Assembly: GCF_023699475.1 (NCBI RefSeq)
Contig: NZ_JALXFV010000007.1
Location: forward strand, 141,679-205,678
Length of the DNA stretch: 64,000 nt
Direction of reading: 5' to 3'
From: Halomarina rubra
GTDB lineage: Archaea > Halobacteriota > Halobacteria > Halobacteriales > Haloarculaceae
Position numbers and translations under genes: made by a program
Shown: positions 1 to 64,000 of the stretch, piece after piece
Numbering within the stretch: the stretch's first letter is position 1
Layout: every line of letters begins with the position of its first letter
Notes under the pieces: generated by a model
Seen by the model: the letters and a program-made list of their open reading frames with translations, nothing else
What the model was told of the DNA's origin: nothing
Databases searched by the model: none

Positions 1-708
1 CGCGTGGCGTTCGGTCAGCCACGCCGGCGGGTCGAAAGCGACGGTCCGGGTGAGGCTGACCGAGAGACCGTCGCGCTCGGCGGTGACCGACGCGACGGCG
101 TAGCCACCGAGTTCCGCCTCCGTCGGCGTGAAGTGGCGGTAGGCGGGTGCGCGTTCCTCGCCACCGACGAGCGCCACCGGAACGCGACAGCCGCGGGCGG
201 CGAGGGCGCGCTGGAGGTCGGCGCTCACCGCGCGTTCGGTCGACTCCGGCTCCGCTCCACGACAGACGCTCTCGACCGCTCTCGCGACGTCTCCCGCGAG
301 GGAACGGTACGTCTCGACGTCCCCATCGGAGAGGGGTTGGCGGAGCGACGAGGCGTCCACGGTCTCGAACCCCGGGACGTCGAAGTCGGCGGCCGCGGGG
401 GTCGCCGACACCTCCGCGACGGTCGCCGCCAGCGAGGAGTCGTGCCACGCGAACGTCTCGACGGCCGCATCGTCGAGGTCGTCCAGCTCCTCGGCGCGGA
501 GTCTGGGCGCTTCGATATCGTCGGTGACGACAACGACGCGCTCGCCGTCGTAGCCGGCCGCCGCGACGCCGACGGGGGCCGACGCGCTGACGACGTTGTC
601 CCCGCCGGTGAGCCACGCGAAGTCGTTCGGTCGCGCGAACCACACCGCTTCGAGGCCCTTTCGCGCGAGGTACCGGTCCAACCGCTCCGTCCGCTCGCTC
701 CCGGTCAT
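1..708 (-). CDS. M24 (creatinase/prolidase-fold) family protein, N-terminal part
   Basis: The reading frame starts at ATG 708 on the minus strand and stays open for 236 codons to the window edge, so the C-terminus is missing. The first ~110 residues (ARPNDFAWLTGGDN, then an alternating alpha/beta stretch) resemble the creatinase-type N-terminal domain of Xaa-Pro peptidases. The next part (ETYRSLAGDVARAVESVC, then ERAVSADLQRALAARGC) resembles the start of the pita-bread M24 domain. All metal ligands of M24 enzymes lie further downstream and cannot be checked. The family includes Xaa-Pro aminopeptidases, creatinase and the DMSP lyase DddP. The last two would suit a methylated-osmolyte locus, but the visible part does not decide between them. 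The gene is transcribed in the same direction as the dioxygenase upstream of it, across a 109-base gap. Confidence 0.72.
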   Translation of the reverse strand, partial: MTGSERTERLDRYLARKGLEAVWFARPNDFAWLTGGDNVVSASAPVGVAAAGYDGERVVVVTDDIEAPRLRAEELDDLDDAAVETFAWHDSSLAATVAEVSATPAAADFDVPGFETVDASSLRQPLSDGDVETYRSLAGDVARAVESVCRGAEPESTERAVSADLQRALAARGCRVPVALVGGEERAPAYRHFTPTEAELGGYAVASVTAERDGLSVSLTRTVAFDPPAWLTERHA

Positions 709-817
709 ACCCGAAGCGGAGACCGCCGACCACCGTAGCTCCGGTGGTCGGTGTCTCGGGACGTTCGCCGACCCCCCATGACTCGCCGCACGGCTCACCA
801 CGAACCACCGGACGCGC

Positions 818-1753
818 TCAGACCGCCTCGTCGGGAACGTCGAGGGGGACGAGCCGTGGTTCGATCATCTCGCGGTCCTCCTCCAGCCACGGCGGGAGGT
901 AGAGTGACTGCCCCAGGTTCGCCGTGTCCTCGACCGCGGCGAGTCCGGGCGTCTCGGTCGCCAACTCGAACAGGATGCCGCCCGGTTCGCGGACGTACAG
1001 CGAGTGGAAGAAGTGCCGGTCCTTGACGCGGGAGACCTCGTACCCCCGCTCACGCAGGAGGGAGTGCCACTCGTACAGCTCGTTCTCGTCGGCGACGCGC
1101 ATCGCGACGTGGTGGTACGACCCCGCACCCTCGCGACCGAACGCTGCCGCTCGGTCCAGCAGGTCGACGACGGTCGCTCGGTCGCCCGGTACACGATACC
1201 GGACGCGGTCGCCCTCCTGAGCCTCCAACTCGAAGCCGAGCGTGTCGAGGAGGCTCGCGGTGTGGAACGGGTTCGTCGGCAGCAGCGTCACGCCGTGAAT
1301 CCCGCGAATCGCGTGTTCGGCGGGGACCGTCCCGCCCGTCCACGGTGTGACGTCGGACGCTCCCGCCACCAGTTCGAGGGTCGTGCCGTCGGGGTCGGTG
1401 AATCGGAGGACGGACTCGCCGAATCGCTCGGTGGTCTCGACGCCCACGCCGGCGTCGGTCAGTCGCTCGCGCCAGTAGTCGAGTGCTCCCCGCGGGACGA
1501 CGAGTGCGGTGGTCGTAATCTGGGGGCGGCCGACGCGCCCGTCCTCTTCGGCGGGGTACGGGAAGAACGTGAGCGCCGTTCCGGGCGACCCGGTCGCGTC
1601 GCCGTAGAACAGGTGGCGGGTGAACTTCTCGTTGAGGTTGACGGTCTGTTTGACCAGGCGCAGGCCGAGTAGCTGCGTGTAGAACTCGACGTTTCGCTGG
1701 GCGTCGCGGACGATTCCGGTGACGTGGTGGATTCCGGGCGTGTCGGTGAGCAT
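818..1753 (-). CDS. VOC-family ring-cleaving dioxygenase (MhqO/LinE type)
   Basis: The 311-residue protein has two glyoxalase/bleomycin-resistance folds. Repeat one starts at IHHVTGIVRD (about residues 8-17), and repeat two carries SYHHVAMRV and ends in ILFELATE. This provides the His-His-Glu type of metal site seen in extradiol and hydroquinone dioxygenases. The length matches the 310-330 residue MhqA/MhqO/PcpA-like family, which opens hydroquinones or catechols with Fe(II). The protein is expected to be cytoplasmic. It lies 84 bases downstream of the pirin gene on the same strand. Pirin/VOC pairs are common in quinone-detoxification loci, so the two are probably co-transcribed. The substrate cannot be read from sequence. 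Confidence 0.85.
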   Translation of the reverse strand: MLTDTPGIHHVTGIVRDAQRNVEFYTQLLGLRLVKQTVNLNEKFTRHLFYGDATGSPGTALTFFPYPAEEDGRVGRPQITTTALVVPRGALDYWRERLTDAGVGVETTERFGESVLRFTDPDGTTLELVAGASDVTPWTGGTVPAEHAIRGIHGVTLLPTNPFHTASLLDTLGFELEAQEGDRVRYRVPGDRATVVDLLDRAAAFGREGAGSYHHVAMRVADENELYEWHSLLRERGYEVSRVKDRHFFHSLYVREPGGILFELATETPGLAAVEDTANLGQSLYLPPWLEEDREMIEPRLVPLDVPDEAV

Positions 1754-1837
1754 CGGTGGGTGTGGAGTGAGCGGCAGGCGGCCGCTGGACGACTGGCGGG
1801 CGGTTCGTCACGAAACGCTGGGACTCTCGGGCGTGTG

Positions 1838-2590
1838 TCAGCGACCGATGGTCCCCTGCCGAGTGACGGGCGCGTCCGGGTCGAGCAGGAACAGGACGAC
1901 CAGCGATTCCTCGCGGGCGGTGAGCGACCCGTCGATAGGGTGGGTGAGCAGCGCGGTCTCGGCCGCGTCGAGTGTGAGGCCGCCGACCTCGACGGTGCCG
2001 TCGAAGACGTAGAGATACGCGTCCTACCCGGCGCGCGTCGGGAGCGCCACGGAGTCCCCCGAGTCGAGGTGGGCGTCGTGGAGGTGGATTGCGTTGCGAA
2101 CCGAGAGCGGGGCGTCGCTCCCCGTCGGCCCGAACAGGTGTCGCCACTCGCCGTCGACGGACTCCGGGAGCGGTTCGTGCTGGATGGTCGCCGGCAGGTC
2201 GAGGCTGTGTGGCCGGACGAAAATCTGGAGCATCCGGAGCGATGGGTCCGAGGCGAGCGTCCGCTCCTCGTGCCAGAACCCCTCGCCCGCACCCATCACC
2301 AGCAGGTGGTCGGCGTCGGTGACCAGTTCGTTCCCCTCTCGGTCGTCGTGACGCATCACGCCCGCGGGGACCCACGAGATTATCTCCTCGTTGCGGTGGG
2401 GGTGCATCGGAATCAGTGTCTCCGGGTCCATGAACGACTCGACGACCGTCGCGAGCGGCCCGTAGCCGTGGTCGTCGTGGTCCGGCAGGCTCCGCCCCGG
2501 GAAGTAGAAGTTCGTCCTGAACCGGCCCTGGTCGACCGAGTGGTCCGGTTCGTCGGACGGGTAGACACCGCCGACAGCGTCCGTGTTCAT
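1838..2590 (-). pseudogene. Pirin family protein interrupted by an in-frame TAG
   Basis: From ATG 2590 (GTG 2593 is also possible) the frame runs to a stop at 1838-1840, giving a normal pirin length of about 250 codons, but a TAG at 2024-2026 interrupts it at codon 189. Downstream of the TAG the same frame continues as convincing pirin sequence (DAYLYVFDGTVEV, later ESLVVLFLLDPDAPV). The N-terminal cupin domain is intact, with metal ligands H63, H65, H107 and E109 (PMHPHRNEEI and GFWHEER). A single base change, such as TAC to TAG, explains the break. It may be a true nonsense mutation, a sequencing error or suppressed translation. A truncated but metal-binding product of about 188 residues could still be made. 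GGAG lies just before the start. The VOC dioxygenase follows 84 bases downstream. Confidence 0.85.
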
Positions 2591-2828
2591 CACTCCTCGC
2601 TTCGACGAGAGCGGTCAAAAGCTCCCGGTATCACCGACTTCGCCCGGTAACACCGACGTCTCCGTCGCCTCTCGCGGCCAGTGGTTCGGTCGACGTCGGG
2701 GGCTCCGGTGTCTTCGACATCTCCGCTCTCACTCGACGTCGATGTGGGTCGCTTATGCTCGCCGTGACCGCGCGTTCAGTTGAGCATTCATGCCGTGGAC
2801 TCAGGGTGCTCTGGTCGAAGCGTCGTGT

Positions 2829-2975
2829 ATGCCCACGAACGGATACGAAGTCCACTGTCGCGAGTGCGACTTCCTGAGCACCTGCTCGAACGGCGACCTC
2901 GCACGACTCCTCGCGTTCTCACACCGCGAGCGGACCGGCCACGAAACGGAGTTCTCTGTGGCAGGCGGCGAGTAG
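2829..2975 (+). CDS. Small zinc-finger-like protein, 48 aa
   Basis: A compact frame from ATG 2829 encodes 48 residues with a CxxC and later Cys/His residues (VHCRECDFLSTC, then FSHRERTGHETEF). This layout is common in very short haloarchaeal zinc-binding proteins of unknown function. An upstream ATG at 2790 would add 13 residues without family character, so 2829 is preferred. The protein is acidic and cytoplasmic, with no transmembrane segment. It stands alone, with pirin on the opposite strand upstream and dgoD starting 82 bases downstream on the same strand. No specific function can be assigned. Confidence 0.62.
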   Translation: MPTNGYEVHCRECDFLSTCSNGDLARLLAFSHRERTGHETEFSVAGGE

Positions 2976-3057
2976 TCGCGGTCTCCAGCGAGACGTCGCC
3001 GGTCGTCGTCCACCGAAGAAAGGCGCTATACCGCAGGGTCGCGAACAGGTGGTCCGA

Positions 3058-4218
3058 GTGACCGAGCACACGCGAATCACCGACTACGAACTGTTCCACG
3101 TCCCGCCGCGCTGGCTGTTCCTCCGGGTGGAGACGAGCGACGGCCGCGTCGGCTGGGGGGAACCCGTCGTCGAGGGCCGTGCACGAACCGTCGAGACCGC
3201 CGTCGAGGAGTTGTTCGACGGCTACCTCCTCGGAGAAGACCCCGACGCTATCGAGGACCACTGGCAGACGATGTACCGCGGCGGGTTCTACCGCGGCGGC
3301 CCGGTGTTGATGAGCGCCATCGCCGGCGTCGACCAGGCGCTCTGGGACCTGAAGGGCAAACAGTTCGGCGCGCCCGTCTACGAACTCCTCGGCGGCCGCG
3401 CGAGAGACCGCGTCCGCGTCTATCAGTGGGTCGGCGGGGACCGCCCCGACGGTGTCGCCGAGGCCGCAGCCGAGAAGGTCGACGCCGGGTTCACCGCCCT
3501 GAAGATGAACGCCACGCCCGAACTCCGACGGGTCGACACCCCCCGAGCGGTCGCCGAGGCCGGGGAGCGCCTCGCCGCAGTGCGGGAGGCGGTCGGCCCC
3601 GACGTCGACGTCGGCGTCGACTTCCACGGGCGCGTCTCGAAGCCGATGGCGAAGCGACTCGTCCGGGCGCTCGAACCCCACGACCCGATGTTCGTCGAGG
3701 AACCGGTGTTGCCCGAGCACAACGACACCCTGCCCGCGCTCGCGGCGAGCACGTCCGTCCCCATCGCGACCGGCGAGCGCATGTACTCCCGCTGGGAGTT
3801 CAAGGAGGTGTTCGAGAGCGGTGCCGTCGACGTGATCCAGCCGGACCTCTCACACGCTGGCGGCATCACCGAAGTGAAGAAGATAGCGAGCATGGCCGAG
3901 GCGTACGACGTGGCGATGGCCCCACACTGTCCGCTCGGGCCCATCGCGCTGGCGTCGTGTCTCCAGGTCGACGCGTGCACGCCGAACGCGCTCATCCAGG
4001 AGCAGAGCCTCGACATCCACTACAACGAGACGAGCGACGTCCTCGACTACCTGGCTGACCCGTCGGTGTTCGACTACGAGGAGGGGTACGTCGACCTCCC
4101 CGACGGACCGGGACTCGGCATCGACGTCGACGAGGAGCACGTTCGCGAGCAGGCGGGCGACGTCGACTGGCACAACCCGGTGTGGCGACACGACGACGGG
4201 AGCGTGGCAGAGTGGTGA
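3058..4218 (+). CDS. dgoD: D-galactonate dehydratase-like enolase-superfamily enzyme
   Basis: The 386-residue enzyme belongs to the mandelate racemase/enolase superfamily and closely follows the DgoD pattern. The motif VGVDFHGR gives D188 and H190. FVEEP and TGER give metal ligands E214 and E240. APHCPLGP gives the second catalytic His at 290. The C-terminus ends in the NPVWRHDDGSVAEW-type tail typical of galactonate dehydratase. The expected reaction is dehydration of D-galactonate to 2-keto-3-deoxygalactonate; related sugar acids are possible. GTG 3058 is chosen over GTG 3049 because homology begins at TEHTRITDYELF. The stop overlaps the start of the next SDR gene, so the two form an operon. 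KDGal kinase and aldolase are not in the window. Confidence 0.85.
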   Translation: MTEHTRITDYELFHVPPRWLFLRVETSDGRVGWGEPVVEGRARTVETAVEELFDGYLLGEDPDAIEDHWQTMYRGGFYRGGPVLMSAIAGVDQALWDLKGKQFGAPVYELLGGRARDRVRVYQWVGGDRPDGVAEAAAEKVDAGFTALKMNATPELRRVDTPRAVAEAGERLAAVREAVGPDVDVGVDFHGRVSKPMAKRLVRALEPHDPMFVEEPVLPEHNDTLPALAASTSVPIATGERMYSRWEFKEVFESGAVDVIQPDLSHAGGITEVKKIASMAEAYDVAMAPHCPLGPIALASCLQVDACTPNALIQEQSLDIHYNETSDVLDYLADPSVFDYEEGYVDLPDGPGLGIDVDEEHVREQAGDVDWHNPVWRHDDGSVAEW

Positions 4219-5024
4219 CCGACGAGTCGTCTCGGACGGGGCGGTTCGCCGGTCAGGTCGCGGTCGTCACGGGGTCGACGCGCGGCATCGGCGCGGGCGT
4301 CGCAAAGCGACTCGCCTACGAGGGTGCGAGCGTCATCGTCACCGGGCGGTCCAGAGAGGCGGGAGCGGCGACGGTCGCGGACATCGAGGCAGACGGCGGC
4401 GAGGCGACGTTCGTCCGGGCGGACATGCGTGACCCCGACGACATCGCCGCGCTGTTCGACGCGTGCGTCGAGCGGTTCGGCGGCATCGACGTGCTCGTCA
4501 ACAACGCGGGCGTCGAGACGAACACGGCCGTCGACGAGGCGACGATGGACGACTGGGCGTTCGTCGTCGAGACGGACTTCCGGTCGTTCTGGCTCTGTGC
4601 GAAGGCGGCCGCCGAACGGATGAACGAGGGGGCCATCGTCAACACCTCCTCGAACCACGCGTTCCTGACGATGCCGTCGATGTTCCCGTACAACGCGGTG
4701 AAGGCGGGCATCAACGGCATGACGCGAGCGATGGCGCTCGACCTTGGCCCTCGAATCCGGGTCAACACCGTCAACCCCGGGTGGGTCGCCATCGATCGGA
4801 CGACCGACGAGATGGACCCCGAGTACCGCCAGCATCTCGAATCCATCCACCCCGTCGGTCGACTCGGACGGCCCGCGGACGTCGCCGGAGCGGTCGCGTT
4901 CCTCGCGAGCGACGACGCGGGGTTCGTGACCGGGACGTCGCTGCTCGTCGACGGGGGTCGGACGGCGGTGATGCAGGACGACGCGCTTCCGGACTACCGC
5001 GAGCGACGCGACACCGACGAGTAA
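4215..5024 (+). CDS. SDR family NAD(P)-dependent oxidoreductase
   Basis: This 269-residue classical short-chain dehydrogenase has the nucleotide-binding motif TGSTRGIG (residues 19-26), NNAG (97-100), a catalytic Ser at 145/146 and YxxxK (Y159, K163). The C-terminal TGTSLLVDGG motif is typical. GTG 4215 overlaps the TGA of dgoD, giving translational coupling. Pairing with a galactonate dehydratase suggests it oxidises a sugar or sugar lactone such as galactose or its lactone precursor. That substrate is an inference from neighbourhood only. A longer start at 4182 would lie inside dgoD and adds a basic tail without homology. Confidence 0.85.
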   Translation: MTDESSRTGRFAGQVAVVTGSTRGIGAGVAKRLAYEGASVIVTGRSREAGAATVADIEADGGEATFVRADMRDPDDIAALFDACVERFGGIDVLVNNAGVETNTAVDEATMDDWAFVVETDFRSFWLCAKAAAERMNEGAIVNTSSNHAFLTMPSMFPYNAVKAGINGMTRAMALDLGPRIRVNTVNPGWVAIDRTTDEMDPEYRQHLESIHPVGRLGRPADVAGAVAFLASDDAGFVTGTSLLVDGGRTAVMQDDALPDYRERRDTDE

Positions 5025-5075
5025 CCCCCGACTCTCGGGACCGACCCGACCGTCGCCGGAGCCACGCTCGGGTGG

Positions 5076-5984
5076 TCACTCCGCACCGAGGACGTGTTCG
5101 AGTCCCGCGGCTCTGCCCGTCACGTCGACGACGTTGCGGACGAGCGAGGCCATCGTCAGGGGTCCCACGCCACCGGGGACCGGGGTGATGGCGCTCGCCG
5201 GCTCGCGTGCGCTCGCCGCGTCGACGTCGCCGACGAGGTCACCGGAGGAGTCGCTGTCGTCGCTCTGGACCCTGGTCGCGCTGACGTCGACCACGACGAC
5301 CCCTTCTCCGAGCATCGACCCGTCGACGAGGCCCGGGTGGCCGGCGGCGGTGACGAGGACGTCGGCACGACGGGTGTGGGCCGTGAGGTCGGTGGTCGCC
5401 GTGTGACAGAGCGTCACCGTCGCGTCGCCGTCGGGGCCGTTGGCGGACAGCAGGGCCGCGAGCGGTCGGGCGATGACGGCGTCTCTGCCGACGACAACGA
5501 CGTCTCGGCCCGCGGTCTCGACGTCGTACTCGGCGAGCAGTCGCACGACGGCGGCCGCCGTCGCGGGGACGACGTGCGGGTCGCCCGCCACCAACCGTCC
5601 GAGGTTCTCCGGCGTGAAGCAGTCGACGTCCTTCCCCGCGGGAACGAGCGACCGGACCCGCTGCTCGTCGACGTGGTCGGGCAGCGGCACCTGGACGAAC
5701 AGCGCGGTCACGTCGTCGTCGGCTCTCAGCGACTCGACGGCGTCGTAACACCGCTCTGCGGGGGCATCGGCCGGGACGTCGACCCGCACCGTCTCGATAC
5801 CGAGCGAGGCACAGCGCTCGTGTTTCAGGTCCATGAACCGCCGCTGGGTCGGGTCGTCGGTCATCAACACCGTCCCGAGCGTCGGTACGACGTCGTGGTT
5901 CCGGAGCGTCGCCACGTCTCGCTCGACGGTCGCGGTGAGACGGTCTGCGAGCGGGCCGCCGGCCAGCATGGTCGGGTCCGTCAC
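5076..5984 (-). CDS. folD: Methylene-THF dehydrogenase/cyclohydrolase (FolD), divergent
   Basis: The 302-residue protein has the full FolD layout: an N-terminal catalytic domain with K54 (FMDLKHERC), Q98 (FVQVPLP) and D121 (KDVDCF), then a Rossmann domain and the terminal motif TPVPGGVGPLT. FolD converts 5,10-methylene-THF to 10-formyl-THF with NAD(P). The catalytic Lys, Gln and Asp are kept. The Tyr of the usual YxxxK motif is Phe50, and the nucleotide loop reads VVGRDAVIARP rather than GRSxxVGxP, so this is a divergent member whose two activities may differ from housekeeping FolD. Genes for Fhs, an MTHFR-like protein and GcvT-type methyl acceptors lie within 25 kb, which supports a role in catabolic C1 oxidation. 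Confidence 0.84.
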   Translation of the reverse strand: MTDPTMLAGGPLADRLTATVERDVATLRNHDVVPTLGTVLMTDDPTQRRFMDLKHERCASLGIETVRVDVPADAPAERCYDAVESLRADDDVTALFVQVPLPDHVDEQRVRSLVPAGKDVDCFTPENLGRLVAGDPHVVPATAAAVVRLLAEYDVETAGRDVVVVGRDAVIARPLAALLSANGPDGDATVTLCHTATTDLTAHTRRADVLVTAAGHPGLVDGSMLGEGVVVVDVSATRVQSDDSDSSGDLVGDVDAASAREPASAITPVPGGVGPLTMASLVRNVVDVTGRAAGLEHVLGAE

Positions 5985-6076
5985 GAGTTCTCGGTGTCGT
6001 CTCCGATGGCCCCCACCAAACCCTTTCGGGCGGCCCGCCGGTCAGATACTTGTCCGTGTAGAACCATGTGCGATTC

Positions 6077-6277
6077 ATGACTGGCGAGTGTTACTACTGC
6101 CACGGCATCGTGCTCCCCGAGGAACCGGGCGACGTCCTGCTGGCGGACCACGACGATCATCGGGTGTACCTGCACCTGGAGTGTGCGACCGGTCAGAACG
6201 TGGCCGAACCGGCCGACGAAGGCGGGGACCGACTCGCTATCACCTGTCCGGAGTGTGGCGTCGCGGAGACGCAGTGA
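6077..6277 (+). CDS. Small CxxC zinc-ribbon protein, 66 aa
   Basis: ATG 6077 opens a 66-residue protein with CYYCH at the N-terminus, a single Cys in HLECATG and CPECG near the C-terminus, a likely zinc ribbon. The protein is acidic with no membrane segment. A GTG nine bases upstream (6068) is an alternative start. The gene begins 92 bases from the divergent folD and runs convergently into the BCCT carrier. It is of a widespread haloarchaeal small-protein type without assigned function. Confidence 0.7.
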   Translation: MTGECYYCHGIVLPEEPGDVLLADHDDHRVYLHLECATGQNVAEPADEGGDRLAITCPECGVAETQ

Positions 6278-6290
6278 GCGTCCGGACGAG

Positions 6291-8147
6291 TCACTTCTCC
6301 TCGGGCGGGTCGACGTCGTGGTGGAGTTCGATGGCGGGGAGTCGCGACACCGCCCGTCTTGCGAGGGAGGTGTGACCCCCCTCGTAGCGGGCGAACGTCA
6401 GCGTCAGTCCACCGAGAGCGAACAGCGAGAGGACGGCGAACGGTCCGCCGGTCAACACGGCGAGCGCCTGGAGGGTCTCGACGCCACCCAACAGGAGCAC
6501 CGAGACGGCGACCGCCCCCTGGAAGACCCCCCAGAACACGATGGCCCCCGTCGTCGGTGCCAGTCCGCGGCGAGTCGCGAGCAACGCGGTGACGAGCGTC
6601 GAGACGTCCGCGGAGGTGACGATGAACACCACGATGAGCGCGAGGAAGAGGAAGGCGAGCAGGCCACCCAGCGGGAGGGCGTCGAACACGAGGAAGCCGA
6701 CCACGGCCTCGGCGTCGGAACGGCCGGCGACGGCAGCGAGGAGGTCCGTTCCGCCCACACGCTGGAGCCACAGCGACGTCCCCCCGAGCAGGAGGAACCA
6801 GCACATCGTCGCGGCCGACGTCGCGACGACGGTGGTGAACACGACCGTCCGGATGCGACGGCCCCGCGAGAGCGCCGCGACGAACAGCCCCGCGAACGGG
6901 GCCCAGGAGAACCACCACGACCAGTTCCACACCGTCCACGCGGCGATCCACGGGTCGCCGACGGTGAGGCTCAGCGGGACGAACCGGACGGCGTACTCAC
7001 TCAGCGCGCCGACGCCGCTCGTGAAGACGAACGACCGTGGCCCGACGGCGACGAGGATCAACGCGAACAGGCCGAACAGGACGACCGTGAGCCCTGCGAT
7101 GCGTCGAATTCCGCGGTGGACGCCGGTGACCGCCGAGAGGACGACCACGAGCGTCAGGCCGCCGACGAACACGACCGACCCGGTCCGGCCGGTCGAGACG
7201 CCCCACTCGAAGGTGATGCCGGCGAGGAACTGCTGGCTCACGAGCGCGACCGAGGTCGCGATGCCGCCGATGGTCGCGAACACCGCGAGCGTGTCGACGA
7301 GGCGACTCCACGGCGAGTCGAGGCCGTCGACGCCGACGAACGGCGCGAGGATGGTCGACACCCGCAGCGGTGCGCCGTGGCGGAACACGAAGTACGCGAT
7401 GGGGACGGCGATGACCGCGTAGGCGCTCCACGCCGAGAGGCCCCAATGGAAGAGGGCGTAGGTCAGCGCGCCACCCGCGGCCGCCGACGATTCGGGGGCG
7501 GCGTCGACGGTCGGCGGCGGTGTCCCGTAGTGGACCAGCGCCTCCGTCGGCCCCCAGAAGACGATGCCGGCGGCGATGCCCGCGGTGAACACCAGCGCGA
7601 AGTACGTCGGGTATGTGTACGTCGGGTCGGCGTCCGGGCCACCGAGTCGCACCTCGCCCCACGGTCCGACCAGCAAGAACAGGCAGTAACAGACCGCGAG
7701 GAACATCGCGCCGAGGAACACCGGCCCGCCACCGCGCAACACCGCCTGGGAGAGGCCGTCGACGGTCGCGTTCGTCCCCTGGGGGAACAGCGCCTGGAGA
7801 CAACAGAAGAGGGTGAAGACGGCGACGGGGACTCCGAGCACCACCGGGTCGTGGTGGGCGATGAACTCCCGGAGGGTCGCCCGTAGCGAGTGGTGACGGA
7901 TACGGAGGAGCGTGGGGACGGTCTCGCGGTCCGACACCGTTTCGGGGTACGGGAGCACGGCGAGGTAGCCCAGTCCCGACCCGAAGAACGTCAACGCGAC
8001 GACCAGCCAGACGGGGCCGTCGACGGCCCCCCCGACGACGTCGGGGAAGAAGAACCCGGCGACGACGACCGCTCCGGAGACTACGCAGAGGGGGAGCAAC
8101 AGGCCGGCCAGCACCCCTCCGGAGTCGTCGGTCACTGACCCGCTCAT
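6291..8147 (-). CDS. BCCT-family transporter, divergent
   Basis: This 618-residue polytopic membrane protein has about 12 hydrophobic segments and belongs to the betaine/choline/carnitine transporter family. The TM8 tryptophan motif reads WTVWNWSWWFSWAPF, with Asn where the usual motif has Tyr. The glycine motif in TM3 reads AGIAAGIVFWGPTEA in place of the usual GMGIGLMF, so substrate or ion coupling may differ from glycine betaine/Na+ carriers. The cytoplasmic N-terminus is short. The expected role is uptake of a quaternary-amine osmolyte. The gene lies 72 bases downstream of a potassium channel on the same strand but has its own TATA element, so it is probably transcribed alone. No long C-terminal osmosensing tail is seen. 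Confidence 0.86.
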   Translation of the reverse strand: MSGSVTDDSGGVLAGLLLPLCVVSGAVVVAGFFFPDVVGGAVDGPVWLVVALTFFGSGLGYLAVLPYPETVSDRETVPTLLRIRHHSLRATLREFIAHHDPVVLGVPVAVFTLFCCLQALFPQGTNATVDGLSQAVLRGGGPVFLGAMFLAVCYCLFLLVGPWGEVRLGGPDADPTYTYPTYFALVFTAGIAAGIVFWGPTEALVHYGTPPPTVDAAPESSAAAGGALTYALFHWGLSAWSAYAVIAVPIAYFVFRHGAPLRVSTILAPFVGVDGLDSPWSRLVDTLAVFATIGGIATSVALVSQQFLAGITFEWGVSTGRTGSVVFVGGLTLVVVLSAVTGVHRGIRRIAGLTVVLFGLFALILVAVGPRSFVFTSGVGALSEYAVRFVPLSLTVGDPWIAAWTVWNWSWWFSWAPFAGLFVAALSRGRRIRTVVFTTVVATSAATMCWFLLLGGTSLWLQRVGGTDLLAAVAGRSDAEAVVGFLVFDALPLGGLLAFLFLALIVVFIVTSADVSTLVTALLATRRGLAPTTGAIVFWGVFQGAVAVSVLLLGGVETLQALAVLTGGPFAVLSLFALGGLTLTFARYEGGHTSLARRAVSRLPAIELHHDVDPPEEK

Positions 8148-8170
8148 ACCGACATACTGGGCGTCGAACG

Positions 8171-8176
8171 ATAAAG
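8171..8176 (-). promoter_or_regulatory. TATA element of the divergent BCCT gene
   Basis: The minus strand reads CACTTTATCG with the AT core at 8171-8176. It is about 26 bases upstream of ATG 8147, which fits a leaderless haloarchaeal transcript. Confidence 0.55.
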
Positions 8177-8219
8177 TGACATGTTAACACTAGCCGCGAC
8201 TGTCAGCGGAGACGGACGG

Positions 8220-9434
8220 TCAGGTGCGCTCCCCGGGGTCGGTGAACGGGTCGGGCGCACCCAGCACCGACGCGCCCAGCAGTTGCCCGCCGATGGTGAG
8301 CGGGTTGATGACCTCGTCGGCTCCGACCGACTCGAACTTCGCGACGTGTTTCTCCTCGTTGGCGGCGGCGACGACCCGCACGTCGGGGGCGAGACTCTTG
8401 ACCGCGAGGACGGCGAGCACGTCCCGCGCGTCGTCGTCGCTGGCGACGACGACTCCCGACGCGACGTCGACCCGGGCGTCTTCGAGGACCGCCTCGTCGG
8501 TCGGGTCCCCGGTGAGCACGTTCACCCCGTCGCGTTTGAGCGCCGCGGCGACGTCGGAGTCCGGGGTGACGACGAGGAACGTCGTCTCGCCGGTGAGTCT
8601 GTCGAGTACCGATTCCGTGATGTCGCCGTAGCCGAGGACGACGACGTGGTCGTCGAGGAGTGTGAGTTCTGAGGCGGTCATGCTTCCGAATGCGGCGGCC
8701 ATTCTGGCCTCGATGGCGGGTGCGACCAGCGCCCCGATGGCGACGGTGAACGCGCCGGTCCCGAACACGATGACCGACAGCGAGAACCACTGTGCCTCGG
8801 GGGTGGTCGGCGTGATGTCGCCGTACCCCACCGTCGCGATGGTGACGACGACGTAGTAGACGGCGTCCGCCCAGTCCTCAAGGCCGAGGAACTGGTCGCG
8901 GAGGCCGTACGCGCCCACCGTCCCGTACAGTCCCACGCCGACGATAGCCGCCAACGAGGCGACTTGGAGCGGCGAGAGTTCGACCCGTCGGTCGAACGCC
9001 TCGCGGTTGACGACGAGCAGCGGGAAGGTGACGACCAGCGCGAGGAGCAACGGGACGTCCGTCGGTTGGAGCGTCACGAGCGGGAGGAGCGCGAGCGCCG
9101 GCAGCGCCAGCATCGCCACCTGCCACGCGAGGCGTTTGCGCCGCTGGAGGCCGAGGGTGACGAGTCCGAGCATGAACGCGAAGAGGACCCCGGCGAACCG
9201 GACGAACACCGCTGCGTCGGGGACGACGGGCGCGAGCGGTCCGGCGAGCGCGAGCGTCTGCTCGCTCATGTTCGAGAGGCCGGTCACGAACGCGAGGAGC
9301 GCCACGACGCCGACGAGCCAGACGGTCGGTCGCGCACCCGAGAACTGCTCGCGCTCGACGAGCGCGACGCGTTCCGCCCGGTAGAACAGGGCCTCCAGCG
9401 CGCGGTCCTCGGACTCACCTTGCGAGCTATTCAC
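8220..9434 (-). CDS. Potassium channel with TrkA NAD-binding domain
   Basis: The protein is 404 residues from GTG 9434. The first ~180 residues contain several hydrophobic helices. They are followed by a pore loop with the K+ selectivity filter TIATVGYGDITP (residues ~198-209) and a last transmembrane helix. A TrkA-N/RCK-type Rossmann domain with VVVLGYGDITESVL starts near residue 265. The architecture is that of a ligand-gated K+ channel (KCH type) in the cytoplasmic membrane. A longer frame to 9536 adds an Arg- and Pro-rich tail with no family character, so 9434 is preferred. K+ is the main compatible ion of haloarchaea, and the position beside a BCCT osmolyte carrier supports a role in osmoadaptation. 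Confidence 0.85.
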   Translation of the reverse strand: MNSSQGESEDRALEALFYRAERVALVEREQFSGARPTVWLVGVVALLAFVTGLSNMSEQTLALAGPLAPVVPDAAVFVRFAGVLFAFMLGLVTLGLQRRKRLAWQVAMLALPALALLPLVTLQPTDVPLLLALVVTFPLLVVNREAFDRRVELSPLQVASLAAIVGVGLYGTVGAYGLRDQFLGLEDWADAVYYVVVTIATVGYGDITPTTPEAQWFSLSVIVFGTGAFTVAIGALVAPAIEARMAAAFGSMTASELTLLDDHVVVLGYGDITESVLDRLTGETTFLVVTPDSDVAAALKRDGVNVLTGDPTDEAVLEDARVDVASGVVVASDDDARDVLAVLAVKSLAPDVRVVAAANEEKHVAKFESVGADEVINPLTIGGQLLGASVLGAPDPFTDPGERT

Positions 9435-9643
9435 TACCAGACTGTTCGGGCAGGACGGACGAAAGGTCTTCCGCAGGGTCGACAGGAGGACGCCGGGAGA
9501 CTCAACACGAACTGCCGAGAACGGTCTGTCATGCACACAGTGACGAACACAACGGACCGGACGAGGCAGTCCAGTCGGCCGAAGCGACCGCGTGGCCGAC
9601 CACGGGTCGTATCGACGGCTCGGCGGTCGAGGGGTGTCGGCGC

Positions 9644-10054
9644 GTGAACTCGGCGATTGTGTTCGGCCTGGGGACGATGATCGCGTGGGGGTTCTGGATC
9701 GTGCTCGGCGACGTCGCCTCCAACAGCATCGACCCGGTGACGGCGGCGTTCGTCTCCTACGTGACCGCGACGGTCGTCACCGGTGCCTACGTCCTCGTCT
9801 CGGACGCCTCGCTCGCGATGACGCCGGAGGGGATCGGGTTCGCGGCCGTCTCCGGTGTCGCGGCCGCCATCGGCGTCGTCTCGACGTTCGTCGGCGTCAC
9901 CGTGGGGTCGACGGCCGTCGTCTCGACGCTCGGCGGGATGTACTTCATCACCGCGGCGCTCCTCAGCATCGTCGTCTTCGGCGACCCCATCGGCGTGAAC
10001 GAGGTTGTCGGTATCGCGCTGGCGGTCTGCGCAATCGTCATCATCAATCTCTGA
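9644..10054 (+). CDS. Half-size EamA/DMT-family membrane protein
   Basis: This 136-residue protein starts at GTG 9644 and has four to five hydrophobic segments, beginning at SAIVFGLGTMIAWGFWIVLG and ending in a very hydrophobic C-terminus. The pattern is one EamA repeat of the drug/metabolite transporter superfamily. Full DMT carriers have two repeats, so this half-size form should work as a dimer, like small multidrug-resistance proteins. The substrate is unknown. It is convergent with fhs, with a 42-base gap. Confidence 0.75.
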   Translation: MNSAIVFGLGTMIAWGFWIVLGDVASNSIDPVTAAFVSYVTATVVTGAYVLVSDASLAMTPEGIGFAAVSGVAAAIGVVSTFVGVTVGSTAVVSTLGGMYFITAALLSIVVFGDPIGVNEVVGIALAVCAIVIINL

Positions 10055-10096
10055 ACGGCGCGACGACCGCTACCGAAGGAGGATGATTCCCCGCCC

Positions 10097-11821
10097 TCAG
10101 AACAGCCCCGAGATGTCGCCGTCGGCGTCGATGTCCATCCCGGCGGCCGCCGGGTCGCTCGGCAGGCCTGGAAGCGTCAGGACGTCGCCGGTGAGCGCGA
10201 CGAGGAAGCCCGCACCCGCGGAGGGGTACACCTCCCGAATCTCCAGTTCCCACCCCGTCGGCGCACCCTTCTTGCTCGCGTCGTCGCTGAGCGAGTGGAA
10301 CGTCTTCGACATACAGACCGGGAAGTCGCCGAAGCCCAGTTCCTCCATGCGCTCGATGTCGCGGTCCGCGCCACCGGTGTACTTCACGCCGTCCGCGCCG
10401 TACACCTCCGTCGCGACGGTGTGTATCTTCTCCTTGATGGAGTCCTCGTCTTCGTACAACGGGGCGTAGTCCGCCTCGCCGCTCTCGACGGCCTCGACGA
10501 CGCGTTCGGCGAGGTCCACACCACCTTCGCTCCCGTTCTCGAAGACCGTCGACTCGGCGGCGGCGACCCCCAGTTCGTCGCGACAGTGGTCGAGGACGAC
10601 GTTCACCTCCTCGTCGGAGTCGTCGGGGAAGCGGTTGACCGCGACGACGACCGGGACGCCGAACTTCTGGAGGTTCTCGACGTGCTTGTCGAGGTTCTCC
10701 AGACCGCGTTCGACCGCGCCCGTCCCGGCGGCGTCGATGTCGTCGTAGTCCGCGGGCCACATGTTCTCACCGTGGTACTTCAGCGCTCGGACCGAGGAGA
10801 CCAGTACGACGGCGTTCGGCTCCATCTCGCCGAGGCGACAGACGATGTTCAGGAACTTCTCCGCGCCGAGGTCCGACCCGAACCCGGCCTCGGTGACGAG
10901 GTAGTCGGCCATCCCGAAGGCGGCCTTGTCGGCCATCAGCGAGTTCGTCCCGTGGGCGATGTTCGCGAACGGGCCGCCGTGGACGAACGCGGGCGTCCCC
11001 TCGATGGTCTGGACGACGTTCGGTTTGATGGCGTCGCGCAGGAGCATCGTCACCGCGCCCGTCGCCTCGATGTCGTCGACGGTAATCGGCTCACCGTCGG
11101 TGTCGTAGGCGACGATGATGCGTGCGACGCGCTCTTTGAGGTCTCCGAGCCCGCTCGCCATGCAGAGGACGGCCATCAGTTCGGAGGCCGCGGTGAGCAG
11201 GAACTGGTTCTCGCGTGGCGTCCCGCCGGTCTTCCCGCCGAGGCCGACGACCGTCTCCCTAAGGACGCGGTCGTTCATGTCGATAGCTCGCGGCCAGGAG
11301 ACGTCGTTGACGTCGATGTCGAGTTCGTCGCCCTGTGATATCTTCGCGTCGAGCATCGCCGCGATGAGGTTGTGCGCCGAGGTGAGCGCGTGGAGGTCGC
11401 CTGTGAAGTGGAGGTTGATCTCCTCCATGGGGAGGACCTGCGAGCGACCGCCACCAGCGGCCCCACCCTTTACGCCGAACACGGGCCCGAGCGACGGTTC
11501 ACGGATGGCAATCATCGCCTCCTCCCCGATGTGGTTCAACGTCTGGCCCAGGCCGACCGTCGTGACGGTCTTCCCCTCGCCCTTCGGCGTCGGCGTCATG
11601 CCCGTCACGAGGACCAGGTTGTTCGGTCGGTCTTCGGCCTGCTCGCGGAGGCGGTCGATGGCGTCGTGTTTCACCTTCGCGGTGTACGAGCCGAAGTACT
11701 GCAGGTCATCGAGACCGAGACCCCACGGCTCGACCAGTTCCCAGATCGGTTCCATCTCCGTCGACTGCGCGATCTCGTAGTCCGTCGGAAGCGGCCCGTC
11801 GACCTCGTTCGGTGGTGTCAT
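10097..11821 (-). CDS. fhs: Formate-tetrahydrofolate ligase
   Basis: The 574-residue protein is full length for the family. It has the nucleotide-binding loop TPTPKGEGKT (residues ~76-85), the LGPVFGVKGGAAGGG region and the conserved KPNVVQTIEGTPAFVHGGPF and NIAHG segments. The enzyme interconverts formate, THF and ATP with 10-formyl-THF. In a catabolic setting the reverse direction releases formate and regenerates ATP. It is on the same strand as folD and the two dehydrogenase-GcvT fusions but is not contiguous with them. The start at ATG 11821 is preceded by a purine-rich stretch. Together with FolD and the MTHFR-like protein it completes the C1 oxidation branch of this window. Confidence 0.93.
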   Translation of the reverse strand: MTPPNEVDGPLPTDYEIAQSTEMEPIWELVEPWGLGLDDLQYFGSYTAKVKHDAIDRLREQAEDRPNNLVLVTGMTPTPKGEGKTVTTVGLGQTLNHIGEEAMIAIREPSLGPVFGVKGGAAGGGRSQVLPMEEINLHFTGDLHALTSAHNLIAAMLDAKISQGDELDIDVNDVSWPRAIDMNDRVLRETVVGLGGKTGGTPRENQFLLTAASELMAVLCMASGLGDLKERVARIIVAYDTDGEPITVDDIEATGAVTMLLRDAIKPNVVQTIEGTPAFVHGGPFANIAHGTNSLMADKAAFGMADYLVTEAGFGSDLGAEKFLNIVCRLGEMEPNAVVLVSSVRALKYHGENMWPADYDDIDAAGTGAVERGLENLDKHVENLQKFGVPVVVAVNRFPDDSDEEVNVVLDHCRDELGVAAAESTVFENGSEGGVDLAERVVEAVESGEADYAPLYEDEDSIKEKIHTVATEVYGADGVKYTGGADRDIERMEELGFGDFPVCMSKTFHSLSDDASKKGAPTGWELEIREVYPSAGAGFLVALTGDVLTLPGLPSDPAAAGMDIDADGDISGLF

Positions 11822-12066
11822 CTCGCAGTGACCTTCCCAGCATCACGGTAAGAACGTTAGCACACCTACCAGAATCGAGAGGTGATGTGGTCGCGACCGG
11901 CGTCGAACCCGTCGTCTCGCTCGACAGTTCGACGAACCGACGGACCGAGGTTCGAACACACGGCACGAGGGCCAGGGAGCGTCCGGGCGCGCGCGCACAC
12001 TCTCGCTGTCGCCGCCACCGACAGTTCGTCGGTAGCTTTTCCCCACACGTGTCACTACGTCTCGAT

Positions 12067-12651
12067 ATGAGATTCGGTGACGCCATCGCACTGGCCGGTC
12101 GGTCGAGTGGGGCGCCCCCCGCGATGCAGGAGGTCGGTCCGTCTGCGCTCCTCGACGTGCCCGCCACCGTGCTCGCGGTGCTGGCGTTCGTGCTGGTGGT
12201 GAGCTTCGGCGGTGGCGTCATCTACTTCGCGGGCGGTCGTATCGACGCCGCCGTCGACGCCTCGATGGACAACCCGCTGATATCCGTCGTCTACGGGGTC
12301 ATCGCCTACGGCCTCGTCGTGTTCCTCGTCGGCTACGCCTACAGCCAACTGGCTCGACTCGGTGTGGCGGCCAATACGTTCGCGACGCTCACGCTGCTCG
12401 TCTTCGGCGTGCTAATCCTGTCGCTGTCGGCGTTCGGGTTCGTCGTCGTCGGTGCGTGGCTGACGTCGGTCGTCGGTGGCCGCAACCCGTGGGTCGGCCT
12501 CGTCGCGGTCGGCGGCCTCTGTGCGCTGGCGTGGCTGGTCCTGCCTACCGTCCTCGCGGCCGTGGTATGGGTCGCCGTCGCCGGCGTCGGTGTCGGCGGC
12601 CCGACACGGCGGTGGATACACGCCGACGAGACCGAACCGGTTCTCGGCTGA
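12067..12651 (+). CDS. Integral membrane protein, unknown function
   Basis: ATG 12067 opens a 194-residue frame with about five hydrophobic segments: residues ~27-55, then around SVVYGVIAYGLVVFLVGYAYS, LTLLVFGVLILSLSAFGF, the VGLVAVGGLCALAWLVLP region and VVWVAVAGVGVG. An upstream extension of the same frame to 11812 is rich in Arg and Thr and lacks homology character. The gene is divergent from fhs across a 245-base gap. The overall pattern resembles haloarchaeal membrane proteins found with polymer-forming bactofilin-type genes, but no such neighbour is here, so no function is claimed. Confidence 0.62.
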   Translation: MRFGDAIALAGRSSGAPPAMQEVGPSALLDVPATVLAVLAFVLVVSFGGGVIYFAGGRIDAAVDASMDNPLISVVYGVIAYGLVVFLVGYAYSQLARLGVAANTFATLTLLVFGVLILSLSAFGFVVVGAWLTSVVGGRNPWVGLVAVGGLCALAWLVLPTVLAAVVWVAVAGVGVGGPTRRWIHADETEPVLG

Positions 12652-12775
12652 CGGCGCGGTGCCGTCGAGTCCGGACCGCCGTCCGAGGAATCGGGCGGCA
12701 CGGCTACTGGAAGATCGGTCACCGCCGAACGAACGCGTTGGTTCGGTCGAGAGAAGTGGGTCGTGAGAGCGACGG

Positions 12776-14536
12776 TCAGTCGTCGCTCCCCTCCGCGCCG
12801 CTCCCGGAGACGTCCGTCACCACGTCGCTCCCGCTCGACACGACGTCGACCTCCTCACGGGCCGTGATGTCCTGGATACGGTCGGCGAACTCCTCGGATT
12901 CGAGGATTTCGTACTCGTTATTGAGTCCACGGTACACCGTGTAACACATCAACAGCAGGATGACCGCGAACGGGAAACCGGTCGCGATAGCGGCGGTCTG
13001 CAACGCACCGAGTCCACCGCCCCACAGCAGGAGTGCCGCGACGGCGCCCTCGGTTAGCGCCCAGAAGATGCGCTGGGCGCGGGGCACGTCGTGTTTCCCC
13101 CCCGAGGTCAGGTGGTCGACGACCAGCGACCCCGAGTCGGAGGAGGTGACGAAGAACGTGATGACCAGCAGCGTCGCGAGGATGCCGGTGATGGCACCCA
13201 GCGGATACTGCTCTAAGGTGATGAACATCCCGAGCGTCGAGAACGCTTCGTACCCGATCTGGTTGTACTGCGCCTGGACGGTCCCGCCGCCGACCGCCTG
13301 GTTCAGCGCGCTGCCACCGAACGTCGACAGCCAGATGGTCGAGAACAGACTTGGCAAGAACAGCACGCCGATGACGAACTCCCGGACCGTCCGCCCCTTC
13401 GAGATGCGCGCGATGAACATGCCGACGAACGGCGACCATGCGATCCACCACGCCCAGTAGAAGATGGTCCAGCCCTGGACCGTGCTCGACCCGGCACCCT
13501 GCGTCCCGGTGAAGAACGACAGCGAGAGCAGGTTACCGAAGTACGTCCCCAGCCCTTGGACCCACGTTCCGAAGATGTAGATAGTCGGCCCCACCACGAG
13601 GAGGAAGCCGAGCAGCGTGAACATCAGGTAGAGGTTGAACGTGCTGAGTCGCTTGACGCCGCTGTCCAGCCCCGCCGCGACGGACGCCGTCGCGATGAGC
13701 GTGATGCCCCCGATGAGCAAGACTTGGACGAGCGTCGTCTCCGGTATGCTCACCACGCCGAGGAGGTCGCCCCCGACGTAGGAGATGCCGCCGTTGACCT
13801 GCGCGACGCCGAGACCCAGCGACGTCGCCAGGCCGAACAGCGTCGCGAACACGGTCACGAGGTCGATGACGTGGCCCGGCCAGCCGTAGATGCGGTCGCC
13901 GAGCAGCGGCCAGAAGATCGACCGGAAGGTCAGCGGTAGCCCCCGGTTGAACGAGAAGAACGCGAGGCCCAGCCCGACGAGGCCGTAGATGGCCCACGGG
14001 TGGAACCCCCAGTGGAAAAACGTCTGTGCCATCGCCGCGGAGGCGGCCGCACCGGTGCCGGCCTCCGCACCGAAGAACCCTGGCGGGTTGTTCAGGTAGA
14101 AGATGGGTTCGGTGACGCTGAAGAACATCAGCCCGATACCCATCCCGGCGCTGAACAGCATCGCCATCCACGCGAAGTCGCTGAACTCCTTTCGGGCCTG
14201 GACGCCCCCGATGCGTATCTTCCCGTACTTGCTGAACGCGAAGTAGAGGATGGTGAGGATGAAGACGTTCACCACCAGCAAGAAGAACCACCCGAACGTC
14301 GTCTCGAAGAAGGTGCGGACCGCGCTGTACACTTCAGCGGCGTCTTGGCCCATGAGGATCGTCGCCGCGACGAAGACGCCGATGAGCGCTAGCGCGGCCG
14401 GGAACACGACCGGGTGGACGTCGAACCCGTAGCCCTGGTAGTTCGTGTCGCCGGGTTTCCTGTCCGAGTCCGGGTGGAACAGCTCCACCTGGAGGCCCTC
14501 GGACATCTCACCCGTCGTCTCGCTCTTATCGGCCAT
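12776..14536 (-). CDS. BCCT-family Na+/osmolyte symporter
   Basis: This 586-residue carrier is canonical for the family. It has the glycine motif SAGMGIGLMFFSVTEP in TM3, the aromatic box GWTIFYWAWWIAWSPF in TM8 and the family signature FVGMFIARISKGRTVREF. The GMGIG form is the one seen in Na+-coupled glycine betaine carriers such as BetP. Both termini are acidic cytoplasmic tails, with about 12 membrane helices between them. It probably imports glycine betaine or a related methylated osmolyte (DMSP, carnitine and choline are alternatives). With the folate genes and demethylases around it, the imported compound may be eaten as well as stored. GGGGTGA lies just before ATG 14536. The apparent promoter is about 275 bases upstream. 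Confidence 0.92.
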   Translation of the reverse strand: MADKSETTGEMSEGLQVELFHPDSDRKPGDTNYQGYGFDVHPVVFPAALALIGVFVAATILMGQDAAEVYSAVRTFFETTFGWFFLLVVNVFILTILYFAFSKYGKIRIGGVQARKEFSDFAWMAMLFSAGMGIGLMFFSVTEPIFYLNNPPGFFGAEAGTGAAASAAMAQTFFHWGFHPWAIYGLVGLGLAFFSFNRGLPLTFRSIFWPLLGDRIYGWPGHVIDLVTVFATLFGLATSLGLGVAQVNGGISYVGGDLLGVVSIPETTLVQVLLIGGITLIATASVAAGLDSGVKRLSTFNLYLMFTLLGFLLVVGPTIYIFGTWVQGLGTYFGNLLSLSFFTGTQGAGSSTVQGWTIFYWAWWIAWSPFVGMFIARISKGRTVREFVIGVLFLPSLFSTIWLSTFGGSALNQAVGGGTVQAQYNQIGYEAFSTLGMFITLEQYPLGAITGILATLLVITFFVTSSDSGSLVVDHLTSGGKHDVPRAQRIFWALTEGAVAALLLWGGGLGALQTAAIATGFPFAVILLLMCYTVYRGLNNEYEILESEEFADRIQDITAREEVDVVSSGSDVVTDVSGSGAEGSDD

Positions 14537-14975
14537 CGCTCACCCCCCCGTACGGATACCCTGTCGTCGGTCTGCTGCGGTGTTCGTTCATTGTCGTCGT
14601 GTTCTGTGTGACCGGTTGGTTGGTTCGTTCGGCGGCACGTCCGTGTACGGTCCCGGTCCCGGACACCGTCCGACCGACCGGGCAGCGTTTCGACACGTCG
14701 GCGACGACTCGACTCGTACACGACACTCCACACACCGCGGCGCTTGGTGTCGGTTCGTCGGCCGCGACACGTGCTACACACCCACACTGTCGAAATGTAA
14801 TCGGCATGTGATAAAGTTTCGCGTGATTCTCGCGTGGTCGGTGTAGGTTGAACGGTCGACGCTACGGATAGCAGACCAATTCGCCCGACGGTGGCGTCGT
14901 TACGTCCCGCCGACGAGAGTATCAGGGTCACGGACCGACGGTGAGCGTATCCACGCTCCCCGACTAAAGACACCG
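14537..14975. other. 439-base intergenic region between the BCCT carrier and a zinc-ribbon gene
   Basis: No protein-coding gene is supported here. On the minus strand a clear BRE/TATA (CGAAACTTTATC) lies near 14811-14822, and nothing comparable occurs closer to the carrier, so its mRNA probably has a leader of about 250 bases. The leader contains a run of GGTT repeats (plus strand, about 14612-14631) and a poly-C tract at 14542-14549. The GC-rich middle part shows no obvious riboswitch consensus. Confidence 0.5.
14811..14816 (-). promoter_or_regulatory. BRE/TATA element, probable promoter of the canonical BCCT gene
   Basis: The minus strand reads CGAAACTTTATCAC, a good haloarchaeal BRE plus TATA box. 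Transcription would start near 14787, leaving a leader of roughly 250 bases before ATG 14536. Confidence 0.5.
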
Positions 14976-15392
14976 ATGGACGACCGGTTCGGGAGGGTCT
15001 TCAGAGGGGTCAAGCGAATCGTCGACCTGCTCGTCGACCCGCTTCGGAAGAACCCGAACGCGGCGAAGTTCGACCTCTCGATTCCAGAGGCACACACGAC
15101 GACCGTCGACGGGGATACAGGGTGGGCCAGCAGGCCCCCCGCCTGGGTGACGTGTCCACAGTGTGGATCTGACATCCACCAGCGAGACGTCCACGAGACC
15201 ATCGACTGCCCACGCTGTGTCGCGACGTACGCCCCGAACGAGTTCGCAGAGTTAGAGCTCAAACACCTCCAGTGTCCGGTCTGTGGGAACGTGATGGAAG
15301 ACGGCATCCGACACCCCAACGTCTTCACGATGCCCGAGTGGGCGACCTGCCACCGGTGTCACTACCACTGGGAGTTCGACCACCTGTTCTGA
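14976..15392 (+). CDS. Zinc-ribbon protein with multiple CxxC motifs, 138 aa
   Basis: ATG 14976 opens a 138-residue soluble protein. The N-terminal ~55 residues are basic and contain a possible amphipathic helix. The rest holds CPQCG, CPRC, CPVCG and CHRCH, enough cysteines for two zinc ribbons, and it ends in HWEFDHLF. The arrangement suggests a nucleic-acid or protein-binding zinc protein. It is not a family I recognise. It starts 439 bases from the divergent BCCT gene and is followed after 50 bases by a tiny membrane protein gene on the same strand. Confidence 0.7.
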   Translation: MDDRFGRVFRGVKRIVDLLVDPLRKNPNAAKFDLSIPEAHTTTVDGDTGWASRPPAWVTCPQCGSDIHQRDVHETIDCPRCVATYAPNEFAELELKHLQCPVCGNVMEDGIRHPNVFTMPEWATCHRCHYHWEFDHLF

Positions 15393-15442
15393 CCGGTCGG
15401 CGACGGGACAGGTTCATATCGTCGTCACGACGAATGTGAGAT

Positions 15443-15604
15443 ATGGTGAACCTCCCAGCGACCCTCGCAGCGCTCGCTGCCGCCCTGCTCATCGGGTTCG
15501 CCGCCCTCTCGATGACCGGCGGCGAGTTCGGCGTGGCCGGCGTCAGTTTCCTGAGCGCGAGCGTCGTCATCTTCCTCCGAGAGCGCTACCTCGTCGGAGG
15601 GTGA
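15443..15604 (+). CDS. Small membrane protein, 53 aa
   Basis: ATG 15443 starts a 53-residue frame ending at TGA 15604. It is almost entirely hydrophobic, with two likely membrane helices (from ATLAALAAALLIGFAALS and from GVAGVSFLSASVVIFL), and ends in the basic, cytoplasmic-looking RERYLVGG. Codon use is strongly GC3-biased like neighbouring genes, which supports it being real. The stop is six bases from the convergent uspA stop. Function is unknown. Confidence 0.6.
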   Translation: MVNLPATLAALAAALLIGFAALSMTGGEFGVAGVSFLSASVVIFLRERYLVGG

Positions 15605-15610
15605 GACCCC

Positions 15611-16054
15611 TCAGATCTCGTCGTAGCCCATCCGCTGGGTGAGCACCGGGACGGTAGCGGTCCGGACCACCTTGTCCGTCGTGCCGCCCAGCAGCGTCCC
15701 GATACGCCCTCGGTACGCCGAGGCCATCACGACGACGTCCATCCCCTCTTCTTCCGCGTACTCGGTTATCTCGTCGGCCACCGAACCGCTGCGCCGGGCC
15801 GTCTCGCAGACGACGCCGTGGTCGTCGGCGACCTCCTGAATCTGTGCGAGGATCTTGTCGGCGTAGGCGTTGTACTCCTCGCGCAGTTGCTCCTCGTCGT
15901 CACGGAGCGACAGCGCTCTCGGGACGCCCGGCAGGTCGATGACGTACAGCGCGTGGACGTCCGCGCCCACCGCGCTCGCCAGTTCGATGCCGTGCATCGC
16001 TCCTCGTAGCCCCTCGTCGCTCCCGTCGTAGGGTATCAGCACGTGTTGGTACAT
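15611..16054 (-). CDS. Universal stress protein, single UspA domain
   Basis: This 147-residue UspA-fold protein begins MYQHVLIPYDGSDEG, with DGSDEG as the usual nucleotide-contact loop. The C-terminal part GRIGTLLGGTTDKVVRTATVPV fits the ATP-binding Gx2Gx9G(S/T) pattern, so nucleotide binding is likely. ATG 16054 is preferred over GTG 16063 because homology begins there. A TATA-like CATATATC lies about 38 bases upstream. It is cytoplasmic, with a stress-related role typical of the family. It lies between the carrier region and the deaminase gene and has no clear link to either. Confidence 0.9.
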   Translation of the reverse strand: MYQHVLIPYDGSDEGLRGAMHGIELASAVGADVHALYVIDLPGVPRALSLRDDEEQLREEYNAYADKILAQIQEVADDHGVVCETARRSGSVADEITEYAEEEGMDVVVMASAYRGRIGTLLGGTTDKVVRTATVPVLTQRMGYDEI

Positions 16055-16143
16055 CGTTGACACCTACGGACTGTTCCGAACGACGAATGATATATGTTAC
16101 CACGAGATTGACCGTCGAGTCGGTGGGTCCCGGTCCGACGTGA

Positions 16144-17397
16144 CTACCGTTCGATGGTCGCGGCGATGTTCTCGACGACGTACCCGGTCCCTTCGACGGC
16201 GTCGACGATGGCCGCCGCGTGCTCCTCCCCGCTCGTCTCCACCCTGAACACGAGGTACGCCTCGCCAATCTCCAGATCATCGACAGAGCGGTCGTGGCGC
16301 ACGTCGTGGATGTTCGCGCCGTAGTCGGCGATGGTGCCTGCGATGTCCTCGAGCGTCCCCGGACGGTCGTCGATGCGGATGCGCAGTCTGAGTATCTGCT
16401 GGCGCGCGGTGAGTGCGTGAACCAAGACGGTCTGTAATCTCGTCATGTCGAGGTTTCCCCCGCACAGCAGCGGGACGACGGTCTCCCCCGAGACGTCGAG
16501 GTCGTCGCTGAGCATCGCGGCGACCGACGCCGCGCCCGCCCCCTCGACGACCTGCTTGGCGCGTTCGAGCAACAGCAGGATGGCCTGGGCGATCTCGGTG
16601 TCTGTGACGGTGACCACCTCGTCGACGTTGCGCTTGATGATGCGAAGCGTCCGTTCGGAGATGCCCCCGGTCGCGATACCGTCGGCGATGGTGTCGACCT
16701 CGTCGAGAGTCACCGGCATCCCCTTGTCGAGGCTGTCGTGGACCGTCTGTGCGCCCGTGGCTTGGACGCCGACCACGCGCGTATCGGGCGAGAGGTGCTT
16801 GACGGCCGTCGAGATGCCGCTGATGAGGCCACCGCCACCGATGGGAACGATGAGCGTGTCGATGTGCGGGCAGTCGTGGTAGATCTCGGTGCCGAGCGTG
16901 CCCTGCCCCGCGATGATGTCGGGGTCGTCGTAGGCGTGGACGAACTCGGCGTCGGTCCCCTCGACCGCCTCCTTGGCGTGACGCATCGTCTCCTGGAAGT
17001 CCTTGCCGACCAGTTCGACCGTCGCGCCGTAGCCACGTGTCGCGTCTACTTTCGCCTGCGGCGCGTTCTCGGGCATGTAGATGGTCGAGTCGGCCCCACA
17101 CTTCGTCGCCGCGAGCGCGACGCCCTGGGCGTGGTTGCCGGCGCTCGCGGCGACGAACGACGTCACACCCCGGTCGGTGTCCTGACAGATCTTGTTGTAC
17201 GCACCGCGGGTCTTGAACGAGCCGGTCCACTGGAGGTGCTCCATCTTCAGGTAGACGTCGGCGTCGACCAGCTCCCCGAGGGAGGTGCTCGTCTCGACGG
17301 GCGTCCGTTTGACTACGGACTCGTCGTCGAGGCGGTCGCGGGCCCGTTCGATGTCCCGATACGTCACGGGGAGGTCGGCGTCGTCGGTCGAATTCAT
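16144..17397 (-). CDS. ilvA: Threonine/serine ammonia-lyase with ACT domain
   Basis: This 417-residue fold-type II PLP enzyme has the Schiff-base Lys in GSFKTRGA (K62), the AGNHAQG phosphate loop and a glycine-rich cofactor loop PIGGGGLISGI. The last ~85 residues form one ACT regulatory domain (LRIRIDDRPGTLEDIAGTI). The length matches the catabolic/short biosynthetic threonine dehydratase group. It deaminates threonine to 2-oxobutyrate and usually also serine to pyruvate. It sits 50 bases downstream of two dimethylglycine/sarcosine dehydrogenase-like genes on the same strand. A role in removing serine formed from glycine plus methylene-THF is therefore plausible, although isoleucine synthesis remains possible. 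Confidence 0.9.
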   Translation of the reverse strand: MNSTDDADLPVTYRDIERARDRLDDESVVKRTPVETSTSLGELVDADVYLKMEHLQWTGSFKTRGAYNKICQDTDRGVTSFVAASAGNHAQGVALAATKCGADSTIYMPENAPQAKVDATRGYGATVELVGKDFQETMRHAKEAVEGTDAEFVHAYDDPDIIAGQGTLGTEIYHDCPHIDTLIVPIGGGGLISGISTAVKHLSPDTRVVGVQATGAQTVHDSLDKGMPVTLDEVDTIADGIATGGISERTLRIIKRNVDEVVTVTDTEIAQAILLLLERAKQVVEGAGAASVAAMLSDDLDVSGETVVPLLCGGNLDMTRLQTVLVHALTARQQILRLRIRIDDRPGTLEDIAGTIADYGANIHDVRHDRSVDDLEIGEAYLVFRVETSGEEHAAAIVDAVEGTGYVVENIAATIER

Positions 17398-17447
17398 GGG
17401 TTTTGTGTGTACGGTGAACTGTCTCGGACGGTCCGTGCTGTACGTTA

Positions 17448-19997
17448 CTATCTGAGGATGCGCTCGCGACTCGGGTCGAACAGCGGTTCGTCCCGGACGG
17501 TCGCGTCGTACGTCTCGCCCTCACAGAGTACTTGGACGGCGGTACCGGCCTCCGCGAGGTCGCTGGGCAGGTAGGTGTAGGCGACCGACTCGCCGATGGA
17601 GTAGCCGAAGTCCGCGGCCTGGACGTAGCCGACGGCCTCGCCACCGTGAAGCACCGGCCGGCCACTCAACAGGATGTCCGTCGAGTCGTCGAGCGTGATG
17701 GGTGTGATACGGTTCTCGATACCGTCCTCGCGGGCGGCTTCGAGTGCCTCTTTCCCGACGAAATCGGTGTCGGTGTCGACGGCGAACGGGAGACCCGCTT
17801 CGTACGGGTTCGAGTCCGTGTCGACGTCCGTTCCCCAGAGACGGTAGCCCTTCTCCAGCCGCATCGACTCCAGTGCGCCGCCACCCATCGGCCGGACGTC
17901 GAGGTCCCGACCCGCCTCCCAGAGCGTCTCCCAGAGACGCTGTCCGTACTCCGCGGGAGCCCACAGCTCGTAGCCCAGTTCGCCGACGTACGACACTCGC
18001 AGGGCGAGGACGGGGACTTCACCGACGAACAGCCGTTTCGAGCGGAAGTACGGCAGGCCGCTCCTCGAGACGTCGGCGTCGGTACAGCGCTGGAGCAGGA
18101 GCCGCGACTTCGGTCCCCACAGGCCGACGGTCGTCCGTGCCCCCTCCTCGACGTGGACCGCGACGGTGTCGGGGGCGTGTTCTCGCAACCACTCGCCGTG
18201 GATGCCCGGAGAGTTCCCGCCGCCGGTCGTCACGACGTACTCGTCATCGTCGATGCGGACGACGGTGACGTCCGCGAGGATGCCTCCGCCCTCGTTCAAC
18301 AGCAGCGAGTAGCGGACCTGCCCGACGTCGATGTCGACGTCGTTGCTGCACATCCGCTGGAGGAACGCACCGCTCCCTTCGCCCTCGACGACGATGGAGG
18401 AGAACGACGTCATGTCGAACATCGACACCGCATCGCGGGTGTGGAGGTGTTCGGCCCCCTCGATGGGCGAGCGGTTGATGGCCTGCCACCCCTCCTGGTC
18501 CGGAATCTCGTCGGCGTAGCGCTCGACGAGGTCGGCGTTCGACTCGTACCACTGCGCACTCTCCCAGCCCCCGCTCTGGACGAAGTTCGCCCCCAGCGCC
18601 TCCTGCTGGCTGTAGAAGGGACTCCGACGCAGCCCGCGGTGGTCCTCCGGTTGCCAGCGCGGTTCGACGATGGAGTACACCTGCCGGTACTGGGTCGCGC
18701 CACGGTCGACGAAGTAGCCGGGCTCGCCGGCGTGTGGTTCGAACCGACGGACGTGGACGCCGCCGGTGTCGACCGGTCCGGAGGGGAGACGCGGGACGCC
18801 GTTCTCCATCCACTCGGCGACGATGCGGCCGTACCCTCCGGAGTGGGTCCACCAGATGGCGAGCGCGCTCCACAGGCCGTCGGTGGTGGTCGGCCCGACT
18901 GCGGGCATCCCGTCGGGCGTGAACACGAAGATGCCGTTCTCGGTGACGGCGTACTCCGCGTCGACGCTGTCGGGCAGGAGTTCGTCGAACGCCTGCTTCG
19001 CGGACGTGTCCCGGTCGGGGTGGGTCGGACGCTCCCAGTGCTCGCGGGTGAACCCCCGCACCGACGCCTGACGGTCCTCGGTGTTCTTGCCCATCGACGT
19101 CGGGTCGACCGAGAGCGTCTCGTGGTTGTACGACCCCATCCCGAGGGCATCGCCGTGGTTCCGGAAGTACAGCGAGTGGTCCTGGTCGCGACCGACCGGC
19201 AGGGTCGGCCCCTCGCTCATGTACTCCTGGATGTTACGGTCGCCGGGCACCTCCAGGTCGGACGTGTGGCTCCCGACCGAACTGCCGGCCTCCGAAAGCG
19301 CTTCCAGCGGCTCGGTGACGACGTACTGGTGTTCGACCGGCGCGATGGGCAGGTCGAGGCCCGCGAGCCGGCCCGTCTGGTAGCCCCAGTTGTTCGTCGC
19401 CATCACACACCGTTCGCAGTCGATGCGGCCGCGGTCGGTCTCGACGCTACGGACCTGCCCACCCGAGACGTCGATGTCGAGCACCTCCGTCTTGCCGACG
19501 AACGTCGCGTTCGTGTGCTCCGTGTACCACTGGAGCGCGCCGATACCGTCGACGCGGCCGTCGGTGGGGGAGTAGTACCCGCCCTGAATCCGGTCGGGGT
19601 CGACCAGCGGGAGTCGGTCGGCGACCTCCTCCGGGTCGAGGAGCTGTGGGTCCGGCAGTCCGTAGGCGCGCGCGTTCTCGACTCGTCGCTGGAGGAAGTC
19701 CATCCGCTCGTCGCTACGTGCGACCTCGATGCCCCCGACCTCGTCGTAGACGCCCGCCTCCGAGAGGAGCCGACTCGTGTAGTACGCCGTCTTGGTCATT
19801 ATCTTCGACGGCGAGGTCTGGAACATGATGCCCGGCGCGTGGACCGACGACCCGCCGGTCACCGGGAGCGGTCCCTGGTCGACGACGACGATGTCCTCCG
19901 CACCCAGCTCCGAGAGGTGGTACGCGACGCTACAACCGACGGCTCCGCCACCGACGACGACGGTCTCTGCACTCGACGGAAGGTCCTTGGCACTCAT
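17448..19997 (-). CDS. FAD-dependent dimethylglycine/sarcosine dehydrogenase-GcvT fusion (copy 1)
   Basis: The protein has 849 residues. An N-terminal DAO-type FAD domain carries VVVGGGAVG (residues ~13-21). GGSSVHAPG places H53 where mammalian DMGDH and sarcosine dehydrogenase bind FAD covalently. From about residue 450 follow the linker and GcvT domains, with MFDMTSFSS and GGILADVTV. The Asp of the latter matches the catalytic Asp of aminomethyltransferase. Such fusions oxidise N-methyl groups and pass the carbon to THF as 5,10-methylene-THF. Electrons probably go to ETF or a similar carrier. It is a paralog of the gene 173 bases upstream. A TATA element at 20031-20037 and ATG 19997 imply a short leader. 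Dimethylglycine or sarcosine is the likely substrate, with the assignment between copies open. Confidence 0.86.
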   Translation of the reverse strand: MSAKDLPSSAETVVVGGGAVGCSVAYHLSELGAEDIVVVDQGPLPVTGGSSVHAPGIMFQTSPSKIMTKTAYYTSRLLSEAGVYDEVGGIEVARSDERMDFLQRRVENARAYGLPDPQLLDPEEVADRLPLVDPDRIQGGYYSPTDGRVDGIGALQWYTEHTNATFVGKTEVLDIDVSGGQVRSVETDRGRIDCERCVMATNNWGYQTGRLAGLDLPIAPVEHQYVVTEPLEALSEAGSSVGSHTSDLEVPGDRNIQEYMSEGPTLPVGRDQDHSLYFRNHGDALGMGSYNHETLSVDPTSMGKNTEDRQASVRGFTREHWERPTHPDRDTSAKQAFDELLPDSVDAEYAVTENGIFVFTPDGMPAVGPTTTDGLWSALAIWWTHSGGYGRIVAEWMENGVPRLPSGPVDTGGVHVRRFEPHAGEPGYFVDRGATQYRQVYSIVEPRWQPEDHRGLRRSPFYSQQEALGANFVQSGGWESAQWYESNADLVERYADEIPDQEGWQAINRSPIEGAEHLHTRDAVSMFDMTSFSSIVVEGEGSGAFLQRMCSNDVDIDVGQVRYSLLLNEGGGILADVTVVRIDDDEYVVTTGGGNSPGIHGEWLREHAPDTVAVHVEEGARTTVGLWGPKSRLLLQRCTDADVSRSGLPYFRSKRLFVGEVPVLALRVSYVGELGYELWAPAEYGQRLWETLWEAGRDLDVRPMGGGALESMRLEKGYRLWGTDVDTDSNPYEAGLPFAVDTDTDFVGKEALEAAREDGIENRITPITLDDSTDILLSGRPVLHGGEAVGYVQAADFGYSIGESVAYTYLPSDLAEAGTAVQVLCEGETYDATVRDEPLFDPSRERILR

Positions 19998-20030
19998 GTC
20001 ACTCGCTAGCGCGTTGCACCTGTCAGACCA

Positions 20031-20037
20031 TTAAATA
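20031..20037 (-). promoter_or_regulatory. TATA element of dehydrogenase-GcvT copy 1
   Basis: The minus strand reads GAGTATTTAATGG, centred about 37 bases upstream of ATG 19997. This suggests separate transcription from copy 2 with a leader of about 10 bases. Confidence 0.5.
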
Positions 20038-20170
20038 CTCCGGTGGCGGAGCGTCGACGGGTGTCGAACCACAGTCTGACAGCGGTCGGATACGACGCGG
20101 AATCACAGCCCGCAACGACCGCCGGGGGACCGTCCACGTCGTGGCGGACCGGTCGGTCGACCGACCCCAG

Positions 20171-22744
20171 TCAGTCGACCAGCGGTTCCTCGCGGACGGT
20201 AGCGGCGTAGTGCTCGCCCTCGTAGCGGATCTCCAGTTCCGTGCCTGGTTCGGCGTACTCCGGGGGCAGGTAGGTGTAGACGACGCACGCGCCGACGGTG
20301 TAGCCGTACTCGGCGCTGTGGACGTAGCCGATGGGGTCGCCCTTGTGGAGCACCGGTCGGCCGGCCATGACGACGGCTTCGGGGTCGTCGAGCGTCAGGC
20401 AGGCGACTTTCGTCGAGATGTCGTCGCCCGCGGCGGCCGCCGCGACGGCCTCCTTGCCGATGAAGTCGGTGTCGAGGTCGACGGCCCACCCCAGTCCGGT
20501 CTCGTAGGGGTTCTGTTCGGTGTCGAGGTCGACCCCCCACAGTCGGAACCCCTTCTCGATGCGTAGCGCGTTCAGCGCACCGTTGCCGTACGGCCGGAGG
20601 CCGTGGTCCTCGCCCGCTTCCAGCAGGTGTCGCCAGAGCGTCTCGCCGTACTCCGAGGGGGTGTACAGCTCCCACCCGAGTTCACCGGCGTAGGAGACCC
20701 GGAGTGCGGTGACGGGTACGTTCCGGACGTAGAACTCCTGGCTGGTGAAGAACGGGAACGCCTCGTCGGAGAGGTCGACGTCGGTGACCTCCGAGAGGAC
20801 GTCGCGAGCGTTCGGCCCCGTACAGACCATCGCGGCCATGCTGGAGGTGACGTCGTTGACGACGACACCCTCCGGCGCGTGGTCGCGGACCCACGCGACG
20901 TGGTTGTTCCCGACCTCCCGACCCGTCGTCAACAGGAGGTAGCGATTCTCGTCGGTGCGCGTGACGGTGATGTCAGCACGGACGCCGCCGGCCTCGTTGC
21001 ACATCAGCGTGTAGCGCACCCGACCGACGTCGATGTCCATGTCGTTCGTACAGAGACGCTGGACGAACGCGCCGGCGTCGGGGCCGACCACCTCCATCTT
21101 GTTGAACGAGGTCATGTCGTGGAGGCCGACGTTCTCACGGACGTTGAGCGCCTCCACGCCCTCGATGGGTGACCAGTAGACGGCCTCCCAGCCCTCGCGC
21201 TCGGGGATGCGGTCGCGATACCGCTCGACGAGGTCGGCGTTGGAGTCGAACCACTGTGGCACCTCCCAGCCGGCTTCCGCCCACAGTTCGGCGTCCAGTT
21301 CGACGTGGCTGTGGTACATCGGCGTCCGCCGGATGTCGCGCTGTTTGCCCTCCCAGACCCACTTGGGGTGCATGACGTTGTAGACGATGCGGTACTCCTC
21401 GCCACCGATGTCGCGGGTGAACTCCCAGCTCCCCTCGTGTTCGTCGAACCGGTTGACGTCGGCGTGGGCGAGGTCGATGGGACCGTCGGGGAGGCGCGGC
21501 GTCCCGTTGACCATCCACTCTGCGAGCGCCTTCCCGGCCCCGCCGGCGTGGGTGATCCAGATGGCCGCCGCGGTCCAGAGGCCGTCGAACCCTTCGACGG
21601 GACCCATGACGGGAAGGCCGTTGGGCGACTCCGCGAACATCCCGTTGTACTTGTACTCCAGGTCCTTGCCCGCCGTGGCGGGGATGAGTTCGTCGCTGGC
21701 CTGTCGAGGTGACTTGTCCGGACGGTCGGGGTGGGTGGCTTCGTCCATGAACCGCTCGGTGAAGTCGTGGACCGACGCCTGGTTGCCCTCGGGGTCGTTC
21801 CCCCCGAGGTCCTCCGGGTTCGGCACGACCGGGTCGTGGTTGTACGACCCGATGCCGTAGGAGTCACCGTGCGTGCGATAGTACATCGCGTTGTCCTGGT
21901 CGCGGAGGATGGGCCGGTCGGGAGCAGCGAGCAGCCGCTCGGCCTTCTCGCCGGAGACGTTCTCGTAGTTCTCGTAGAGGGGGTGGCCGGTGACGTCGAC
22001 GGCGTTGTCCGCGAGTTCGGCGAGCGGTTCGGTCATCGTGTACTGGTGTTCGACCGGCGCGACCGGGAGGTGGACGCCGAGTTTCTCGCCGAGTTGGCGC
22101 GCCCAGATGTTCGTCGCGACGACCACCTCCTCGCACTCGATGCGGCCGTTCTCGGTGACGACGGCCCGAACGGAGCCGTCGGCGACCTCGACGTCCTCCG
22201 TCCGAGTGTGGGGGACGAACGCCGCACCGCGGTCCATCGCCGCGCGCGCGAGCGCGTCACACGCCACGACGCCCGAGGCCTGGCCGTCGGTGGGGGAGTA
22301 GTACCCGCCCAGAATCCGGTCGGCGTCGACCAGCGGGAGGTGGTCCGTGACTTCCTCGGGCGAGAGCACCTGCGGGTCGTCGATGCCCCACGCCAGCGCG
22401 TTCTCGACGCGCCGTTCGAGGAACGCCATCCGTTCGTCGGTGCGGGCGACCTCGATACCCCCGACCTCGCGGTACGCCTGCTGGCCGTCGGCACCTTCGA
22501 GGTCGGAGTAGAGCTGACGGCTGTAGTCGGCGAACTTGGTGAGGATCTTGTCTTCGGCGGTCTGGAACATGATGCCCGGCGCGTGGGTCGAAGAGCCGCC
22601 AGTCGTGGGCATCGGCCCCTGGTCGACGACGACGACGTCCTCACGGCCCATCTCCGTCAACTGGTAGGCGACGTTACAGCCGACGATACCGGCTCCGACG
22701 ACGACGGTCGACGCCTCCGTCGGCAGGCTGTCGGTCGATTGCAT
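20171..22744 (-). CDS. FAD-dependent dimethylglycine/sarcosine dehydrogenase-GcvT fusion (copy 2)
   Basis: The protein is 857 residues from ATG 22744. The same frame continues upstream to 22957, but that part is Arg-rich and lacks homology. It has the same architecture as copy 1: a FAD motif VVVGAGIVG, the putative covalent-FAD His H54 in GGSSTHAPG, an oxidase domain to about residue 450, and a C-terminal GcvT/T-protein region with LHDMTSFNK and GGVRADITV. The two copies align throughout but differ in substrate-side regions such as the inserts around residues 260-330. This suggests division of labour, for example dimethylglycine versus sarcosine. The product carbon would enter the THF pool as methylene-THF. 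A divergent HTH gene begins 254 bases upstream. Confidence 0.86.
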   Translation of the reverse strand: MQSTDSLPTEASTVVVGAGIVGCNVAYQLTEMGREDVVVVDQGPMPTTGGSSTHAPGIMFQTAEDKILTKFADYSRQLYSDLEGADGQQAYREVGGIEVARTDERMAFLERRVENALAWGIDDPQVLSPEEVTDHLPLVDADRILGGYYSPTDGQASGVVACDALARAAMDRGAAFVPHTRTEDVEVADGSVRAVVTENGRIECEEVVVATNIWARQLGEKLGVHLPVAPVEHQYTMTEPLAELADNAVDVTGHPLYENYENVSGEKAERLLAAPDRPILRDQDNAMYYRTHGDSYGIGSYNHDPVVPNPEDLGGNDPEGNQASVHDFTERFMDEATHPDRPDKSPRQASDELIPATAGKDLEYKYNGMFAESPNGLPVMGPVEGFDGLWTAAAIWITHAGGAGKALAEWMVNGTPRLPDGPIDLAHADVNRFDEHEGSWEFTRDIGGEEYRIVYNVMHPKWVWEGKQRDIRRTPMYHSHVELDAELWAEAGWEVPQWFDSNADLVERYRDRIPEREGWEAVYWSPIEGVEALNVRENVGLHDMTSFNKMEVVGPDAGAFVQRLCTNDMDIDVGRVRYTLMCNEAGGVRADITVTRTDENRYLLLTTGREVGNNHVAWVRDHAPEGVVVNDVTSSMAAMVCTGPNARDVLSEVTDVDLSDEAFPFFTSQEFYVRNVPVTALRVSYAGELGWELYTPSEYGETLWRHLLEAGEDHGLRPYGNGALNALRIEKGFRLWGVDLDTEQNPYETGLGWAVDLDTDFIGKEAVAAAAAGDDISTKVACLTLDDPEAVVMAGRPVLHKGDPIGYVHSAEYGYTVGACVVYTYLPPEYAEPGTELEIRYEGEHYAATVREEPLVD

Positions 22745-22775
22745 GAATCTCGCTGAGACGTGCCGCTCGTGCGAC

Positions 22776-22783
22776 AATATACT
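22776..22783 (-). promoter_or_regulatory. TATA element of dehydrogenase-GcvT copy 2
   Basis: The minus strand reads GTAAGTATATTG, about 35 bases upstream of ATG 22744, so the leader would be short. Confidence 0.5.
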
Positions 22784-22998
22784 TACCGCCGGCACCGACC
22801 GCCCTCCTCGACGCCTCCGCCAGCCGACGCGTCGAGTTGTGCCCGTGCGAGACCGAGTCCGGGAACCGCACGTCGGTGACCTCTTTCCTCGACCGGTCCG
22901 ACGACCGACGGACTGGACCCGTGCGGCCGCCTCTTGAAGGGGTTCGGTAGTCACCACGTAGCCTTATCAACCACAACGTGTCACATGCCAACATAGCT

Positions 22999-24117
22999 AT
23001 GGGGCTCCGAACCTCGTTCGATATCCTCGCCCGTGTCGTCGAGGAGTTCGAGTCGCGTGGACAGTCCGTCCGCGACCTCGAAGTGAGAACCGTCGACGCG
23101 GGGACGGGACGGCTCGAGGCGACGCTCCAGCTTCCGGTGTCGTTCTGTCCGGCACCCGATGCGAGTCGCGGGGTCACGCTGGAACCGAGAGCGGCGACAC
23201 CGACCGAGACGGCCGGCGTCAGCATCGAGTTCTCGACGCCCGTGCTCGACGAACTCGACGACGAGTTGGCGGACGCGGTGTCTGCCTCCGTCGAGGAGAC
23301 GGTCGTCACGGGAGCCGACGTCGTGTTGACTGTCGCGCTCCGTGTCGACCCCGCGGACGTGGGGACACCCGAACAGCCAGGAGGCGTGTCCGCCGACCGT
23401 GTCGCCGACGCCGTCGAACCGGCGGCACCCGAACAGACGCCGAGCGTCGAGACGGCGGTCGAAGGGGAGTCTGACGAGACGGAACCGAACGCGGAGACGG
23501 GCGACGGCGACACGACCGTCAGCGCGGGACCGCCGACCCACGACGATCCGCTCGTCGAACGCCTCGAGGCGGTTCGAGACGAGTCACGACCGCCGTACGA
23601 GGACACGCCGTTCCTCCAGGAGCTGTACACGTCGTGTGACACGTTCGCCGAGATGAACCGCTATCTCGGGATGGACGTCTCGACGGAGACGGTACGTCGG
23701 TACATGATCGACGCGGGCGTTCACACCGCCGCCTCGTACGCGACGAGAGACGGTGACGGCCCCGAGAACACCCGTCGGCCTGCCGAGGACGCCGCCACGA
23801 ACGGGACGGACCTCGACGCTGCGTCGGCCCGACTCCACCCGCACGACGTCGAGGCCGTCGCGAGACGGCTCCCGGAGGGGGTCACCGTCGACGACCTCGT
23901 CGACGCCGTCCTCGCGTCGGCGACCGTGTACCAAGTCCAGCGACGACTCGACCTCGACCGACGGACGACGAAGCGGTTGCTCGACGACCTCGACCTCCTG
24001 GAGTTCGTGCTCCACCGAATCGGGGGCGAGCACCGGCGGGAGTACTCCACGGAGGACCTGCTCGAACGTATCGAGCGGTCGTCGGCCCCCGCGAACGACG
24101 ACCCCTCCGTCGTTTAA
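22999..24117 (+). CDS. Putative HTH transcriptional regulator, divergent from the dehydrogenase genes
   Basis: This acidic protein is 372 residues from ATG 22999 (GTG 22978 is also possible). The N-terminal ~120 residues form a compact domain starting GLRTSFDILARVVEEFE. A low-complexity acidic linker follows to about residue 200. There are two helix-turn-helix-like segments: FAEMNRYLGMDVSTETVRRYM near residues 220-240, and ATVYQVQRRLDLDRRTTKRLL near residues 315-335. The general type occurs in haloarchaea without a named family I can give. Its position divergent from dehydrogenase copy 2 and directly before the MTHFR-like gene makes it the natural local regulator of the demethylation genes. 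A TATA-like CCTTATC sits at about 22963-22969. Confidence 0.7.
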   Translation: MGLRTSFDILARVVEEFESRGQSVRDLEVRTVDAGTGRLEATLQLPVSFCPAPDASRGVTLEPRAATPTETAGVSIEFSTPVLDELDDELADAVSASVEETVVTGADVVLTVALRVDPADVGTPEQPGGVSADRVADAVEPAAPEQTPSVETAVEGESDETEPNAETGDGDTTVSAGPPTHDDPLVERLEAVRDESRPPYEDTPFLQELYTSCDTFAEMNRYLGMDVSTETVRRYMIDAGVHTAASYATRDGDGPENTRRPAEDAATNGTDLDAASARLHPHDVEAVARRLPEGVTVDDLVDAVLASATVYQVQRRLDLDRRTTKRLLDDLDLLEFVLHRIGGEHRREYSTEDLLERIERSSAPANDDPSVV

Positions 24118-24148
24118 ACGGGTTCCCTGTCGGACCCACAGAGCGAAG

Positions 24149-24161
24149 TGCCAGAGTGGCA
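24149..24161. promoter_or_regulatory. Inverted repeat TGCCA-N3-TGGCA before the MTHFR-like gene
   Basis: A perfect inverted repeat, TGCCAGAGTGGCA, ends 14 bases before ATG 24176. A very similar palindrome, with two more spacer bases between the TGCCA arms, lies upstream of the DmdA-like gene. It could be an operator or a small leader hairpin. Confidence 0.45.
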
Positions 24162-24175
24162 TCTAGTCACACACC

Positions 24176-25030
24176 ATGTCCCTGGAGTCGTCGGTCGCCG
24201 ACACAGCGGGCGTCGGGGAGCTCCTGACGAACGCTCGGTTCGAGTTGATGCCGTTCGAGAGCTTCGACGAGGAGATAACGTACCTGCCCGAGGACGCGAC
24301 CATCGCCATCACGACGTCGCCACAGTTGGGTATCGAACGGACCGTCGAGCGGTCAGAACAGGCCGCCGCGGCCGGGTTCGACGTCTCGCCGCACATAGCG
24401 GCCCGCTACGTCACCGACCGTGACCACCTCGACGACATCGCCGGGCGGTTGGTCGACGCCGGCATCACCGACGTGTTCGTCCCCGGCGGTGACCGCGAGG
24501 AACCCGCCGGCGAGTTCGAGTCGGCGTACGACCTGCTCGCGGCGCTCGACGACCTGGGCTACGACTTCGCGGAGGTCGGCATCACCGGCTACCCCGAGGG
24601 CCACGCGTTCATCGACGAGCAGACGCTCGCCGACTCGATGCAACAGAAGCTCCCCTTCGCGACGTACGTCGTCACACAGCTCTGTTACGACCCCGAGGCA
24701 ATCGTCGACTGGGTCGAGACGCTCCGAGAGCGCGGCGTCGACCTGCCGGTCGAGGTCGGGATTCCCGGCGTGATGAAGTACCAGCGCCTGCTGAAGATCT
24801 CTCAGAAGGTCGGTGTCGGCGACTCCGTGAAGTTCCTGCAGAAGACGACCGGCATCGTCGGGTTCGTCAAACAGCTCGTCGGTTCGCGAGGCACCTACAC
24901 GCCCGACGACCTCGTCGACGGACTCGCACCGTACGCGACCGACGACGCCTACGGCATCAGCGGCCTCCACATCTACACGTTCAACGAGACCGCCGACACA
25001 GAGGAGTGGCGACGCGGACGGCTCTCCTGA
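24176..25030 (+). CDS. Methylenetetrahydrofolate reductase-like protein
   Basis: This 284-residue TIM-barrel protein of the MTHFR family keeps the three active-site positions of MetF: Glu in RFELMPF (E23), Asp in VPGGDRE (D106) and Gln in VVTQLCYD (Q168). The last ~60 residues (VGSRGTYTPDDLVDG, then GLHIYTFN) complete the barrel as in MetF. The enzyme interconverts methylene-THF and 5-methyl-THF using FAD. Next to demethylases it would most usefully run in the oxidising direction, feeding methyl groups taken by the DmdA-like enzyme into FolD. It is 58 bases downstream of the HTH regulator gene on the same strand. A standard role in methionine synthesis cannot be excluded, but no methionine synthase is near. 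Confidence 0.82.
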   Translation: MSLESSVADTAGVGELLTNARFELMPFESFDEEITYLPEDATIAITTSPQLGIERTVERSEQAAAAGFDVSPHIAARYVTDRDHLDDIAGRLVDAGITDVFVPGGDREEPAGEFESAYDLLAALDDLGYDFAEVGITGYPEGHAFIDEQTLADSMQQKLPFATYVVTQLCYDPEAIVDWVETLRERGVDLPVEVGIPGVMKYQRLLKISQKVGVGDSVKFLQKTTGIVGFVKQLVGSRGTYTPDDLVDGLAPYATDDAYGISGLHIYTFNETADTEEWRRGRLS

Positions 25031-25134
25031 CCGACTTCGGCACCCGACCGACCTCGACGCCCGTTCTCGCCCCGTAGCAGCCGACAGTCGCGACCGTCCG
25101 ACGGTTTATCTGTCCGGATTCCAACACGCACGTA

Positions 25135-26352
25135 GTGTCCCCCGACACCGACTCCCCTCCCGACTCGTTCTACAGCCTGCTCGTGGTGGGCAGTAGTCTC
25201 CTGGGTGCGTTCACCCTCGCGGAGACGACGGGCGACGTGTTCGCGATGTACCTCAGCGCTGAGGCGTTCGGTCTCGCCGTCGCGGTCGCCTACGGCGTCC
25301 TCGCGTGGGCGTTCCTCGAACGCGTCGACCCGAACCGGCGGGACTTCCTCACGACCGCCATCGGACTCCCGGTCGTGTTCTTCTTCGTCGTCCCGCTGCT
25401 CACGCTGGTCGGCCACGGAGAGACGGCACTCTACCTCTTCGGCGACCGCACCTCCGTCAGTTCCGATACCATCGGCGGGCTGTTCTTCTTCGTCGTCGCG
25501 TTCGGTGTCGCGGGCGTCGCCGCGACGCGCGTCTCGGAGGCGGTCCACCGTTACGTCGACGGGCGTTCTCACCGCCCGAGTGCGCGGACGCTGGCCACCG
25601 CGTCGGTCACGCTGCTCGGCGTCGCTGCGCTCGGGCTGGTCGTCGCGAACCACGCCGCCGCCGGTTCCGTCGCGGTGGCGGACCTCGGGATGGAGCGCGG
25701 TTCCGCCGACGCTGGCCGACCAGCACCGTCCCTCGACGTCACGCTCGAAGGCGGTCCAGCGACCGTCAGGGTGCACGTCACCGACCCCGACGGCAACCGG
25801 TTCACCGAACGACTCTCCCGCGGCGCGCTCGCCGACGGGACGGAGACACTCTCGTTCGGCCTCCACACGAGTCGTCAGGACCGCCTCACGCTCACACCCG
25901 GAGAGTACCGGGTCACCGTCACCACCGCGAGCGGTGCGACCGTGAGCGACCGAACCTACAGTCTCGACCCGGTGTCGCTCGACTCGGGAGGGTTCGTCGC
26001 CGAGGCGGAGGCAGACCGGGGTGAGTACGGATGGTCGGTGAACGAGTCGCGGTCGGCCGTCGGGACCGACGGGACCGTCGTCGTCGTGGTCGAGAACCCC
26101 GCCGGCGATCGGGGCGACACGAACGTCGGACTGCTGGGAGCCGACGGGACCGTGCTCGACGAGTACGGCCTCCGAATCTCGCCGTACGACCGCTTCGGGG
26201 TCGTCCTCTCACTCTCGGACGACGAACTCGCAACCGTCGACGAACGCGCCGACGGGCGAGCGGTGGTCCGAGTGAGTCGCGACGGCGAGACGGTCCTCGA
26301 AGTCCCGATAGCGGTTCCCGAGCCCGGCTCGACCAACGAGAGCAGTCCGTGA
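25135..26352 (+). CDS. Membrane protein with extracytoplasmic Ig-like region
   Basis: This 405-residue protein starts at GTG 25135. The first ~185 residues contain about five membrane helices (SLLVVGSSLLGAFTLAETTG through VTLLGVAALGLVVANHAAAG). The C-terminal ~200 residues are acidic and rich in beta-type repeats, with two Ig/CARDB-like units (PSLDVTLEGGPATVRVHVTD, and VVVVENPAGDRGDTNVGL), likely outside the cell. The architecture recalls haloarchaeal DUF5305/DUF7490-like surface proteins, but no exact family is recognised. It follows the MTHFR-like gene by 104 bases on the same strand. Confidence 0.66.
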   Translation: MSPDTDSPPDSFYSLLVVGSSLLGAFTLAETTGDVFAMYLSAEAFGLAVAVAYGVLAWAFLERVDPNRRDFLTTAIGLPVVFFFVVPLLTLVGHGETALYLFGDRTSVSSDTIGGLFFFVVAFGVAGVAATRVSEAVHRYVDGRSHRPSARTLATASVTLLGVAALGLVVANHAAAGSVAVADLGMERGSADAGRPAPSLDVTLEGGPATVRVHVTDPDGNRFTERLSRGALADGTETLSFGLHTSRQDRLTLTPGEYRVTVTTASGATVSDRTYSLDPVSLDSGGFVAEAEADRGEYGWSVNESRSAVGTDGTVVVVVENPAGDRGDTNVGLLGADGTVLDEYGLRISPYDRFGVVLSLSDDELATVDERADGRAVVRVSRDGETVLEVPIAVPEPGSTNESSP

Positions 26353-26509
26353 ACGCCACTCGGCACGGTACCCTCAACTGTCGGTACGGTCGTCGACACT
26401 GCTGACACGACGTAGACCGTCGCCGAATCGTCGTTCGAACACCAGATTGCAGGGCCGAACTCTCGCGACGCCACTACGACACCACGACACGGCTTCTCGC
26501 CTCGTCGCC

Positions 26510-27886
26510 TCACCTGTCTGCCGGCGGGACGTTCTGGTTCGACCGGAACAGGTTCTCGGGGTCCCACCGTGCTTTCACCCTGGCGAGGCGCTCGTAGTTG
26601 TCGCCGTAGGCGGCACGAACACGGGCACTGGGTTCGTCGTCGGTGAGGAAGTTCATCGCCGCGCCGTCGGTCGTGTACGGTGTGAGCGCCTCGTGGAACG
26701 CTCGGACCCAGGAGACGTGTTCGTCGTCACGGTCCGGCGAGTCCCACCGCGCTTCGACGAGGAGGTGGTGACAGTCCTCGCGGTGCGGGTAGGCCGTCGG
26801 GTCCGACGGCGGGTCGGTCTCGGCCCCGCTTCGCGGCGAGACGAAGACGGTCGCCCCCGGCGAGGGAGCCTTCCCGACGAACTGTTCGACGACGGCCAGC
26901 GCGTCGTCCGAGAGCGTCGAGAGGTACTGTGTCCGGAGGGTCGTCCGCATCGGCCCGCCGCTGTCGCCGGCCCGCTGGAACGCGGTGTAGGGACGTTCCC
27001 GGAGACTGTCGACGAGCGGCGTGTCGAACTCGCGGAGCGGCGCGAGCACCTCGCGACCCTCGTCGGCGGGGCCGGCGTAACAGCAGATGAGGATACTCAC
27101 ACGCGAGTCGCGGACCGACTCGGGGAAGTACGAACTGTCCGGGAGCGTCATCGACCCGAACAGGACCCTGACCTCGCGTGGTGCGTCCGCCACGAACGAC
27201 TCGTAGCGCTTCGCGACCGACCGGAGGTCGTCCGTCGGGTAGACGAGCGACCCCGCGAACACCCGGTCGACCGGGTGCAGTCGGAACTCGAAGGCGGTGA
27301 CGATGCCGACGTTCCCACCACCGCCACGGAGCGCCCAGAACAGGTCGGGGTTGTCGCCCTCGCTCGCGCGGACGAGTTGTCCGTCAGCCGTGACCACGTC
27401 GGCACCCAGCAGGTTGTCGCTCGTGAGGCCGTACTTCCGGCTGAGCCAACCGACGCCGCCCCCGAGCGTCAACCCTGCGACACCGATGTTCGGGTCCTGT
27501 CCGCCCGGCACCGCTCGGCCGAACGCCGCGGTCTCGTGGTCGACCTGCCCCCAGGTCGCCCCCGGCCCGACGCGGACCCGCTCCGCACCGGGCGCGACAG
27601 CGACGTCGTCCATCGGTCCGAGGTCGAGGAGCAACCCTTCGTCGGGGACCGCACACCCCGAGACGTGGTGGCCACCGCCTTTCACCCCGAGCGTCAGGTC
27701 GAACTCGCGGGCGGTCTCGACGCCGGCGACGACGTCCGCCGCGCCGACACAGCGGAGGACGAGGTCCGGTCGGCTGTCGACCATCGCGTTCCAGACACCC
27801 CGTGCGTCGTCGTAGCCCGGGTCGGACGGGTCGAGGACGTCGCCGCGAGCGCGTTCGCGAAGCACCGCGTCCGGTGGCTCGGTCAT
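26510..27886 (-). CDS. FAD-binding oxidoreductase, berberine-bridge (BBE) type
   Basis: This 458-residue flavoprotein has a PCMH-type FAD domain with the conserved VKGGGHHVSGCAV (His as candidate 8-alpha-FAD link), then the phosphate-binding loops GVAGLTLGGGVGWLSRKYG and LFWALRGGGGNVGIVTAFEF. The BBE tail is YGDNYERLARVKARWDPENLFRSNQN. Family members oxidise alcohols, sugars or amines with O2 as acceptor, and the substrate is unknown. ATG 27886 is preferred. GTG 27910 is in frame. It is 115 bases downstream of the DmdA-like gene on the same strand. Co-transcription is plausible, so it may process a product of that enzyme. Confidence 0.88.
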   Translation of the reverse strand: MTEPPDAVLRERARGDVLDPSDPGYDDARGVWNAMVDSRPDLVLRCVGAADVVAGVETAREFDLTLGVKGGGHHVSGCAVPDEGLLLDLGPMDDVAVAPGAERVRVGPGATWGQVDHETAAFGRAVPGGQDPNIGVAGLTLGGGVGWLSRKYGLTSDNLLGADVVTADGQLVRASEGDNPDLFWALRGGGGNVGIVTAFEFRLHPVDRVFAGSLVYPTDDLRSVAKRYESFVADAPREVRVLFGSMTLPDSSYFPESVRDSRVSILICCYAGPADEGREVLAPLREFDTPLVDSLRERPYTAFQRAGDSGGPMRTTLRTQYLSTLSDDALAVVEQFVGKAPSPGATVFVSPRSGAETDPPSDPTAYPHREDCHHLLVEARWDSPDRDDEHVSWVRAFHEALTPYTTDGAAMNFLTDDEPSARVRAAYGDNYERLARVKARWDPENLFRSNQNVPPADR

Positions 27887-28001
27887 CCGTTCCCCCTCGG
27901 AGTCCGCCACCGAGCGACGGTGCTCTCGGAGGGGACTGGTCGACTCACTGGTGAGCGTTCGGTCATCGGTGGTGTCGAAAGAATCGTCGGTCGGTGAGCG
28001 G

Positions 28002-29375
28002 TCAGTCGTCGTTGGCGTCCTGGCGGGCGTGGAGCTTCGCCTGCTCGCGGGCGCTCGGGTTGACGGACTCCTTGAACGGCACCTCGGCGACGGTGGCGTA
28101 CACCGGTTCGCCGGTCTCTTCGGCGTACTCGTCGGGGAGGTGAACTTCGAACTCGATGTCGAGGTCCTCCTCGTAGATTTCGTCGTCGAGGGTGGCGTCG
28201 GTCTCGGCCTGGAGTTTCTCGGCCGGGACGAACCCGAGGCCGATGTTCGTCTCCAGGTCCGGGTTCCACCATGGCGAGGTCATGTAGCCACACTCCTCAC
28301 CGGTTTCGGGGTCCGAGACGATCCAGAAGTCCGGTGCGTAGTCCCGGATGGGTTCGCCGGCCATCTTCAACCCGACGAGTTTCAGGCTGAACGGGTACTC
28401 GCCGTCCTCGATGAGCGCCTGCTGGCGTTCCAGCTCCTCCTTGCCGATGTAGTCGCCCTCCTTCCCGCTGGGGACCTGGTAGCCGAGGTTGACCTGGAAC
28501 GGCGAGGTCTCGTGGTCCATGTCCTGGCCCCACGAGAGAATACCCGCCGCGATACGGCGGTGGTGGCCCGGTGCGATCTGCATCCCGCCGTGCTCTTTGA
28601 CCGTCTCCAGAACGGGATCCCAGACGCGTTCTGCGTTCTCCATCGCGTCCTTGACGTATATCTCGAAGCCCTTCTCGCCGGAGAACCCGGTCTGACTGAC
28701 CAGTACCTCCGCGCCGTTCACTTCGGCATCCATCAGCCCGTAGTACGGGATGTCGCTGACCTCCTCGCCGACGACCTCGCGCATCACGTCCTCGGAGAGC
28801 GGTCCCTGAATCTGCATCGGCGCGACGTCAATCTCGTCGATCTCGACGTCGAAGTCCATCCCGACGTTGACGCCCTGGAGCCACTGCATGAGCGTCGAAT
28901 CGGAGATGGAGAACCAGAACTCGTCCTCGGCGACGCGGAGCAACACGGGGTCGTTGAGGATGCCGCCGTTCTCGTTACAGAGGATGACGTACTTCCCGTG
29001 CATCGGTTCGATCTTCGTCGCGTCGCGGGTGATGACGTAGTCGGTGAGCGCCTCGGCGTCGGGCCCCTTGACGCGAATCTGGCGCTCGACGGCGACGTCC
29101 CACAGCGTCACCTTCTCGGTCAGCGCCTCGTACTCGGCCATCGCGCCGCCGTCTTCCGGTTCGACGAGTCCGCGCGGGTGGTAGATGCGGTTGTACACCG
29201 TACAGCGCCAGGCCCCCTCCTCGTTGAACGACTTGTGGAAGAACGGCGATTTCCGCACGCGCGTCGAGACCAGCATCCGGATACCCGGGTCGCCACTCTG
29301 TCTGAGGTTCCGTGGCAACACGCGGTCGGACTGGTCGACCGACGGGTGATTCGGGTGCTCGTTGTTGTCTGACAT
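28002..29375 (-). CDS. DmdA-like GcvT-family tetrahydrofolate methyltransferase
   Basis: This is a 457-residue single-domain GcvT-family protein with no FAD domain. Segments CTVYNRIYHPRG, LTEKVTLWDVAVERQIRVKG (residues ~85-104), GGILNDPVLLR, FWFSISDSTLMQ and FDVEIDEIDVAPMQIQGP follow the DMSP demethylase DmdA order closely. DmdA moves a methyl from a sulfonium directly to THF, yielding 5-methyl-THF rather than methylene-THF. The protein is longer than the ~370-residue marine DmdA because of a ~30-residue N-terminal tail and C-terminal inserts. With an MTHFR-like gene, FolD, Fhs and BCCT carriers close by, it is a good candidate for DMSP or glycine-betaine demethylation. Which substrate cannot be read. 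TATA at 29401-29407 makes it leaderless. A Bat-type regulator lies immediately upstream. Confidence 0.8.
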   Translation of the reverse strand: MSDNNEHPNHPSVDQSDRVLPRNLRQSGDPGIRMLVSTRVRKSPFFHKSFNEEGAWRCTVYNRIYHPRGLVEPEDGGAMAEYEALTEKVTLWDVAVERQIRVKGPDAEALTDYVITRDATKIEPMHGKYVILCNENGGILNDPVLLRVAEDEFWFSISDSTLMQWLQGVNVGMDFDVEIDEIDVAPMQIQGPLSEDVMREVVGEEVSDIPYYGLMDAEVNGAEVLVSQTGFSGEKGFEIYVKDAMENAERVWDPVLETVKEHGGMQIAPGHHRRIAAGILSWGQDMDHETSPFQVNLGYQVPSGKEGDYIGKEELERQQALIEDGEYPFSLKLVGLKMAGEPIRDYAPDFWIVSDPETGEECGYMTSPWWNPDLETNIGLGFVPAEKLQAETDATLDDEIYEEDLDIEFEVHLPDEYAEETGEPVYATVAEVPFKESVNPSAREQAKLHARQDANDD

Positions 29376-29400
29376 ACCTCGAAATGTCGCTTCCACTCAC

Positions 29401-29407
29401 ATATAAA
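29401..29407 (-). promoter_or_regulatory. TATA element of the DmdA-like gene
   Basis: The minus strand reads CGTTTATATG, about 29 bases upstream of ATG 29375. The spacing fits a leaderless transcript. Confidence 0.6.
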
Positions 29408-29437
29408 CGAGGTCGTTAAGAATAGATGGTATTTTTA

Positions 29438-29452
29438 TGCCACCGAGTGGCA
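29438..29452. promoter_or_regulatory. Inverted repeat TGCCAC-CGA-GTGGCA upstream of the DmdA-like promoter
   Basis: The perfect six-base arms lie about 35 bases upstream of the TATA element, the usual place for an activator site in haloarchaea. A shorter version of the same palindrome precedes the MTHFR-like gene. The Bat-type regulator next door is a candidate ligand. Confidence 0.5.
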
Positions 29453-29536
29453 CGCCGCGATGGCGTCTCGGTGGTTCATCCGACAGGTGTCTCGGAAGAC
29501 GGCCCCCTTGTGTGACGGGGCCGTGATGGGACGGCC

Positions 29537-30196
29537 TCACTCGCGGCGGCGGTTCTCGGCGATGGTCGCGGCGATGAGGTTGCGGATGCCACGACGGAGT
29601 CGCCCGCTCACCGCCGTCGAGGAGAGGTCAAGTTCGTGGGCGATCTCGTCAAGGGAGGCTTCGCGCGGGGCCCGGAAGTAGCCACGGTCGAACGCGAGCA
29701 ACAGCGTCGACCGCTGCTGGTCGGTGAGTCCGTAAGACGACTGCCCGCTCGCGTCCTCGTTGCCGTAGATCTCGATGATGTCGAAGGAGATGTCGTGTTG
29801 GTTGGCGTACGTCCAGATATCGTTGAGCGCCGCCCGGTCCGGGAGGAGCAGGCGGACGAACCAGCCGCCGTCGGTCGTCTCAGTGTGCATGAGGAAACCG
29901 TTGGCCTCCGTCACGACGGTGCTGATGAGCTTCGTCTCCGGGGCGTGTTCGATGTAGTAGATGCCCTGGTCGTCCGTCCAGTCGACGAGGCTGTAGGATT
30001 CGACCGTCGGGTCGTCGTCGAACGCTGCTTCCAGTTTCGCTCGGTCCGTGTACTCGACGAGGAACGGGAACATCGTCGACCCCGGACTCGTGTTCCCCTG
30101 CGGTATCACCCGAATCGCGACGTCGTCGAGACGCCGGAGTGTCGGGACGAGAGCGAGCCTGTCGTGGCGGATGTGTATCGTTGCGGTTATCGACAT
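29537..30196 (-). CDS. Bat-type HTH-10 transcriptional regulator
   Basis: This 219-residue protein starts at ATG 30196 (the in-frame start at 30211 is less likely). Residues ~1-150 form the bacterio-opsin-activator-associated sensory domain (SITATIHIRHDRLALVP at the start). The last ~55 residues are an HTH-10 domain (YGLTDQQRSTLLLAFDRGYF, then SLDEIAHELDLSSTAVSGRL). Such regulators act as local activators in haloarchaea. It ends 161 bases upstream of the DmdA-like gene in the same orientation, and a palindrome lies between them, so control of that gene is likely. The sensed ligand is unknown. Confidence 0.88.
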   Translation of the reverse strand: MSITATIHIRHDRLALVPTLRRLDDVAIRVIPQGNTSPGSTMFPFLVEYTDRAKLEAAFDDDPTVESYSLVDWTDDQGIYYIEHAPETKLISTVVTEANGFLMHTETTDGGWFVRLLLPDRAALNDIWTYANQHDISFDIIEIYGNEDASGQSSYGLTDQQRSTLLLAFDRGYFRAPREASLDEIAHELDLSSTAVSGRLRRGIRNLIAATIAENRRRE

Positions 30197-30605
30197 GGGG
30201 GTGCGCGACACCGTCTCTGTGTCCGTGCCTCCCGGGCCGTCGAACGGAGCGACGGTCGGCGACGGGAACCGGACGACGGCGACCTGCTCGACAGATTATC
30301 CGACACCGCAATCAGTGTTCACATCTCTCCGACGGCTGATACCACGGACCGACAGGACGCCACGTCCACCGATAGCCGGGCAGGATGCGACGCTCCATTC
30401 CCCGAAATCGCTGGTTTCACACTGTAGACAGGTGGTTTCCAACGCTCAGCCAGATGCCGGTACGGTTACCACCGAAAACTCAGGGAGGAGTTTATTTTGA
30501 CATTGTAGGTATGATGGCCGTTGTCACGCACGAAACAGGCAGTAGTTATTGAATAGTTGTTCGAAACGTTCACTTAAACGCCTGTGGTTGTACGTACGAA
30601 GGGTT
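30197..30605. other. 409-base intergenic region upstream of the Bat-type regulator
   Basis: No gene is supported. The region separates two divergent starts. The right end holds a good promoter for the small plus-strand gene (BRE-like CGAAACGTT, then CTTAAA at 30573-30578). AT-rich stretches at about 30488-30515 and 30541-30560 are unusual against the GC-rich background and may hold further control sites. Confidence 0.45.
30573..30578 (+). promoter_or_regulatory. TATA element of the 64-aa gene
   Basis: CTTAAA is preceded by CGAAACGTT and is centred about 31 bases before ATG 30606. This fits a leaderless start there. Confidence 0.45.
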
Positions 30606-30800
30606 ATGCCCGCCTGGTTCGTACCGAAGAGTGAGATGAAAGAGCAAACGGACATCGCGACTCGACGCGAACAGCAGTTCGACGACATCTACCTCCCCGC
30701 CGTCGCGCTCCCGCCGAAGTTCGACCGCATCGAACGTTTCGTGAGCCGACTCCTCAACCGCCACCGATTCGTGCGGATGCCGGTTCGAACCGAGGAGTAA
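30606..30800 (+). CDS. Small hypothetical protein, 64 aa
   Basis: ATG 30606 opens 64 residues of mixed charge with a Pro-rich middle (IYLPAVALPPKFDRIERF) and a basic C-terminal part. There is no membrane segment and no cysteine. Support comes from the promoter at the right distance and from codon bias like other genes here. ATG 30636 is an alternative start. I do not recognise a family. Confidence 0.5.
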   Translation: MPAWFVPKSEMKEQTDIATRREQQFDDIYLPAVALPPKFDRIERFVSRLLNRHRFVRMPVRTEE

Positions 30801-30901
30801 CGACCGACGACCGCCCCCCGACGCCGTTCTTCTGGACACCGGTCGACGAACCCAGAGTGTCGCTCGACCAGAGACTCGATACTCTCGACGGTCGACGCCG
30901 A

Positions 30902-31777
30902 TCAATCGTCCTCGTGACCGTCGTTCAGCGTGAGCACTGGGACCGTCGAGAGCCGCACGACCCGTTCTGCGACGCTCCCCAGTAGGTACCGGTCGAGACC
31001 CGTCCGTCCGTGTGTCCCCATGACGATTGCGTCGACGTGTTGGTCGTCCGCGCAGTCGAGAATACCCCGATACGGCGTCCCCTCTAGCACCAATCCATCG
31101 ACGGACGATACACCGGCACTTTCGGCTCGGTCGACCGCCTGGTCGATGATTCGGTGGCCGGTTTGTGCCAGTGCGTCCAGAACCATTCCGACGTCGACGT
31201 CACCCCAGACGACGCCGATATCGACGACGTGGACGACCGAGAGTTCTGCCCCCGTCGTGAGCGACAGTTCGATGGCGTGGTCGAGTGCCATCTCGGCGTC
31301 TTCACTCCCGTCTAACGGAACCAGTACGGAACCGAACCAGTCGTCAATCGAGGTGTCCTCGTGGACGGTGAAGACGGGGACCGGCGAGGCGCGGAGGGTC
31401 TGTTCTGTGACACTTCCGAGGATGAACCGGCGGAGTCCGGTCCGGCCGGCGGTCCCCATGACGATACAGCCGATGTCGTGGTCGGTCGCGTACGACACGA
31501 TGTGGTCGTGGACGTCTCCCGTCTGTTCGACCACTGCCGTGGTCGTCACGAGGTCCGCCGCGGTCGCTCGTCTCTCGACGGCCGCGACCGCTGCGGGGCC
31601 AGGGTCGGTGTCTGCGTCGTCCGCGTTTTTCTCCTCACCCTCGGGGAAGTCCTCGGGGTCGTACACTGAGAGGGTGTGTAGCTCGGCGTCGAACTGGTCA
31701 GCCAGCGAAATCGCGGCCTCGGCAGCGACGGTCGCGACTGTGCTACCGTCTGTCGGGATGAGCACACTGTCGTACAT
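30902..31777 (-). CDS. Tandem UspA-domain universal stress protein
   Basis: The 291-residue protein has two UspA folds in series. Domain one (MYDSVLIPTDGSTVA to VMGTAGRTGLRRFILGSVTE) and domain two (SVLVPLDGSEDAEM to VMGTHGRTGLDRYLLGSVAE) both keep the G-2x-G-9x-G(S/T) nucleotide-binding pattern. It is likely an ATP-binding cytoplasmic stress protein. ATG 31777 is preferred because the N-terminal Usp motif starts there. A TATA-like AGTTTATC lies about 35 bases upstream. It is in the same orientation as the NhaC gene upstream (155-base gap), a common Usp-transporter pairing. Confidence 0.9.
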   Translation of the reverse strand: MYDSVLIPTDGSTVATVAAEAAISLADQFDAELHTLSVYDPEDFPEGEEKNADDADTDPGPAAVAAVERRATAADLVTTTAVVEQTGDVHDHIVSYATDHDIGCIVMGTAGRTGLRRFILGSVTEQTLRASPVPVFTVHEDTSIDDWFGSVLVPLDGSEDAEMALDHAIELSLTTGAELSVVHVVDIGVVWGDVDVGMVLDALAQTGHRIIDQAVDRAESAGVSSVDGLVLEGTPYRGILDCADDQHVDAIVMGTHGRTGLDRYLLGSVAERVVRLSTVPVLTLNDGHEDD

Positions 31778-31932
31778 CGTCGATCGACCGGCCGTCAGTT
31801 CAGCGAGTTGATAAACTTCGCCCCCCACTCCGGTGACACCGACATACCGTTGGCCCGTTCATACAGAGGATTTCAGCCTGCACACCGAGTCGCTCGGTTG
31901 ATTTCCGTCCGACCGGAGTCGACGAGGGTTAC

Positions 31933-33417
31933 TCAGTCGTCGGCGGGGACAGACTCCGACACGGACGCACCCTCGATGGCGGCCCCGCTCGCTGTCATGA
32001 AGAAGAACACGAGCGGCGAGAAGAACGCGAACAGGTAGTACGGCGCGTAGGCGGGTACCGGGAACCCGACGTACGCGACGCCGATACTCAGCCCGACCTG
32101 GACGGTCTCGACACCGAAGACGCTCATCATGTAGACACCGCCGGCGTGCCACGGGAGCAACGCACCGCTCGGCGTCCCGACGGCCTCGACCGCTCGCGAC
32201 AGCGCCCGACTGTCGAGGCCGTACTCCTCGTAGAGGTCCTGGAGCGTCATCCCGGGGACGACGATGCTCATGTACTGCTGGGCGGACAGGGCGTTCGTGA
32301 CGAACGCGGCGACGCCCGTGCCTGCGACGAGGCTCCCCCGGCCGCGAATCGCCGCGGTGAGTCGGCGAGCGAGTTCCGAGAGGACGCCCGTCGCCTGGAG
32401 CGTCCCGCCCAGCGAGAGCGCCAGGACGACGACGCCGACGGTCCACGCCGACCCGGAGAGGCCGTCGCTCGCGAGCAGGTCGTCGACCAGCGCGACCCCC
32501 GTCTCGGGGGCGGTGCCGTTCAGGAACACCTCCCACGCAGCCGAGAACCCGACACCCTGGACGAGGACCGTGGTTCCCACACCGGCGAAGATGCCGGCGA
32601 CGAGCGTCGGGAGCGCGGGTCGACCCCGCAGCGCTAGCCCGAACGTGACGACCAGCGGGACGGCGACGAGCGGTGAGAGGACGTACGACCCCGCGATGGC
32701 GGTCTGTATCGAGGCGACGCGACCCGCCGGTATCGACCCGGTCGTCGACAGGCCGAGCCAGGCGTAGACGAGTAGTGAGAGACCGAACGCGAGGAGCGTG
32801 CCCCACCGCATCCCGCGAATGTGGTGGTAGAGGTCGGTGTCGGTGACCGCCGCCGCGAGGTTCGTCGTGTCCGACAGTGGCGACTGCTTGTCGCCCGCGT
32901 ACGCGCCCGAGAGCACCGCGCCCGCTGTCATCGGGATGGGGATTCCCAACCCGGAGCCGATGCCGACGAACGCGACGCCGAGCGTCCCTGCCGTCGTCCA
33001 CGACGAACCGATGGCGAAGGCGACGACGCCGGCGAGCACTGCTGCCACCGGAAGGAACACGGTCGGCGTCAACACGCCGAGGCCGTAGTACATCATCCCT
33101 GGAATGGTGCCGGCGGAGATCCACGTCGCGACGAGCGCGTAGATGAGAAACAGGATGAGCAACGCCTGAATGCCTGCCCGCAACGCGCCCTCGACGCCAC
33201 CGAGGAGGTCGTCCCACTCGACGCCGACCCAGTAGCGCCCGACCAGTCCGGTCAGCACGATGCTCCAGAGCAACGGGGCGTGTGGCGCGAGACCGAGCGC
33301 CCCCGACCCGAGACCGAGGAACGCGACCATCCCGACGACCGGAACGAGCGTCTGGGCGGTCGTCAGCCGGTGGTCCGGGCCGTCGTCGAACTGCGCCGTG
33401 GTCATTGGTTCGACCAT
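31933..33417 (-). CDS. NhaC-family Na+/H+ antiporter
   Basis: This 494-residue membrane protein has about 11-12 helices. The NhaC signature region GIPIPMTAGAVLSGAYAGDKQSPLSDTTNLAAAV occurs near residues 165-200 and includes the DKxSPLSDTT core expected in the ion path. Family members exchange cytoplasmic Na+ for H+, and some act on malate/lactate. ATG 33417 is taken; ATG 33405 is a near alternative. A TTATAC element about 36 bases upstream may be the promoter. In a high-salt archaeon it should serve Na+ export and pH control. A two-domain UspA gene follows downstream. Confidence 0.88.
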   Translation of the reverse strand: MVEPMTTAQFDDGPDHRLTTAQTLVPVVGMVAFLGLGSGALGLAPHAPLLWSIVLTGLVGRYWVGVEWDDLLGGVEGALRAGIQALLILFLIYALVATWISAGTIPGMMYYGLGVLTPTVFLPVAAVLAGVVAFAIGSSWTTAGTLGVAFVGIGSGLGIPIPMTAGAVLSGAYAGDKQSPLSDTTNLAAAVTDTDLYHHIRGMRWGTLLAFGLSLLVYAWLGLSTTGSIPAGRVASIQTAIAGSYVLSPLVAVPLVVTFGLALRGRPALPTLVAGIFAGVGTTVLVQGVGFSAAWEVFLNGTAPETGVALVDDLLASDGLSGSAWTVGVVVLALSLGGTLQATGVLSELARRLTAAIRGRGSLVAGTGVAAFVTNALSAQQYMSIVVPGMTLQDLYEEYGLDSRALSRAVEAVGTPSGALLPWHAGGVYMMSVFGVETVQVGLSIGVAYVGFPVPAYAPYYLFAFFSPLVFFFMTASGAAIEGASVSESVPADD

Positions 33418-33483
33418 TCGTATTACCTTGAAGCATTTGAAACCGTCGAAGTATAACCAAAGCTATTTCCGAAGGAACACGAA

Positions 33484-33506
33484 CCCGGTCCCTTACTCGG
33501 ACCGGG
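33484..33506. repeat. Inverted repeat with 8-base arms, 7-base spacer
   Basis: CCCGGTCC (33484-33491) and GGACCGGG (33499-33506) are perfectly complementary. The repeat lies between the end of nikR and the start of nhaC, both on the minus strand. It may be a nikR transcript-end hairpin or an operator for nhaC. No T-run follows. Confidence 0.5.
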
Positions 33507-33610
33507 GCCGTACCCGACGCTGACGGCGGTCACGTGCTCACGTCGGGCGGTCGAAGCGGGGTTGAAAGGAGGAGGACAGTTGGGCGAGGGTCACCGCCCC
33601 CAGCGGTCGG

Positions 33611-34039
33611 TCACTCCGTCGAGAGGAGCGAAGCGCTGTCGTCGACGGGGATGACCGAGTAGTCGATGTTGAGGGTGTCCTTGGTCGCGCGAATCTTCCC
33701 GACGAACGCGGAGATCTCCTCGAGGGACCCCTCCAGGACGAACAGTTCCATACACCGGTGGGAGCCGACGTGGCTGTGGAAGTTCGAAGCGACGATGCCC
33801 TCGTTCTCGTGGCGGAGTTGCATCATCCGCTCCTCGACGGCGGTGGTGTCGTAGTCGAACAGGACGGTGACGATACCCATCAGTTCGCGGTCGTCGAGAC
33901 GCTTGTCCTCGAATTCGCCGAGGAGTTTGCGCGACGCTTCGCGGACGACTTCGCTTCGACCCGTGTAGCCGTGTTCCTCGGCGAATTCGTCGAGTCGTTC
34001 GAGGAGGGCATCGGGCATGGAGACGCTGACGACTGCCAT
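33611..34039 (-). CDS. nikR: NikR-type nickel-responsive ribbon-helix-helix regulator
   Basis: The protein has 142 residues. The N-terminal ~45 form a ribbon-helix-helix DNA-binding domain ([19 protein letters not shown]). The C-terminal ACT-like metal domain keeps all four residues of the E. coli high-affinity nickel site at matching spacing: H77 (LRHENEG), H88 and H90 (NFHSH) and C96 (HRCMEL). NikR represses nickel uptake genes. No nickel carrier, urease or hydrogenase gene is in the window, so its targets are elsewhere or unexpected. AATATTGTGA lies directly upstream of the start, sharing TATTGTG with a palindrome found 190 bases away. Confidence 0.9.
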
Positions 34040-34237
34040 ATCACAATATTACCCCGATTCACTGTTAATCTTTGTGGGTGACGTCGGCCCGACCGCCGAC
34101 CTTTAGACGTGCCACTGGTCTACGACGGCCCGTTCGAGCGTCGAGACGCGTCGACGTTGATGTTAACGGACACCGAGAACCATACGAACAGCGAGGGTGA
34201 CGCGAGGGACCGAGCTCGAGCATCTGGGGGCATCGGT

Positions 34238-34256
34238 ATTGTGCTAATTGCACAAT
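34238..34256. promoter_or_regulatory. Inverted repeat ATTGTGC-N5-GCACAAT
   Basis: Perfect seven-base arms flank TAATT. The repeat lies 32 bases upstream of the DUF2270 gene start and about 200 bases from the divergent nikR. The half-site TATTGTG also occurs just upstream of nikR. It is a likely operator. Confidence 0.5.
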
Positions 34257-34288
34257 CTTTTTGGGCGCACACGGCCGACTGGTACTCG

Positions 34289-35002
34289 ATGGGACAGTCC
34301 AAAGAGACCGAGGGGGAGTCGTCGTCGCTCGCCGACCCCCACGTCGGCGAGGGACTCCTCGACGTGGAGATGGGACCGAGTTCGGCGCTCGCACACCTCT
34401 ATCGTGGCGAGGTCCACCGGATGAAGCTCTGGCGCGAGCGTCTCGACAAGACGACTAACTGGGCCGTCATTGTCCTCGCGGCCCTATTGACGTTCGCGTT
34501 CACGAACCAGGAGAACCCTCACTACGTCCTGCTCATCGGCAACGCTGCCGTCGCGCTGTTCCTCGTCATCGAGGCGCGACGCTACCGCGCGTACGACATC
34601 TGGCGGTCACGCGTCCGGTACCTCCAGCAGAGCGTCTGGGCACCGGGGCTGGACCCGGAACGGGACGTCGACCCCGACTGGCGACACGAACTGGCCGAGG
34701 ACTACGTCAATCCGACGATGAAGATAACGGCAGAGGAGGCCGTCGCACACCGCCTTCGGCGGGTGTACCTGCCCTTGTTCGCCATCCTCAACGGTGCGTG
34801 GGTGCTTCGGGTGACGTCGTTCTCGGCGGTCGGGTGGCCCGCGAGCGCCGACATCGGGATGCTTCCGGGGGCGACGGTGACGGCCGTCGTCGCGCTGGCG
34901 TTCCTCGGCTGCGTCGTGGTCGCGTTCCGTCCACGCATCTGGCACGCCACCGGGGAGTTGCGTGCCGAGAACCTCAGGAAAGAACGTTGTGAGGAGGAGT
35001 GA
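34289..35002 (+). CDS. DUF2270 integral membrane protein
   Basis: This 237-residue protein matches the DUF2270 pattern: a soluble N-terminus, LAHLYRGEVHRMKLWRERLDKTTNWAVIV leading into a first pair of helices (TM ~75-115), the motif RYRAYDIWRSRVRYLQQ, then a second helix pair near residues 160-215 and a charged tail. The function of the family is unknown. ATG 34289 is chosen. An upstream extension in frame (to 34109) spans the palindrome and is not gene-like. The inverted repeat 32 bases upstream suggests regulated expression. Confidence 0.84.
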   Translation: MGQSKETEGESSSLADPHVGEGLLDVEMGPSSALAHLYRGEVHRMKLWRERLDKTTNWAVIVLAALLTFAFTNQENPHYVLLIGNAAVALFLVIEARRYRAYDIWRSRVRYLQQSVWAPGLDPERDVDPDWRHELAEDYVNPTMKITAEEAVAHRLRRVYLPLFAILNGAWVLRVTSFSAVGWPASADIGMLPGATVTAVVALAFLGCVVVAFRPRIWHATGELRAENLRKERCEEE

Positions 35003-35070
35003 CCCCACCGACCGGTTGTTCAGAAACTACGCAACCCTTTTTCGACACTAGGCCCTTCCTACGAGTAACG

Positions 35071-35478
35071 ATGCCCGAATCGATGAGCGAGTACCTCCAT
35101 CAGGACATGCAGTGTGAGGGGCTGTTGGAGTGTTTCCACGGTCTCAAGGAGCTGGACCGGTCGGTGTTCGGCGTGCTGGTGAGTGCGGACGAACCGCTGA
35201 CGGTCGACGAGGTGGCCGAGCGCGTCGACCGCGAGCGGACGACCGCCTACCGGTCCATCCAGCGACTCCGGGACGCCGGGTTCGTCGACCGTGAACAGGT
35301 GAACTACGACTCCGGTGGCTACTACCACGTGTTCCAGCCGGTGGGTGCCGACGAGATCGCCGACGACATGCAACGACTGCTCAACGACTGGTACGCGAAG
35401 ATGGGGCAACTCATCCACGAGTTCCGTGACAAGTACGACGAGCCCGACCGGACGCAGACACCACCGACCACGGAGTGA
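35071..35478 (+). CDS. TrmB/ArsR-like winged-helix regulator, 135 aa
   Basis: A frame from ATG 35071 encodes 135 residues with a winged helix-turn-helix: KELDRSVFGVLVSADEPLT, then VDEVAERVDRERTTAYRSIQ as the recognition helix region and a YYHVF wing. The C-terminal helix (ADDMQRLLNDWYAKMGQLIHE) probably dimerises. N-terminal QDMQCEGLLEC holds two cysteines, which could sense redox or metal. It lies 68 bases after the DUF2270 gene on the same strand and 221 bases before the flavoprotein gene. A target is not evident. Confidence 0.8.
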   Translation: MPESMSEYLHQDMQCEGLLECFHGLKELDRSVFGVLVSADEPLTVDEVAERVDRERTTAYRSIQRLRDAGFVDREQVNYDSGGYYHVFQPVGADEIADDMQRLLNDWYAKMGQLIHEFRDKYDEPDRTQTPPTTE

Positions 35479-35699
35479 GCGACGGCACGCAAACAGTTCA
35501 CATACACCGCGCCACCGTCCAGCTACGAGTGCGAATCCGACGGAGACTTCGCTCTCGGTCGTTTCGGGCGATCTGAGGCTTCAGAAACAGTCCGAGACGA
35601 GGTACCGTCTCGCCGACGGGTCGTACTCCAACGAGATAACGTTAACAGTCGGTGGGACAACCGAAACGCATGAAAGGGGAGACGACGGCATCATCTAGT

Positions 35700-36974
35700 A
35701 TGAACGGAGACGAGAAAGACCAGTTCGATGTCGTCATCGCTGGTGCGGGGCCGGCGGGGGCCCAGTGCGCCCGTGACCTCGCGATGCGCGGGTACGACGT
35801 CGTCGTTCTCGAGACCGAAGCCGAAGCGGAGTTCCCACGCCAGAGCAACAAGTCGACGGCCGGAACATTCCCGTCGATGATGGCCGGGTTCGGCGTACCC
35901 GACCGCCTCGTCGAGAAGTTCACCGACAGCGTCGTCGTCGAGTCGCCGACCAGCCACTACAAACAGGCCCAACCCGGAGCCGTCCTCGACTTCGTCGCGT
36001 TCAAACAGTGGCTCGTCGAGGAAGCGCGCGAACACGGTGCCGAGGTGCGCTTCGAGTCGCGCGTCTCCGCGCCCATCGTCGAGGACGACCGCGTCGTCGG
36101 CGTGAACTACGCCGGGAGCGAGGAGGTATACGGTGACATTATCATCGACGCGACCGGGCCGAGTGCGCCGCTCGCGAAGAAACTCGACGTCTGTAACCTC
36201 CACCGCGAGAACCAGGCCATCGGCATCGACTACAAGATCGAGGGCATCGACCTCGACCACGAGGACTACGCCGACCTCCACGGCGCGATGATGCTGCGCC
36301 TCGACCACGACATCGCCCCTGGCGGCTACTCGTGGATCTTCCACACGGGCGGCGACACGGCGAAGGTCGGCGTCTGTTACATCCAGAACGAGCGCCACGA
36401 CGAACTCGCGCGCGACGGTATGCGCATCGACGACTACCTCGACTACTGGATGGACACCGACCCCCGGTTCGCGAACGCCGAACCGAAGGAGGGTGCGAAC
36501 ATCCTCCGTGGCTCGGCACACATCCAGATGCCCGGTCGCCTGAGCGCGGACAGCTTCATGGCCATCGGCGACACCGTCCCCACCATCGACCCGCTGTGGG
36601 GCGAGGGCATCCACCAGGGGATGGAGTCGGGCCGGGCGGCGGCCATCACCGCCGACCACTGCCTGACGCTCGACACACCCGATACCTCCGCCGACCGAAT
36701 CTCGGTGTACGACGAACTCTGGCACGAGCGCGTCGCACCGAACATGCAGAAACGCCTCCTGATGACCGAACTGCTGTATCTCGTCCCTAACGAGCGCTAC
36801 GACCGGTTCGTCCGCGACATGAACCGTCTCAGCAATGACGTGTTGTCCAGCGCGAACGGGGGCAGTCTGCGCTCCATCCTCAAACTGCTCGAACTCGAGG
36901 ATCTGCGATACCTGACGAAACTCGCTCGCAACCGCATCACTGACCCGTACAACCGCTGGAACCCCCTCTCGTAA
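35700..36974 (+). CDS. Geranylgeranyl reductase family flavoprotein
   Basis: The 424-residue protein starts at ATG 35700 with a short hydrophilic lead. FAD motif IAGAGPAGAQCARDLAMRGY is followed by an acidic strand end (VVVLE). The second conserved block IGDTVPTIDPLWGEGIHQGM matches the GD...P..G.GI..A motif of the geranylgeranyl-reductase/PHBH fold. Archaeal members reduce double bonds of archaeol lipid chains or of quinone/carotenoid tails. Haloarchaea carry several paralogs, so lipid reduction here is possible but not certain. It is transcribed singly, with an aldo/keto reductase convergent downstream. Confidence 0.82.
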   Translation: MNGDEKDQFDVVIAGAGPAGAQCARDLAMRGYDVVVLETEAEAEFPRQSNKSTAGTFPSMMAGFGVPDRLVEKFTDSVVVESPTSHYKQAQPGAVLDFVAFKQWLVEEAREHGAEVRFESRVSAPIVEDDRVVGVNYAGSEEVYGDIIIDATGPSAPLAKKLDVCNLHRENQAIGIDYKIEGIDLDHEDYADLHGAMMLRLDHDIAPGGYSWIFHTGGDTAKVGVCYIQNERHDELARDGMRIDDYLDYWMDTDPRFANAEPKEGANILRGSAHIQMPGRLSADSFMAIGDTVPTIDPLWGEGIHQGMESGRAAAITADHCLTLDTPDTSADRISVYDELWHERVAPNMQKRLLMTELLYLVPNERYDRFVRDMNRLSNDVLSSANGGSLRSILKLLELEDLRYLTKLARNRITDPYNRWNPLS

Positions 36975-37067
36975 CTCCCTGACTCAGACGCTCGGCAGCC
37001 TCCGCGCTCTGACCGCCCTCGGTCGACGACCGACTCAACCACTGACGGCATCGTTCACACGACGGAC

Positions 37068-37832
37068 TCACTCGGGGTACAGTTCGACCTCCTCCGCGAC
37101 CGACTTGACGAGCGCCCGGTCCTCGTCGCTCAGGTCGATGTCAGCGGCCGCGAGGTTCGCTTCGAGGTGTGCTCGCGAGGAGGCCTTCGGTATCGCCACG
37201 ACGCCGTCGGTGCCGACCAGCCACGCGACAGCGACGGCCTCCGGTGTGGTTCCGTGGCGGTCGGCGACCGTCCGGAGTTCCTCGAGGTCGCGAACCCGAC
37301 CCCCAGACAGCGGGGAGTACGCCACCAGCGGGTAGTCGTGCGTCTGTGCGTCGGCGAGCAGGTCGTCGCGGACGAACAGCGGGTGGCGTTCGACCTGGTG
37401 GGCAGCGAGTGGCGCGTCGAGGTGGTCGCGGGCGGTGCGGAGTTGGTCGACGGTGAAGTTCGAGACCCCGAGGTGCGAGACGAGGCCGTCATCGACCAGG
37501 TCGTCGAGCGCGGGCAGCGTCTCGCTCGGTTCGTACGCGCCCCGCGGGCGGTGGACGTACAGCAGGTCGATGGAGTCGACGCCGAGCAGCTCGCAGCTTC
37601 GCTCCGTCGCGACCCGAACGTCGTCGGCCGCGAGGTCGTCGACCCAGAGCTTCGTCGCGACGGTCACCGCGTCGCGGGAGACGTGACTCGCGGCGAGACC
37701 CGCGCCGACGACGCCCTCGTTGTCGTAGATGCGGGCGGTGTCGAGGTGTCGGTAGCCGGCGTCCAGTGCGGTCTCGACGATTGCCGGGTCGTCGACGCCC
37801 ATCGTCCCCAGTCCGACCGGTGGAAGGTTCAC
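37068..37832 (-). CDS. Aldo/keto reductase
   Basis: This 254-residue TIM-barrel AKR keeps the catalytic tetrad in DTARIYDNE (Asp, Tyr), VATKLW (Lys) and LLYVHRP (His). NADPH contacts appear in the C-terminal GVVAIPKASSRAHLEANL. The length matches the smaller prokaryotic AKR5/AKR11-like group (2,5-diketo-gluconate reductase type). It reduces aldehydes or ketones in the cytoplasm, with the substrate unknown. The start is GTG 37832, since the sequence NLPPVGLGTMG begins directly after it. Confidence 0.88.
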   Translation of the reverse strand: MNLPPVGLGTMGVDDPAIVETALDAGYRHLDTARIYDNEGVVGAGLAASHVSRDAVTVATKLWVDDLAADDVRVATERSCELLGVDSIDLLYVHRPRGAYEPSETLPALDDLVDDGLVSHLGVSNFTVDQLRTARDHLDAPLAAHQVERHPLFVRDDLLADAQTHDYPLVAYSPLSGGRVRDLEELRTVADRHGTTPEAVAVAWLVGTDGVVAIPKASSRAHLEANLAAADIDLSDEDRALVKSVAEEVELYPE

Positions 37833-37912
37833 GCCGTCCCTGCTCGCCCGAGCGACTTAGCGCTCACGAGCGACAGCCGGTCGGCGGGGGCGTCACGCCG
37901 CCGTCCCCCTCC

Positions 37913-39013
37913 TCAGAACACGACGACCGAGACGCCCAGCATGACGCTACTGACCGTCAACAGCGTCACCAACACGACGAGGACCGGTCGAACGCCCGTC
38001 TCACGGAACTCCGAGACGTCGATGGCCGTCCCGAGGCCGACGAACGCGACCAGGAACAGCCAGTCCGAGGTGGTCTCCAGCAGCGCGACCTGCGCGTCCG
38101 AGAGGAAGCCGGCGCTCGCCAGCGCCATCACGAACAGGAATCCGACGACGAACGTCGGAAAGCTCGTCCAGAGGTGACGGAGGTTCTCGCGGACACCGCC
38201 ACCTGAGCCGTCGGCGGACGCCGCCTCGGAGTGGCGACTGTAGAGGACCGCGTAGCCGACGGCGACGACGCCGATGAGGGTGTTGCGGGCGAGTTTCACC
38301 AGCACGGCCCACTGCCCCGCCGTCTCGGAGTAGGCGAACCCCGCCGCCGTCACGGGGCCGGTGCTGAACATCGTCGTCCCGGCCCACACACCGAACACGA
38401 TGTCCGAGAGGGCGAGCGCGTCACCCACCAGCGGGTAGACGAAGAGGGTCACCGCGTCGAACAGCAGGATGGTCGCCGCGGCGTAGGCGACCTGCCGGTC
38501 GTCCGGGCGGATGCTGCCGGCCACCGCCGCGACCGCCGAGACGCCACAGATGCCCGACCCGGCGGCGAGGAGCGACCCGACCTTCGCCGGAATGTCGGCG
38601 ACGCGGGCCACCAGTTCGACCATCGAGATGGTCGCGAGCACCGCCAGAAGCACGACGGCGGCGACAGTCGGTCCCGCCTCGACGATGCGGCCGACGGCGA
38701 CCGTCGCACCCATCAGGATGATGCCGGCTTCGAGCAGTCGCGGGTTCGTCTCGACGCCGGGGACACCCCACGCGGGGACGCCGACGGTGTTACCGACGAC
38801 GAGGCCGAGGACGACGGCGAGGATGAGTTCGCTCCCGACGGGGACCCGCTGGGCGACGAGTCGCGTGCACACCGCGCCGACGACGAGCAGGCCGAGGCCG
38901 GGGAGTCGCCGCGCGATGGCCGCCGTCAGGTTGGTCACGACGCCGGTACCCGCCGTGTGGTCGCCATCTGTGTGGAGACGGGTCGACCGACCCCGGGTCG
39001 TCTGTCGGTCCAC
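37913..39013 (-). CDS. YeiH-family putative sulfate/organic anion exporter
   Basis: This membrane protein has up to 366 residues and about 10 helices in the UPF0324/YeiH pattern, with the characteristic LLEAGIILMGATVAVGRI, AAGSGICGVSAVAAVAGSI and VFGVWAGTTMFSTGPV segments. Related proteins are called putative sulfate or sulfonate exporters, with little direct proof. The start is uncertain. GTG 39013 fits a TATA element (TCTTAA at 39049-39054). GTG 38938 would remove a 25-residue hydrophilic tail. The Lrp-type regulator gene is divergent, 156 bases away. Confidence 0.82.
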   Translation of the reverse strand: MDRQTTRGRSTRLHTDGDHTAGTGVVTNLTAAIARRLPGLGLLVVGAVCTRLVAQRVPVGSELILAVVLGLVVGNTVGVPAWGVPGVETNPRLLEAGIILMGATVAVGRIVEAGPTVAAVVLLAVLATISMVELVARVADIPAKVGSLLAAGSGICGVSAVAAVAGSIRPDDRQVAYAAATILLFDAVTLFVYPLVGDALALSDIVFGVWAGTTMFSTGPVTAAGFAYSETAGQWAVLVKLARNTLIGVVAVGYAVLYSRHSEAASADGSGGGVRENLRHLWTSFPTFVVGFLFVMALASAGFLSDAQVALLETTSDWLFLVAFVGLGTAIDVSEFRETGVRPVLVVLVTLLTVSSVMLGVSVVVF

Positions 39014-39169
39014 TCACGCATACACCGTCACTGAAGCGCTGGCCCGGTTAAGAGTTCTCGTCGGCGTCGGCCACCTGAGGCGGTCCGTCGGCAGCAGTCT
39101 GTGAGTTCCTCGGGAACGTGGCGCTGTGCGTGAACGCGGGTTTAATACGACGCTCTCGGAACCCAGTCC

Positions 39170-39649
39170 ATGAGTGGTTCTCCTTCGGACCAGTTCGACG
39201 AGATCGACGGCCACATCCTCCGTATCCTCTCGCTGGACCCGCGAGCGCCGTACTCGGACATCGCCGAGCAGCTGAAGGAGGTCGGCTTCGAGATGAGCAG
39301 CGAGGGGATTCGGTACCGCGTTCGAAAGCTGATGAAGGCCACTCGGACGTTCTTCCTGCTCGACCCGGAGGACCTGGGGTGGAACATCGTCCGCGTCTCG
39401 GTGAGCGCGGCCAGACACGAGGGGGCGAAAGACGAGGCGTTCGCGCGGATGACCGAACTGCCGTTCTGGCACGTCACCCGCGGCCTCGGGACGACGGACA
39501 TCTTCGCCATCGGGATGGCTCGGTCGGTCAGCGAGATCGAGGAGTACATGACGCTCATTGACGAGTTGGAGTGCGTCGAGTCGACGGGGTACATCATCGT
39601 CACCGACCGCGTGAGCAACCTGAACCACTACTACCGCACCTCCGACTGA
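39170..39649 (+). CDS. Lrp/AsnC-family transcriptional regulator
   Basis: This 159-residue protein has an N-terminal winged HTH (EIDGHILRILSLDPRAPYSD, then AEQLKEVGFEMSSEGIRYRV) and a C-terminal RAM-like sensing domain (DIFAIGMARSVSEIEEYM). Haloarchaeal Lrp proteins control amino-acid, central-carbon or redox genes. It is divergent from the YeiH gene and 89 bases upstream of the S33 hydrolase in the same orientation, so either may be a target. Confidence 0.88.
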   Translation: MSGSPSDQFDEIDGHILRILSLDPRAPYSDIAEQLKEVGFEMSSEGIRYRVRKLMKATRTFFLLDPEDLGWNIVRVSVSAARHEGAKDEAFARMTELPFWHVTRGLGTTDIFAIGMARSVSEIEEYMTLIDELECVESTGYIIVTDRVSNLNHYYRTSD

Positions 39650-39738
39650 CCGGGCGTCTACCGAGGTCGGACGTCGTACCGACATCCGTAACAGTCATGT
39701 GACGACGTGTCGCACGTGATAGTGATAGAGCCACAGCT

Positions 39739-40617
39739 ATGTACGCAAAAGTAAACGGGGCGACCCTCTACTACGAGGACCTGGGCGACGAAGACGCGCC
39801 GGCACTGCTGTCGTTGCACGGCGGCCCGGGCATCAGCGACCACGCGAAGGGAAAGCAGGCGTTCGAGCCACTCACCGACGAGTACCGCCTCGTCGTCTAC
39901 GACCACCGTGGCTGTGGCCAGTCGAGTCTGACGCCGCCGTACTCGAACGAACAGTACGCCGCGGACGCGGAGGGTCTCCGTCAGCACCTCGGTCTCGACG
40001 AGGTGGTGCTCATCGGCGGGTCGTACGGCGGGTTCATCACCCAGGAGTACGCCGTCCGCTACCCCGAGCATCTCGCGGGGTTCGTCCTCCGTGACACCGC
40101 CCCCTCCCACGAGTACGACTCGCGGTCGGTCGAGAACGCTCGCGAGCGGTGGCCCGAGATGGAGGCGACCGACCTCGACGTCCCGAACATCACGTGGGAG
40201 GAGTTCGAACGCGTGATGGACGGCGAGGTCCGCTCGGACGAGGAGTTCCGACGCGTCTTCCACGGGATGGCCCCCTTGTACGCCCCCTCGCTGGACGAGT
40301 TCGACGCGGAGGCCGCCCGAGCGGCGACCGAAGCCCGGTCATTCCACCACGAGACGCACAACACAATGTTCTCGGAGGCGTACCCGAACATGGACTACAC
40401 GGGCGACCTGCCGGACGTCGACGTGCCGGCGCTCGTCACCGTCGGTCGCCACGACTGGATCACGCCCCCCGAAGCCAGCGAGGAGATAGCGAACCTGCTC
40501 CCCGATTCGCGACTCGTCGTCTTCGAAGACAGCGGTCACTCGCCGAACCTCGACCAGCAGGAGGAGTATCTGGCGTGTGTTCGCGAGTTCCTCGCAGAGA
40601 TCGGTTACAAGGCCTGA
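39739..40617 (+). CDS. S33-type alpha/beta hydrolase (proline iminopeptidase-like)
   Basis: The 292-residue alpha/beta hydrolase has an oxyanion-hole motif LHGGPG (residues ~27-31), DHRGCGQS and the nucleophile elbow GGSYGG (S95). The acid lies in VGRHDWITP and the catalytic His in EDSGHSPNL. HGGPG plus DxRGxGxS is typical of prolyl aminopeptidases of family S33, so release of N-terminal residues from peptides is the best guess. Broader esterase activity cannot be excluded. It borders the peptide/amide degradation island that begins just downstream on the other strand. Confidence 0.86.
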   Translation: MYAKVNGATLYYEDLGDEDAPALLSLHGGPGISDHAKGKQAFEPLTDEYRLVVYDHRGCGQSSLTPPYSNEQYAADAEGLRQHLGLDEVVLIGGSYGGFITQEYAVRYPEHLAGFVLRDTAPSHEYDSRSVENARERWPEMEATDLDVPNITWEEFERVMDGEVRSDEEFRRVFHGMAPLYAPSLDEFDAEAARAATEARSFHHETHNTMFSEAYPNMDYTGDLPDVDVPALVTVGRHDWITPPEASEEIANLLPDSRLVVFEDSGHSPNLDQQEEYLACVREFLAEIGYKA

Positions 40618-40681
40618 AACGACCGCAGTCACGTCCTTTTCGGCGAATGGTTCGGCCGGCAACTCGACCGGAACCGACGAC

Positions 40682-41437
40682 TCAGTCGTCGGCCGGCGGT
40701 GCCTGCGTGCCGAGCAACCCGTCGAGTTTCTCGAACGGCGCTTCCGGGTAGGTCCGACGACTCTGCGCGATGCCGTGACGGGCCCACGACGCCGCCTGTT
40801 CGAGGGCGATGCCCGCGGGGTCGAGGAACGGGACGCCGACGCGCGACCGAATCTCGTCGTGGCGCTGGGCGAACGAGAGACTCATACACCCGGGGAACAG
40901 CGCCTCCGCTCCGTCCTCCTCGACGGCCTCGCGGCCGACCTTGACCATGCGGTCGACGAGCGTGTCCGACTCGTGGTCGATGGACTCGACGGGGGCGTCG
41001 ACCGTCCGGACGCTCACGCAGCGTTCGGGGAGGCCGTACTCCGTCGCCTGTTCGTGGCTCATCGGTTTCGTCGAGTCGAGGATGGTGAGCCAGGCGAAAC
41101 GGTCGGCGACCTGTGCGGCGGTGTAGAACGTCGCCTGCGCCGGGCCGACGACGGGGATGTCGACGACCTCTCGCAGTGCGCGCAGTCCGGGGTCGCCGAA
41201 ACAGCCGATGACGATGGCGTCGAACTCCTCGCGGATCTCGTAGCCGGTCTGGGCGGCGCTGACGCCCGCCCACGCCTCTTCGATGCCGCTCTCGATACTG
41301 CTCGGGCCGGGAGCCGTCGTCTCGACGACCGTGACCGACCCCGTGGTGAGTTCGTTCGCGATGCGTTCGCGCCGCGCGAGTTCCTCGTCGGCGAGGCCGA
41401 CGCCGGGGATGAGGTAGGCGATTTCAGGCGTCGACAT
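40682..41437 (-). CDS. Aspartate/glutamate-hydantoin racemase family protein
   Basis: This 251-residue protein has the two-cysteine racemase pattern: C79 in IVIGCFGDPG and C184 in LFPGCMSLSF. Both sit at the positions used for proton transfer in hydantoin and Asp/Glu racemases, and GPAQATFYTAAQ follows the first. It may racemise a hydantoin, an amino acid or an N-acyl/carbamoyl derivative. The start ATG 41437 overlaps the end of the upstream M28-like gene by 14 bases, so the two are co-translated and probably act on successive substrates. Confidence 0.85.
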   Translation of the reverse strand: MSTPEIAYLIPGVGLADEELARRERIANELTTGSVTVVETTAPGPSSIESGIEEAWAGVSAAQTGYEIREEFDAIVIGCFGDPGLRALREVVDIPVVGPAQATFYTAAQVADRFAWLTILDSTKPMSHEQATEYGLPERCVSVRTVDAPVESIDHESDTLVDRMVKVGREAVEEDGAEALFPGCMSLSFAQRHDEIRSRVGVPFLDPAGIALEQAASWARHGIAQSRRTYPEAPFEKLDGLLGTQAPPADD

Positions 41438-43205
41438 CGGGAATCACCTCGTGGGCCGCGCGCAGTTCCTGGACGATGGCGTTCTGCTGGCGTTTGAGCT
41501 GGAGCTGGAGGAACTTCACGTCGTCACCCTCAAGGATGGGGAACTTCTTCGCGTCGGCGAGTCGGGGGACGGGGTCACGACTGACCGCGGGGTCCTGCTC
41601 GAACTGGCCCTCGCTGACGAGGTTGAGTCGCGTCAGGATGCGCGAGAGCGCCGTGATGGTGTCGTTCGCGACCGCAGGGTCGACGTCGCCGTCGTGGGCC
41701 GCTCGCTGGAACGACTCGATGGCCGCCTCCAGGTCGCGGAGTTCGGTGACGGTCGGCCCGAAGTCGAACTGGTCGCCGGCCGTCTCGTCGTACTCCTCGA
41801 CGTACTCGGCCAGTTTACGGGCGTTCCGGGCGTGGTCGAACGGGAGGACCTCGGCGTTGAGCACACGGAGGATGCTCACCGCGTAGACGCGGATGTCACG
41901 GACCAGTTCGTCCTCGCCGGCCTTGTCGAGCGTGTCCGTCGAGACGTGCCAGGCGTTGGAGTTGCCTCCACAGCCGCCGACGCCGTGGTAGCCCCGGCGT
42001 TCGCGCTCTTCGGTCGGGATGTTCGACGAGAGCATGAAGAAGCCCGTGATGCCGAGGTTGTCGAACGAGTAGTCGCCCGCTCGGAACGGGTGGTTCTCGG
42101 CGTGTGGCGCACCGGTGACGTCGTCGATGGTCTCGCCGACGAGGCCGTCGGCCTCGGGCGTCCAGCACGACATGTCGGTGTACTCGGTGGCGTCTTTCGA
42201 CCCCGGACTGTCCATGTTGACGTGGGCGACGCAGTTGTCCGCCAGGTCGAGTGCGAACTCGTCGGCGTACCACGTACTCCCGGCGTAGCGGCCGGTCGAG
42301 TGGCCCGGCCACCACGCGATGCGGAGGTTCCGTTCGAGGTCGTCGGCGTGTTCGGCGAACACCCGCGCACACTCCAGCAGGCCGGCGTCGCCGGTCGCGT
42401 TGTCGGTGATGCCGACGTACCACGAGTCGTAGTGGCCGTGCAGGAGGACGAACTCGTCCGTGTCGGCGGCACCCGCCTCGATGTCGGCGACGACGAGCGG
42501 ACACGCCATCCAGTCGGTCGTGAGGTCGGTCGTCAGTTCGAGTTCCAGTCCCTCCTCGCTCTCGGCCCACTCCCGGAGCGTCTGACCGTCCGGTTGGTTG
42601 ACGTTGACGATGGGGACGTCCGGAATCAACTCCTTCTCGTCGAGTTCGGGTGCACCACCCCAGATGGGTGTCGCGATACCGTTGTGTGGCTCACGGTCGT
42701 GTTCGTGGATGACGACGACGCCGACTGCACCCTTCGATTCGAGTTCGCTCGTCGCGCGAATCGAGAGACTGCCCGCCGCCGTCAGGGCGATCTTCCCCGT
42801 CAGGTCGCCGACGTCGTGATACGGCTCGTGGGGGTCGTCGTCGTCCGAGAGGAGGTCGCCGCCGGCCGACCCGACGTACTCGACCGGCCCCGAAACGGTC
42901 GTCGACGCCGAGAACGAGACGGTCTTCAGCGGCCCGGGTTCGAACTCCTTGTTGAGGGTCCGCAACTGGGCGCTGTGTGGTTGACTGATGTACAGCTCCG
43001 GGTCGAATCGGTCGTAGGAGACCCCGAGCGCGTCGAGTCGGTTCGTGATGTACTCCGCCGCCGCGACCTCGTCGTCTGACCCCGAGAGCCGAGTGAGTTC
43101 GGAGAACTCCTCGAGCAGTGCCCACGGCTCGTCGACGGATACGTCGTCGACGAGTCGCCGTTCGATGTCACTGAGAGCGCCGCTATCTGCTATCTGCTGG
43201 CTCAT
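41424..43205 (-). CDS. M28-family peptidase-like hydrolase, GHST variant (copy A)
   Basis: This 593-residue protein has an N-terminal lid, a PA-type insert around residues 110-245 and an M28 catalytic domain. HGHYDSW (H258, D260), ITDNATGD (D268), VNMDSPG (D332) and AWHVSTDTLDKAGED provide the usual metal-site series. However, the family's catalytic Glu-Glu pair before the G-S motif is replaced by PGHSTGRYAGS (residues 300-310). There is no signal peptide, so it acts inside the cell. A C-terminal ~130-residue helical extension follows. The substrate may be a dipeptide, an N-acyl or an N-carbamoyl amino acid. It shares 14 bases with the racemase gene and is the first gene of that pair. A TATA element sits 27 bases before ATG 43205. 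Confidence 0.85.
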   Translation of the reverse strand: MSQQIADSGALSDIERRLVDDVSVDEPWALLEEFSELTRLSGSDDEVAAAEYITNRLDALGVSYDRFDPELYISQPHSAQLRTLNKEFEPGPLKTVSFSASTTVSGPVEYVGSAGGDLLSDDDDPHEPYHDVGDLTGKIALTAAGSLSIRATSELESKGAVGVVVIHEHDREPHNGIATPIWGGAPELDEKELIPDVPIVNVNQPDGQTLREWAESEEGLELELTTDLTTDWMACPLVVADIEAGAADTDEFVLLHGHYDSWYVGITDNATGDAGLLECARVFAEHADDLERNLRIAWWPGHSTGRYAGSTWYADEFALDLADNCVAHVNMDSPGSKDATEYTDMSCWTPEADGLVGETIDDVTGAPHAENHPFRAGDYSFDNLGITGFFMLSSNIPTEERERRGYHGVGGCGGNSNAWHVSTDTLDKAGEDELVRDIRVYAVSILRVLNAEVLPFDHARNARKLAEYVEEYDETAGDQFDFGPTVTELRDLEAAIESFQRAAHDGDVDPAVANDTITALSRILTRLNLVSEGQFEQDPAVSRDPVPRLADAKKFPILEGDDVKFLQLQLKRQQNAIVQELRAAHEVIPDVDA

Positions 43206-43228
43206 CCACTCAAGGCTCCTTCTTCTCG

Positions 43229-43236
43229 ATATAAAA
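43229..43236 (-). promoter_or_regulatory. TATA element of the M28 copy A-racemase operon
   Basis: The minus strand reads CGTTTTTATATCG with its AT core about 27 bases upstream of ATG 43205. This supports a leaderless start. Confidence 0.6.
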
Positions 43237-43314
43237 ACGTTTGGGGTGTGGCACCAAGAAACGTGATTCTCCGTCGACCGAATCTGTTTTGGTGGCTGCT
43301 ATCACACCCCGAGT

Positions 43315-44349
43315 ATGCGTGCGGCGCACATCACCCAGTACGGGACGCCAGCGGCAGCGATCGACGTCGTCGAGACCGAACGACCGGAACCGGGGCCAGG
43401 GGAGGCCCGAGTCCGGGTCGAAGCTGTCGCGCTCAACCGCCTCGACGTGTTCGCTCGACTCGGCCACCCCGAGGACGACGGCGTGTTCCCGAAGGTCAGC
43501 GGGAGCGACATCGCAGGGGTCGTCGACGCCGTCGGAGCGGACGTCGACGAGTCCTGGCGCGACGAATCGGTCGTCGTCTACCCGGGCGTCTCCTGTCGAG
43601 ACTGCGAGTACTGTCTGGCCGGCGAGCAGACGATGTGTCACGACTACGAGATCGTCGGCGAGGACCGGCCCGGCGGTCTCGCCGAATACGTCGTCGTCCC
43701 GGCGTGGTGTCTGGAACCTCGGCCGGCGGGCCTCGACGCGGTCACCGCGGCGGCGACCCCGGTGACGTTCACGACGGCCTGGCGGATGCTGGTCACGACC
43801 GGTGCGCTCCGCCCCGCGGAGTCCGCACTCGTCCTCGGTGCGAGCGGTGGCGTCGGCAACGCCGCACTCCAGATCGCCGACCGCGTGGGCGCGACGACGT
43901 ACGCGGCGACCTCCAGCGACGAGAAAGCCCGACGGGTCTCGCCGTGGGCCGACGACGTGATTCGGTACGACGAGGTCCCGTTCGACGAAGCCGTCGCCGA
44001 GCGCACCGACGGTCGCGGGGTGGACCTCGTCGTCGACCACGTGGGACAGGCGACGTGGCAACGGAGCATCGACAGCCTCGCCATGGGCGGACGGATGGTC
44101 ATCTGTGGTGCGACGAGCGGTCCGAACCCGGACGTCGACATCCGGTCGGTGTACCAGCACCACCGCCAGATTCGCGGCGCACCGATGGGCAACCGCCAGG
44201 AGTTCCGCGACGTCCTCGGCCTCGTCGCCAGCGGCGACCTCGAACCGCAGATCGACCGGACGCTCTCGCTCGACGAGACGGCCGAGGGCCACCGCATCGT
44301 CGAAGAACGTGCGGTGGTCGGTAAAGTTGTCATCGTACCGGAACGGTAG
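43315..44349 (+). CDS. Zinc-binding alcohol dehydrogenase/quinone oxidoreductase family protein
   Basis: This 344-residue MDR-superfamily enzyme has a structural-zinc lobe with four cysteines (C94, C97, C100, C108 in CRDCEYCLAGEQTMC). The nucleotide motif GASGGVG is near residue 165. The catalytic-zinc Cys of true alcohol dehydrogenases is missing, since the equivalent loop reads ALNRLDVF. This points to NADPH:quinone reductase or enoyl reductase chemistry rather than zinc-dependent alcohol oxidation. It is divergent from M28 copy A, with a 109-base gap. Confidence 0.86.
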   Translation: MRAAHITQYGTPAAAIDVVETERPEPGPGEARVRVEAVALNRLDVFARLGHPEDDGVFPKVSGSDIAGVVDAVGADVDESWRDESVVVYPGVSCRDCEYCLAGEQTMCHDYEIVGEDRPGGLAEYVVVPAWCLEPRPAGLDAVTAAATPVTFTTAWRMLVTTGALRPAESALVLGASGGVGNAALQIADRVGATTYAATSSDEKARRVSPWADDVIRYDEVPFDEAVAERTDGRGVDLVVDHVGQATWQRSIDSLAMGGRMVICGATSGPNPDVDIRSVYQHHRQIRGAPMGNRQEFRDVLGLVASGDLEPQIDRTLSLDETAEGHRIVEERAVVGKVVIVPER

Positions 44350-44414
44350 CCCCGTCGACTGGTTTTTGCGATACACTTATACCAGTCTTGACGGACAGAG
44401 AGACGAGGGCAGTC

Positions 44415-45155
44415 GTGAGAGACATACCCAAACACAAGGCGGTGCTACTGTGCAGTCTCTCGCTCGTCGTCGTCGTCGGAACGGGGATCGCCCCTGTCGC
44501 GGCCCAGGAGGCCACGGCACCGTCGGTGACGATGAGCGAAGCAACGATAGCGGTCGACGTCGGCGAGTCCAGTACGGTCGACGCGACCTACCGGTTCCAG
44601 GTCGACAGCGTCGGGAGCGGCGAGGAGTCACTGACCGACGTCTCCGGGACGCTGTGGCGGTTCGACGGCCACGCGGTCTCGGACCTGGAAGCGACGGTCG
44701 ACGGTGAGACCGTCGACGTCCAGCGCGACCAGAGTGACGGTCACTCCAGCCTCTCGATACCTCTCCAGGGCGTCGAGGACGGTGACACGGTCACGGTCGG
44801 CCTCACCTACACGGTCGCCGGGACCGGCGAGCGGTTCAAGGCCCCGCTGTGGGTGCCGGAGTTCCAGACCGCGGGCGACGGGCGGGTCATCGAGATGACG
44901 ATGACGCTCCCCGATGGGACGCAAGCGCAGGGCGCAGCGTTCCCGAAGATCGACGAGACGAACGGCGAGGAACTCACCTACTCCCTGTTGCACGTCCCCG
45001 GATTCGCCCAGGTGGACTACGGGCAGGGGAGCGGCGGACTGTTCACCGTCGACACGGTCTCGACCGTCGTCGGCGTGGTCGCAATCGTCGGCTTCCTCGG
45101 GGCGTGGCTGGTGTGGACGCGCAGACAACAAGCAGGAGGACGCAATGTCGTTTAG
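44415..45155 (+). CDS. Secreted, membrane-anchored protein of a symporter operon
   Basis: The protein has 246 residues from GTG 44415. A signal peptide (KAVLLCSLSLVVVVGTG, then APVAAQ) is followed by ~180 residues of beta-rich acidic sequence outside the membrane and one C-terminal helix (STVVGVVAIVGFLGAWLVW) with a basic stop-transfer RRQQ. TTG 44388 is an upstream in-frame alternative, but the TATA-like ACTTATAC at 44375-44382 fits 44415 better. It overlaps the next small gene by 11 bases. As the first gene of an operon with a sodium/solute symporter, it may bind substrate or steady the carrier. No known domain is recognised. Confidence 0.72.
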   Translation: MRDIPKHKAVLLCSLSLVVVVGTGIAPVAAQEATAPSVTMSEATIAVDVGESSTVDATYRFQVDSVGSGEESLTDVSGTLWRFDGHAVSDLEATVDGETVDVQRDQSDGHSSLSIPLQGVEDGDTVTVGLTYTVAGTGERFKAPLWVPEFQTAGDGRVIEMTMTLPDGTQAQGAAFPKIDETNGEELTYSLLHVPGFAQVDYGQGSGGLFTVDTVSTVVGVVAIVGFLGAWLVWTRRQQAGGRNVV

Positions 45156-45303
45156 TACATCGATACTCACCTTCCTCTCGGTCGCGAGCGTGTACATCGT
45201 GTTCACGTTCGCCTGGGGGTGGTACAAGGGCAGGCAGGAACAGGACGAGCGAGAGACCGACCAGGACGCCCAGCACGCGACGACGGGCGGAGGTGACCAC
45301 TGA
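45145..45303 (+). CDS. Small single-helix membrane protein, 52 aa
   Basis: ATG 45145 starts a 52-residue protein with one membrane helix (ILTFLSVASVYIVFTFAWGW) and a charged C-terminal tail (KGRQEQDERETDQDAQHA). A strong Shine-Dalgarno AGGAGG lies at 45134-45139 and decides this start. It overlaps the gene before and shares four bases (ATGA) with the symporter start, so it is translated together with it. A small accessory subunit of the symporter is the natural reading, similar in size to the small partners seen with some SSS carriers. Confidence 0.78.
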   Translation: MSFSTSILTFLSVASVYIVFTFAWGWYKGRQEQDERETDQDAQHATTGGGDH

Positions 45304-46871
45304 TGGCGCTCGTGGACCTCGGACCGGTGTTCGTCGGCGTCGTCGTCGTCTACTTCATCGTCGTCCTCGGCATCGGGGTGTACGGCTACCGGACGACGAA
45401 GACCGAGGAGGACTTCCTCGTCGCCGGGCGGAACATCGGCCCGCTCGTCGGCGGCGCGACGCTCTCGGCCTCCCAGATGAGCGCCGGGACGCTCGTCGGA
45501 ACGTTCGGTCTCCACTACCTGCTCGGGTTCGGGTTCATCTGGATCTGGCCCGGTCTCTGGGCGGGGTGGATCGTCTCGCTGTTGCTGGTCGCCCCGCAGA
45601 TGCGCCGGTTCGGCCGGGTGACCGTCCCCGACTTCATCGCCACCCGGTACGGCGACGACGGCCGGAACGGTGACTACTCGCGGGCCATCGGCGCGTCGCT
45701 CATCATCATCGCCTACACGGTGTACCTGAGCGCACAGATAACGGCCGGTGGACTCATCTTCCAGTCGTTGCTCGGTATCGCCCCCGCTATCGGGATGTTC
45801 GTCATGGCCATCACGGCCGTCGCGTACACCTCCATCGGCGGGATGCGTGCGAGCATCCTGACCGACTTCGTCCAGGCGGTCGTGATGGCCGTCGCCGTCG
45901 TCGTGGCGATTCCGCTGGCGCTGTACTTCACCGGTGGCATCGGCACCGTCGACGCGCTGTTCCAGTCGTTCCAGCCGTCGTTCGTCGGGAACTCGCTGAC
46001 GACGGCCGAAATCGCCGGCTTCATGGCCGCCTTCGGCTTCTCCATCGCCGCCGCCCCCTACGAGATTACGCGTATCTACTCGATGCGCGACGAGAAGACC
46101 GTCCGGCAGGCCATCGGTATCACGCTCATCTTCCAGACCATCATCGGCACCTCGGTCGCCATCCTCGGCGTCACGATGCGGATGATGTTCCCACAGCTGA
46201 CCACGCCGGACCTCGCGAGCGTCATCATGAGCCTGAACGTCCTCGGACCGGTGCTCGGGGCGTTGCTCATCAGTGCGGTGTTCTCTGCCATCCTGAGCAC
46301 GGTCGACTCCATCATGATCGTCTCAGGAGCGGGGCTCGCTCACGACATCTACGGGAAGTTGGTCAACCCGAACGCGACCGAGACCCAGAAGATTTGGGCG
46401 AACCGCATCGCCATCGTCGTGCTGGGTCTCATCCCACTCGGTCTCGCGCTCAATAGCGGGCTGCTGGGTGGGTTGGTCCAGCTCATCGTCGTCCTGCAGG
46501 CGTCGATGATGGGCGGGATGTTCTTCGTCCCACTCGTCCTGGGACTGCACTGGCGGCGGGCGAACACCGCCGGTGGTGTCGCCGCCATGGTCGTCGGGTT
46601 CAGCACCGTCGTCGCCTGGCACGTCGCGACGGAGATCTACGGCGTCGTGCCGGCGTCGGTCACCGCGGTCATCACCGACCCGGTCATCCCCGGTGTCGTC
46701 ATGAGCTTCGTGGCGATGGTGCTGGGGACGTACCTCGGCGGGAAGCCCTCGAAGAAGAGTCTCAGACCGTTCTTCGGAGACTCGTCGCGAGGACGCGGCT
46801 CACAGCCGACCGGCTCACCGTCCGCCGACGCACAGTCCGAGGCCGGGACGTCGGGAGGTGACGCCGACTGA
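45303..46871 (+). CDS. SSS-family sodium/solute symporter
   Basis: This 522-residue carrier has about 13 helices. EEDFLVAGRNIGPLVGG and SASQMSAGTLVGTFG near the start, and AILSTVDSIMIVSGAGLAHDIY near residue 340, form the Na+ and substrate site signature of the solute:sodium symporter family (proline/pantothenate/acetate-like). The ~45-residue C-terminal tail is hydrophilic. The SD GGAGGTGA (45289-45296) and overlaps at both ends show tight coupling with a 52-aa and a 62-aa protein. The substrate is unknown, but the location suggests an amino acid, hydantoin or similar compound used by the neighbouring hydrolases. Confidence 0.9.
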   Translation: MALVDLGPVFVGVVVVYFIVVLGIGVYGYRTTKTEEDFLVAGRNIGPLVGGATLSASQMSAGTLVGTFGLHYLLGFGFIWIWPGLWAGWIVSLLLVAPQMRRFGRVTVPDFIATRYGDDGRNGDYSRAIGASLIIIAYTVYLSAQITAGGLIFQSLLGIAPAIGMFVMAITAVAYTSIGGMRASILTDFVQAVVMAVAVVVAIPLALYFTGGIGTVDALFQSFQPSFVGNSLTTAEIAGFMAAFGFSIAAAPYEITRIYSMRDEKTVRQAIGITLIFQTIIGTSVAILGVTMRMMFPQLTTPDLASVIMSLNVLGPVLGALLISAVFSAILSTVDSIMIVSGAGLAHDIYGKLVNPNATETQKIWANRIAIVVLGLIPLGLALNSGLLGGLVQLIVVLQASMMGGMFFVPLVLGLHWRRANTAGGVAAMVVGFSTVVAWHVATEIYGVVPASVTAVITDPVIPGVVMSFVAMVLGTYLGGKPSKKSLRPFFGDSSRGRGSQPTGSPSADAQSEAGTSGGDAD

Positions 46872-47059
46872 TGGCTCCCCTCGACCCCGGTGTTGCGCTG
46901 ATGACCGTCGTCATGCTCGCCATGGCCGTCGGCACGTTCGCGACTGGCGTCTACCTCGTCACGACGAACCCACCGGTCGACGAGTCGAAGTTCGTCGGCC
47001 TCGGGAGCGAGAAGCTGACGGACGAACAGCTCGCGGCGCAGCAGACCGCCGACGAGTAG
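46871..47059 (+). CDS. Small single-helix membrane protein, 62 aa
   Basis: ATG 46871 overlaps the symporter stop (ATGA), with GGAGGTGA at 46854-46861. The product has 62 residues, one helix (VALMTVVMLAMAVGTFATGVYLV), a Pro-rich turn (TTNPPVDESKF) and an acidic amphipathic tail (KLTDEQLAAQQTADE). It is the fourth and last gene of the symporter operon and likely a second accessory subunit. The family is not recognised. Confidence 0.75.
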   Translation: MAPLDPGVALMTVVMLAMAVGTFATGVYLVTTNPPVDESKFVGLGSEKLTDEQLAAQQTADE

Positions 47060-47443
47060 CGAACCCCCGTTCTTCCCGACTCGACCACGTCGAGTGCCGA
47101 CAGTAGTCGTACCGTCGACAGGTGTGACGAACTGTGTGACACGAACTCACAACCGACGGCGACTTCTCGCCGGCGAGCGACATCGAGAATAACACACTTA
47201 GGGTGTTATAATTTCACCGTCTGGCCGGGGGTCACTACGCTCTCACAGATTCGAACTACTGATTCCGTGATGGCCCGGCCGACATCAGGACCCCCCGTCA
47301 GGACGGGTCACTCGACGACTCCCGGAGGCGTGATTTCGGGGCAGACGGAGCCGGAGGCACCAGAGGTGTAGGGAATCTCGGGGCAGTCGCTGGAGCCAGC
47401 GAAGCGAGTGCGAAAGAGTCGGCGACGTCGCCCGATGGACCGG
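47060..47443. other. 384-base region between convergent genes
   Basis: This region lies after the symporter operon and after the M20 gene, which run toward each other. It holds one AT-rich inverted repeat (47189-47209) and no convincing gene. A minus-strand frame directly after the M20 stop encodes a Cys-containing repeat (CPEIPYTSGASGSVCPEI) but lacks a credible start, so it is left unnamed. Confidence 0.45.
47189..47209. terminator. Inverted repeat ATAACAC-N7-GTGTTAT
   Basis: Perfect seven-base arms surround ACTTAGG, and AATTT follows. Lying between two converging transcripts, it may act as a transcript-end hairpin. A binding site for a regulator is the alternative. Confidence 0.4.
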
Positions 47444-48865
47444 TCAGTCGAGGGGTGCGGTCCGGAGCGTCTCGAACAGGCGCGTCGTCGTCCGGACACC
47501 GTTCCGGAAACAGTCGATAGCGAGGTTCTCGTCGGGCGAGTGGTTGTTCTCGTCGCTGTTGGCGTAGGGGACGACGACACACGGAACGTCGAGGTACCGG
47601 TCGAACGCCGCGGTCGGGAGCGATCCGCCGAGCGTCGGCTTGAGGATGGGGTCGACACCCCACGCGTCTGCGACGGCACGGAGAATCGGTTCGCGCACCG
47701 GGTGGTCGAGCGACGTCCGCTGGGGGTGCATCTGCCCGAGACTGGAGACGTCGAGGCGGACGGTCCCGCTCTGGTGGCGCTCGACGTGGTCGACGAACTG
47801 CTCGTAGACGTCGTCGGGGTCCTGGTCGGCGACGAGTCGCATGTCGACTTTCGCCTGTGCCGTCGACGGGACTATCGTCTTCGTCCCCTCCCCACCGTAG
47901 CCGCTGGTGAGACCGGCGACGTTGAGCGTCGGATAGTACAGCAGCGTCTCCAGATACGACTCACCCGGGGCGACGGCGAACGCGTCGATATCGAGGTCGT
48001 CCATCACGGCCGCCGCGTCGAACGGCATCGCGGCGAGTGCTTCCCGGTCACGCTCGCCGACGGGACGGACGTCGTCGTAGTAGCCGTCGATGGTCACTCG
48101 GCCCTCGTCGTCTTTCATCGACGAGAGGAGTCGGACGAGTTCCCACGCGGGGTTCGGGACGGGACCGCCGTAGTTCCCCGAGTGGAGGTCGCGGTTCGGA
48201 CCGCGGGCGTCTATCTGTGCGTACACCATCCCGCGAGCGCCCATGAGGACGTGGGGCCGGCCCGAGGCGTCGACCGGCCCGTCGGCGACGTACGCGAGGT
48301 CGGCGGCGAGCGCGTCGGCGTGCGTCTCGACGACCCAGTCGAGGTTCGGACTCCCGCTCTCTTCCTCGCCTTCGAGGAGTAGCGTGACGTTCACCGGGAG
48401 GCCGCCGGTCTCGCGCCAGCCCTCGACCGCACAGAGGTGGGCGAACCACTGCCCTTTGTTGTCGCCCGCGCCGCGGGCGTAGATTCGCTCGCGGCCGTCG
48501 GGGCCGGGGCGACGGGTCGGTTCGAACGGCGGCGAACTCCACGCGTCTGGGTCGACCGGCTGGACGTCGTAGTGACCGTAGACGAGGACCGTCGGGACGT
48601 CGGTGTCGTCCGCCACGTCGGCGTACGCGTGGGCGATGACCGACGGTTGTCCGGCCGTCTCGACGGTCTCGGTCTCGTCGAAGCCGTACTCGAGACAGAG
48701 TCGTTCGGCGAGGGCGGTACAGTCGTCGACGCCCTCGCCGGTCGCGCTGATGGAGGGTTGGCGGAGGAGCGTCTCCAGGTCCGCGAGCGCGTCGTCGAAC
48801 CGCTCGGCGACGAACGCGTCGACGGCCGCGACGCGCTCGTTCGACCCGAGGTCGGCGTCGCTCAC
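47444..48865 (-). CDS. M20 family dipeptidase
   Basis: The 473-residue enzyme keeps the M20 metal and catalytic residues: GHYDVQP (H98, D100), RGAGDNKGQ (D135 bridging) and GEEESGS (E167 to E169). The dimerisation domain begins near residue 210. It resembles CNDP-type dipeptidases that cut unspecific dipeptides or carnosine-like substrates. GTG 48865 overlaps the TGA of the amidohydrolase gene by four bases, so both are in one transcript, amidohydrolase first. It is cytoplasmic and probably finishes peptides brought in by the nearby ABC transporter. Confidence 0.92.
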   Translation of the reverse strand: MSDADLGSNERVAAVDAFVAERFDDALADLETLLRQPSISATGEGVDDCTALAERLCLEYGFDETETVETAGQPSVIAHAYADVADDTDVPTVLVYGHYDVQPVDPDAWSSPPFEPTRRPGPDGRERIYARGAGDNKGQWFAHLCAVEGWRETGGLPVNVTLLLEGEEESGSPNLDWVVETHADALAADLAYVADGPVDASGRPHVLMGARGMVYAQIDARGPNRDLHSGNYGGPVPNPAWELVRLLSSMKDDEGRVTIDGYYDDVRPVGERDREALAAMPFDAAAVMDDLDIDAFAVAPGESYLETLLYYPTLNVAGLTSGYGGEGTKTIVPSTAQAKVDMRLVADQDPDDVYEQFVDHVERHQSGTVRLDVSSLGQMHPQRTSLDHPVREPILRAVADAWGVDPILKPTLGGSLPTAAFDRYLDVPCVVVPYANSDENNHSPDENLAIDCFRNGVRTTTRLFETLRTAPLD

Positions 48866-50007
48866 GCCACCACCTCCCCACCTTTGACGACCGCTCGTGG
48901 CTCGGCGAGCGTCGCGGGACGGTCGACGGGAGGGTCAGCGACGAGGAGGACGTCGGCGTGCGCGCCGGGTGAGAGGTGGCCGGCGTCCACGACGCGCGCA
49001 GCGCGGGCGGCCTCGGTCGTGACCGCACGAATCGCGCGCTCGGGACTCGCACCGCGCGAGAGGAGGTGGTCGACCTCGCCGGGCAGGTGGCCGTGCATGC
49101 TGTCGGTGCCGAGCGCGACGTCGACGTCCCGGTCGAGGAGGGCCGTCCACGTCTCGCGTTCGCGTTCACGGGCCGCTTCGAGGTTCGCCATCACGGCGGG
49201 GCTGTCGGCGTCGCCCGCCTCGATGCCCTCGGCGCTGTGGAGGATGGTGAACGTCCCGACCACGTGGCTCTCGCCCGCTTCCAGCGCGTCGAGGTCGTCG
49301 GTCGAGAGCGCCGCGCCGTGTTCGATGGTGTCGACGCCGGCGTCGATGGCCTGCCGCGCACCCGTCCCGCCGTGGGCGTGGGTAGCGACGTGGCGGCCGT
49401 GCCGGTGGGCCTCGTCGACGATGGCCTCCACCTCGGCCGTCGAGTAGGGCGCTTCGTCGAGACTTCCTTCGGCGCTCGACACCCCACCGGTCGCGAAGTA
49501 CTTCACGTGGTGTGCGCCCGCGGCGACGTGCTCGCGAATCCGACGTCGAATCGCCTCGGGACCGTCCGTCGCCGTCAGCGCCATCCCGTGTCCGGCGGTG
49601 GGTGTGAGGTGCCCGCCGGTCGGGAGCAGTCGTGGGGAGACCAGCGACCCGTCGCGTTCGAGCGTGGCGAGGTGGACGTCGAGGCCGTGTTCACAACCCA
49701 TCAGTCGCATCGTGGTCGTCCCCGCTTCGAGGTCCCGCCGCAGGTTCTCGACGGCCCGGACGGTCTGTTCGACGGGGTTCGCCCGCATCTGCCCGAGTTG
49801 GTCGCCCTCACCGGGGCGAATCGGAGCGTGGGAGTGAGCGTCGACGAGACCGGGGAGCGCGTACGAATCGCTGTCGTGGACGAGCGTCGCGTCGTTCGGC
49901 ACGTCGTCTCGCACGTCGACGACGCGTCCGTCTTCGACGAGAATCACCGTCCCCTCGACCACCTCGCGGTCGGGGTGGTAGACACCGCTAGTTCTGATGG
50001 CTCGCAT
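48862..50007 (-). CDS. Amidohydrolase family protein (Xaa-Pro/Xaa-Arg dipeptidase-like)
   Basis: This 381-residue metal-dependent hydrolase has HSH (H58, H60) after the opening beta-sandwich, a probable carboxylated Lys in HVKYFATGG (K169), His in THAHGG (H210, H212), EHG and a terminal Asp in LGTDSMHG. The carboxylysine two-metal type, with ATGGVSS, matches amidohydrolases that cleave dipeptides with C-terminal Pro, Arg or Lys. ATG 50007 fits the shared TATA element 27 bases away; ATG 50022 is in frame. It is the first gene of an operon with the M20 dipeptidase. Confidence 0.86.
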   Translation of the reverse strand: MRAIRTSGVYHPDREVVEGTVILVEDGRVVDVRDDVPNDATLVHDSDSYALPGLVDAHSHAPIRPGEGDQLGQMRANPVEQTVRAVENLRRDLEAGTTTMRLMGCEHGLDVHLATLERDGSLVSPRLLPTGGHLTPTAGHGMALTATDGPEAIRRRIREHVAAGAHHVKYFATGGVSSAEGSLDEAPYSTAEVEAIVDEAHRHGRHVATHAHGGTGARQAIDAGVDTIEHGAALSTDDLDALEAGESHVVGTFTILHSAEGIEAGDADSPAVMANLEAARERERETWTALLDRDVDVALGTDSMHGHLPGEVDHLLSRGASPERAIRAVTTEAARAARVVDAGHLSPGAHADVLLVADPPVDRPATLAEPRAVVKGGEVVA

Positions 50008-50031
50008 CCTGTGGTACGTCATACCAAACAG

Positions 50032-50037
50032 ATATAA
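50032..50037. promoter_or_regulatory. Shared bidirectional TATA element
   Basis: GATATAACC is the only AT-rich element between the amidohydrolase (ATG 50007) and M28 copy B (ATG 50062). It is 27-28 bases from each start, reads TATA-like on both strands (ATATAA and TTATAT), and may drive both leaderless transcripts. Confidence 0.5.
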
Positions 50038-50061
50038 CCGCGTCGGTCCACCCTCCACCGG

Positions 50062-51807
50062 ATGCTCGATTCGGTCGACCGGACGACAGAGGAACGACTC
50101 CGTGAACGCATCGACCCGGACAGTCTCGACGCCCACGTCGAGGCGTTCGAAGGGACGATACGAGAGTCGGGGACGGACGACGAGCGAGCGGCGAGCGAGT
50201 ACGTCGTCGACCGACTCACCGAGTACGGCTTCGACGCCGAAGTTCGAGAGTTCGACGCCTACATCTCGTTTCCGGAGGGGGCCAGCGTCACGGTCACGAC
50301 GCCGACACGACGGCTCGTCGACGGCATCACCGCCTCGTTCGGGGCGAGCACGCCGCCGAACGGGGTCCACGGCGAGGTCGTCCACCTCCCCGAGGTGACC
50401 GCCGACGCCGTCGCGGACGCGGACGTGGAGGGTCGAATTGTGTTCACCACCGGCCTCCCGACCCCACACCCGGTCGGCCTCCTCGACGACGCCGGGGCGC
50501 GTGCCGTCGTCTACGAGTCGGTCACGGAGGGGCACTGTCACGAGATGATCGTCACCCCCGTCTGGGGGACGCCGAGTCTGGAAGACTACGAGACGATTCC
50601 GGATCTCCCGGTCGCGCAGGTGTCACGGGAGGACGGCGAGTGGCTCCGCGAGCAGTGTGCGACGGGCCCCGTCGAAGCCCGGGTAGCGACGGCCGTTCGG
50701 ACGGAGCTGACGACCCTCCCCTGTCCCGTCGGGCGACTGGACGGTGCCGTGAGCGACCGGTACGCCGTCGTCGGCAACCACGTCGACTCCTGGCACGAAG
50801 GTATCACCGACAACGCGACGGCGATGGCCGCGACGCTCGAACTCGCACGCATCGTCGCCGAGGCCGACGACCCACCGGCACGAGGACTCGTCGTCGGGTT
50901 CTGGCCGGCCCACTCGACCGGTCGGTACGCCGGCAGCGCGTGGTACGCCGACGACAACTGGCTCGACCTCCGGGCGAACGGCGTCGCGTACTACCACCTC
51001 GACCTCTGTGGGCTTCGCGGGGCCGACGGCATCTGGCACCAGGAGATGGCCGAGTTGGCCGCCGAGCACCGTGACGTCATCGACAGCGCGACCGACATCC
51101 CGCTGCGCGAGGGCGACGAGAGCTTCCTCGGGAGCGACCGGCCCGGACGCAACTCCGACCAGTCGTTCTGGGGAACCGGCCTCAGTTCGCTCCTCTCGGG
51201 AGCGCGACTCCCACCAGGGACGGACGAGGGGGGCCCCATCGGCGGCGGGTGGTGGTGGCACACGCCCGAAGACACCCGCGACAAGGTCGACATCGACGTC
51301 CTCGTCGAGGAGACGCGCATCGCCGTGACGCTCCTCGCGCGTCTCTGCTGGTCGCCGACCCTGCCGCACGACTTCTCGGCGGCAGCGGACGACCTCCGGT
51401 CGCAGGTCGAGCGCGTCGAGACGGCGACCGACCACTCGTTCGAGGCCCTGCACGCCGACCTGGACGCCCTCGCGAGCGCCGTCGAGCGCGCACAGGCGGT
51501 CGCGGCGGCGGTCGAAGACCCCGCGAGTGAACGGGCGAGAGCTGTCGAGGACCTCCAGGTCGCCCTCGGCAACGACCTCGTGCCGGCGCTGTACGTCGGC
51601 GGGGACGACTACGGGCAGGACCCCGCACTCCCCCACCAGTTGCTCCCCGCGTTGAACGAGGCCGCGACGGCCCACGTGGACGCCGGCAGGCACCGCGAGC
51701 GACGGTTCGCCGAGACCTCGCTCACCCGTGCCGAGAACCGTCTCCGTCACCGCATCACGCGTGCGACGGCCGCCGTCGACGCCTTCCTCGCCGACGTCGA
51801 AGAGTGA
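50062..51807 (+). CDS. M28-family peptidase-like hydrolase, GHST variant (copy B)
   Basis: This 581-residue paralog of copies A and C is more divergent. Metal-site motifs are GNHVDSWHEGITDNATA and YYHLDLCG, with a final His in WWWHTPEDTRDKVD. The Glu-Glu motif is again absent, reading FWPAHSTGRYAGS. There is no signal peptide. The PA-like insert is shorter, and the C-terminal helical extension is retained. It is divergent from the amidohydrolase/M20 operon, with only 54 bases between starts. Intracellular hydrolysis of a peptide or amide bond is likely; the specific substrate is unknown. Confidence 0.82.
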   Translation: MLDSVDRTTEERLRERIDPDSLDAHVEAFEGTIRESGTDDERAASEYVVDRLTEYGFDAEVREFDAYISFPEGASVTVTTPTRRLVDGITASFGASTPPNGVHGEVVHLPEVTADAVADADVEGRIVFTTGLPTPHPVGLLDDAGARAVVYESVTEGHCHEMIVTPVWGTPSLEDYETIPDLPVAQVSREDGEWLREQCATGPVEARVATAVRTELTTLPCPVGRLDGAVSDRYAVVGNHVDSWHEGITDNATAMAATLELARIVAEADDPPARGLVVGFWPAHSTGRYAGSAWYADDNWLDLRANGVAYYHLDLCGLRGADGIWHQEMAELAAEHRDVIDSATDIPLREGDESFLGSDRPGRNSDQSFWGTGLSSLLSGARLPPGTDEGGPIGGGWWWHTPEDTRDKVDIDVLVEETRIAVTLLARLCWSPTLPHDFSAAADDLRSQVERVETATDHSFEALHADLDALASAVERAQAVAAAVEDPASERARAVEDLQVALGNDLVPALYVGGDDYGQDPALPHQLLPALNEAATAHVDAGRHRERRFAETSLTRAENRLRHRITRATAAVDAFLADVEE

Positions 51808-51849
51808 GTCCGTTCGTCGGCCGGCGAACGGTCGGGACCGTCGAGCGGT

Positions 51850-52584
51850 TCAGATGAGGTCCGCACCGCCGTCGACGTTGACGACGCTGCCGGTCACGTA
51901 GCTCCCGCGTGGCCCCGCGAGGAAGTCGATTGCCTCGGCGATCTCCTCCGGTCGGCCGAGCCGTTCGAGCGGGACGCGGTCGGTGAACGCCTCGATGCCC
52001 TCCTCGGTCCACAGTCCCGAGTCGTGGGTCAGCGGGGTGTCGATAAGACCGGGGACGACGCAGTTGACCCGGACGTGGGGTCGAAGCTGTTTGGCGAGTC
52101 CCTTCGTGAGACCGAGGATGCCTGCCTTCGACGCGGAGTAGTGGACGCCCCCGCTCGCACTACCGCGCTGGCCCGCACCGCTGGAGACGTTGACGATACT
52201 CCCTGCCTCGCGTTCGTAGAGCAACGGCCCGACTGCGTGAGCCAGGTTGTACTGCCCGGTGAGGTTGACGTCGAGCACGCGGTGCCAGGCGTCGGGCGTG
52301 AGGTCACCGAGCCACGCGTACTCCGAGATCGCCGCGTTGTTCACGAGGGTGTGGATGGCCGCCGACTCCTCGATGGTCTCGACGACCGCCGCGACGGTGT
52401 CGTGGTCGGCGACGTCGACGGTGAACCCGCGGAACCCGTCGAACTCGTCGTCGAGGTCGGCGACCGCCTCGTCGACGTCGAGTCCCGCGACGACGTCGTA
52501 CCGCCCGCTGTCGAGGAACTGCTCGACCGTTGCCCGTCCGATGCCACTCGCCGCGCCGGTGACGACCGCCGCTCGCCCTGTCAT
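51850..52584 (-). CDS. SDR family oxidoreductase (FabG-like)
   Basis: The 244-residue classical SDR has TGAASGIG (residues 9-16), VNNAA (81-85), Ser at 134/135 and YSASK (Y149, K153). The C-terminal VTGSVVNVDGG is family-typical. It oxidises or reduces a secondary alcohol or keto group with NAD(P). It is convergent with M28 copy B, and an LLM-type flavin enzyme gene lies 61 bases upstream on the same strand, so the two could be co-transcribed. Confidence 0.88.
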   Translation of the reverse strand: MTGRAAVVTGAASGIGRATVEQFLDSGRYDVVAGLDVDEAVADLDDEFDGFRGFTVDVADHDTVAAVVETIEESAAIHTLVNNAAISEYAWLGDLTPDAWHRVLDVNLTGQYNLAHAVGPLLYEREAGSIVNVSSGAGQRGSASGGVHYSASKAGILGLTKGLAKQLRPHVRVNCVVPGLIDTPLTHDSGLWTEEGIEAFTDRVPLERLGRPEEIAEAIDFLAGPRGSYVTGSVVNVDGGADLI

Positions 52585-52644
52585 GCCCTCACATCCGCGT
52601 GGCGGTACAAAACCGTATGCCTCGACGCCGATGCAGCGCCGGTG

Positions 52645-53595
52645 TCAGTCGAACGCGGGGGCGACCTCCTCGGCGAACAGCGCCGCGCCGGTGGTCTCGG
52701 GGAAGTCGACGAACTCGACGACGACCTCTTCGATGCCCAACGCCTGGAATCGTTCGACGTCTGCGATTATCTCCTCGGGGGTTCCGACCAGCGCGAACTC
52801 GGTGTCGTCGATGTTCTCTGGTTTGAATCGAGGGACGGCGTCGAGCAGTTCCTGGACTTCCGCGTCGGTCTCGCGGACGAGACACCGGGCGAACCACGAC
52901 TTCGTGATGGCGTCGTAGTCGCGGTCGTAGGTGTCACAGTGAGATTCCAGCACGTCGAGTTTGTGCGCCATCAGGTCGACCGGCCCCCAGTAGTTCCACA
53001 CGTCGGCGTGTTTCGCCGTGATTCGCAGGGTGAACTCCTCGCCGCCACCGCCGACCATGATGGGAGGGTGGGGGTCCTGGACGGGGTGCGGGCGACCGTC
53101 AGCGCCAGCGACCTGGACGTACTCGCCGTCGAACGTGACGTCGTCGCCGGTCCAGAGCGCTTTCAGCACCTCGATGGTCTCTTCGAGTTCCCGGAGACGC
53201 GCCGGCGCGTCGGGCCAGTCGTACCCGAACGCCCGCGCTTCGTCCTCCTTCCACCCCGCGCCCATCCCGAGGGCGAGTCGACCGTCGCTGACGACGTCGA
53301 GCATCGCCGTCGCCTTCGCGAGCAACGGACCGTGGCGCAGGTGGTTGTTGATGGTCTTGGGGTAGAGCGTCATCGTCTCGGTGACGCCCGCCAGCGCCGT
53401 CGTCGTCACCAAACACTCGCTCGTCGGGCCGTTGCCCGCCTGAATGTGGTCGGGGACGGCGAGGCCGTCGAACCCCAGCCCCTCCATCGCGACGCCGAAG
53501 TCACACTGGTCGGGCCAGTTCAGCTCCTCACAGAACGCCAGCGTGCTGTACTCCGAACTCCCGACACACGTCGGCACGTTCACCATGAACTCCAT
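52645..53595 (-). CDS. LLM-class F420-dependent oxidoreductase
   Basis: The protein is 316 residues from ATG 53595 (an in-frame start at 53637 is less likely). The bacterial-luciferase-like TIM barrel is shown by GLAVPDHIQAG, TMTLYPKTINNHLRHGPLLAKATAMLDVVS, RLALGMGAGWKEDE and PPIMVGGGGEEFTLR. The pattern with GxGWxxxE is that of haloarchaeal F420-dependent dehydrogenases or monooxygenases. The substrate is unknown. In this island it could oxidise a small organic compound freed by the hydrolases. Confidence 0.85.
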   Translation of the reverse strand: MEFMVNVPTCVGSSEYSTLAFCEELNWPDQCDFGVAMEGLGFDGLAVPDHIQAGNGPTSECLVTTTALAGVTETMTLYPKTINNHLRHGPLLAKATAMLDVVSDGRLALGMGAGWKEDEARAFGYDWPDAPARLRELEETIEVLKALWTGDDVTFDGEYVQVAGADGRPHPVQDPHPPIMVGGGGEEFTLRITAKHADVWNYWGPVDLMAHKLDVLESHCDTYDRDYDAITKSWFARCLVRETDAEVQELLDAVPRFKPENIDDTEFALVGTPEEIIADVERFQALGIEEVVVEFVDFPETTGAALFAEEVAPAFD

Positions 53596-53706
53596 GCGCC
53601 GAGAGACCGACCCCACCACCATAACGTTCGCTACCACCTCTCACGGTGCTGTCGTGTTCGGCCGGAAACGCGGCGCGGAGCGGTCGTTCACACGCGGGTC
53701 GACCGT

Positions 53707-55440
53707 TCAGAGCGCTCGACGGGCCGCCCGAAGCTGTGCGACCACGTCGGTCCGCGCTCGCCGGAGTTGGAGGGCGAGGAACCGGTGGTCGTCGCCCGTG
53801 TGGTCGTCGAGTCGCGTCGCGGGTTCGAGCGTCGGGTACGGCGGCCGGGCCTCGGCGGGGTCTTGCTGGAACGGCCCCTCGCTCGTGTAGTTGAGTCGCG
53901 TCAGTCGCTTCGCGAGGGCTGCGCGGGTGGCGTTCGCCTCGGCACCTTCGTCGTCGAGGCGGTCGGCGGACTCGGCCAGCGCGTCGAGTTCGTCGAGCAC
54001 CGGCGAGAGGTCGAGCGAACTCGACGCGTCGTAGTCCTCGACGATGGTTCGGTGTCGTGATAGCTGGTGTGCGACGTCGACGGGGAGCGTCTCCTCGGCA
54101 CAGAGGCGGGCGACGACGACGGCGAACACCTGGATATCGCGGACGAGCACCTCCGGGTCGGCCTTCTCGATGGTGTCGGTCGTCAGGTGCCACGCGTCGG
54201 CGTGACCGCCGGACCCGCCGACCGGGTGGTAGCCCCGCTTTGCCCGTAGTTCGTCGGGGATGGACGACTGCGGCGAGAGACCCGGAACGCCGACGTTGCT
54301 GAACGAGTAGTCACCCGCTCGCGAGACGCGTGCCTCACGGGTCGGCTTGCCGGTCACGTCGTGAATCGTCCGCTCGGCGAGGGTGGCGAGTGCGGTCGTA
54401 CACTTCGCTCGCACGTCGAACTCGGTCGCGTCGGCGACGCCCGGCGAGTCCATGTTGACGTGGGCGACGCAGTTGTCCGCCAGGTCGAGTGCGAACTCGT
54501 CGGCGTACCACGTACTGCCGGCGTAGCGACCCGTCGAGTGTCCCGGCCACCACGCGATGCGGACGTCCCGTCTGAGGTGCTCGCGGTGGTCGTTCAGAAC
54601 GCGAGCACACTCCAGCAAGCCGGCGTCGCCGGTCGCGTTGTCGGTGATGCCGACGTGCCAGGAGTCGTAGTGACCGTGCAGGAGGACGAACTCGTCCGTG
54701 TCGGGAGCGGCCTCCCCCTGGATTCGGGCGACGACGAGCGGACAGGTCTGCCACCCGGTCGTCGTCTCGGTCTCGACGGTGACCGTGGCACCTTCGGCGG
54801 CCATCGCGGCGAGCTCCTCACCTTCCGTCCGCGAGACGTTGGCGACCGGGAGGTCGGGGACGCGGTCGGCCTCGTCCAGCGGTGGTGCGCCCCCCCAGAC
54901 CGGTGTGACGATTCCCTCGTGGGGTTCCTCGGCGTGTGGGTGGATGCCGACGAACGCCGCGACGCCGCGGTCAGTCAGTTCCTCGATGGCCGAGATGGGG
55001 ATGATGGACTCCGCGAGGACGACCGCCCCGTCAAGGTCCTCGTCGGTGCCCGCGAGGTCGACCGACAGCATCGCCTCGATGCTCTCCATCTCGTCGTCGT
55101 TCTCGACGTAGACGAGGTCGCCCGTCACCGACGCGTTCGCGGAGAACGAGACGGTCTTCGCGGTCTCGGACGACCAGCCGTCACCGGTCCGTATCGCGGC
55201 TCGGTCGGGCGTGCTGAGGTACAGTTCGGGGTGGTAGACCTCGTGGGCGACGCCGAGGTCGGCGAGACGGTCGACGATGTAGTCCGCGGCCGCTCGCTCG
55301 TCGGCGGTGCCGGAGACGCGGGTCAACTCGGCGAACCGCTCGACGAGCGCCCACGGTTCGTCGGCGGAGACCGACTCGACCAGGTCGCGTTCGAATCCGT
55401 CCACTGTCGGTGCGTCGCGCTCGTACAGCTGGGTGTCCAT
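53707..55440 (-). CDS. M28-family peptidase-like hydrolase, GHST variant (copy C)
   Basis: This 577-residue protein is very similar to copy A through the catalytic core. It has HGHYDSWHVGITDNATGD, WWPGHSTGRYAGSTWYADE, VNMDSPG and WHLTTDTIEKADPE. As in the others, the Glu-Glu pair is replaced. The N-terminal PA-like insert and C-terminal helices are present, and no signal peptide is seen. The start is ATG 55440. It is divergent from the oligopeptide-binding lipoprotein gene across 172 bases holding an inverted repeat, which links it to peptide uptake. Confidence 0.85.
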   Translation of the reverse strand: MDTQLYERDAPTVDGFERDLVESVSADEPWALVERFAELTRVSGTADERAAADYIVDRLADLGVAHEVYHPELYLSTPDRAAIRTGDGWSSETAKTVSFSANASVTGDLVYVENDDEMESIEAMLSVDLAGTDEDLDGAVVLAESIIPISAIEELTDRGVAAFVGIHPHAEEPHEGIVTPVWGGAPPLDEADRVPDLPVANVSRTEGEELAAMAAEGATVTVETETTTGWQTCPLVVARIQGEAAPDTDEFVLLHGHYDSWHVGITDNATGDAGLLECARVLNDHREHLRRDVRIAWWPGHSTGRYAGSTWYADEFALDLADNCVAHVNMDSPGVADATEFDVRAKCTTALATLAERTIHDVTGKPTREARVSRAGDYSFSNVGVPGLSPQSSIPDELRAKRGYHPVGGSGGHADAWHLTTDTIEKADPEVLVRDIQVFAVVVARLCAEETLPVDVAHQLSRHRTIVEDYDASSSLDLSPVLDELDALAESADRLDDEGAEANATRAALAKRLTRLNYTSEGPFQQDPAEARPPYPTLEPATRLDDHTGDDHRFLALQLRRARTDVVAQLRAARRAL

Positions 55441-55515
55441 TGCTCGTGAACCTCGTTCACACGGTGTCGCAGGGACTCTTGAACGCTCCGGTGGCGGCAG
55501 CCGTTCTGACAGCCC

Positions 55516-55539
55516 GACTGTCCGTTCAGACCGACAGTC
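55516..55539. promoter_or_regulatory. Inverted repeat GACTGTC-N10-GACAGTC between divergent genes
   Basis: Perfect seven-base arms with a 10-base spacer are centred about 85 bases from both the M28 copy C start and the ABC lipoprotein start. This is a good place for an operator controlling both. Confidence 0.5.
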
Positions 55540-55579
55540 AGTCCGAGAACGTACATCGAGAGCAAGTATCATGCAAAGG

Positions 55580-55585
55580 TATAAG
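55580..55585 (+). promoter_or_regulatory. TATA element of the oligopeptide ABC operon
   Basis: AGGTATAAGTC is about 30 bases before ATG 55613. It supports that start over the in-frame ATG at 55571. Confidence 0.6.
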
Positions 55586-55612
55586 TCAAATTGGTACACG
55601 TTCACGAACACC

Positions 55613-57298
55613 ATGGAAGCGCCCAGTCCGGAAAGCAAGCGCCGTAGATTCCTCAAAGGAGTCGCGGTCGCAGGGAGCGTCGGCCTCGCCGGTTGTCTCG
55701 GTGGCGACGGCGGCGACGACGGAAATCAGAGCGACAACGGTAGCGGAGGGGGCGGTGGCGGTGACGACACGACCGGCGGTGCGTCGACGGCAGGTGGTTC
55801 CCGCGGCGGGTCGCTGAAGTTCGCCCAGACCTCCTCGCCGGTCGAACTCGACCCGGTGAACAACAACGGCGGGAACTACTCCATCATGCTGAAGAACCTG
55901 GTGTACACGCCGGTTCTCGGCTACGACGCCGAAACGAACCTCGTGCCGCTGTTGGCGACGGAGATTCCCGAACTCGACGGAACGGAGTTCACGCTGACTC
56001 TCGACCCGAACGCCACGTTCCACAACGGCGATCCGGTCACCGTCGAGGACGTGAAGTACACCTTCGAGGCGGCGGTCGAAGAGCAGACCAGCTACGCGTC
56101 GAACTTCAGCATCATCGAGAACATCGAGGTCGTCGACGACCAGACGGCGGAGTTCTCGCTGTCGAAGCCCTACCAGCCCATCCTCCACGCCATCGCGCAC
56201 CCAGTCGCACCGAAGGCGATTCGCGAACAGGACCCCGAGGGATTCGGACTGGAGGAGTTCACCGGCTCCGGTCCGTTCGAGGTGACCGAGTTCGTCGAGA
56301 ACGACCACGTCACGATGGCCGGCTGGGACGACTACTGGGGCACGGGCAGCCCGAACCTCGGCGAGGTGACGTTCACGCCGGTCAACGAACCGACGAACCG
56401 CGTCACGCAGTTGAAGACCGGCGAGCAGGACGTCATCAACCGCATTCCCCCACAGCTCTGGAACACGGTCAAGGAGATGGGCGACGCGGACGTCATCGAA
56501 GGCCCGTCGCTCAGCTACCAGTTCGCGGCGTTCAACCAGAACGAAGGCGAGTGCGCGAAACGCGACGTCCGCCTCGCTATCGACCACTGTGTCGACCTGG
56601 ACGCGGCCGTCGATCGCTACATCAAACCCGGCGGCGGGCGGATGTACAGCCCGGTTCCGGCCTCCGTCGCGGAGGCGTGGGACATGCCCCTCGACGAGTG
56701 GAAGGGGATGTGGTCCGGGAAGGACATCGACCGCGCGAAAGAGCTGTTCGAGCAGGCGGGCGTCCCCGACGACTGGACGTGCAAGATCATCGTCTCCTCG
56801 ACGGAGAAGCGTCGGCAGATGGCGGTCTCCATCGCCAACGGCATTCAGGAGGCCGGCTACGGCGCGGAGGTCCAGTACCTCGACTTCGCGACGATGCTCG
56901 ACCAGTTCGACTCCGGCGACGCCAGCAAGGTGAACATGTACCTGCTCGGCTGGACCCGTGCGCCCGACCCGGACCGGTTCATGTACGAACTGCTCCACAT
57001 CGACGGCGCGTTCCAGGGGCAGTACTACGAGAACGACCGGTTCAACCAGCTGCTCGACGACGCGTCGAGTTCGACCGACCGCGAAGCGCGCCGCGAGATG
57101 TACATCGAGGCCATCGAACTGTTCATCGAGGACCGCGTCCACCTCCCGCTGTACTACACGTCGGTGTCGATGGGCGCGAAGAACTACGTCAAGGGGCTGA
57201 AGCCCCACCCCATCACGACGTACAACCCGTACCTCTACGGCGACCGCAACAACACCAACGGCGACACCGACGGGTCCAACGTTTGGGTCGACAAGTAA
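55613..57298 (+). CDS. Oligopeptide ABC transporter substrate-binding lipoprotein
   Basis: This 561-residue family 5 extracellular solute-binding protein has a twin-arginine signal (KRRRFLKGVAVAGSVG) and lipobox LAGC, so it is exported folded and lipid-anchored. A Gly/Asp/Ser-rich linker follows, then the DppA/OppA core (DPNATFHNGDPVTVEDVKYTFE). Conserved contacts recur near SGPFEVTEF and YLLGWTRAPDPDRF. The start is set by the TATA element. It is the first gene of a five-gene operon, with 43 bases to the permease. The ligand is probably a dipeptide or oligopeptide, though some members bind nickel, glutathione or sugars. Confidence 0.9.
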   Translation: MEAPSPESKRRRFLKGVAVAGSVGLAGCLGGDGGDDGNQSDNGSGGGGGGDDTTGGASTAGGSRGGSLKFAQTSSPVELDPVNNNGGNYSIMLKNLVYTPVLGYDAETNLVPLLATEIPELDGTEFTLTLDPNATFHNGDPVTVEDVKYTFEAAVEEQTSYASNFSIIENIEVVDDQTAEFSLSKPYQPILHAIAHPVAPKAIREQDPEGFGLEEFTGSGPFEVTEFVENDHVTMAGWDDYWGTGSPNLGEVTFTPVNEPTNRVTQLKTGEQDVINRIPPQLWNTVKEMGDADVIEGPSLSYQFAAFNQNEGECAKRDVRLAIDHCVDLDAAVDRYIKPGGGRMYSPVPASVAEAWDMPLDEWKGMWSGKDIDRAKELFEQAGVPDDWTCKIIVSSTEKRRQMAVSIANGIQEAGYGAEVQYLDFATMLDQFDSGDASKVNMYLLGWTRAPDPDRFMYELLHIDGAFQGQYYENDRFNQLLDDASSSTDREARREMYIEAIELFIEDRVHLPLYYTSVSMGAKNYVKGLKPHPITTYNPYLYGDRNNTNGDTDGSNVWVDK

Positions 57299-57341
57299 CG
57301 CCACTCGCGCCAGCGACGCGCCGTCGCAGTCACCACCACCA

Positions 57342-58340
57342 ATGTCGAATCTACAATACGCACTGAAACGCCTGTTGCAGGCGGTTCCGGTCCTGCTCGG
57401 AGTGACCTCCATCACGTTCCTGCTCATCAACGCCATGCCGGGCGACCCGGTGGAGGTGTTGCTCGGGCCGACGGCGAGCGAGGAGCTCATCGCCGCCGCG
57501 ACGGTCAAGTACGGCCTCGACCAGCCGATTCACGTCCGATACGTCAAGTACCTCATCGCGGTGGCACAGGGCGACCTCGGACAGAGCATCCACTACGGCG
57601 TCCCCGTCACCGAGAAGCTGATGGAGCGACTGCCGGTGACGCTGCTGTTGCTCGCGTCGAGTTTCACGTTCGCCGTCTGCGTCGCGATTCCGCTCGGTAT
57701 CGTCTCCGCGAAGCGACGCAACCGGGCGACCGACCAGTTCTCGCGCGTCTTCTCGCTCATCGGAGTCAGCACGCCGAACTTCTGGATCGGGCTGGTCCTC
57801 ATCATCGTCTTCGGCTACCACCTCGACGTGTTACCGTCGAACGGGTTGGTGATGCCCACCGACCCCGTCGGCGACGTCGCAGGGGCGGACTCTCGACTCG
57901 ACGTCCTCGTCGCGACCGCTCAGAGCCTCGTCATGCCGACCATCGCGCTCGGCACGCTCCAGATGGCGGCGATCACGCGCATCGAGCGCTCCTCGATGCT
58001 GGAGGTGCTCGGTCGTGACTACATCACGCTCGCGCGGGCGTTCGGATTCAAGGAGACGACCATCCTCCGGCGACACGCGTTCCGGAACGCACAGCTCCCC
58101 GTCATCACCATCATCGGCCTCCAACTCACCTCCGCACTCGGTGGCGCGGTGTTGACGGAGACGGTGTTCAACATCAACGGCATGGGCCGGCTGGTCATCC
58201 AGGCGATTCGCACCCAGGACTACGCGCTCATCATGGGCACGACGTTGTTCTTCGGGTTCATGTTCGTCATCGGGACGCTGGTGGTCGACCTGCTGTACGC
58301 CGTCTTGGACCCACGCGTGTCCTACGAGGGGGACGTGTAG
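57342..58340 (+). CDS. Oligopeptide ABC transporter permease (DppB-like)
   Basis: The 332-residue permease has six helices, an N-terminal LKRLLQAVPVLLGVTSITF segment and the DppB-type periplasmic loop (DPVEVLLGPTASEE). The EAA loop RDYITLARAFGFKETTILRRHA contacts the ATPases. The family signature LTSALGGAVLTETVFNINGMGRL follows. The gene stop is directly followed by the ATG of the second permease, so translation is coupled. Confidence 0.92.
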   Translation: MSNLQYALKRLLQAVPVLLGVTSITFLLINAMPGDPVEVLLGPTASEELIAAATVKYGLDQPIHVRYVKYLIAVAQGDLGQSIHYGVPVTEKLMERLPVTLLLLASSFTFAVCVAIPLGIVSAKRRNRATDQFSRVFSLIGVSTPNFWIGLVLIIVFGYHLDVLPSNGLVMPTDPVGDVAGADSRLDVLVATAQSLVMPTIALGTLQMAAITRIERSSMLEVLGRDYITLARAFGFKETTILRRHAFRNAQLPVITIIGLQLTSALGGAVLTETVFNINGMGRLVIQAIRTQDYALIMGTTLFFGFMFVIGTLVVDLLYAVLDPRVSYEGDV

Positions 58341-59303
58341 ATGGCGAGCGAGACCGTGGAGGCCGAGGAGAACGTGGCCGGACCGACGTTCGAGTCACGC
58401 GTCGGCCTCCGGCACACCCTCTCGCGGACGCTCGAGAACACCGCCACGAAGCTGAGTCTGGCGGTTATCGTCGTCATCACCGGGACGGCACTGTTCGCGT
58501 TCGTCGACGCGAAGCTACTCGACTACTACATCGCGAATACCTACCTGTACAACCCGCGCAGCGCGCCGCTGAGCAGCCAACCGCTACTGCCACCGGTCGG
58601 ACTCTCGAACGAGTTCGGGACAGGGACGCTGGCGCACCCGCTCGGAACCGACGACCGAGGCCGTGACATCGTCATCCGCCTCGTCTACGGGTCGCGTATC
58701 GCGATGCAGGTCGCGCTCGTCTCGACGACCATCGGGATGGTCGTGGGAACGACCGTCGGTGCCGTCGCCGGCTACTACGGTGGCCGCGTCGACGACGTCA
58801 TCATGCGGCTGACCGAGGTGCTGTACTCGATTCCGTTCCTCGTGCTCGTCATCGCGTTCATGACGGCGTTCGGCCGCGACCTGCTGTACGCGATGATCGG
58901 GGTGAGCCTCGTCTCGATACCCATCTTCGCCCGGTTGATCCGCTCGGAGGTACTGAGCGTCCGTGAGGCGACGTACGTCGAGGCGGCGAAGGCCGTCGGC
59001 GGACGTGACCGTGACATCCTCGTCCGTCACGTCATCCCGAACAGTTTCGCGCCGGTCGTCGTGCAGGCGACGCTCCAGATGGGGACGAACATCCTCATCG
59101 TCGCCGGCCTCTCGTTCCTCGGCTTCGGTGCACAAGCGCCGATACCGTCGTGGGGACAGATGCTCTCGATCGCCCGGAACTACATGCTGCCGAACCCGTG
59201 GTTCTCGATCTGGCCGGGACTGGCGATCCTCGTCACCGTGATGGCGTTCAACATCATCGGCGACGGCCTTCGCGACACGCTCGACCCACGACTGAAGGAG
59301 TAA
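58341..59303 (+). CDS. Oligopeptide ABC transporter permease (DppC-like)
   Basis: This 320-residue permease has an N-terminal cytoplasmic tail, a first helix at ~45-65, a loop carrying HPLGTDDRGRDI (the DppC signature) and five more helices. The EAA loop is EATYVEAAKAVGGRDRDILVRHVIPN. SFLGFGAQAPIPSWGQML near the C-terminus is also characteristic. It pairs with the DppB-like protein to form the membrane channel. No bases separate it from the gene before, and four separate it from the first ATPase gene. Confidence 0.93.
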   Translation: MASETVEAEENVAGPTFESRVGLRHTLSRTLENTATKLSLAVIVVITGTALFAFVDAKLLDYYIANTYLYNPRSAPLSSQPLLPPVGLSNEFGTGTLAHPLGTDDRGRDIVIRLVYGSRIAMQVALVSTTIGMVVGTTVGAVAGYYGGRVDDVIMRLTEVLYSIPFLVLVIAFMTAFGRDLLYAMIGVSLVSIPIFARLIRSEVLSVREATYVEAAKAVGGRDRDILVRHVIPNSFAPVVVQATLQMGTNILIVAGLSFLGFGAQAPIPSWGQMLSIARNYMLPNPWFSIWPGLAILVTVMAFNIIGDGLRDTLDPRLKE

Positions 59304-59307
59304 CACC

Positions 59308-60435
59308 ATGTCAGACGATACACTACTCGAAGTTCGCAACCTACAGACCCAGTTCGACACCGACGAAGGGGCCGTCCGTGCGGTCGACGGCATCTCCTTC
59401 GACGTGAAACGCGGCGAAATCGTCGGCCTCGTCGGCGAGTCGGGCGCTGGAAAGAGCGTCGCCACCGCCAGTATCCTCCGACTCGTCGACTCGCCGGGCC
59501 GTATCGTCGGCGGCGAAGTGACGTTCGACGGGAAGACCATCGTCGGGTTCGAAGACGAACCGGACGCCAGGGGCAACCCCGTCCCGCGCGACGACATGCT
59601 CTCCGACGAGGAGATGCGCACCGACGTTCGAGGCCAGGAGATGGCGATAATCCTCCAGGACCCGATGGAGAGTCTGAACCCCGTCTTCACCGTCGGCACC
59701 CAGCTCAAAGAGATCATCCAGCTCAACCGTGACCTCCCGTCGAAGGAGGCGAAGGCCCTCGCCGTCGAGATGCTCCGGGAAGTCGGCATCCCGAACGCTG
59801 AGGGTCGGTTCGGTGAGTACCCCCACGAGTTCTCGGGGGGGATGCGCCAGCGCGTGCTCATCGCGATGGCGCTCGCCTGCGAACCGTCGCTCATCATCGC
59901 CGACGAACCGACGACGGCACTCGACGTCACCGTCGAGGGCCAGATTCTCAACCTCGTCTCCGACCTTCAAGAGCGATACGACACGAGTTTCATCTGGGTC
60001 ACCCACGACCTCGCCGTCGTCGCAGACATCTGCGACCGGGTGAACGTGATGTACCTGGGTGAGATCGTCGAGCAAGCGCCGGTCGTCGAGCTGTTCTACG
60101 AGACGAAACACCCCTACACCCAGGCGCTGCTCGATTCGGTCCCGCGGCCGGACCAGACCGTCGAGGAACTCGTCCCCATCGAAGGGGTGATGCCCGAGGC
60201 CATCGACCCGCCCTCGGGCTGTCGGTTCCACACGCGCTGTCCAGAAGCGCGCGAGGTCTGTCGCCGTCACGAACCGGAGCTCCGAGAGGTCGGTGACGGC
60301 GTCACGCCACACGCGGGGGCCTGTTTCCGTCACGAGGCGTTCGACGCCGGCTACTGGGAGAGCGACCCGATAGAGACCGGTGTGTCGAACTTCGGTGACC
60401 AACTGCTGACCGAACAGGAGGAGGCGAGCCAGTGA
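59308..60435 (+). CDS. Oligopeptide ABC transporter ATPase (DppD-like)
   Basis: This 375-residue ATPase has Walker A GESGAGKS (residues ~44-51), the ABC signature FSGGMRQR, Walker B LIIADEPT and the H-loop VTHDL. The C-terminal oligo_HPY region has [14 protein letters not shown] and a later Cys (GACFRH), a cysteine group known in DppD/DppF proteins. It energises peptide uptake together with the second ATPase. The stop overlaps the GTG of the next gene. Confidence 0.93.
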
Positions 60436-61754
60436 GCACCGCCGACGAGCGGAGCGACGGAGCGACGAGTCGACCGGACGACGAGACGCTCGTTCGCATC
60501 GACGGCCTGACGAAGCACTTCGACGTGACGGGCGGACTGTTCGGCGGGCTCCACCTCGACTTCGACGGCGACGGTCTCCCGCTGAAACGGACGACCAGCG
60601 AGGTCCGGGCGGTCGACGACGTGAGCCTCGACATCGAGCGCGGTGAGACGCTCGGTCTCGTCGGCGAATCCGGGTGCGGGAAGAGTACGCTCGGTCGAAC
60701 GATTCTCCAGCTCATCAACCCCACGGCGGGAGACGTCTACTTCCACGGGAGGAACATCGCGGAGCTGAGCAAGGAGGAGCTTCGCCGGGCGAGAAGCGAC
60801 CTGCAGATGATCTTCCAGGACCCGCAGGCGTCGCTCAATCCACGGATGAAGGTCGGGCCCATCGTCGAGGAGCCGATGAAGTACCACTCGATGTTCGACG
60901 CCGACGGCCGCGCACGACGTGCCCGCGAACTGTTGGCGGCCGTCGGCCTCGACCCACAGCACTACAACCGCTACCCCCACCAGTTCTCGGGCGGCCAGCG
61001 CCAGCGCATCAACCTCGCGCGGGCGCTGTCGGTCGACCCGGAGTTCATCGTCTGTGACGAGCCGACGAGTGCGCTCGACGCCTCCATCCAGGCGCAGGTG
61101 CTCAACACGATGCGCGACCTCCAGGCGGAGTTCGACCTGACCTACCTGTTCATCAGCCACGACCTCTCGGTGGTTCGGCATATCTCTGACCGCGTCGCCG
61201 TGATGTACCTCGGGAAGATCGTCGAACTGGCGGACAAAGAAGAGCTGTTCGAGAACCCGAAGCATCCGTACACGAAGGCACTGCTCTCGTCGATTCCGTC
61301 GCCGGACCCCAAACAGTCCCGACGCCGGGACGTGCTGGAAGGCGACGTTCCAGACCCGGTCGACCCGCCGTCCGGGTGTCGGTTCCGAACGCGCTGTCCG
61401 TCGCTCATCGCGCCGGAGCGATACCACTTCGACGAACGGACGTGGGACGGGGTGCGCTCGTTCATGCGCGCGGTCGACCGCCAGACGTTCGACCCGCACG
61501 ACCGGGCCGTCGTCGAATCCGAGTTCTTCGAGGGCTCGACGCTCACCGGGGAGGCCGAACGAATCGTCGAGCGAGCGATCGACCTCGTCCTCGCCGACGA
61601 GTGGGAGGAGGCCGCAGCGCTCCTCGAAGACCGGTTCGCGAACGAGAGCGTCTGTGCCGGTCGAGAGCCGGCGTACTCGGTCGACGCCGAGGAGGGAGAC
61701 GGCGAACACTTCGTCGCGTGTCACCTCTACGCCGACGAACACGGCGACGGGTAG
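60432..61754 (+). CDS. Oligopeptide ABC transporter ATPase (DppF-like)
   Basis: The 440-residue ATPase starts at GTG 60432, four bases into the end of the preceding gene. It has Walker [10 protein letters not shown], the signature FSGGQRQR, Walker B FIVCDEPT and H-loop ISHDL. The insert of ~25 residues before Walker A ([21 protein letters not shown]) is typical of DppF-type subunits. After the Cys-containing CRFRTRCPS segment, an acidic C-terminal extension of ~110 residues follows ([20 protein letters not shown]), longer than in bacterial DppF. It is the last gene of the transporter operon, with the M32 peptidase 91 bases downstream. Confidence 0.92.
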
Positions 61755-61845
61755 AGCAGAGAGAGAGAGACGGTCACGGCCGACCGACGGCCCACCCGGC
61801 ACACGGACAGAAACGGTTTTGGTGTATGTCACCGATGAACGAACG

Positions 61846-63357
61846 ATGGCAGAGTTAGACCAATCTGAAACCTTCGAGCGACTCGCCCGCCGTGCGGAGA
61901 AAGTCGGGACACTGGAGACCATGGACAACCTCCTGTTCTGGGACCAGCAGGTGATGATGCCGAGCGGTGGGACGCCCGCGCGCTCGATGCAACGCGGGCT
62001 TGTCTCCTCGCTACAACACGACCTCATCGGCGGCGAGGAGGTCGCCGAGTGGCTCGACGTCCTCGACGAGGCGTCGCTCGACGACGAGCAACGGGCCGTC
62101 GTACGGGAGGTGCGCCGCGACCACGAGCGGACGGCCGCAGTCGACCGCGACCTCATCGAGGAGACCAACGCGGTCATCTCGGAGGCTAACGACGCCTGGG
62201 AGGAGGCGAAGGCCAACGACGACTTCGAGACGTTCGCGCCGTACCTCGAACGCCTCGTCGAACTGCGCCGGGAGTACGCCGCTCAGATCGACCCCGACAG
62301 CGAACCGTTCGCGGTCATCCTCGCGGAGTACGAACCGTACGTCGGTATCGACACCGTCGAGACGGTGCTGAACGAACTGCGAGAGCGCCTCGTCCCGCTC
62401 ATCGAGGAGATTCGCGCGAGCGACACCGACGTCGAGGACGTGTTCGTCGAGAACGCCCCCTACGACGACGACCGGCAGATGGCGCTCTCTGAGGACGCCC
62501 TCTCGTTCGTCCAGTGTGACTGGGGCCGAGCGCGGTTGGACACCTCGCCACACCCGTTCTCCTACGGCAACCGCTACGACATGCGCATCACGACGCGCTT
62601 CCACGACCACTCGCCCATCGACGGCCTGATGAGTTCCTTACACGAGTACGGCCACGCGACCTACGAACAGGGGCTGGACGAAGACCGGTTCCCCGGCCCG
62701 CTGGGCCAGTCGCGGAGCCACTCCATCCACGAGTCACAGAGCCGGTTCTGGGAGAACCACGTCGGCCGGACCGAGGCGTTCTGGGAACAGTTCCTGCCCA
62801 TCGTCCAGAAGCACTTCCCACGGCTGTCGGACGTGTCGCCCGAACAGGCCTACCGCGCGGCCAATCAGGTGTACGAGGACAACCTGACGCGCGTCGAGTC
62901 CGACGAGGTGACCTACCACCTCCACATCGTCATCCGCTTCGAGATCGAACGCGACCTGATGAACGGCGACCTCGACGTCGAGGACGTCCCCGACGTGTGG
63001 AACGATAAGTACGAGCAGTACCTCGGGATTCGTCCGCCGACCGACTCGGAGGGCTGTCTCCAGGACATCCACTGGTCCATCGGCCGCATCGGGACCTTCC
63101 AGGGCTACACCCTTGGGACCGTGTTCTCCGCGCAACTCGAACACGCGCTGGAGGCCGATTTCGAAGCCACGCTCGACGAACTGGTCCGGGAGCAGCGCTT
63201 CGACGACCTCCGCGAGTGGATGGAAGCGCACGTCCACTACCACGGGAAGGAGTACCCGACCGACGAACTCGCGGAGGTCGCGACCGGCGAACCGCTCACC
63301 GCGGAGTACTTCCTCGACCGAATCGAACGGAAGTACCGCGCGCTGTACGACTGCTGA
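61846..63357 (+). CDS. M32 family carboxypeptidase (Taq type)
   Basis: This 503-residue zinc carboxypeptidase has the HExGH motif in LHEYGHATYEQG (H266 to H270), the third metal region IHESQSRFWEN (residues ~294-304) and the family blocks YGNRYDMRITTRF and GCLQDIHWSIGRIGTFQGYTLG. Family M32 enzymes remove C-terminal residues from peptides in the cytoplasm. ATG 61846 is preferred; the frame upstream is the shadow of the ATPase gene. Placed after a peptide importer, it likely trims imported peptides before the M20 and M28-type enzymes act. Confidence 0.95.
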   Translation: MAELDQSETFERLARRAEKVGTLETMDNLLFWDQQVMMPSGGTPARSMQRGLVSSLQHDLIGGEEVAEWLDVLDEASLDDEQRAVVREVRRDHERTAAVDRDLIEETNAVISEANDAWEEAKANDDFETFAPYLERLVELRREYAAQIDPDSEPFAVILAEYEPYVGIDTVETVLNELRERLVPLIEEIRASDTDVEDVFVENAPYDDDRQMALSEDALSFVQCDWGRARLDTSPHPFSYGNRYDMRITTRFHDHSPIDGLMSSLHEYGHATYEQGLDEDRFPGPLGQSRSHSIHESQSRFWENHVGRTEAFWEQFLPIVQKHFPRLSDVSPEQAYRAANQVYEDNLTRVESDEVTYHLHIVIRFEIERDLMNGDLDVEDVPDVWNDKYEQYLGIRPPTDSEGCLQDIHWSIGRIGTFQGYTLGTVFSAQLEHALEADFEATLDELVREQRFDDLREWMEAHVHYHGKEYPTDELAEVATGEPLTAEYFLDRIERKYRALYDC

Positions 63358-63495
63358 CCGCCATCGGAGTCGTGAGATAGCACGCTCACCCGACGGCGTG
63401 AGCCACGACAGTTCCGATTCGCGTGTCGGAGGTTCACCCCCGTCTGCCAGCTACTACCGAGGTTTAAGACCCCACCCGTCCAACTCGCGGCAACG

Positions 63496-64000
63496 ATGGC
63501 CGGATGTAAAGTGTGTCGCGTCCTCGAAGCGTACGACAGCGGCCACTACGACGACCGACTCGTCGAGCAGTGGACCGCGCCGAAGGCCGAGCGGAAGGGG
63601 TATCGACAGCTCGCACGGTGGCTCAACGTCGCCCTGCTGAGACAGGAGATGGACCAGGTGGGACTGTCGACGCTGGGCGGCGAGGTCGAGTCGAAGTACG
63701 ACCGTCTCCAGGAGGGCGGGGCAACGGCCGCCGAACTCCGCCAGCAACTCGCCAACGAGGGCGTCCGAATCGAGGAGTTGACCGACGACTTCGTCTCGTA
63801 CGGCGTCGTCCGCACACACCTCGTCGACTGTCTGGGGGCGACCCGCGAAGAGCCGGAGCCGACCGCCTGGGAGACCGACGCCATCGACATCAGCGTCGAG
63901 CGTGCACGGCAGAAACTGGAGGAGGCAGTGAGTTCGCTGCGGACCAAAGGCAGCCTCTCTGGCGGCGAGGACGTCATCGTCCACGTCGACGCCGAAGTCG
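63496..64000 (+). CDS. rdfA: RdfA-like protein, 5' part
   Basis: The frame from ATG 63496 is open to the window edge (168 codons). The N-terminus CKVCRVLEAYDS is followed by YRQLARWLNVALLRQEMDQV, LGGEVESKYDRLQEGG, then VRIEELTDDFVSYGVVRTHL. This order and the GEVE and DFVSY motifs follow the haloarchaeal rod-determining factor A family, involved in cell-shape control. The C-terminal part that usually carries cysteines is outside the window. The CxxC at the start is unusual for the family and may bind metal. It belongs to a unit separate from the peptide island. Confidence 0.75.
   Translation, partial: MAGCKVCRVLEAYDSGHYDDRLVEQWTAPKAERKGYRQLARWLNVALLRQEMDQVGLSTLGGEVESKYDRLQEGGATAAELRQQLANEGVRIEELTDDFVSYGVVRTHLVDCLGATREEPEPTAWETDAIDISVERARQKLEEAVSSLRTKGSLSGGEDVIVHVDAEV

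Follow-up and report, generated by a model that had tools for sequence, protein, structure and literature searches.

A haloarchaeal gene cluster for probable glycine betaine demethylation, with a DmdA-like protein as candidate first enzyme

Introduction

How could a haloarchaeon take the first methyl group off glycine betaine when its genome matches none of the enzyme families searched for that step? In saline waters, glycine betaine ranks among the major osmolytes. The question of how aerobes remove its first methyl received a partial answer in 2025, with the description of a cobalamin system in marine bacteria; the same paper gives GbcAB, BHMT and the cobalamin-dependent MtgBCD as the known first steps (PMC12478193). 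The initial annotation of this locus noted that haloarchaea are mainly described as storing betaine, but that picture needs qualifying: as early as 2011, the use of betaine, dimethylglycine or sarcosine was suggested for four haloarchaea, with DMGO-like genes near BCCT genes (PMC3102087).

The cluster that raises this question spans positions 5076–30211 of the window, the whole 64,000-nucleotide stretch of DNA that was analysed, which is part of contig 14 of a 4.07 Mb haloarchaeal genome. This genome has no match to Ring_hydroxyl_A (PF00848) in a family search, no match to a Haloarcula Rieske protein used as query, and none to the MttB family (PF06253) or to the S-methyltransferase family PF02574, which includes BHMT. 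The lack of a Rieske oxygenase and of BHMT, noticed at first within the cluster, therefore holds genome-wide.

Organization and conservation of the cluster

Genes were called by Pfam and NCBIfam scans, which recovered every gene named initially: two BCCT carriers, a DmdA-like protein, two FAD-GcvT fusions, an MTHFR-like protein, FolD, Fhs, a deaminase and two regulators. Coordinates below are on the minus strand unless stated otherwise. The importers are a BCCT protein of the betaine/carnitine/choline family (12776–14536; PF02028, 587.5 bits), which among NCBIfam models scores highest with that for glycine betaine BCCT (514.7 bits vs. a cut-off of 650), and a second BCCT copy (6291–8147; PF02028, 424.6 bits). 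The DmdA-like gene, whose product belongs to the GcvT family (28002–29375; GCV_T, 151 bits) and is the proposed glycine betaine:tetrahydrofolate (THF) methyltransferase, likely starts at an internal ATG at 29375. Upstream of it lies the gene for a BAT/HTH_10 (bacterio-opsin-activator-type) regulator (29537–30211; PF04967, PF15915).

The fusion genes FG_A (20171–22744, probably starting at an internal ATG at 22744, to judge from orthologues) and FG_B (17448–19997) share one strand with a threonine/serine ammonia-lyase gene (16144–17397; TIGR01127, 443 bits, cut-off 378.75), for the conversion of serine to pyruvate, and with a universal stress protein (Usp) gene (15611–16063; PF00582). The gaps between them are of about 50–175 bases, and the run looks like a single operon. 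Two genes have the opposite orientation to this run: on the plus strand, Reg1 (22978–24117) encodes a regulator-like protein with no Pfam match, and is followed by the MTHFR-like gene (24176–25030), the product of which is the proposed methyl-THF oxidase. Homologues of Reg1, at 30–42% identity, are found in DmdA-type as well as in Rieske-type clusters. The remaining genes encode the formate-THF ligase Fhs (10097–11821; NCBIfam NF010030), a K+-channel/TrkA-N protein (8220–9536; PF02254, PF07885) and FolD2 (5076–5984; PF02882/PF00763), a divergent second paralogue of the FolD family and the proposed CH2-THF dehydrogenase/cyclohydrolase.

Conservation was assessed at 46 haloarchaeal loci in which the DmdA-like orthologue has 10 kb of flanking sequence on each side. 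The MTHFR-like gene is present at 39 of these, the BAT regulator at 29, an FAD-GcvT fusion at 25, a BCCT gene at 23, the deaminase at 22, FolD at 19, Fhs at 15 and a serine hydroxymethyltransferase (SHMT) gene at 12, while the Usp and K+-channel genes lie nearby at 13/46 and 12/46. The cluster is not due to chance. De novo clustering of neighbours also brought out, besides SHMT, creatininase-family genes, two molybdopterin proteins of the formate-dehydrogenase type, a fusion of folC with folP, and a chorismate-binding enzyme accompanied by a glutamine-amidotransferase-like gene. On plasmid pNG700 of Haloarcula marismortui, a single cluster includes DHFR, folP and Fhs.

Two genes within the span were considered as pathway members and set aside, those of a membrane protein (25135–26352) and of a berberine-bridge-like oxidase (26510–27910), each of which is a conserved neighbour at none of the 46 full-flank loci. 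Elsewhere in the window, an ArcD-type arginine/ornithine antiporter that scores over its NCBIfam cut-off (31933–33417) adjoins the conserved cluster without belonging to it, and a peptide-use region (41424–43205, 47444–48865, 50062–51807, 53707–55656 and 57342–61754) holds three M28 peptidases, an M20 peptidase and an oligopeptide ABC transporter.

A DmdA-like protein outside the DmdA clade

Like DmdA (PDB 3tfh), to which it is 32% identical, the DmdA-like protein is a member of the GcvT-type family, and THF would be its methyl acceptor too. In the alignment with 3tfh, from which residue numbers are taken, it retains the folate- and catalytic-site residues N148, D149, P150, E245 and Y247, but R194, W197 and K199 are replaced by Q, F and G. 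DmdA itself forms 5-methyl-THF by a redox-neutral transfer (PMC5395565). The DmdA model (NF009133) is the top-scoring NCBIfam model for the window's protein, at 244.8 bits, under the equivalog cut-off of 410. In a maximum-likelihood tree, the haloarchaeal and SAR86 proteins form a clade of their own (UFBoot 90), the sister clade (UFBoot 100) contains all sampled DmdA together with bacterial DmdA-like proteins, and GcvT falls outside both. With a score under the cut-off and a position outside the DmdA clade, identity with DmdA was rejected. An AlphaFold model based on a 20-sequence alignment reached a mean pLDDT of 57, too low for a fold search.

Might the enzyme demethylate DMSP or another sulfonium compound, in a cluster that merely groups functions for methylated osmolytes? 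The top rank of the DmdA model points that way, as does the sister clade, which holds DmdA and a 35%-identical relative from Marivivens that lies within a dmdBCD operon and makes a sulfonium substrate conceivable; BCCT carriers, moreover, can transport DMSP. We nevertheless regard this reading as improbable. Apart from the low score and the separate clade, no dmdB, dmdC or dmdD was found among the recurrent neighbours of the DmdA-like gene in the clustering of haloarchaeal loci, and the gene takes the place of a GbcA-like oxygenase next to DMGO-type enzymes (see below). A 2020 study also assigned the haloarchaeal homologues to a “non-DmdA” group with F instead of the key W of the DMSP site (PMC7487153); this is W171 of that paper, which by its numbering should correspond to W197 of 3tfh. 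The substitution was not accepted as proof against DMSP, since the DmdA of Phaeobacter inhibens carries Tyr at the same position. Of the two substrates first put forward, betaine is much likelier than DMSP because the partners are of the dimethylglycine-oxidase type and no dmdB/C/D genes recur nearby.

In a homology search with the DmdA-like protein as query, most matches were haloarchaeal loci (77–90% identity in the best segment), joined by SAR86-type bacteria at 65–67%. SAR86 marine bacteria (L074–L085, on SAR86 and related contigs) have orthologues at 65–68% identity, and no C1 genes were recognised alongside in these neighbourhoods. In Haloarcula hispanica, which gave no Rieske hit, an orthologue is encoded on plasmid NC_015944 (226338–227723). 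Orthologues also occur in J07HQW1 and J07HQW2, two genomes assigned to Haloquadratum walsbyi; betaine gave this species no growth enhancement (PMC3102087), which counts against a betaine reading. In SAR11, a DmdA paralogue adjoins metF (SAR11_1265/1264), and its substrate was unknown as of 2011 (PMC3160333).

Other arrangements of such genes were met along the way. The DmdA-like gene is duplicated in tandem at two loci (L032:9980–13195 and G175:C114:105229–108414), the second copy being about 70% identical to that of the window. On a plasmid of Lichenihabitans psoromatis (L090:5136–11227), a bacterial DmdA-like gene lies beside an MTHFR gene (product 28% identical to the window's MTHFR-like protein), purU, folD, an FAD oxidoreductase and an aminotransferase, and these genes are another putative folate demethylation module. 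On Roseobacter-group plasmids (L087, L088, L109), a DmdA-like gene is part of a fixed operon with genes for an Lrp regulator, an OsmC family protein, an enoyl-CoA hydratase and an acyl-CoA synthetase.

The FAD-GcvT fusions

FG_A and FG_B both match dimethylglycine oxidase (DMGO) 1pj5, their closest solved structure, over the full length (563 and 561 bits, respectively). They share with DMGO, DMGDH and SARDH the domain order DAO-FAO_M-GCV_T-GCV_T_C, and the DMGO catalytic residues are conserved: in the alignment to 1pj5, equivalents of His48, His225, Tyr259 and Asp552 are present in both fusions. We take the His to bind FAD and the Asp to belong to the folate site, the latter being the site of the Ala variant 3gsi. 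Unlike these known enzymes, the window has two paralogues side by side, and their proposed substrates, whether they act as oxidases or as dehydrogenases, are dimethylglycine and sarcosine.

A probable route from methyl-THF to formate

The MTHFR-like protein is a distant member of PF02219 (52 bits). Against solved structures, it scores 111 bits with 7xg9, 52 bits with the MTHFR-like 8uy2, and at most 35 bits with classical single-domain bacterial MTHFRs. The first of these, 7xg9, is presumably the methyl-THF-oxidising MTHFR of Sphingobium SYK-6. An MTHFR subfamily that runs in reverse, and that evolved together with a demethylase dependent on THF, is described in this organism (PMC13001107).

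MTHFR normally serves biosynthesis. If this were also true here, the MTHFR-like and DmdA-like proteins would supply methyl-THF to make methionine or for methylation of another kind, and the role of the cluster would be C1 biosynthesis instead of betaine catabolism, a reading with which the folate-biosynthesis genes near some clusters would agree. We hold it to be very unlikely: the MTHFR-like gene is missing from about three quarters of haloarchaeal genomes and is therefore not a core biosynthetic function; its product is closest to an MTHFR of probably catabolic type; and the gene is always accompanied by the DmdA-like gene, and in most cases by fusions, deaminase and importers.

Fhs is over its equivalog cut-off (799 vs. 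652 bits), and the window's FolD is below those of FolD (309 vs. 477 bits). Throughout the FolD2 group to which it belongs, Phe replaces the canonical Tyr and the Lys is kept, and the cyclohydrolase activity of FolD2 may differ from the canonical one. Neighbourhoods hold either canonical FolD (ETYVSMK..., KPCTP, GRSDIVGKP) or FolD2 (ERFMDLK..., VPATP), sometimes both; besides that of the window (5076–5984), FolD2 copies near DmdA-like or MTHFR-like genes are those of L033, L039, L044, L050, L055, L059, L061 and L065. A formate dehydrogenase over its cut-off is encoded on contig 10 of the window's genome, outside the cluster.

Exchange with a Rieske oxygenase

Five proteins were looked for across one set of 194 haloarchaeal genomes, with a 250-residue piece of FG_B as the fusion query and the pNG700 protein as the Rieske query. 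The DmdA-like protein was found in 45 genomes, the MTHFR-like in 47, the Rieske protein in 27, the fusion in 57 and Fhs in 66. Among the 57 fusion-bearing genomes, 30 have the DmdA-like gene only, 17 the Rieske gene only, nine both and one neither, so that 56 of 57 carry the DmdA-like gene and/or the GbcA-like Rieske gene. The MTHFR-like gene accompanies the DmdA-like gene in 45/45 genomes vs. 0/17 Rieske-only ones, and Fhs in 43/45 vs. 1/17; within fusion genomes, the corresponding figures with and without the DmdA-like gene are 39/39 vs. 0/18 for the MTHFR-like gene and 37/39 vs. 1/18 for Fhs. Six DmdA-like genomes have no fusion at E<=1e-50. With genomes treated as independent, Fisher's test gives p = 3.7e-42 for the DmdA-like with the MTHFR-like gene and 3e-15 within fusion genomes. 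DmdA-like genomes are spread over 20 genera and Rieske-only ones over eight; in two genera that have members of either kind (g20 and g26), the MTHFR-like gene again tracks the DmdA-like one, a pattern that reduces but does not abolish the concern that these p-values take no account of shared ancestry.

The Rieske-type regions contain fusions, usually with the deaminase, and some of them BCCT, SHMT or Reg1 homologues; no DmdA-like or MTHFR-like gene was found in those fetched. Several Rieske-only genomes have a single fusion, 44–51% identical to FG_B. In G074, G125 and G126, by contrast, the Rieske gene is accompanied by true orthologues of both FG_A and FG_B. The Rieske protein's top NCBIfam model is GbcA, at 132 bits, far under the cut-off of 670, and its GbcA function is for that reason also an inferred one. 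In haloarchaeal fusion clusters, its alpha subunit gene is always beside that of a small conserved protein of about 120 aa, which matches no family and may be its partner (L091:28076–29592; also L033, L066, L076, L093–L098 and L105–L107).

Taken together, the exchange between DmdA-like and Rieske genes and the co-occurrence with MTHFR-like and Fhs genes make the DmdA-like enzyme most likely to perform the step of GbcA; the distribution of the MTHFR-like and Fhs genes is as expected if both enzymes make dimethylglycine and only the DmdA-like route yields methyl-THF, and so needs an MTHFR. The two genes are not strict alternatives, since nine genomes have both; in H. marismortui pNG700, the Rieske alpha subunit gene is located between two fusions in the same cluster as the DmdA-like gene.

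These nine genomes would seem redundant if both enzymes only made dimethylglycine, and could mean that the DmdA-like enzyme uses another methylated amine, either a different betaine or dimethylglycine itself, to feed the fusions, with an unrecognised enzyme taking the first betaine methyl. Creatininase-family genes near some clusters likewise hint at other sarcosine precursors. Such an arrangement strikes us as unlikely, if slightly less so than a sulfonium substrate. Thirty fusion genomes have the DmdA-like gene without a Rieske match, an additional demethylase would be required in the window's genome, where the Rieske, MttB and BHMT families are missing, and oxygen-dependent and oxygen-independent routes could coexist in one genome. 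On balance, we lean toward a direct GcvT-family glycine betaine:tetrahydrofolate methyltransferase, independent of O2 and cobalamin, common to haloarchaea and SAR86, interchangeable with the Rieske route, and representing a fourth kind of betaine demethylase.

Proposed pathway and its meaning

The cluster as a whole probably serves to import glycine betaine and to demethylate it completely, with the DmdA-like protein making the first step. This reading is built on gene content, conservation, co-occurrence and substitution pattern, from which substrate, direction and all activities are inferred. Glycine betaine would be taken up by the BCCT carriers, and the DmdA-like protein would then transfer a methyl group from the quaternary nitrogen to tetrahydrofolate, in a reaction that needs neither oxygen nor cobalamin and yields dimethylglycine and 5-methyl-THF. 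Oxidation of 5-methyl-THF to 5,10-methylene-THF would fall to the MTHFR-like protein, and the two proteins together would do the work of the GbcA-like Rieske oxygenase in other haloarchaeal clusters. The fusions would oxidise dimethylglycine to sarcosine, then sarcosine on to glycine, with methylene-THF formed at both steps. Surplus methylene-THF could be turned by FolD and by Fhs, running in reverse, into formate and ATP, and the formate could be oxidised by the dehydrogenase encoded outside the cluster. SHMT would combine glycine and methylene-THF into serine, from which the ammonia-lyase would make pyruvate.

Folate-linked demethylation and C1 oxidation of a methylated osmolyte, the core of the initial annotation, is thus strongly supported: the DmdA-like and MTHFR-like genes travel together, replace the Rieske gene and share its downstream genes. 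Its description as “complete” goes too far, since SHMT joins the cluster in relatives alone, the formate dehydrogenase is encoded elsewhere in the genome, and the local FolD is divergent. Comparative evidence favours a first step unlike those of known betaine pathways, yet other haloarchaea do have a Rieske oxygenase in the equivalent cluster.

A literature search, which left most subscription journals outside its reach, turned up no account of a betaine demethylase that depends directly on folate, and such a first step appears to be new. If the proposal is true, it adds a fourth route of betaine demethylation, turns many haloarchaea from presumed hoarders into consumers of betaine that conserve energy through Fhs, suggests a betaine role for a conserved gene of the abundant SAR86 marine bacteria, and corrects labels like “glycine cleavage system protein T” in databases.

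Comparison with known systems

DmdA comes with dmdBCD partners, which the DmdA-like gene of the window lacks. The Rieske glycine betaine monooxygenase GbcA/GbcB catalyses the step proposed for the DmdA-like enzyme, and its putative counterpart in other haloarchaea has the same downstream genes. It is however an unrelated protein that needs O2 and releases formaldehyde, and it needs no MTHFR; in Rieske-only genomes, none was found. MtgB-MtgC-MtgA/MtgD and BHMT remove the first methyl non-oxidatively, as proposed here, and the Mtg systems also end in methyl-THF; these are cobalamin-dependent, whereas the proposed DmdA-like reaction would need no separate corrinoid carrier. In Sphingobium SYK-6, LigM/DesA and MTHFR resemble the window's pair in joining a GcvT-family demethylase to a methyl-THF-oxidising MTHFR (PMC13001107), although LigM and DesA act on aromatic methoxyl substrates and belong to a separate branch of the GcvT family.
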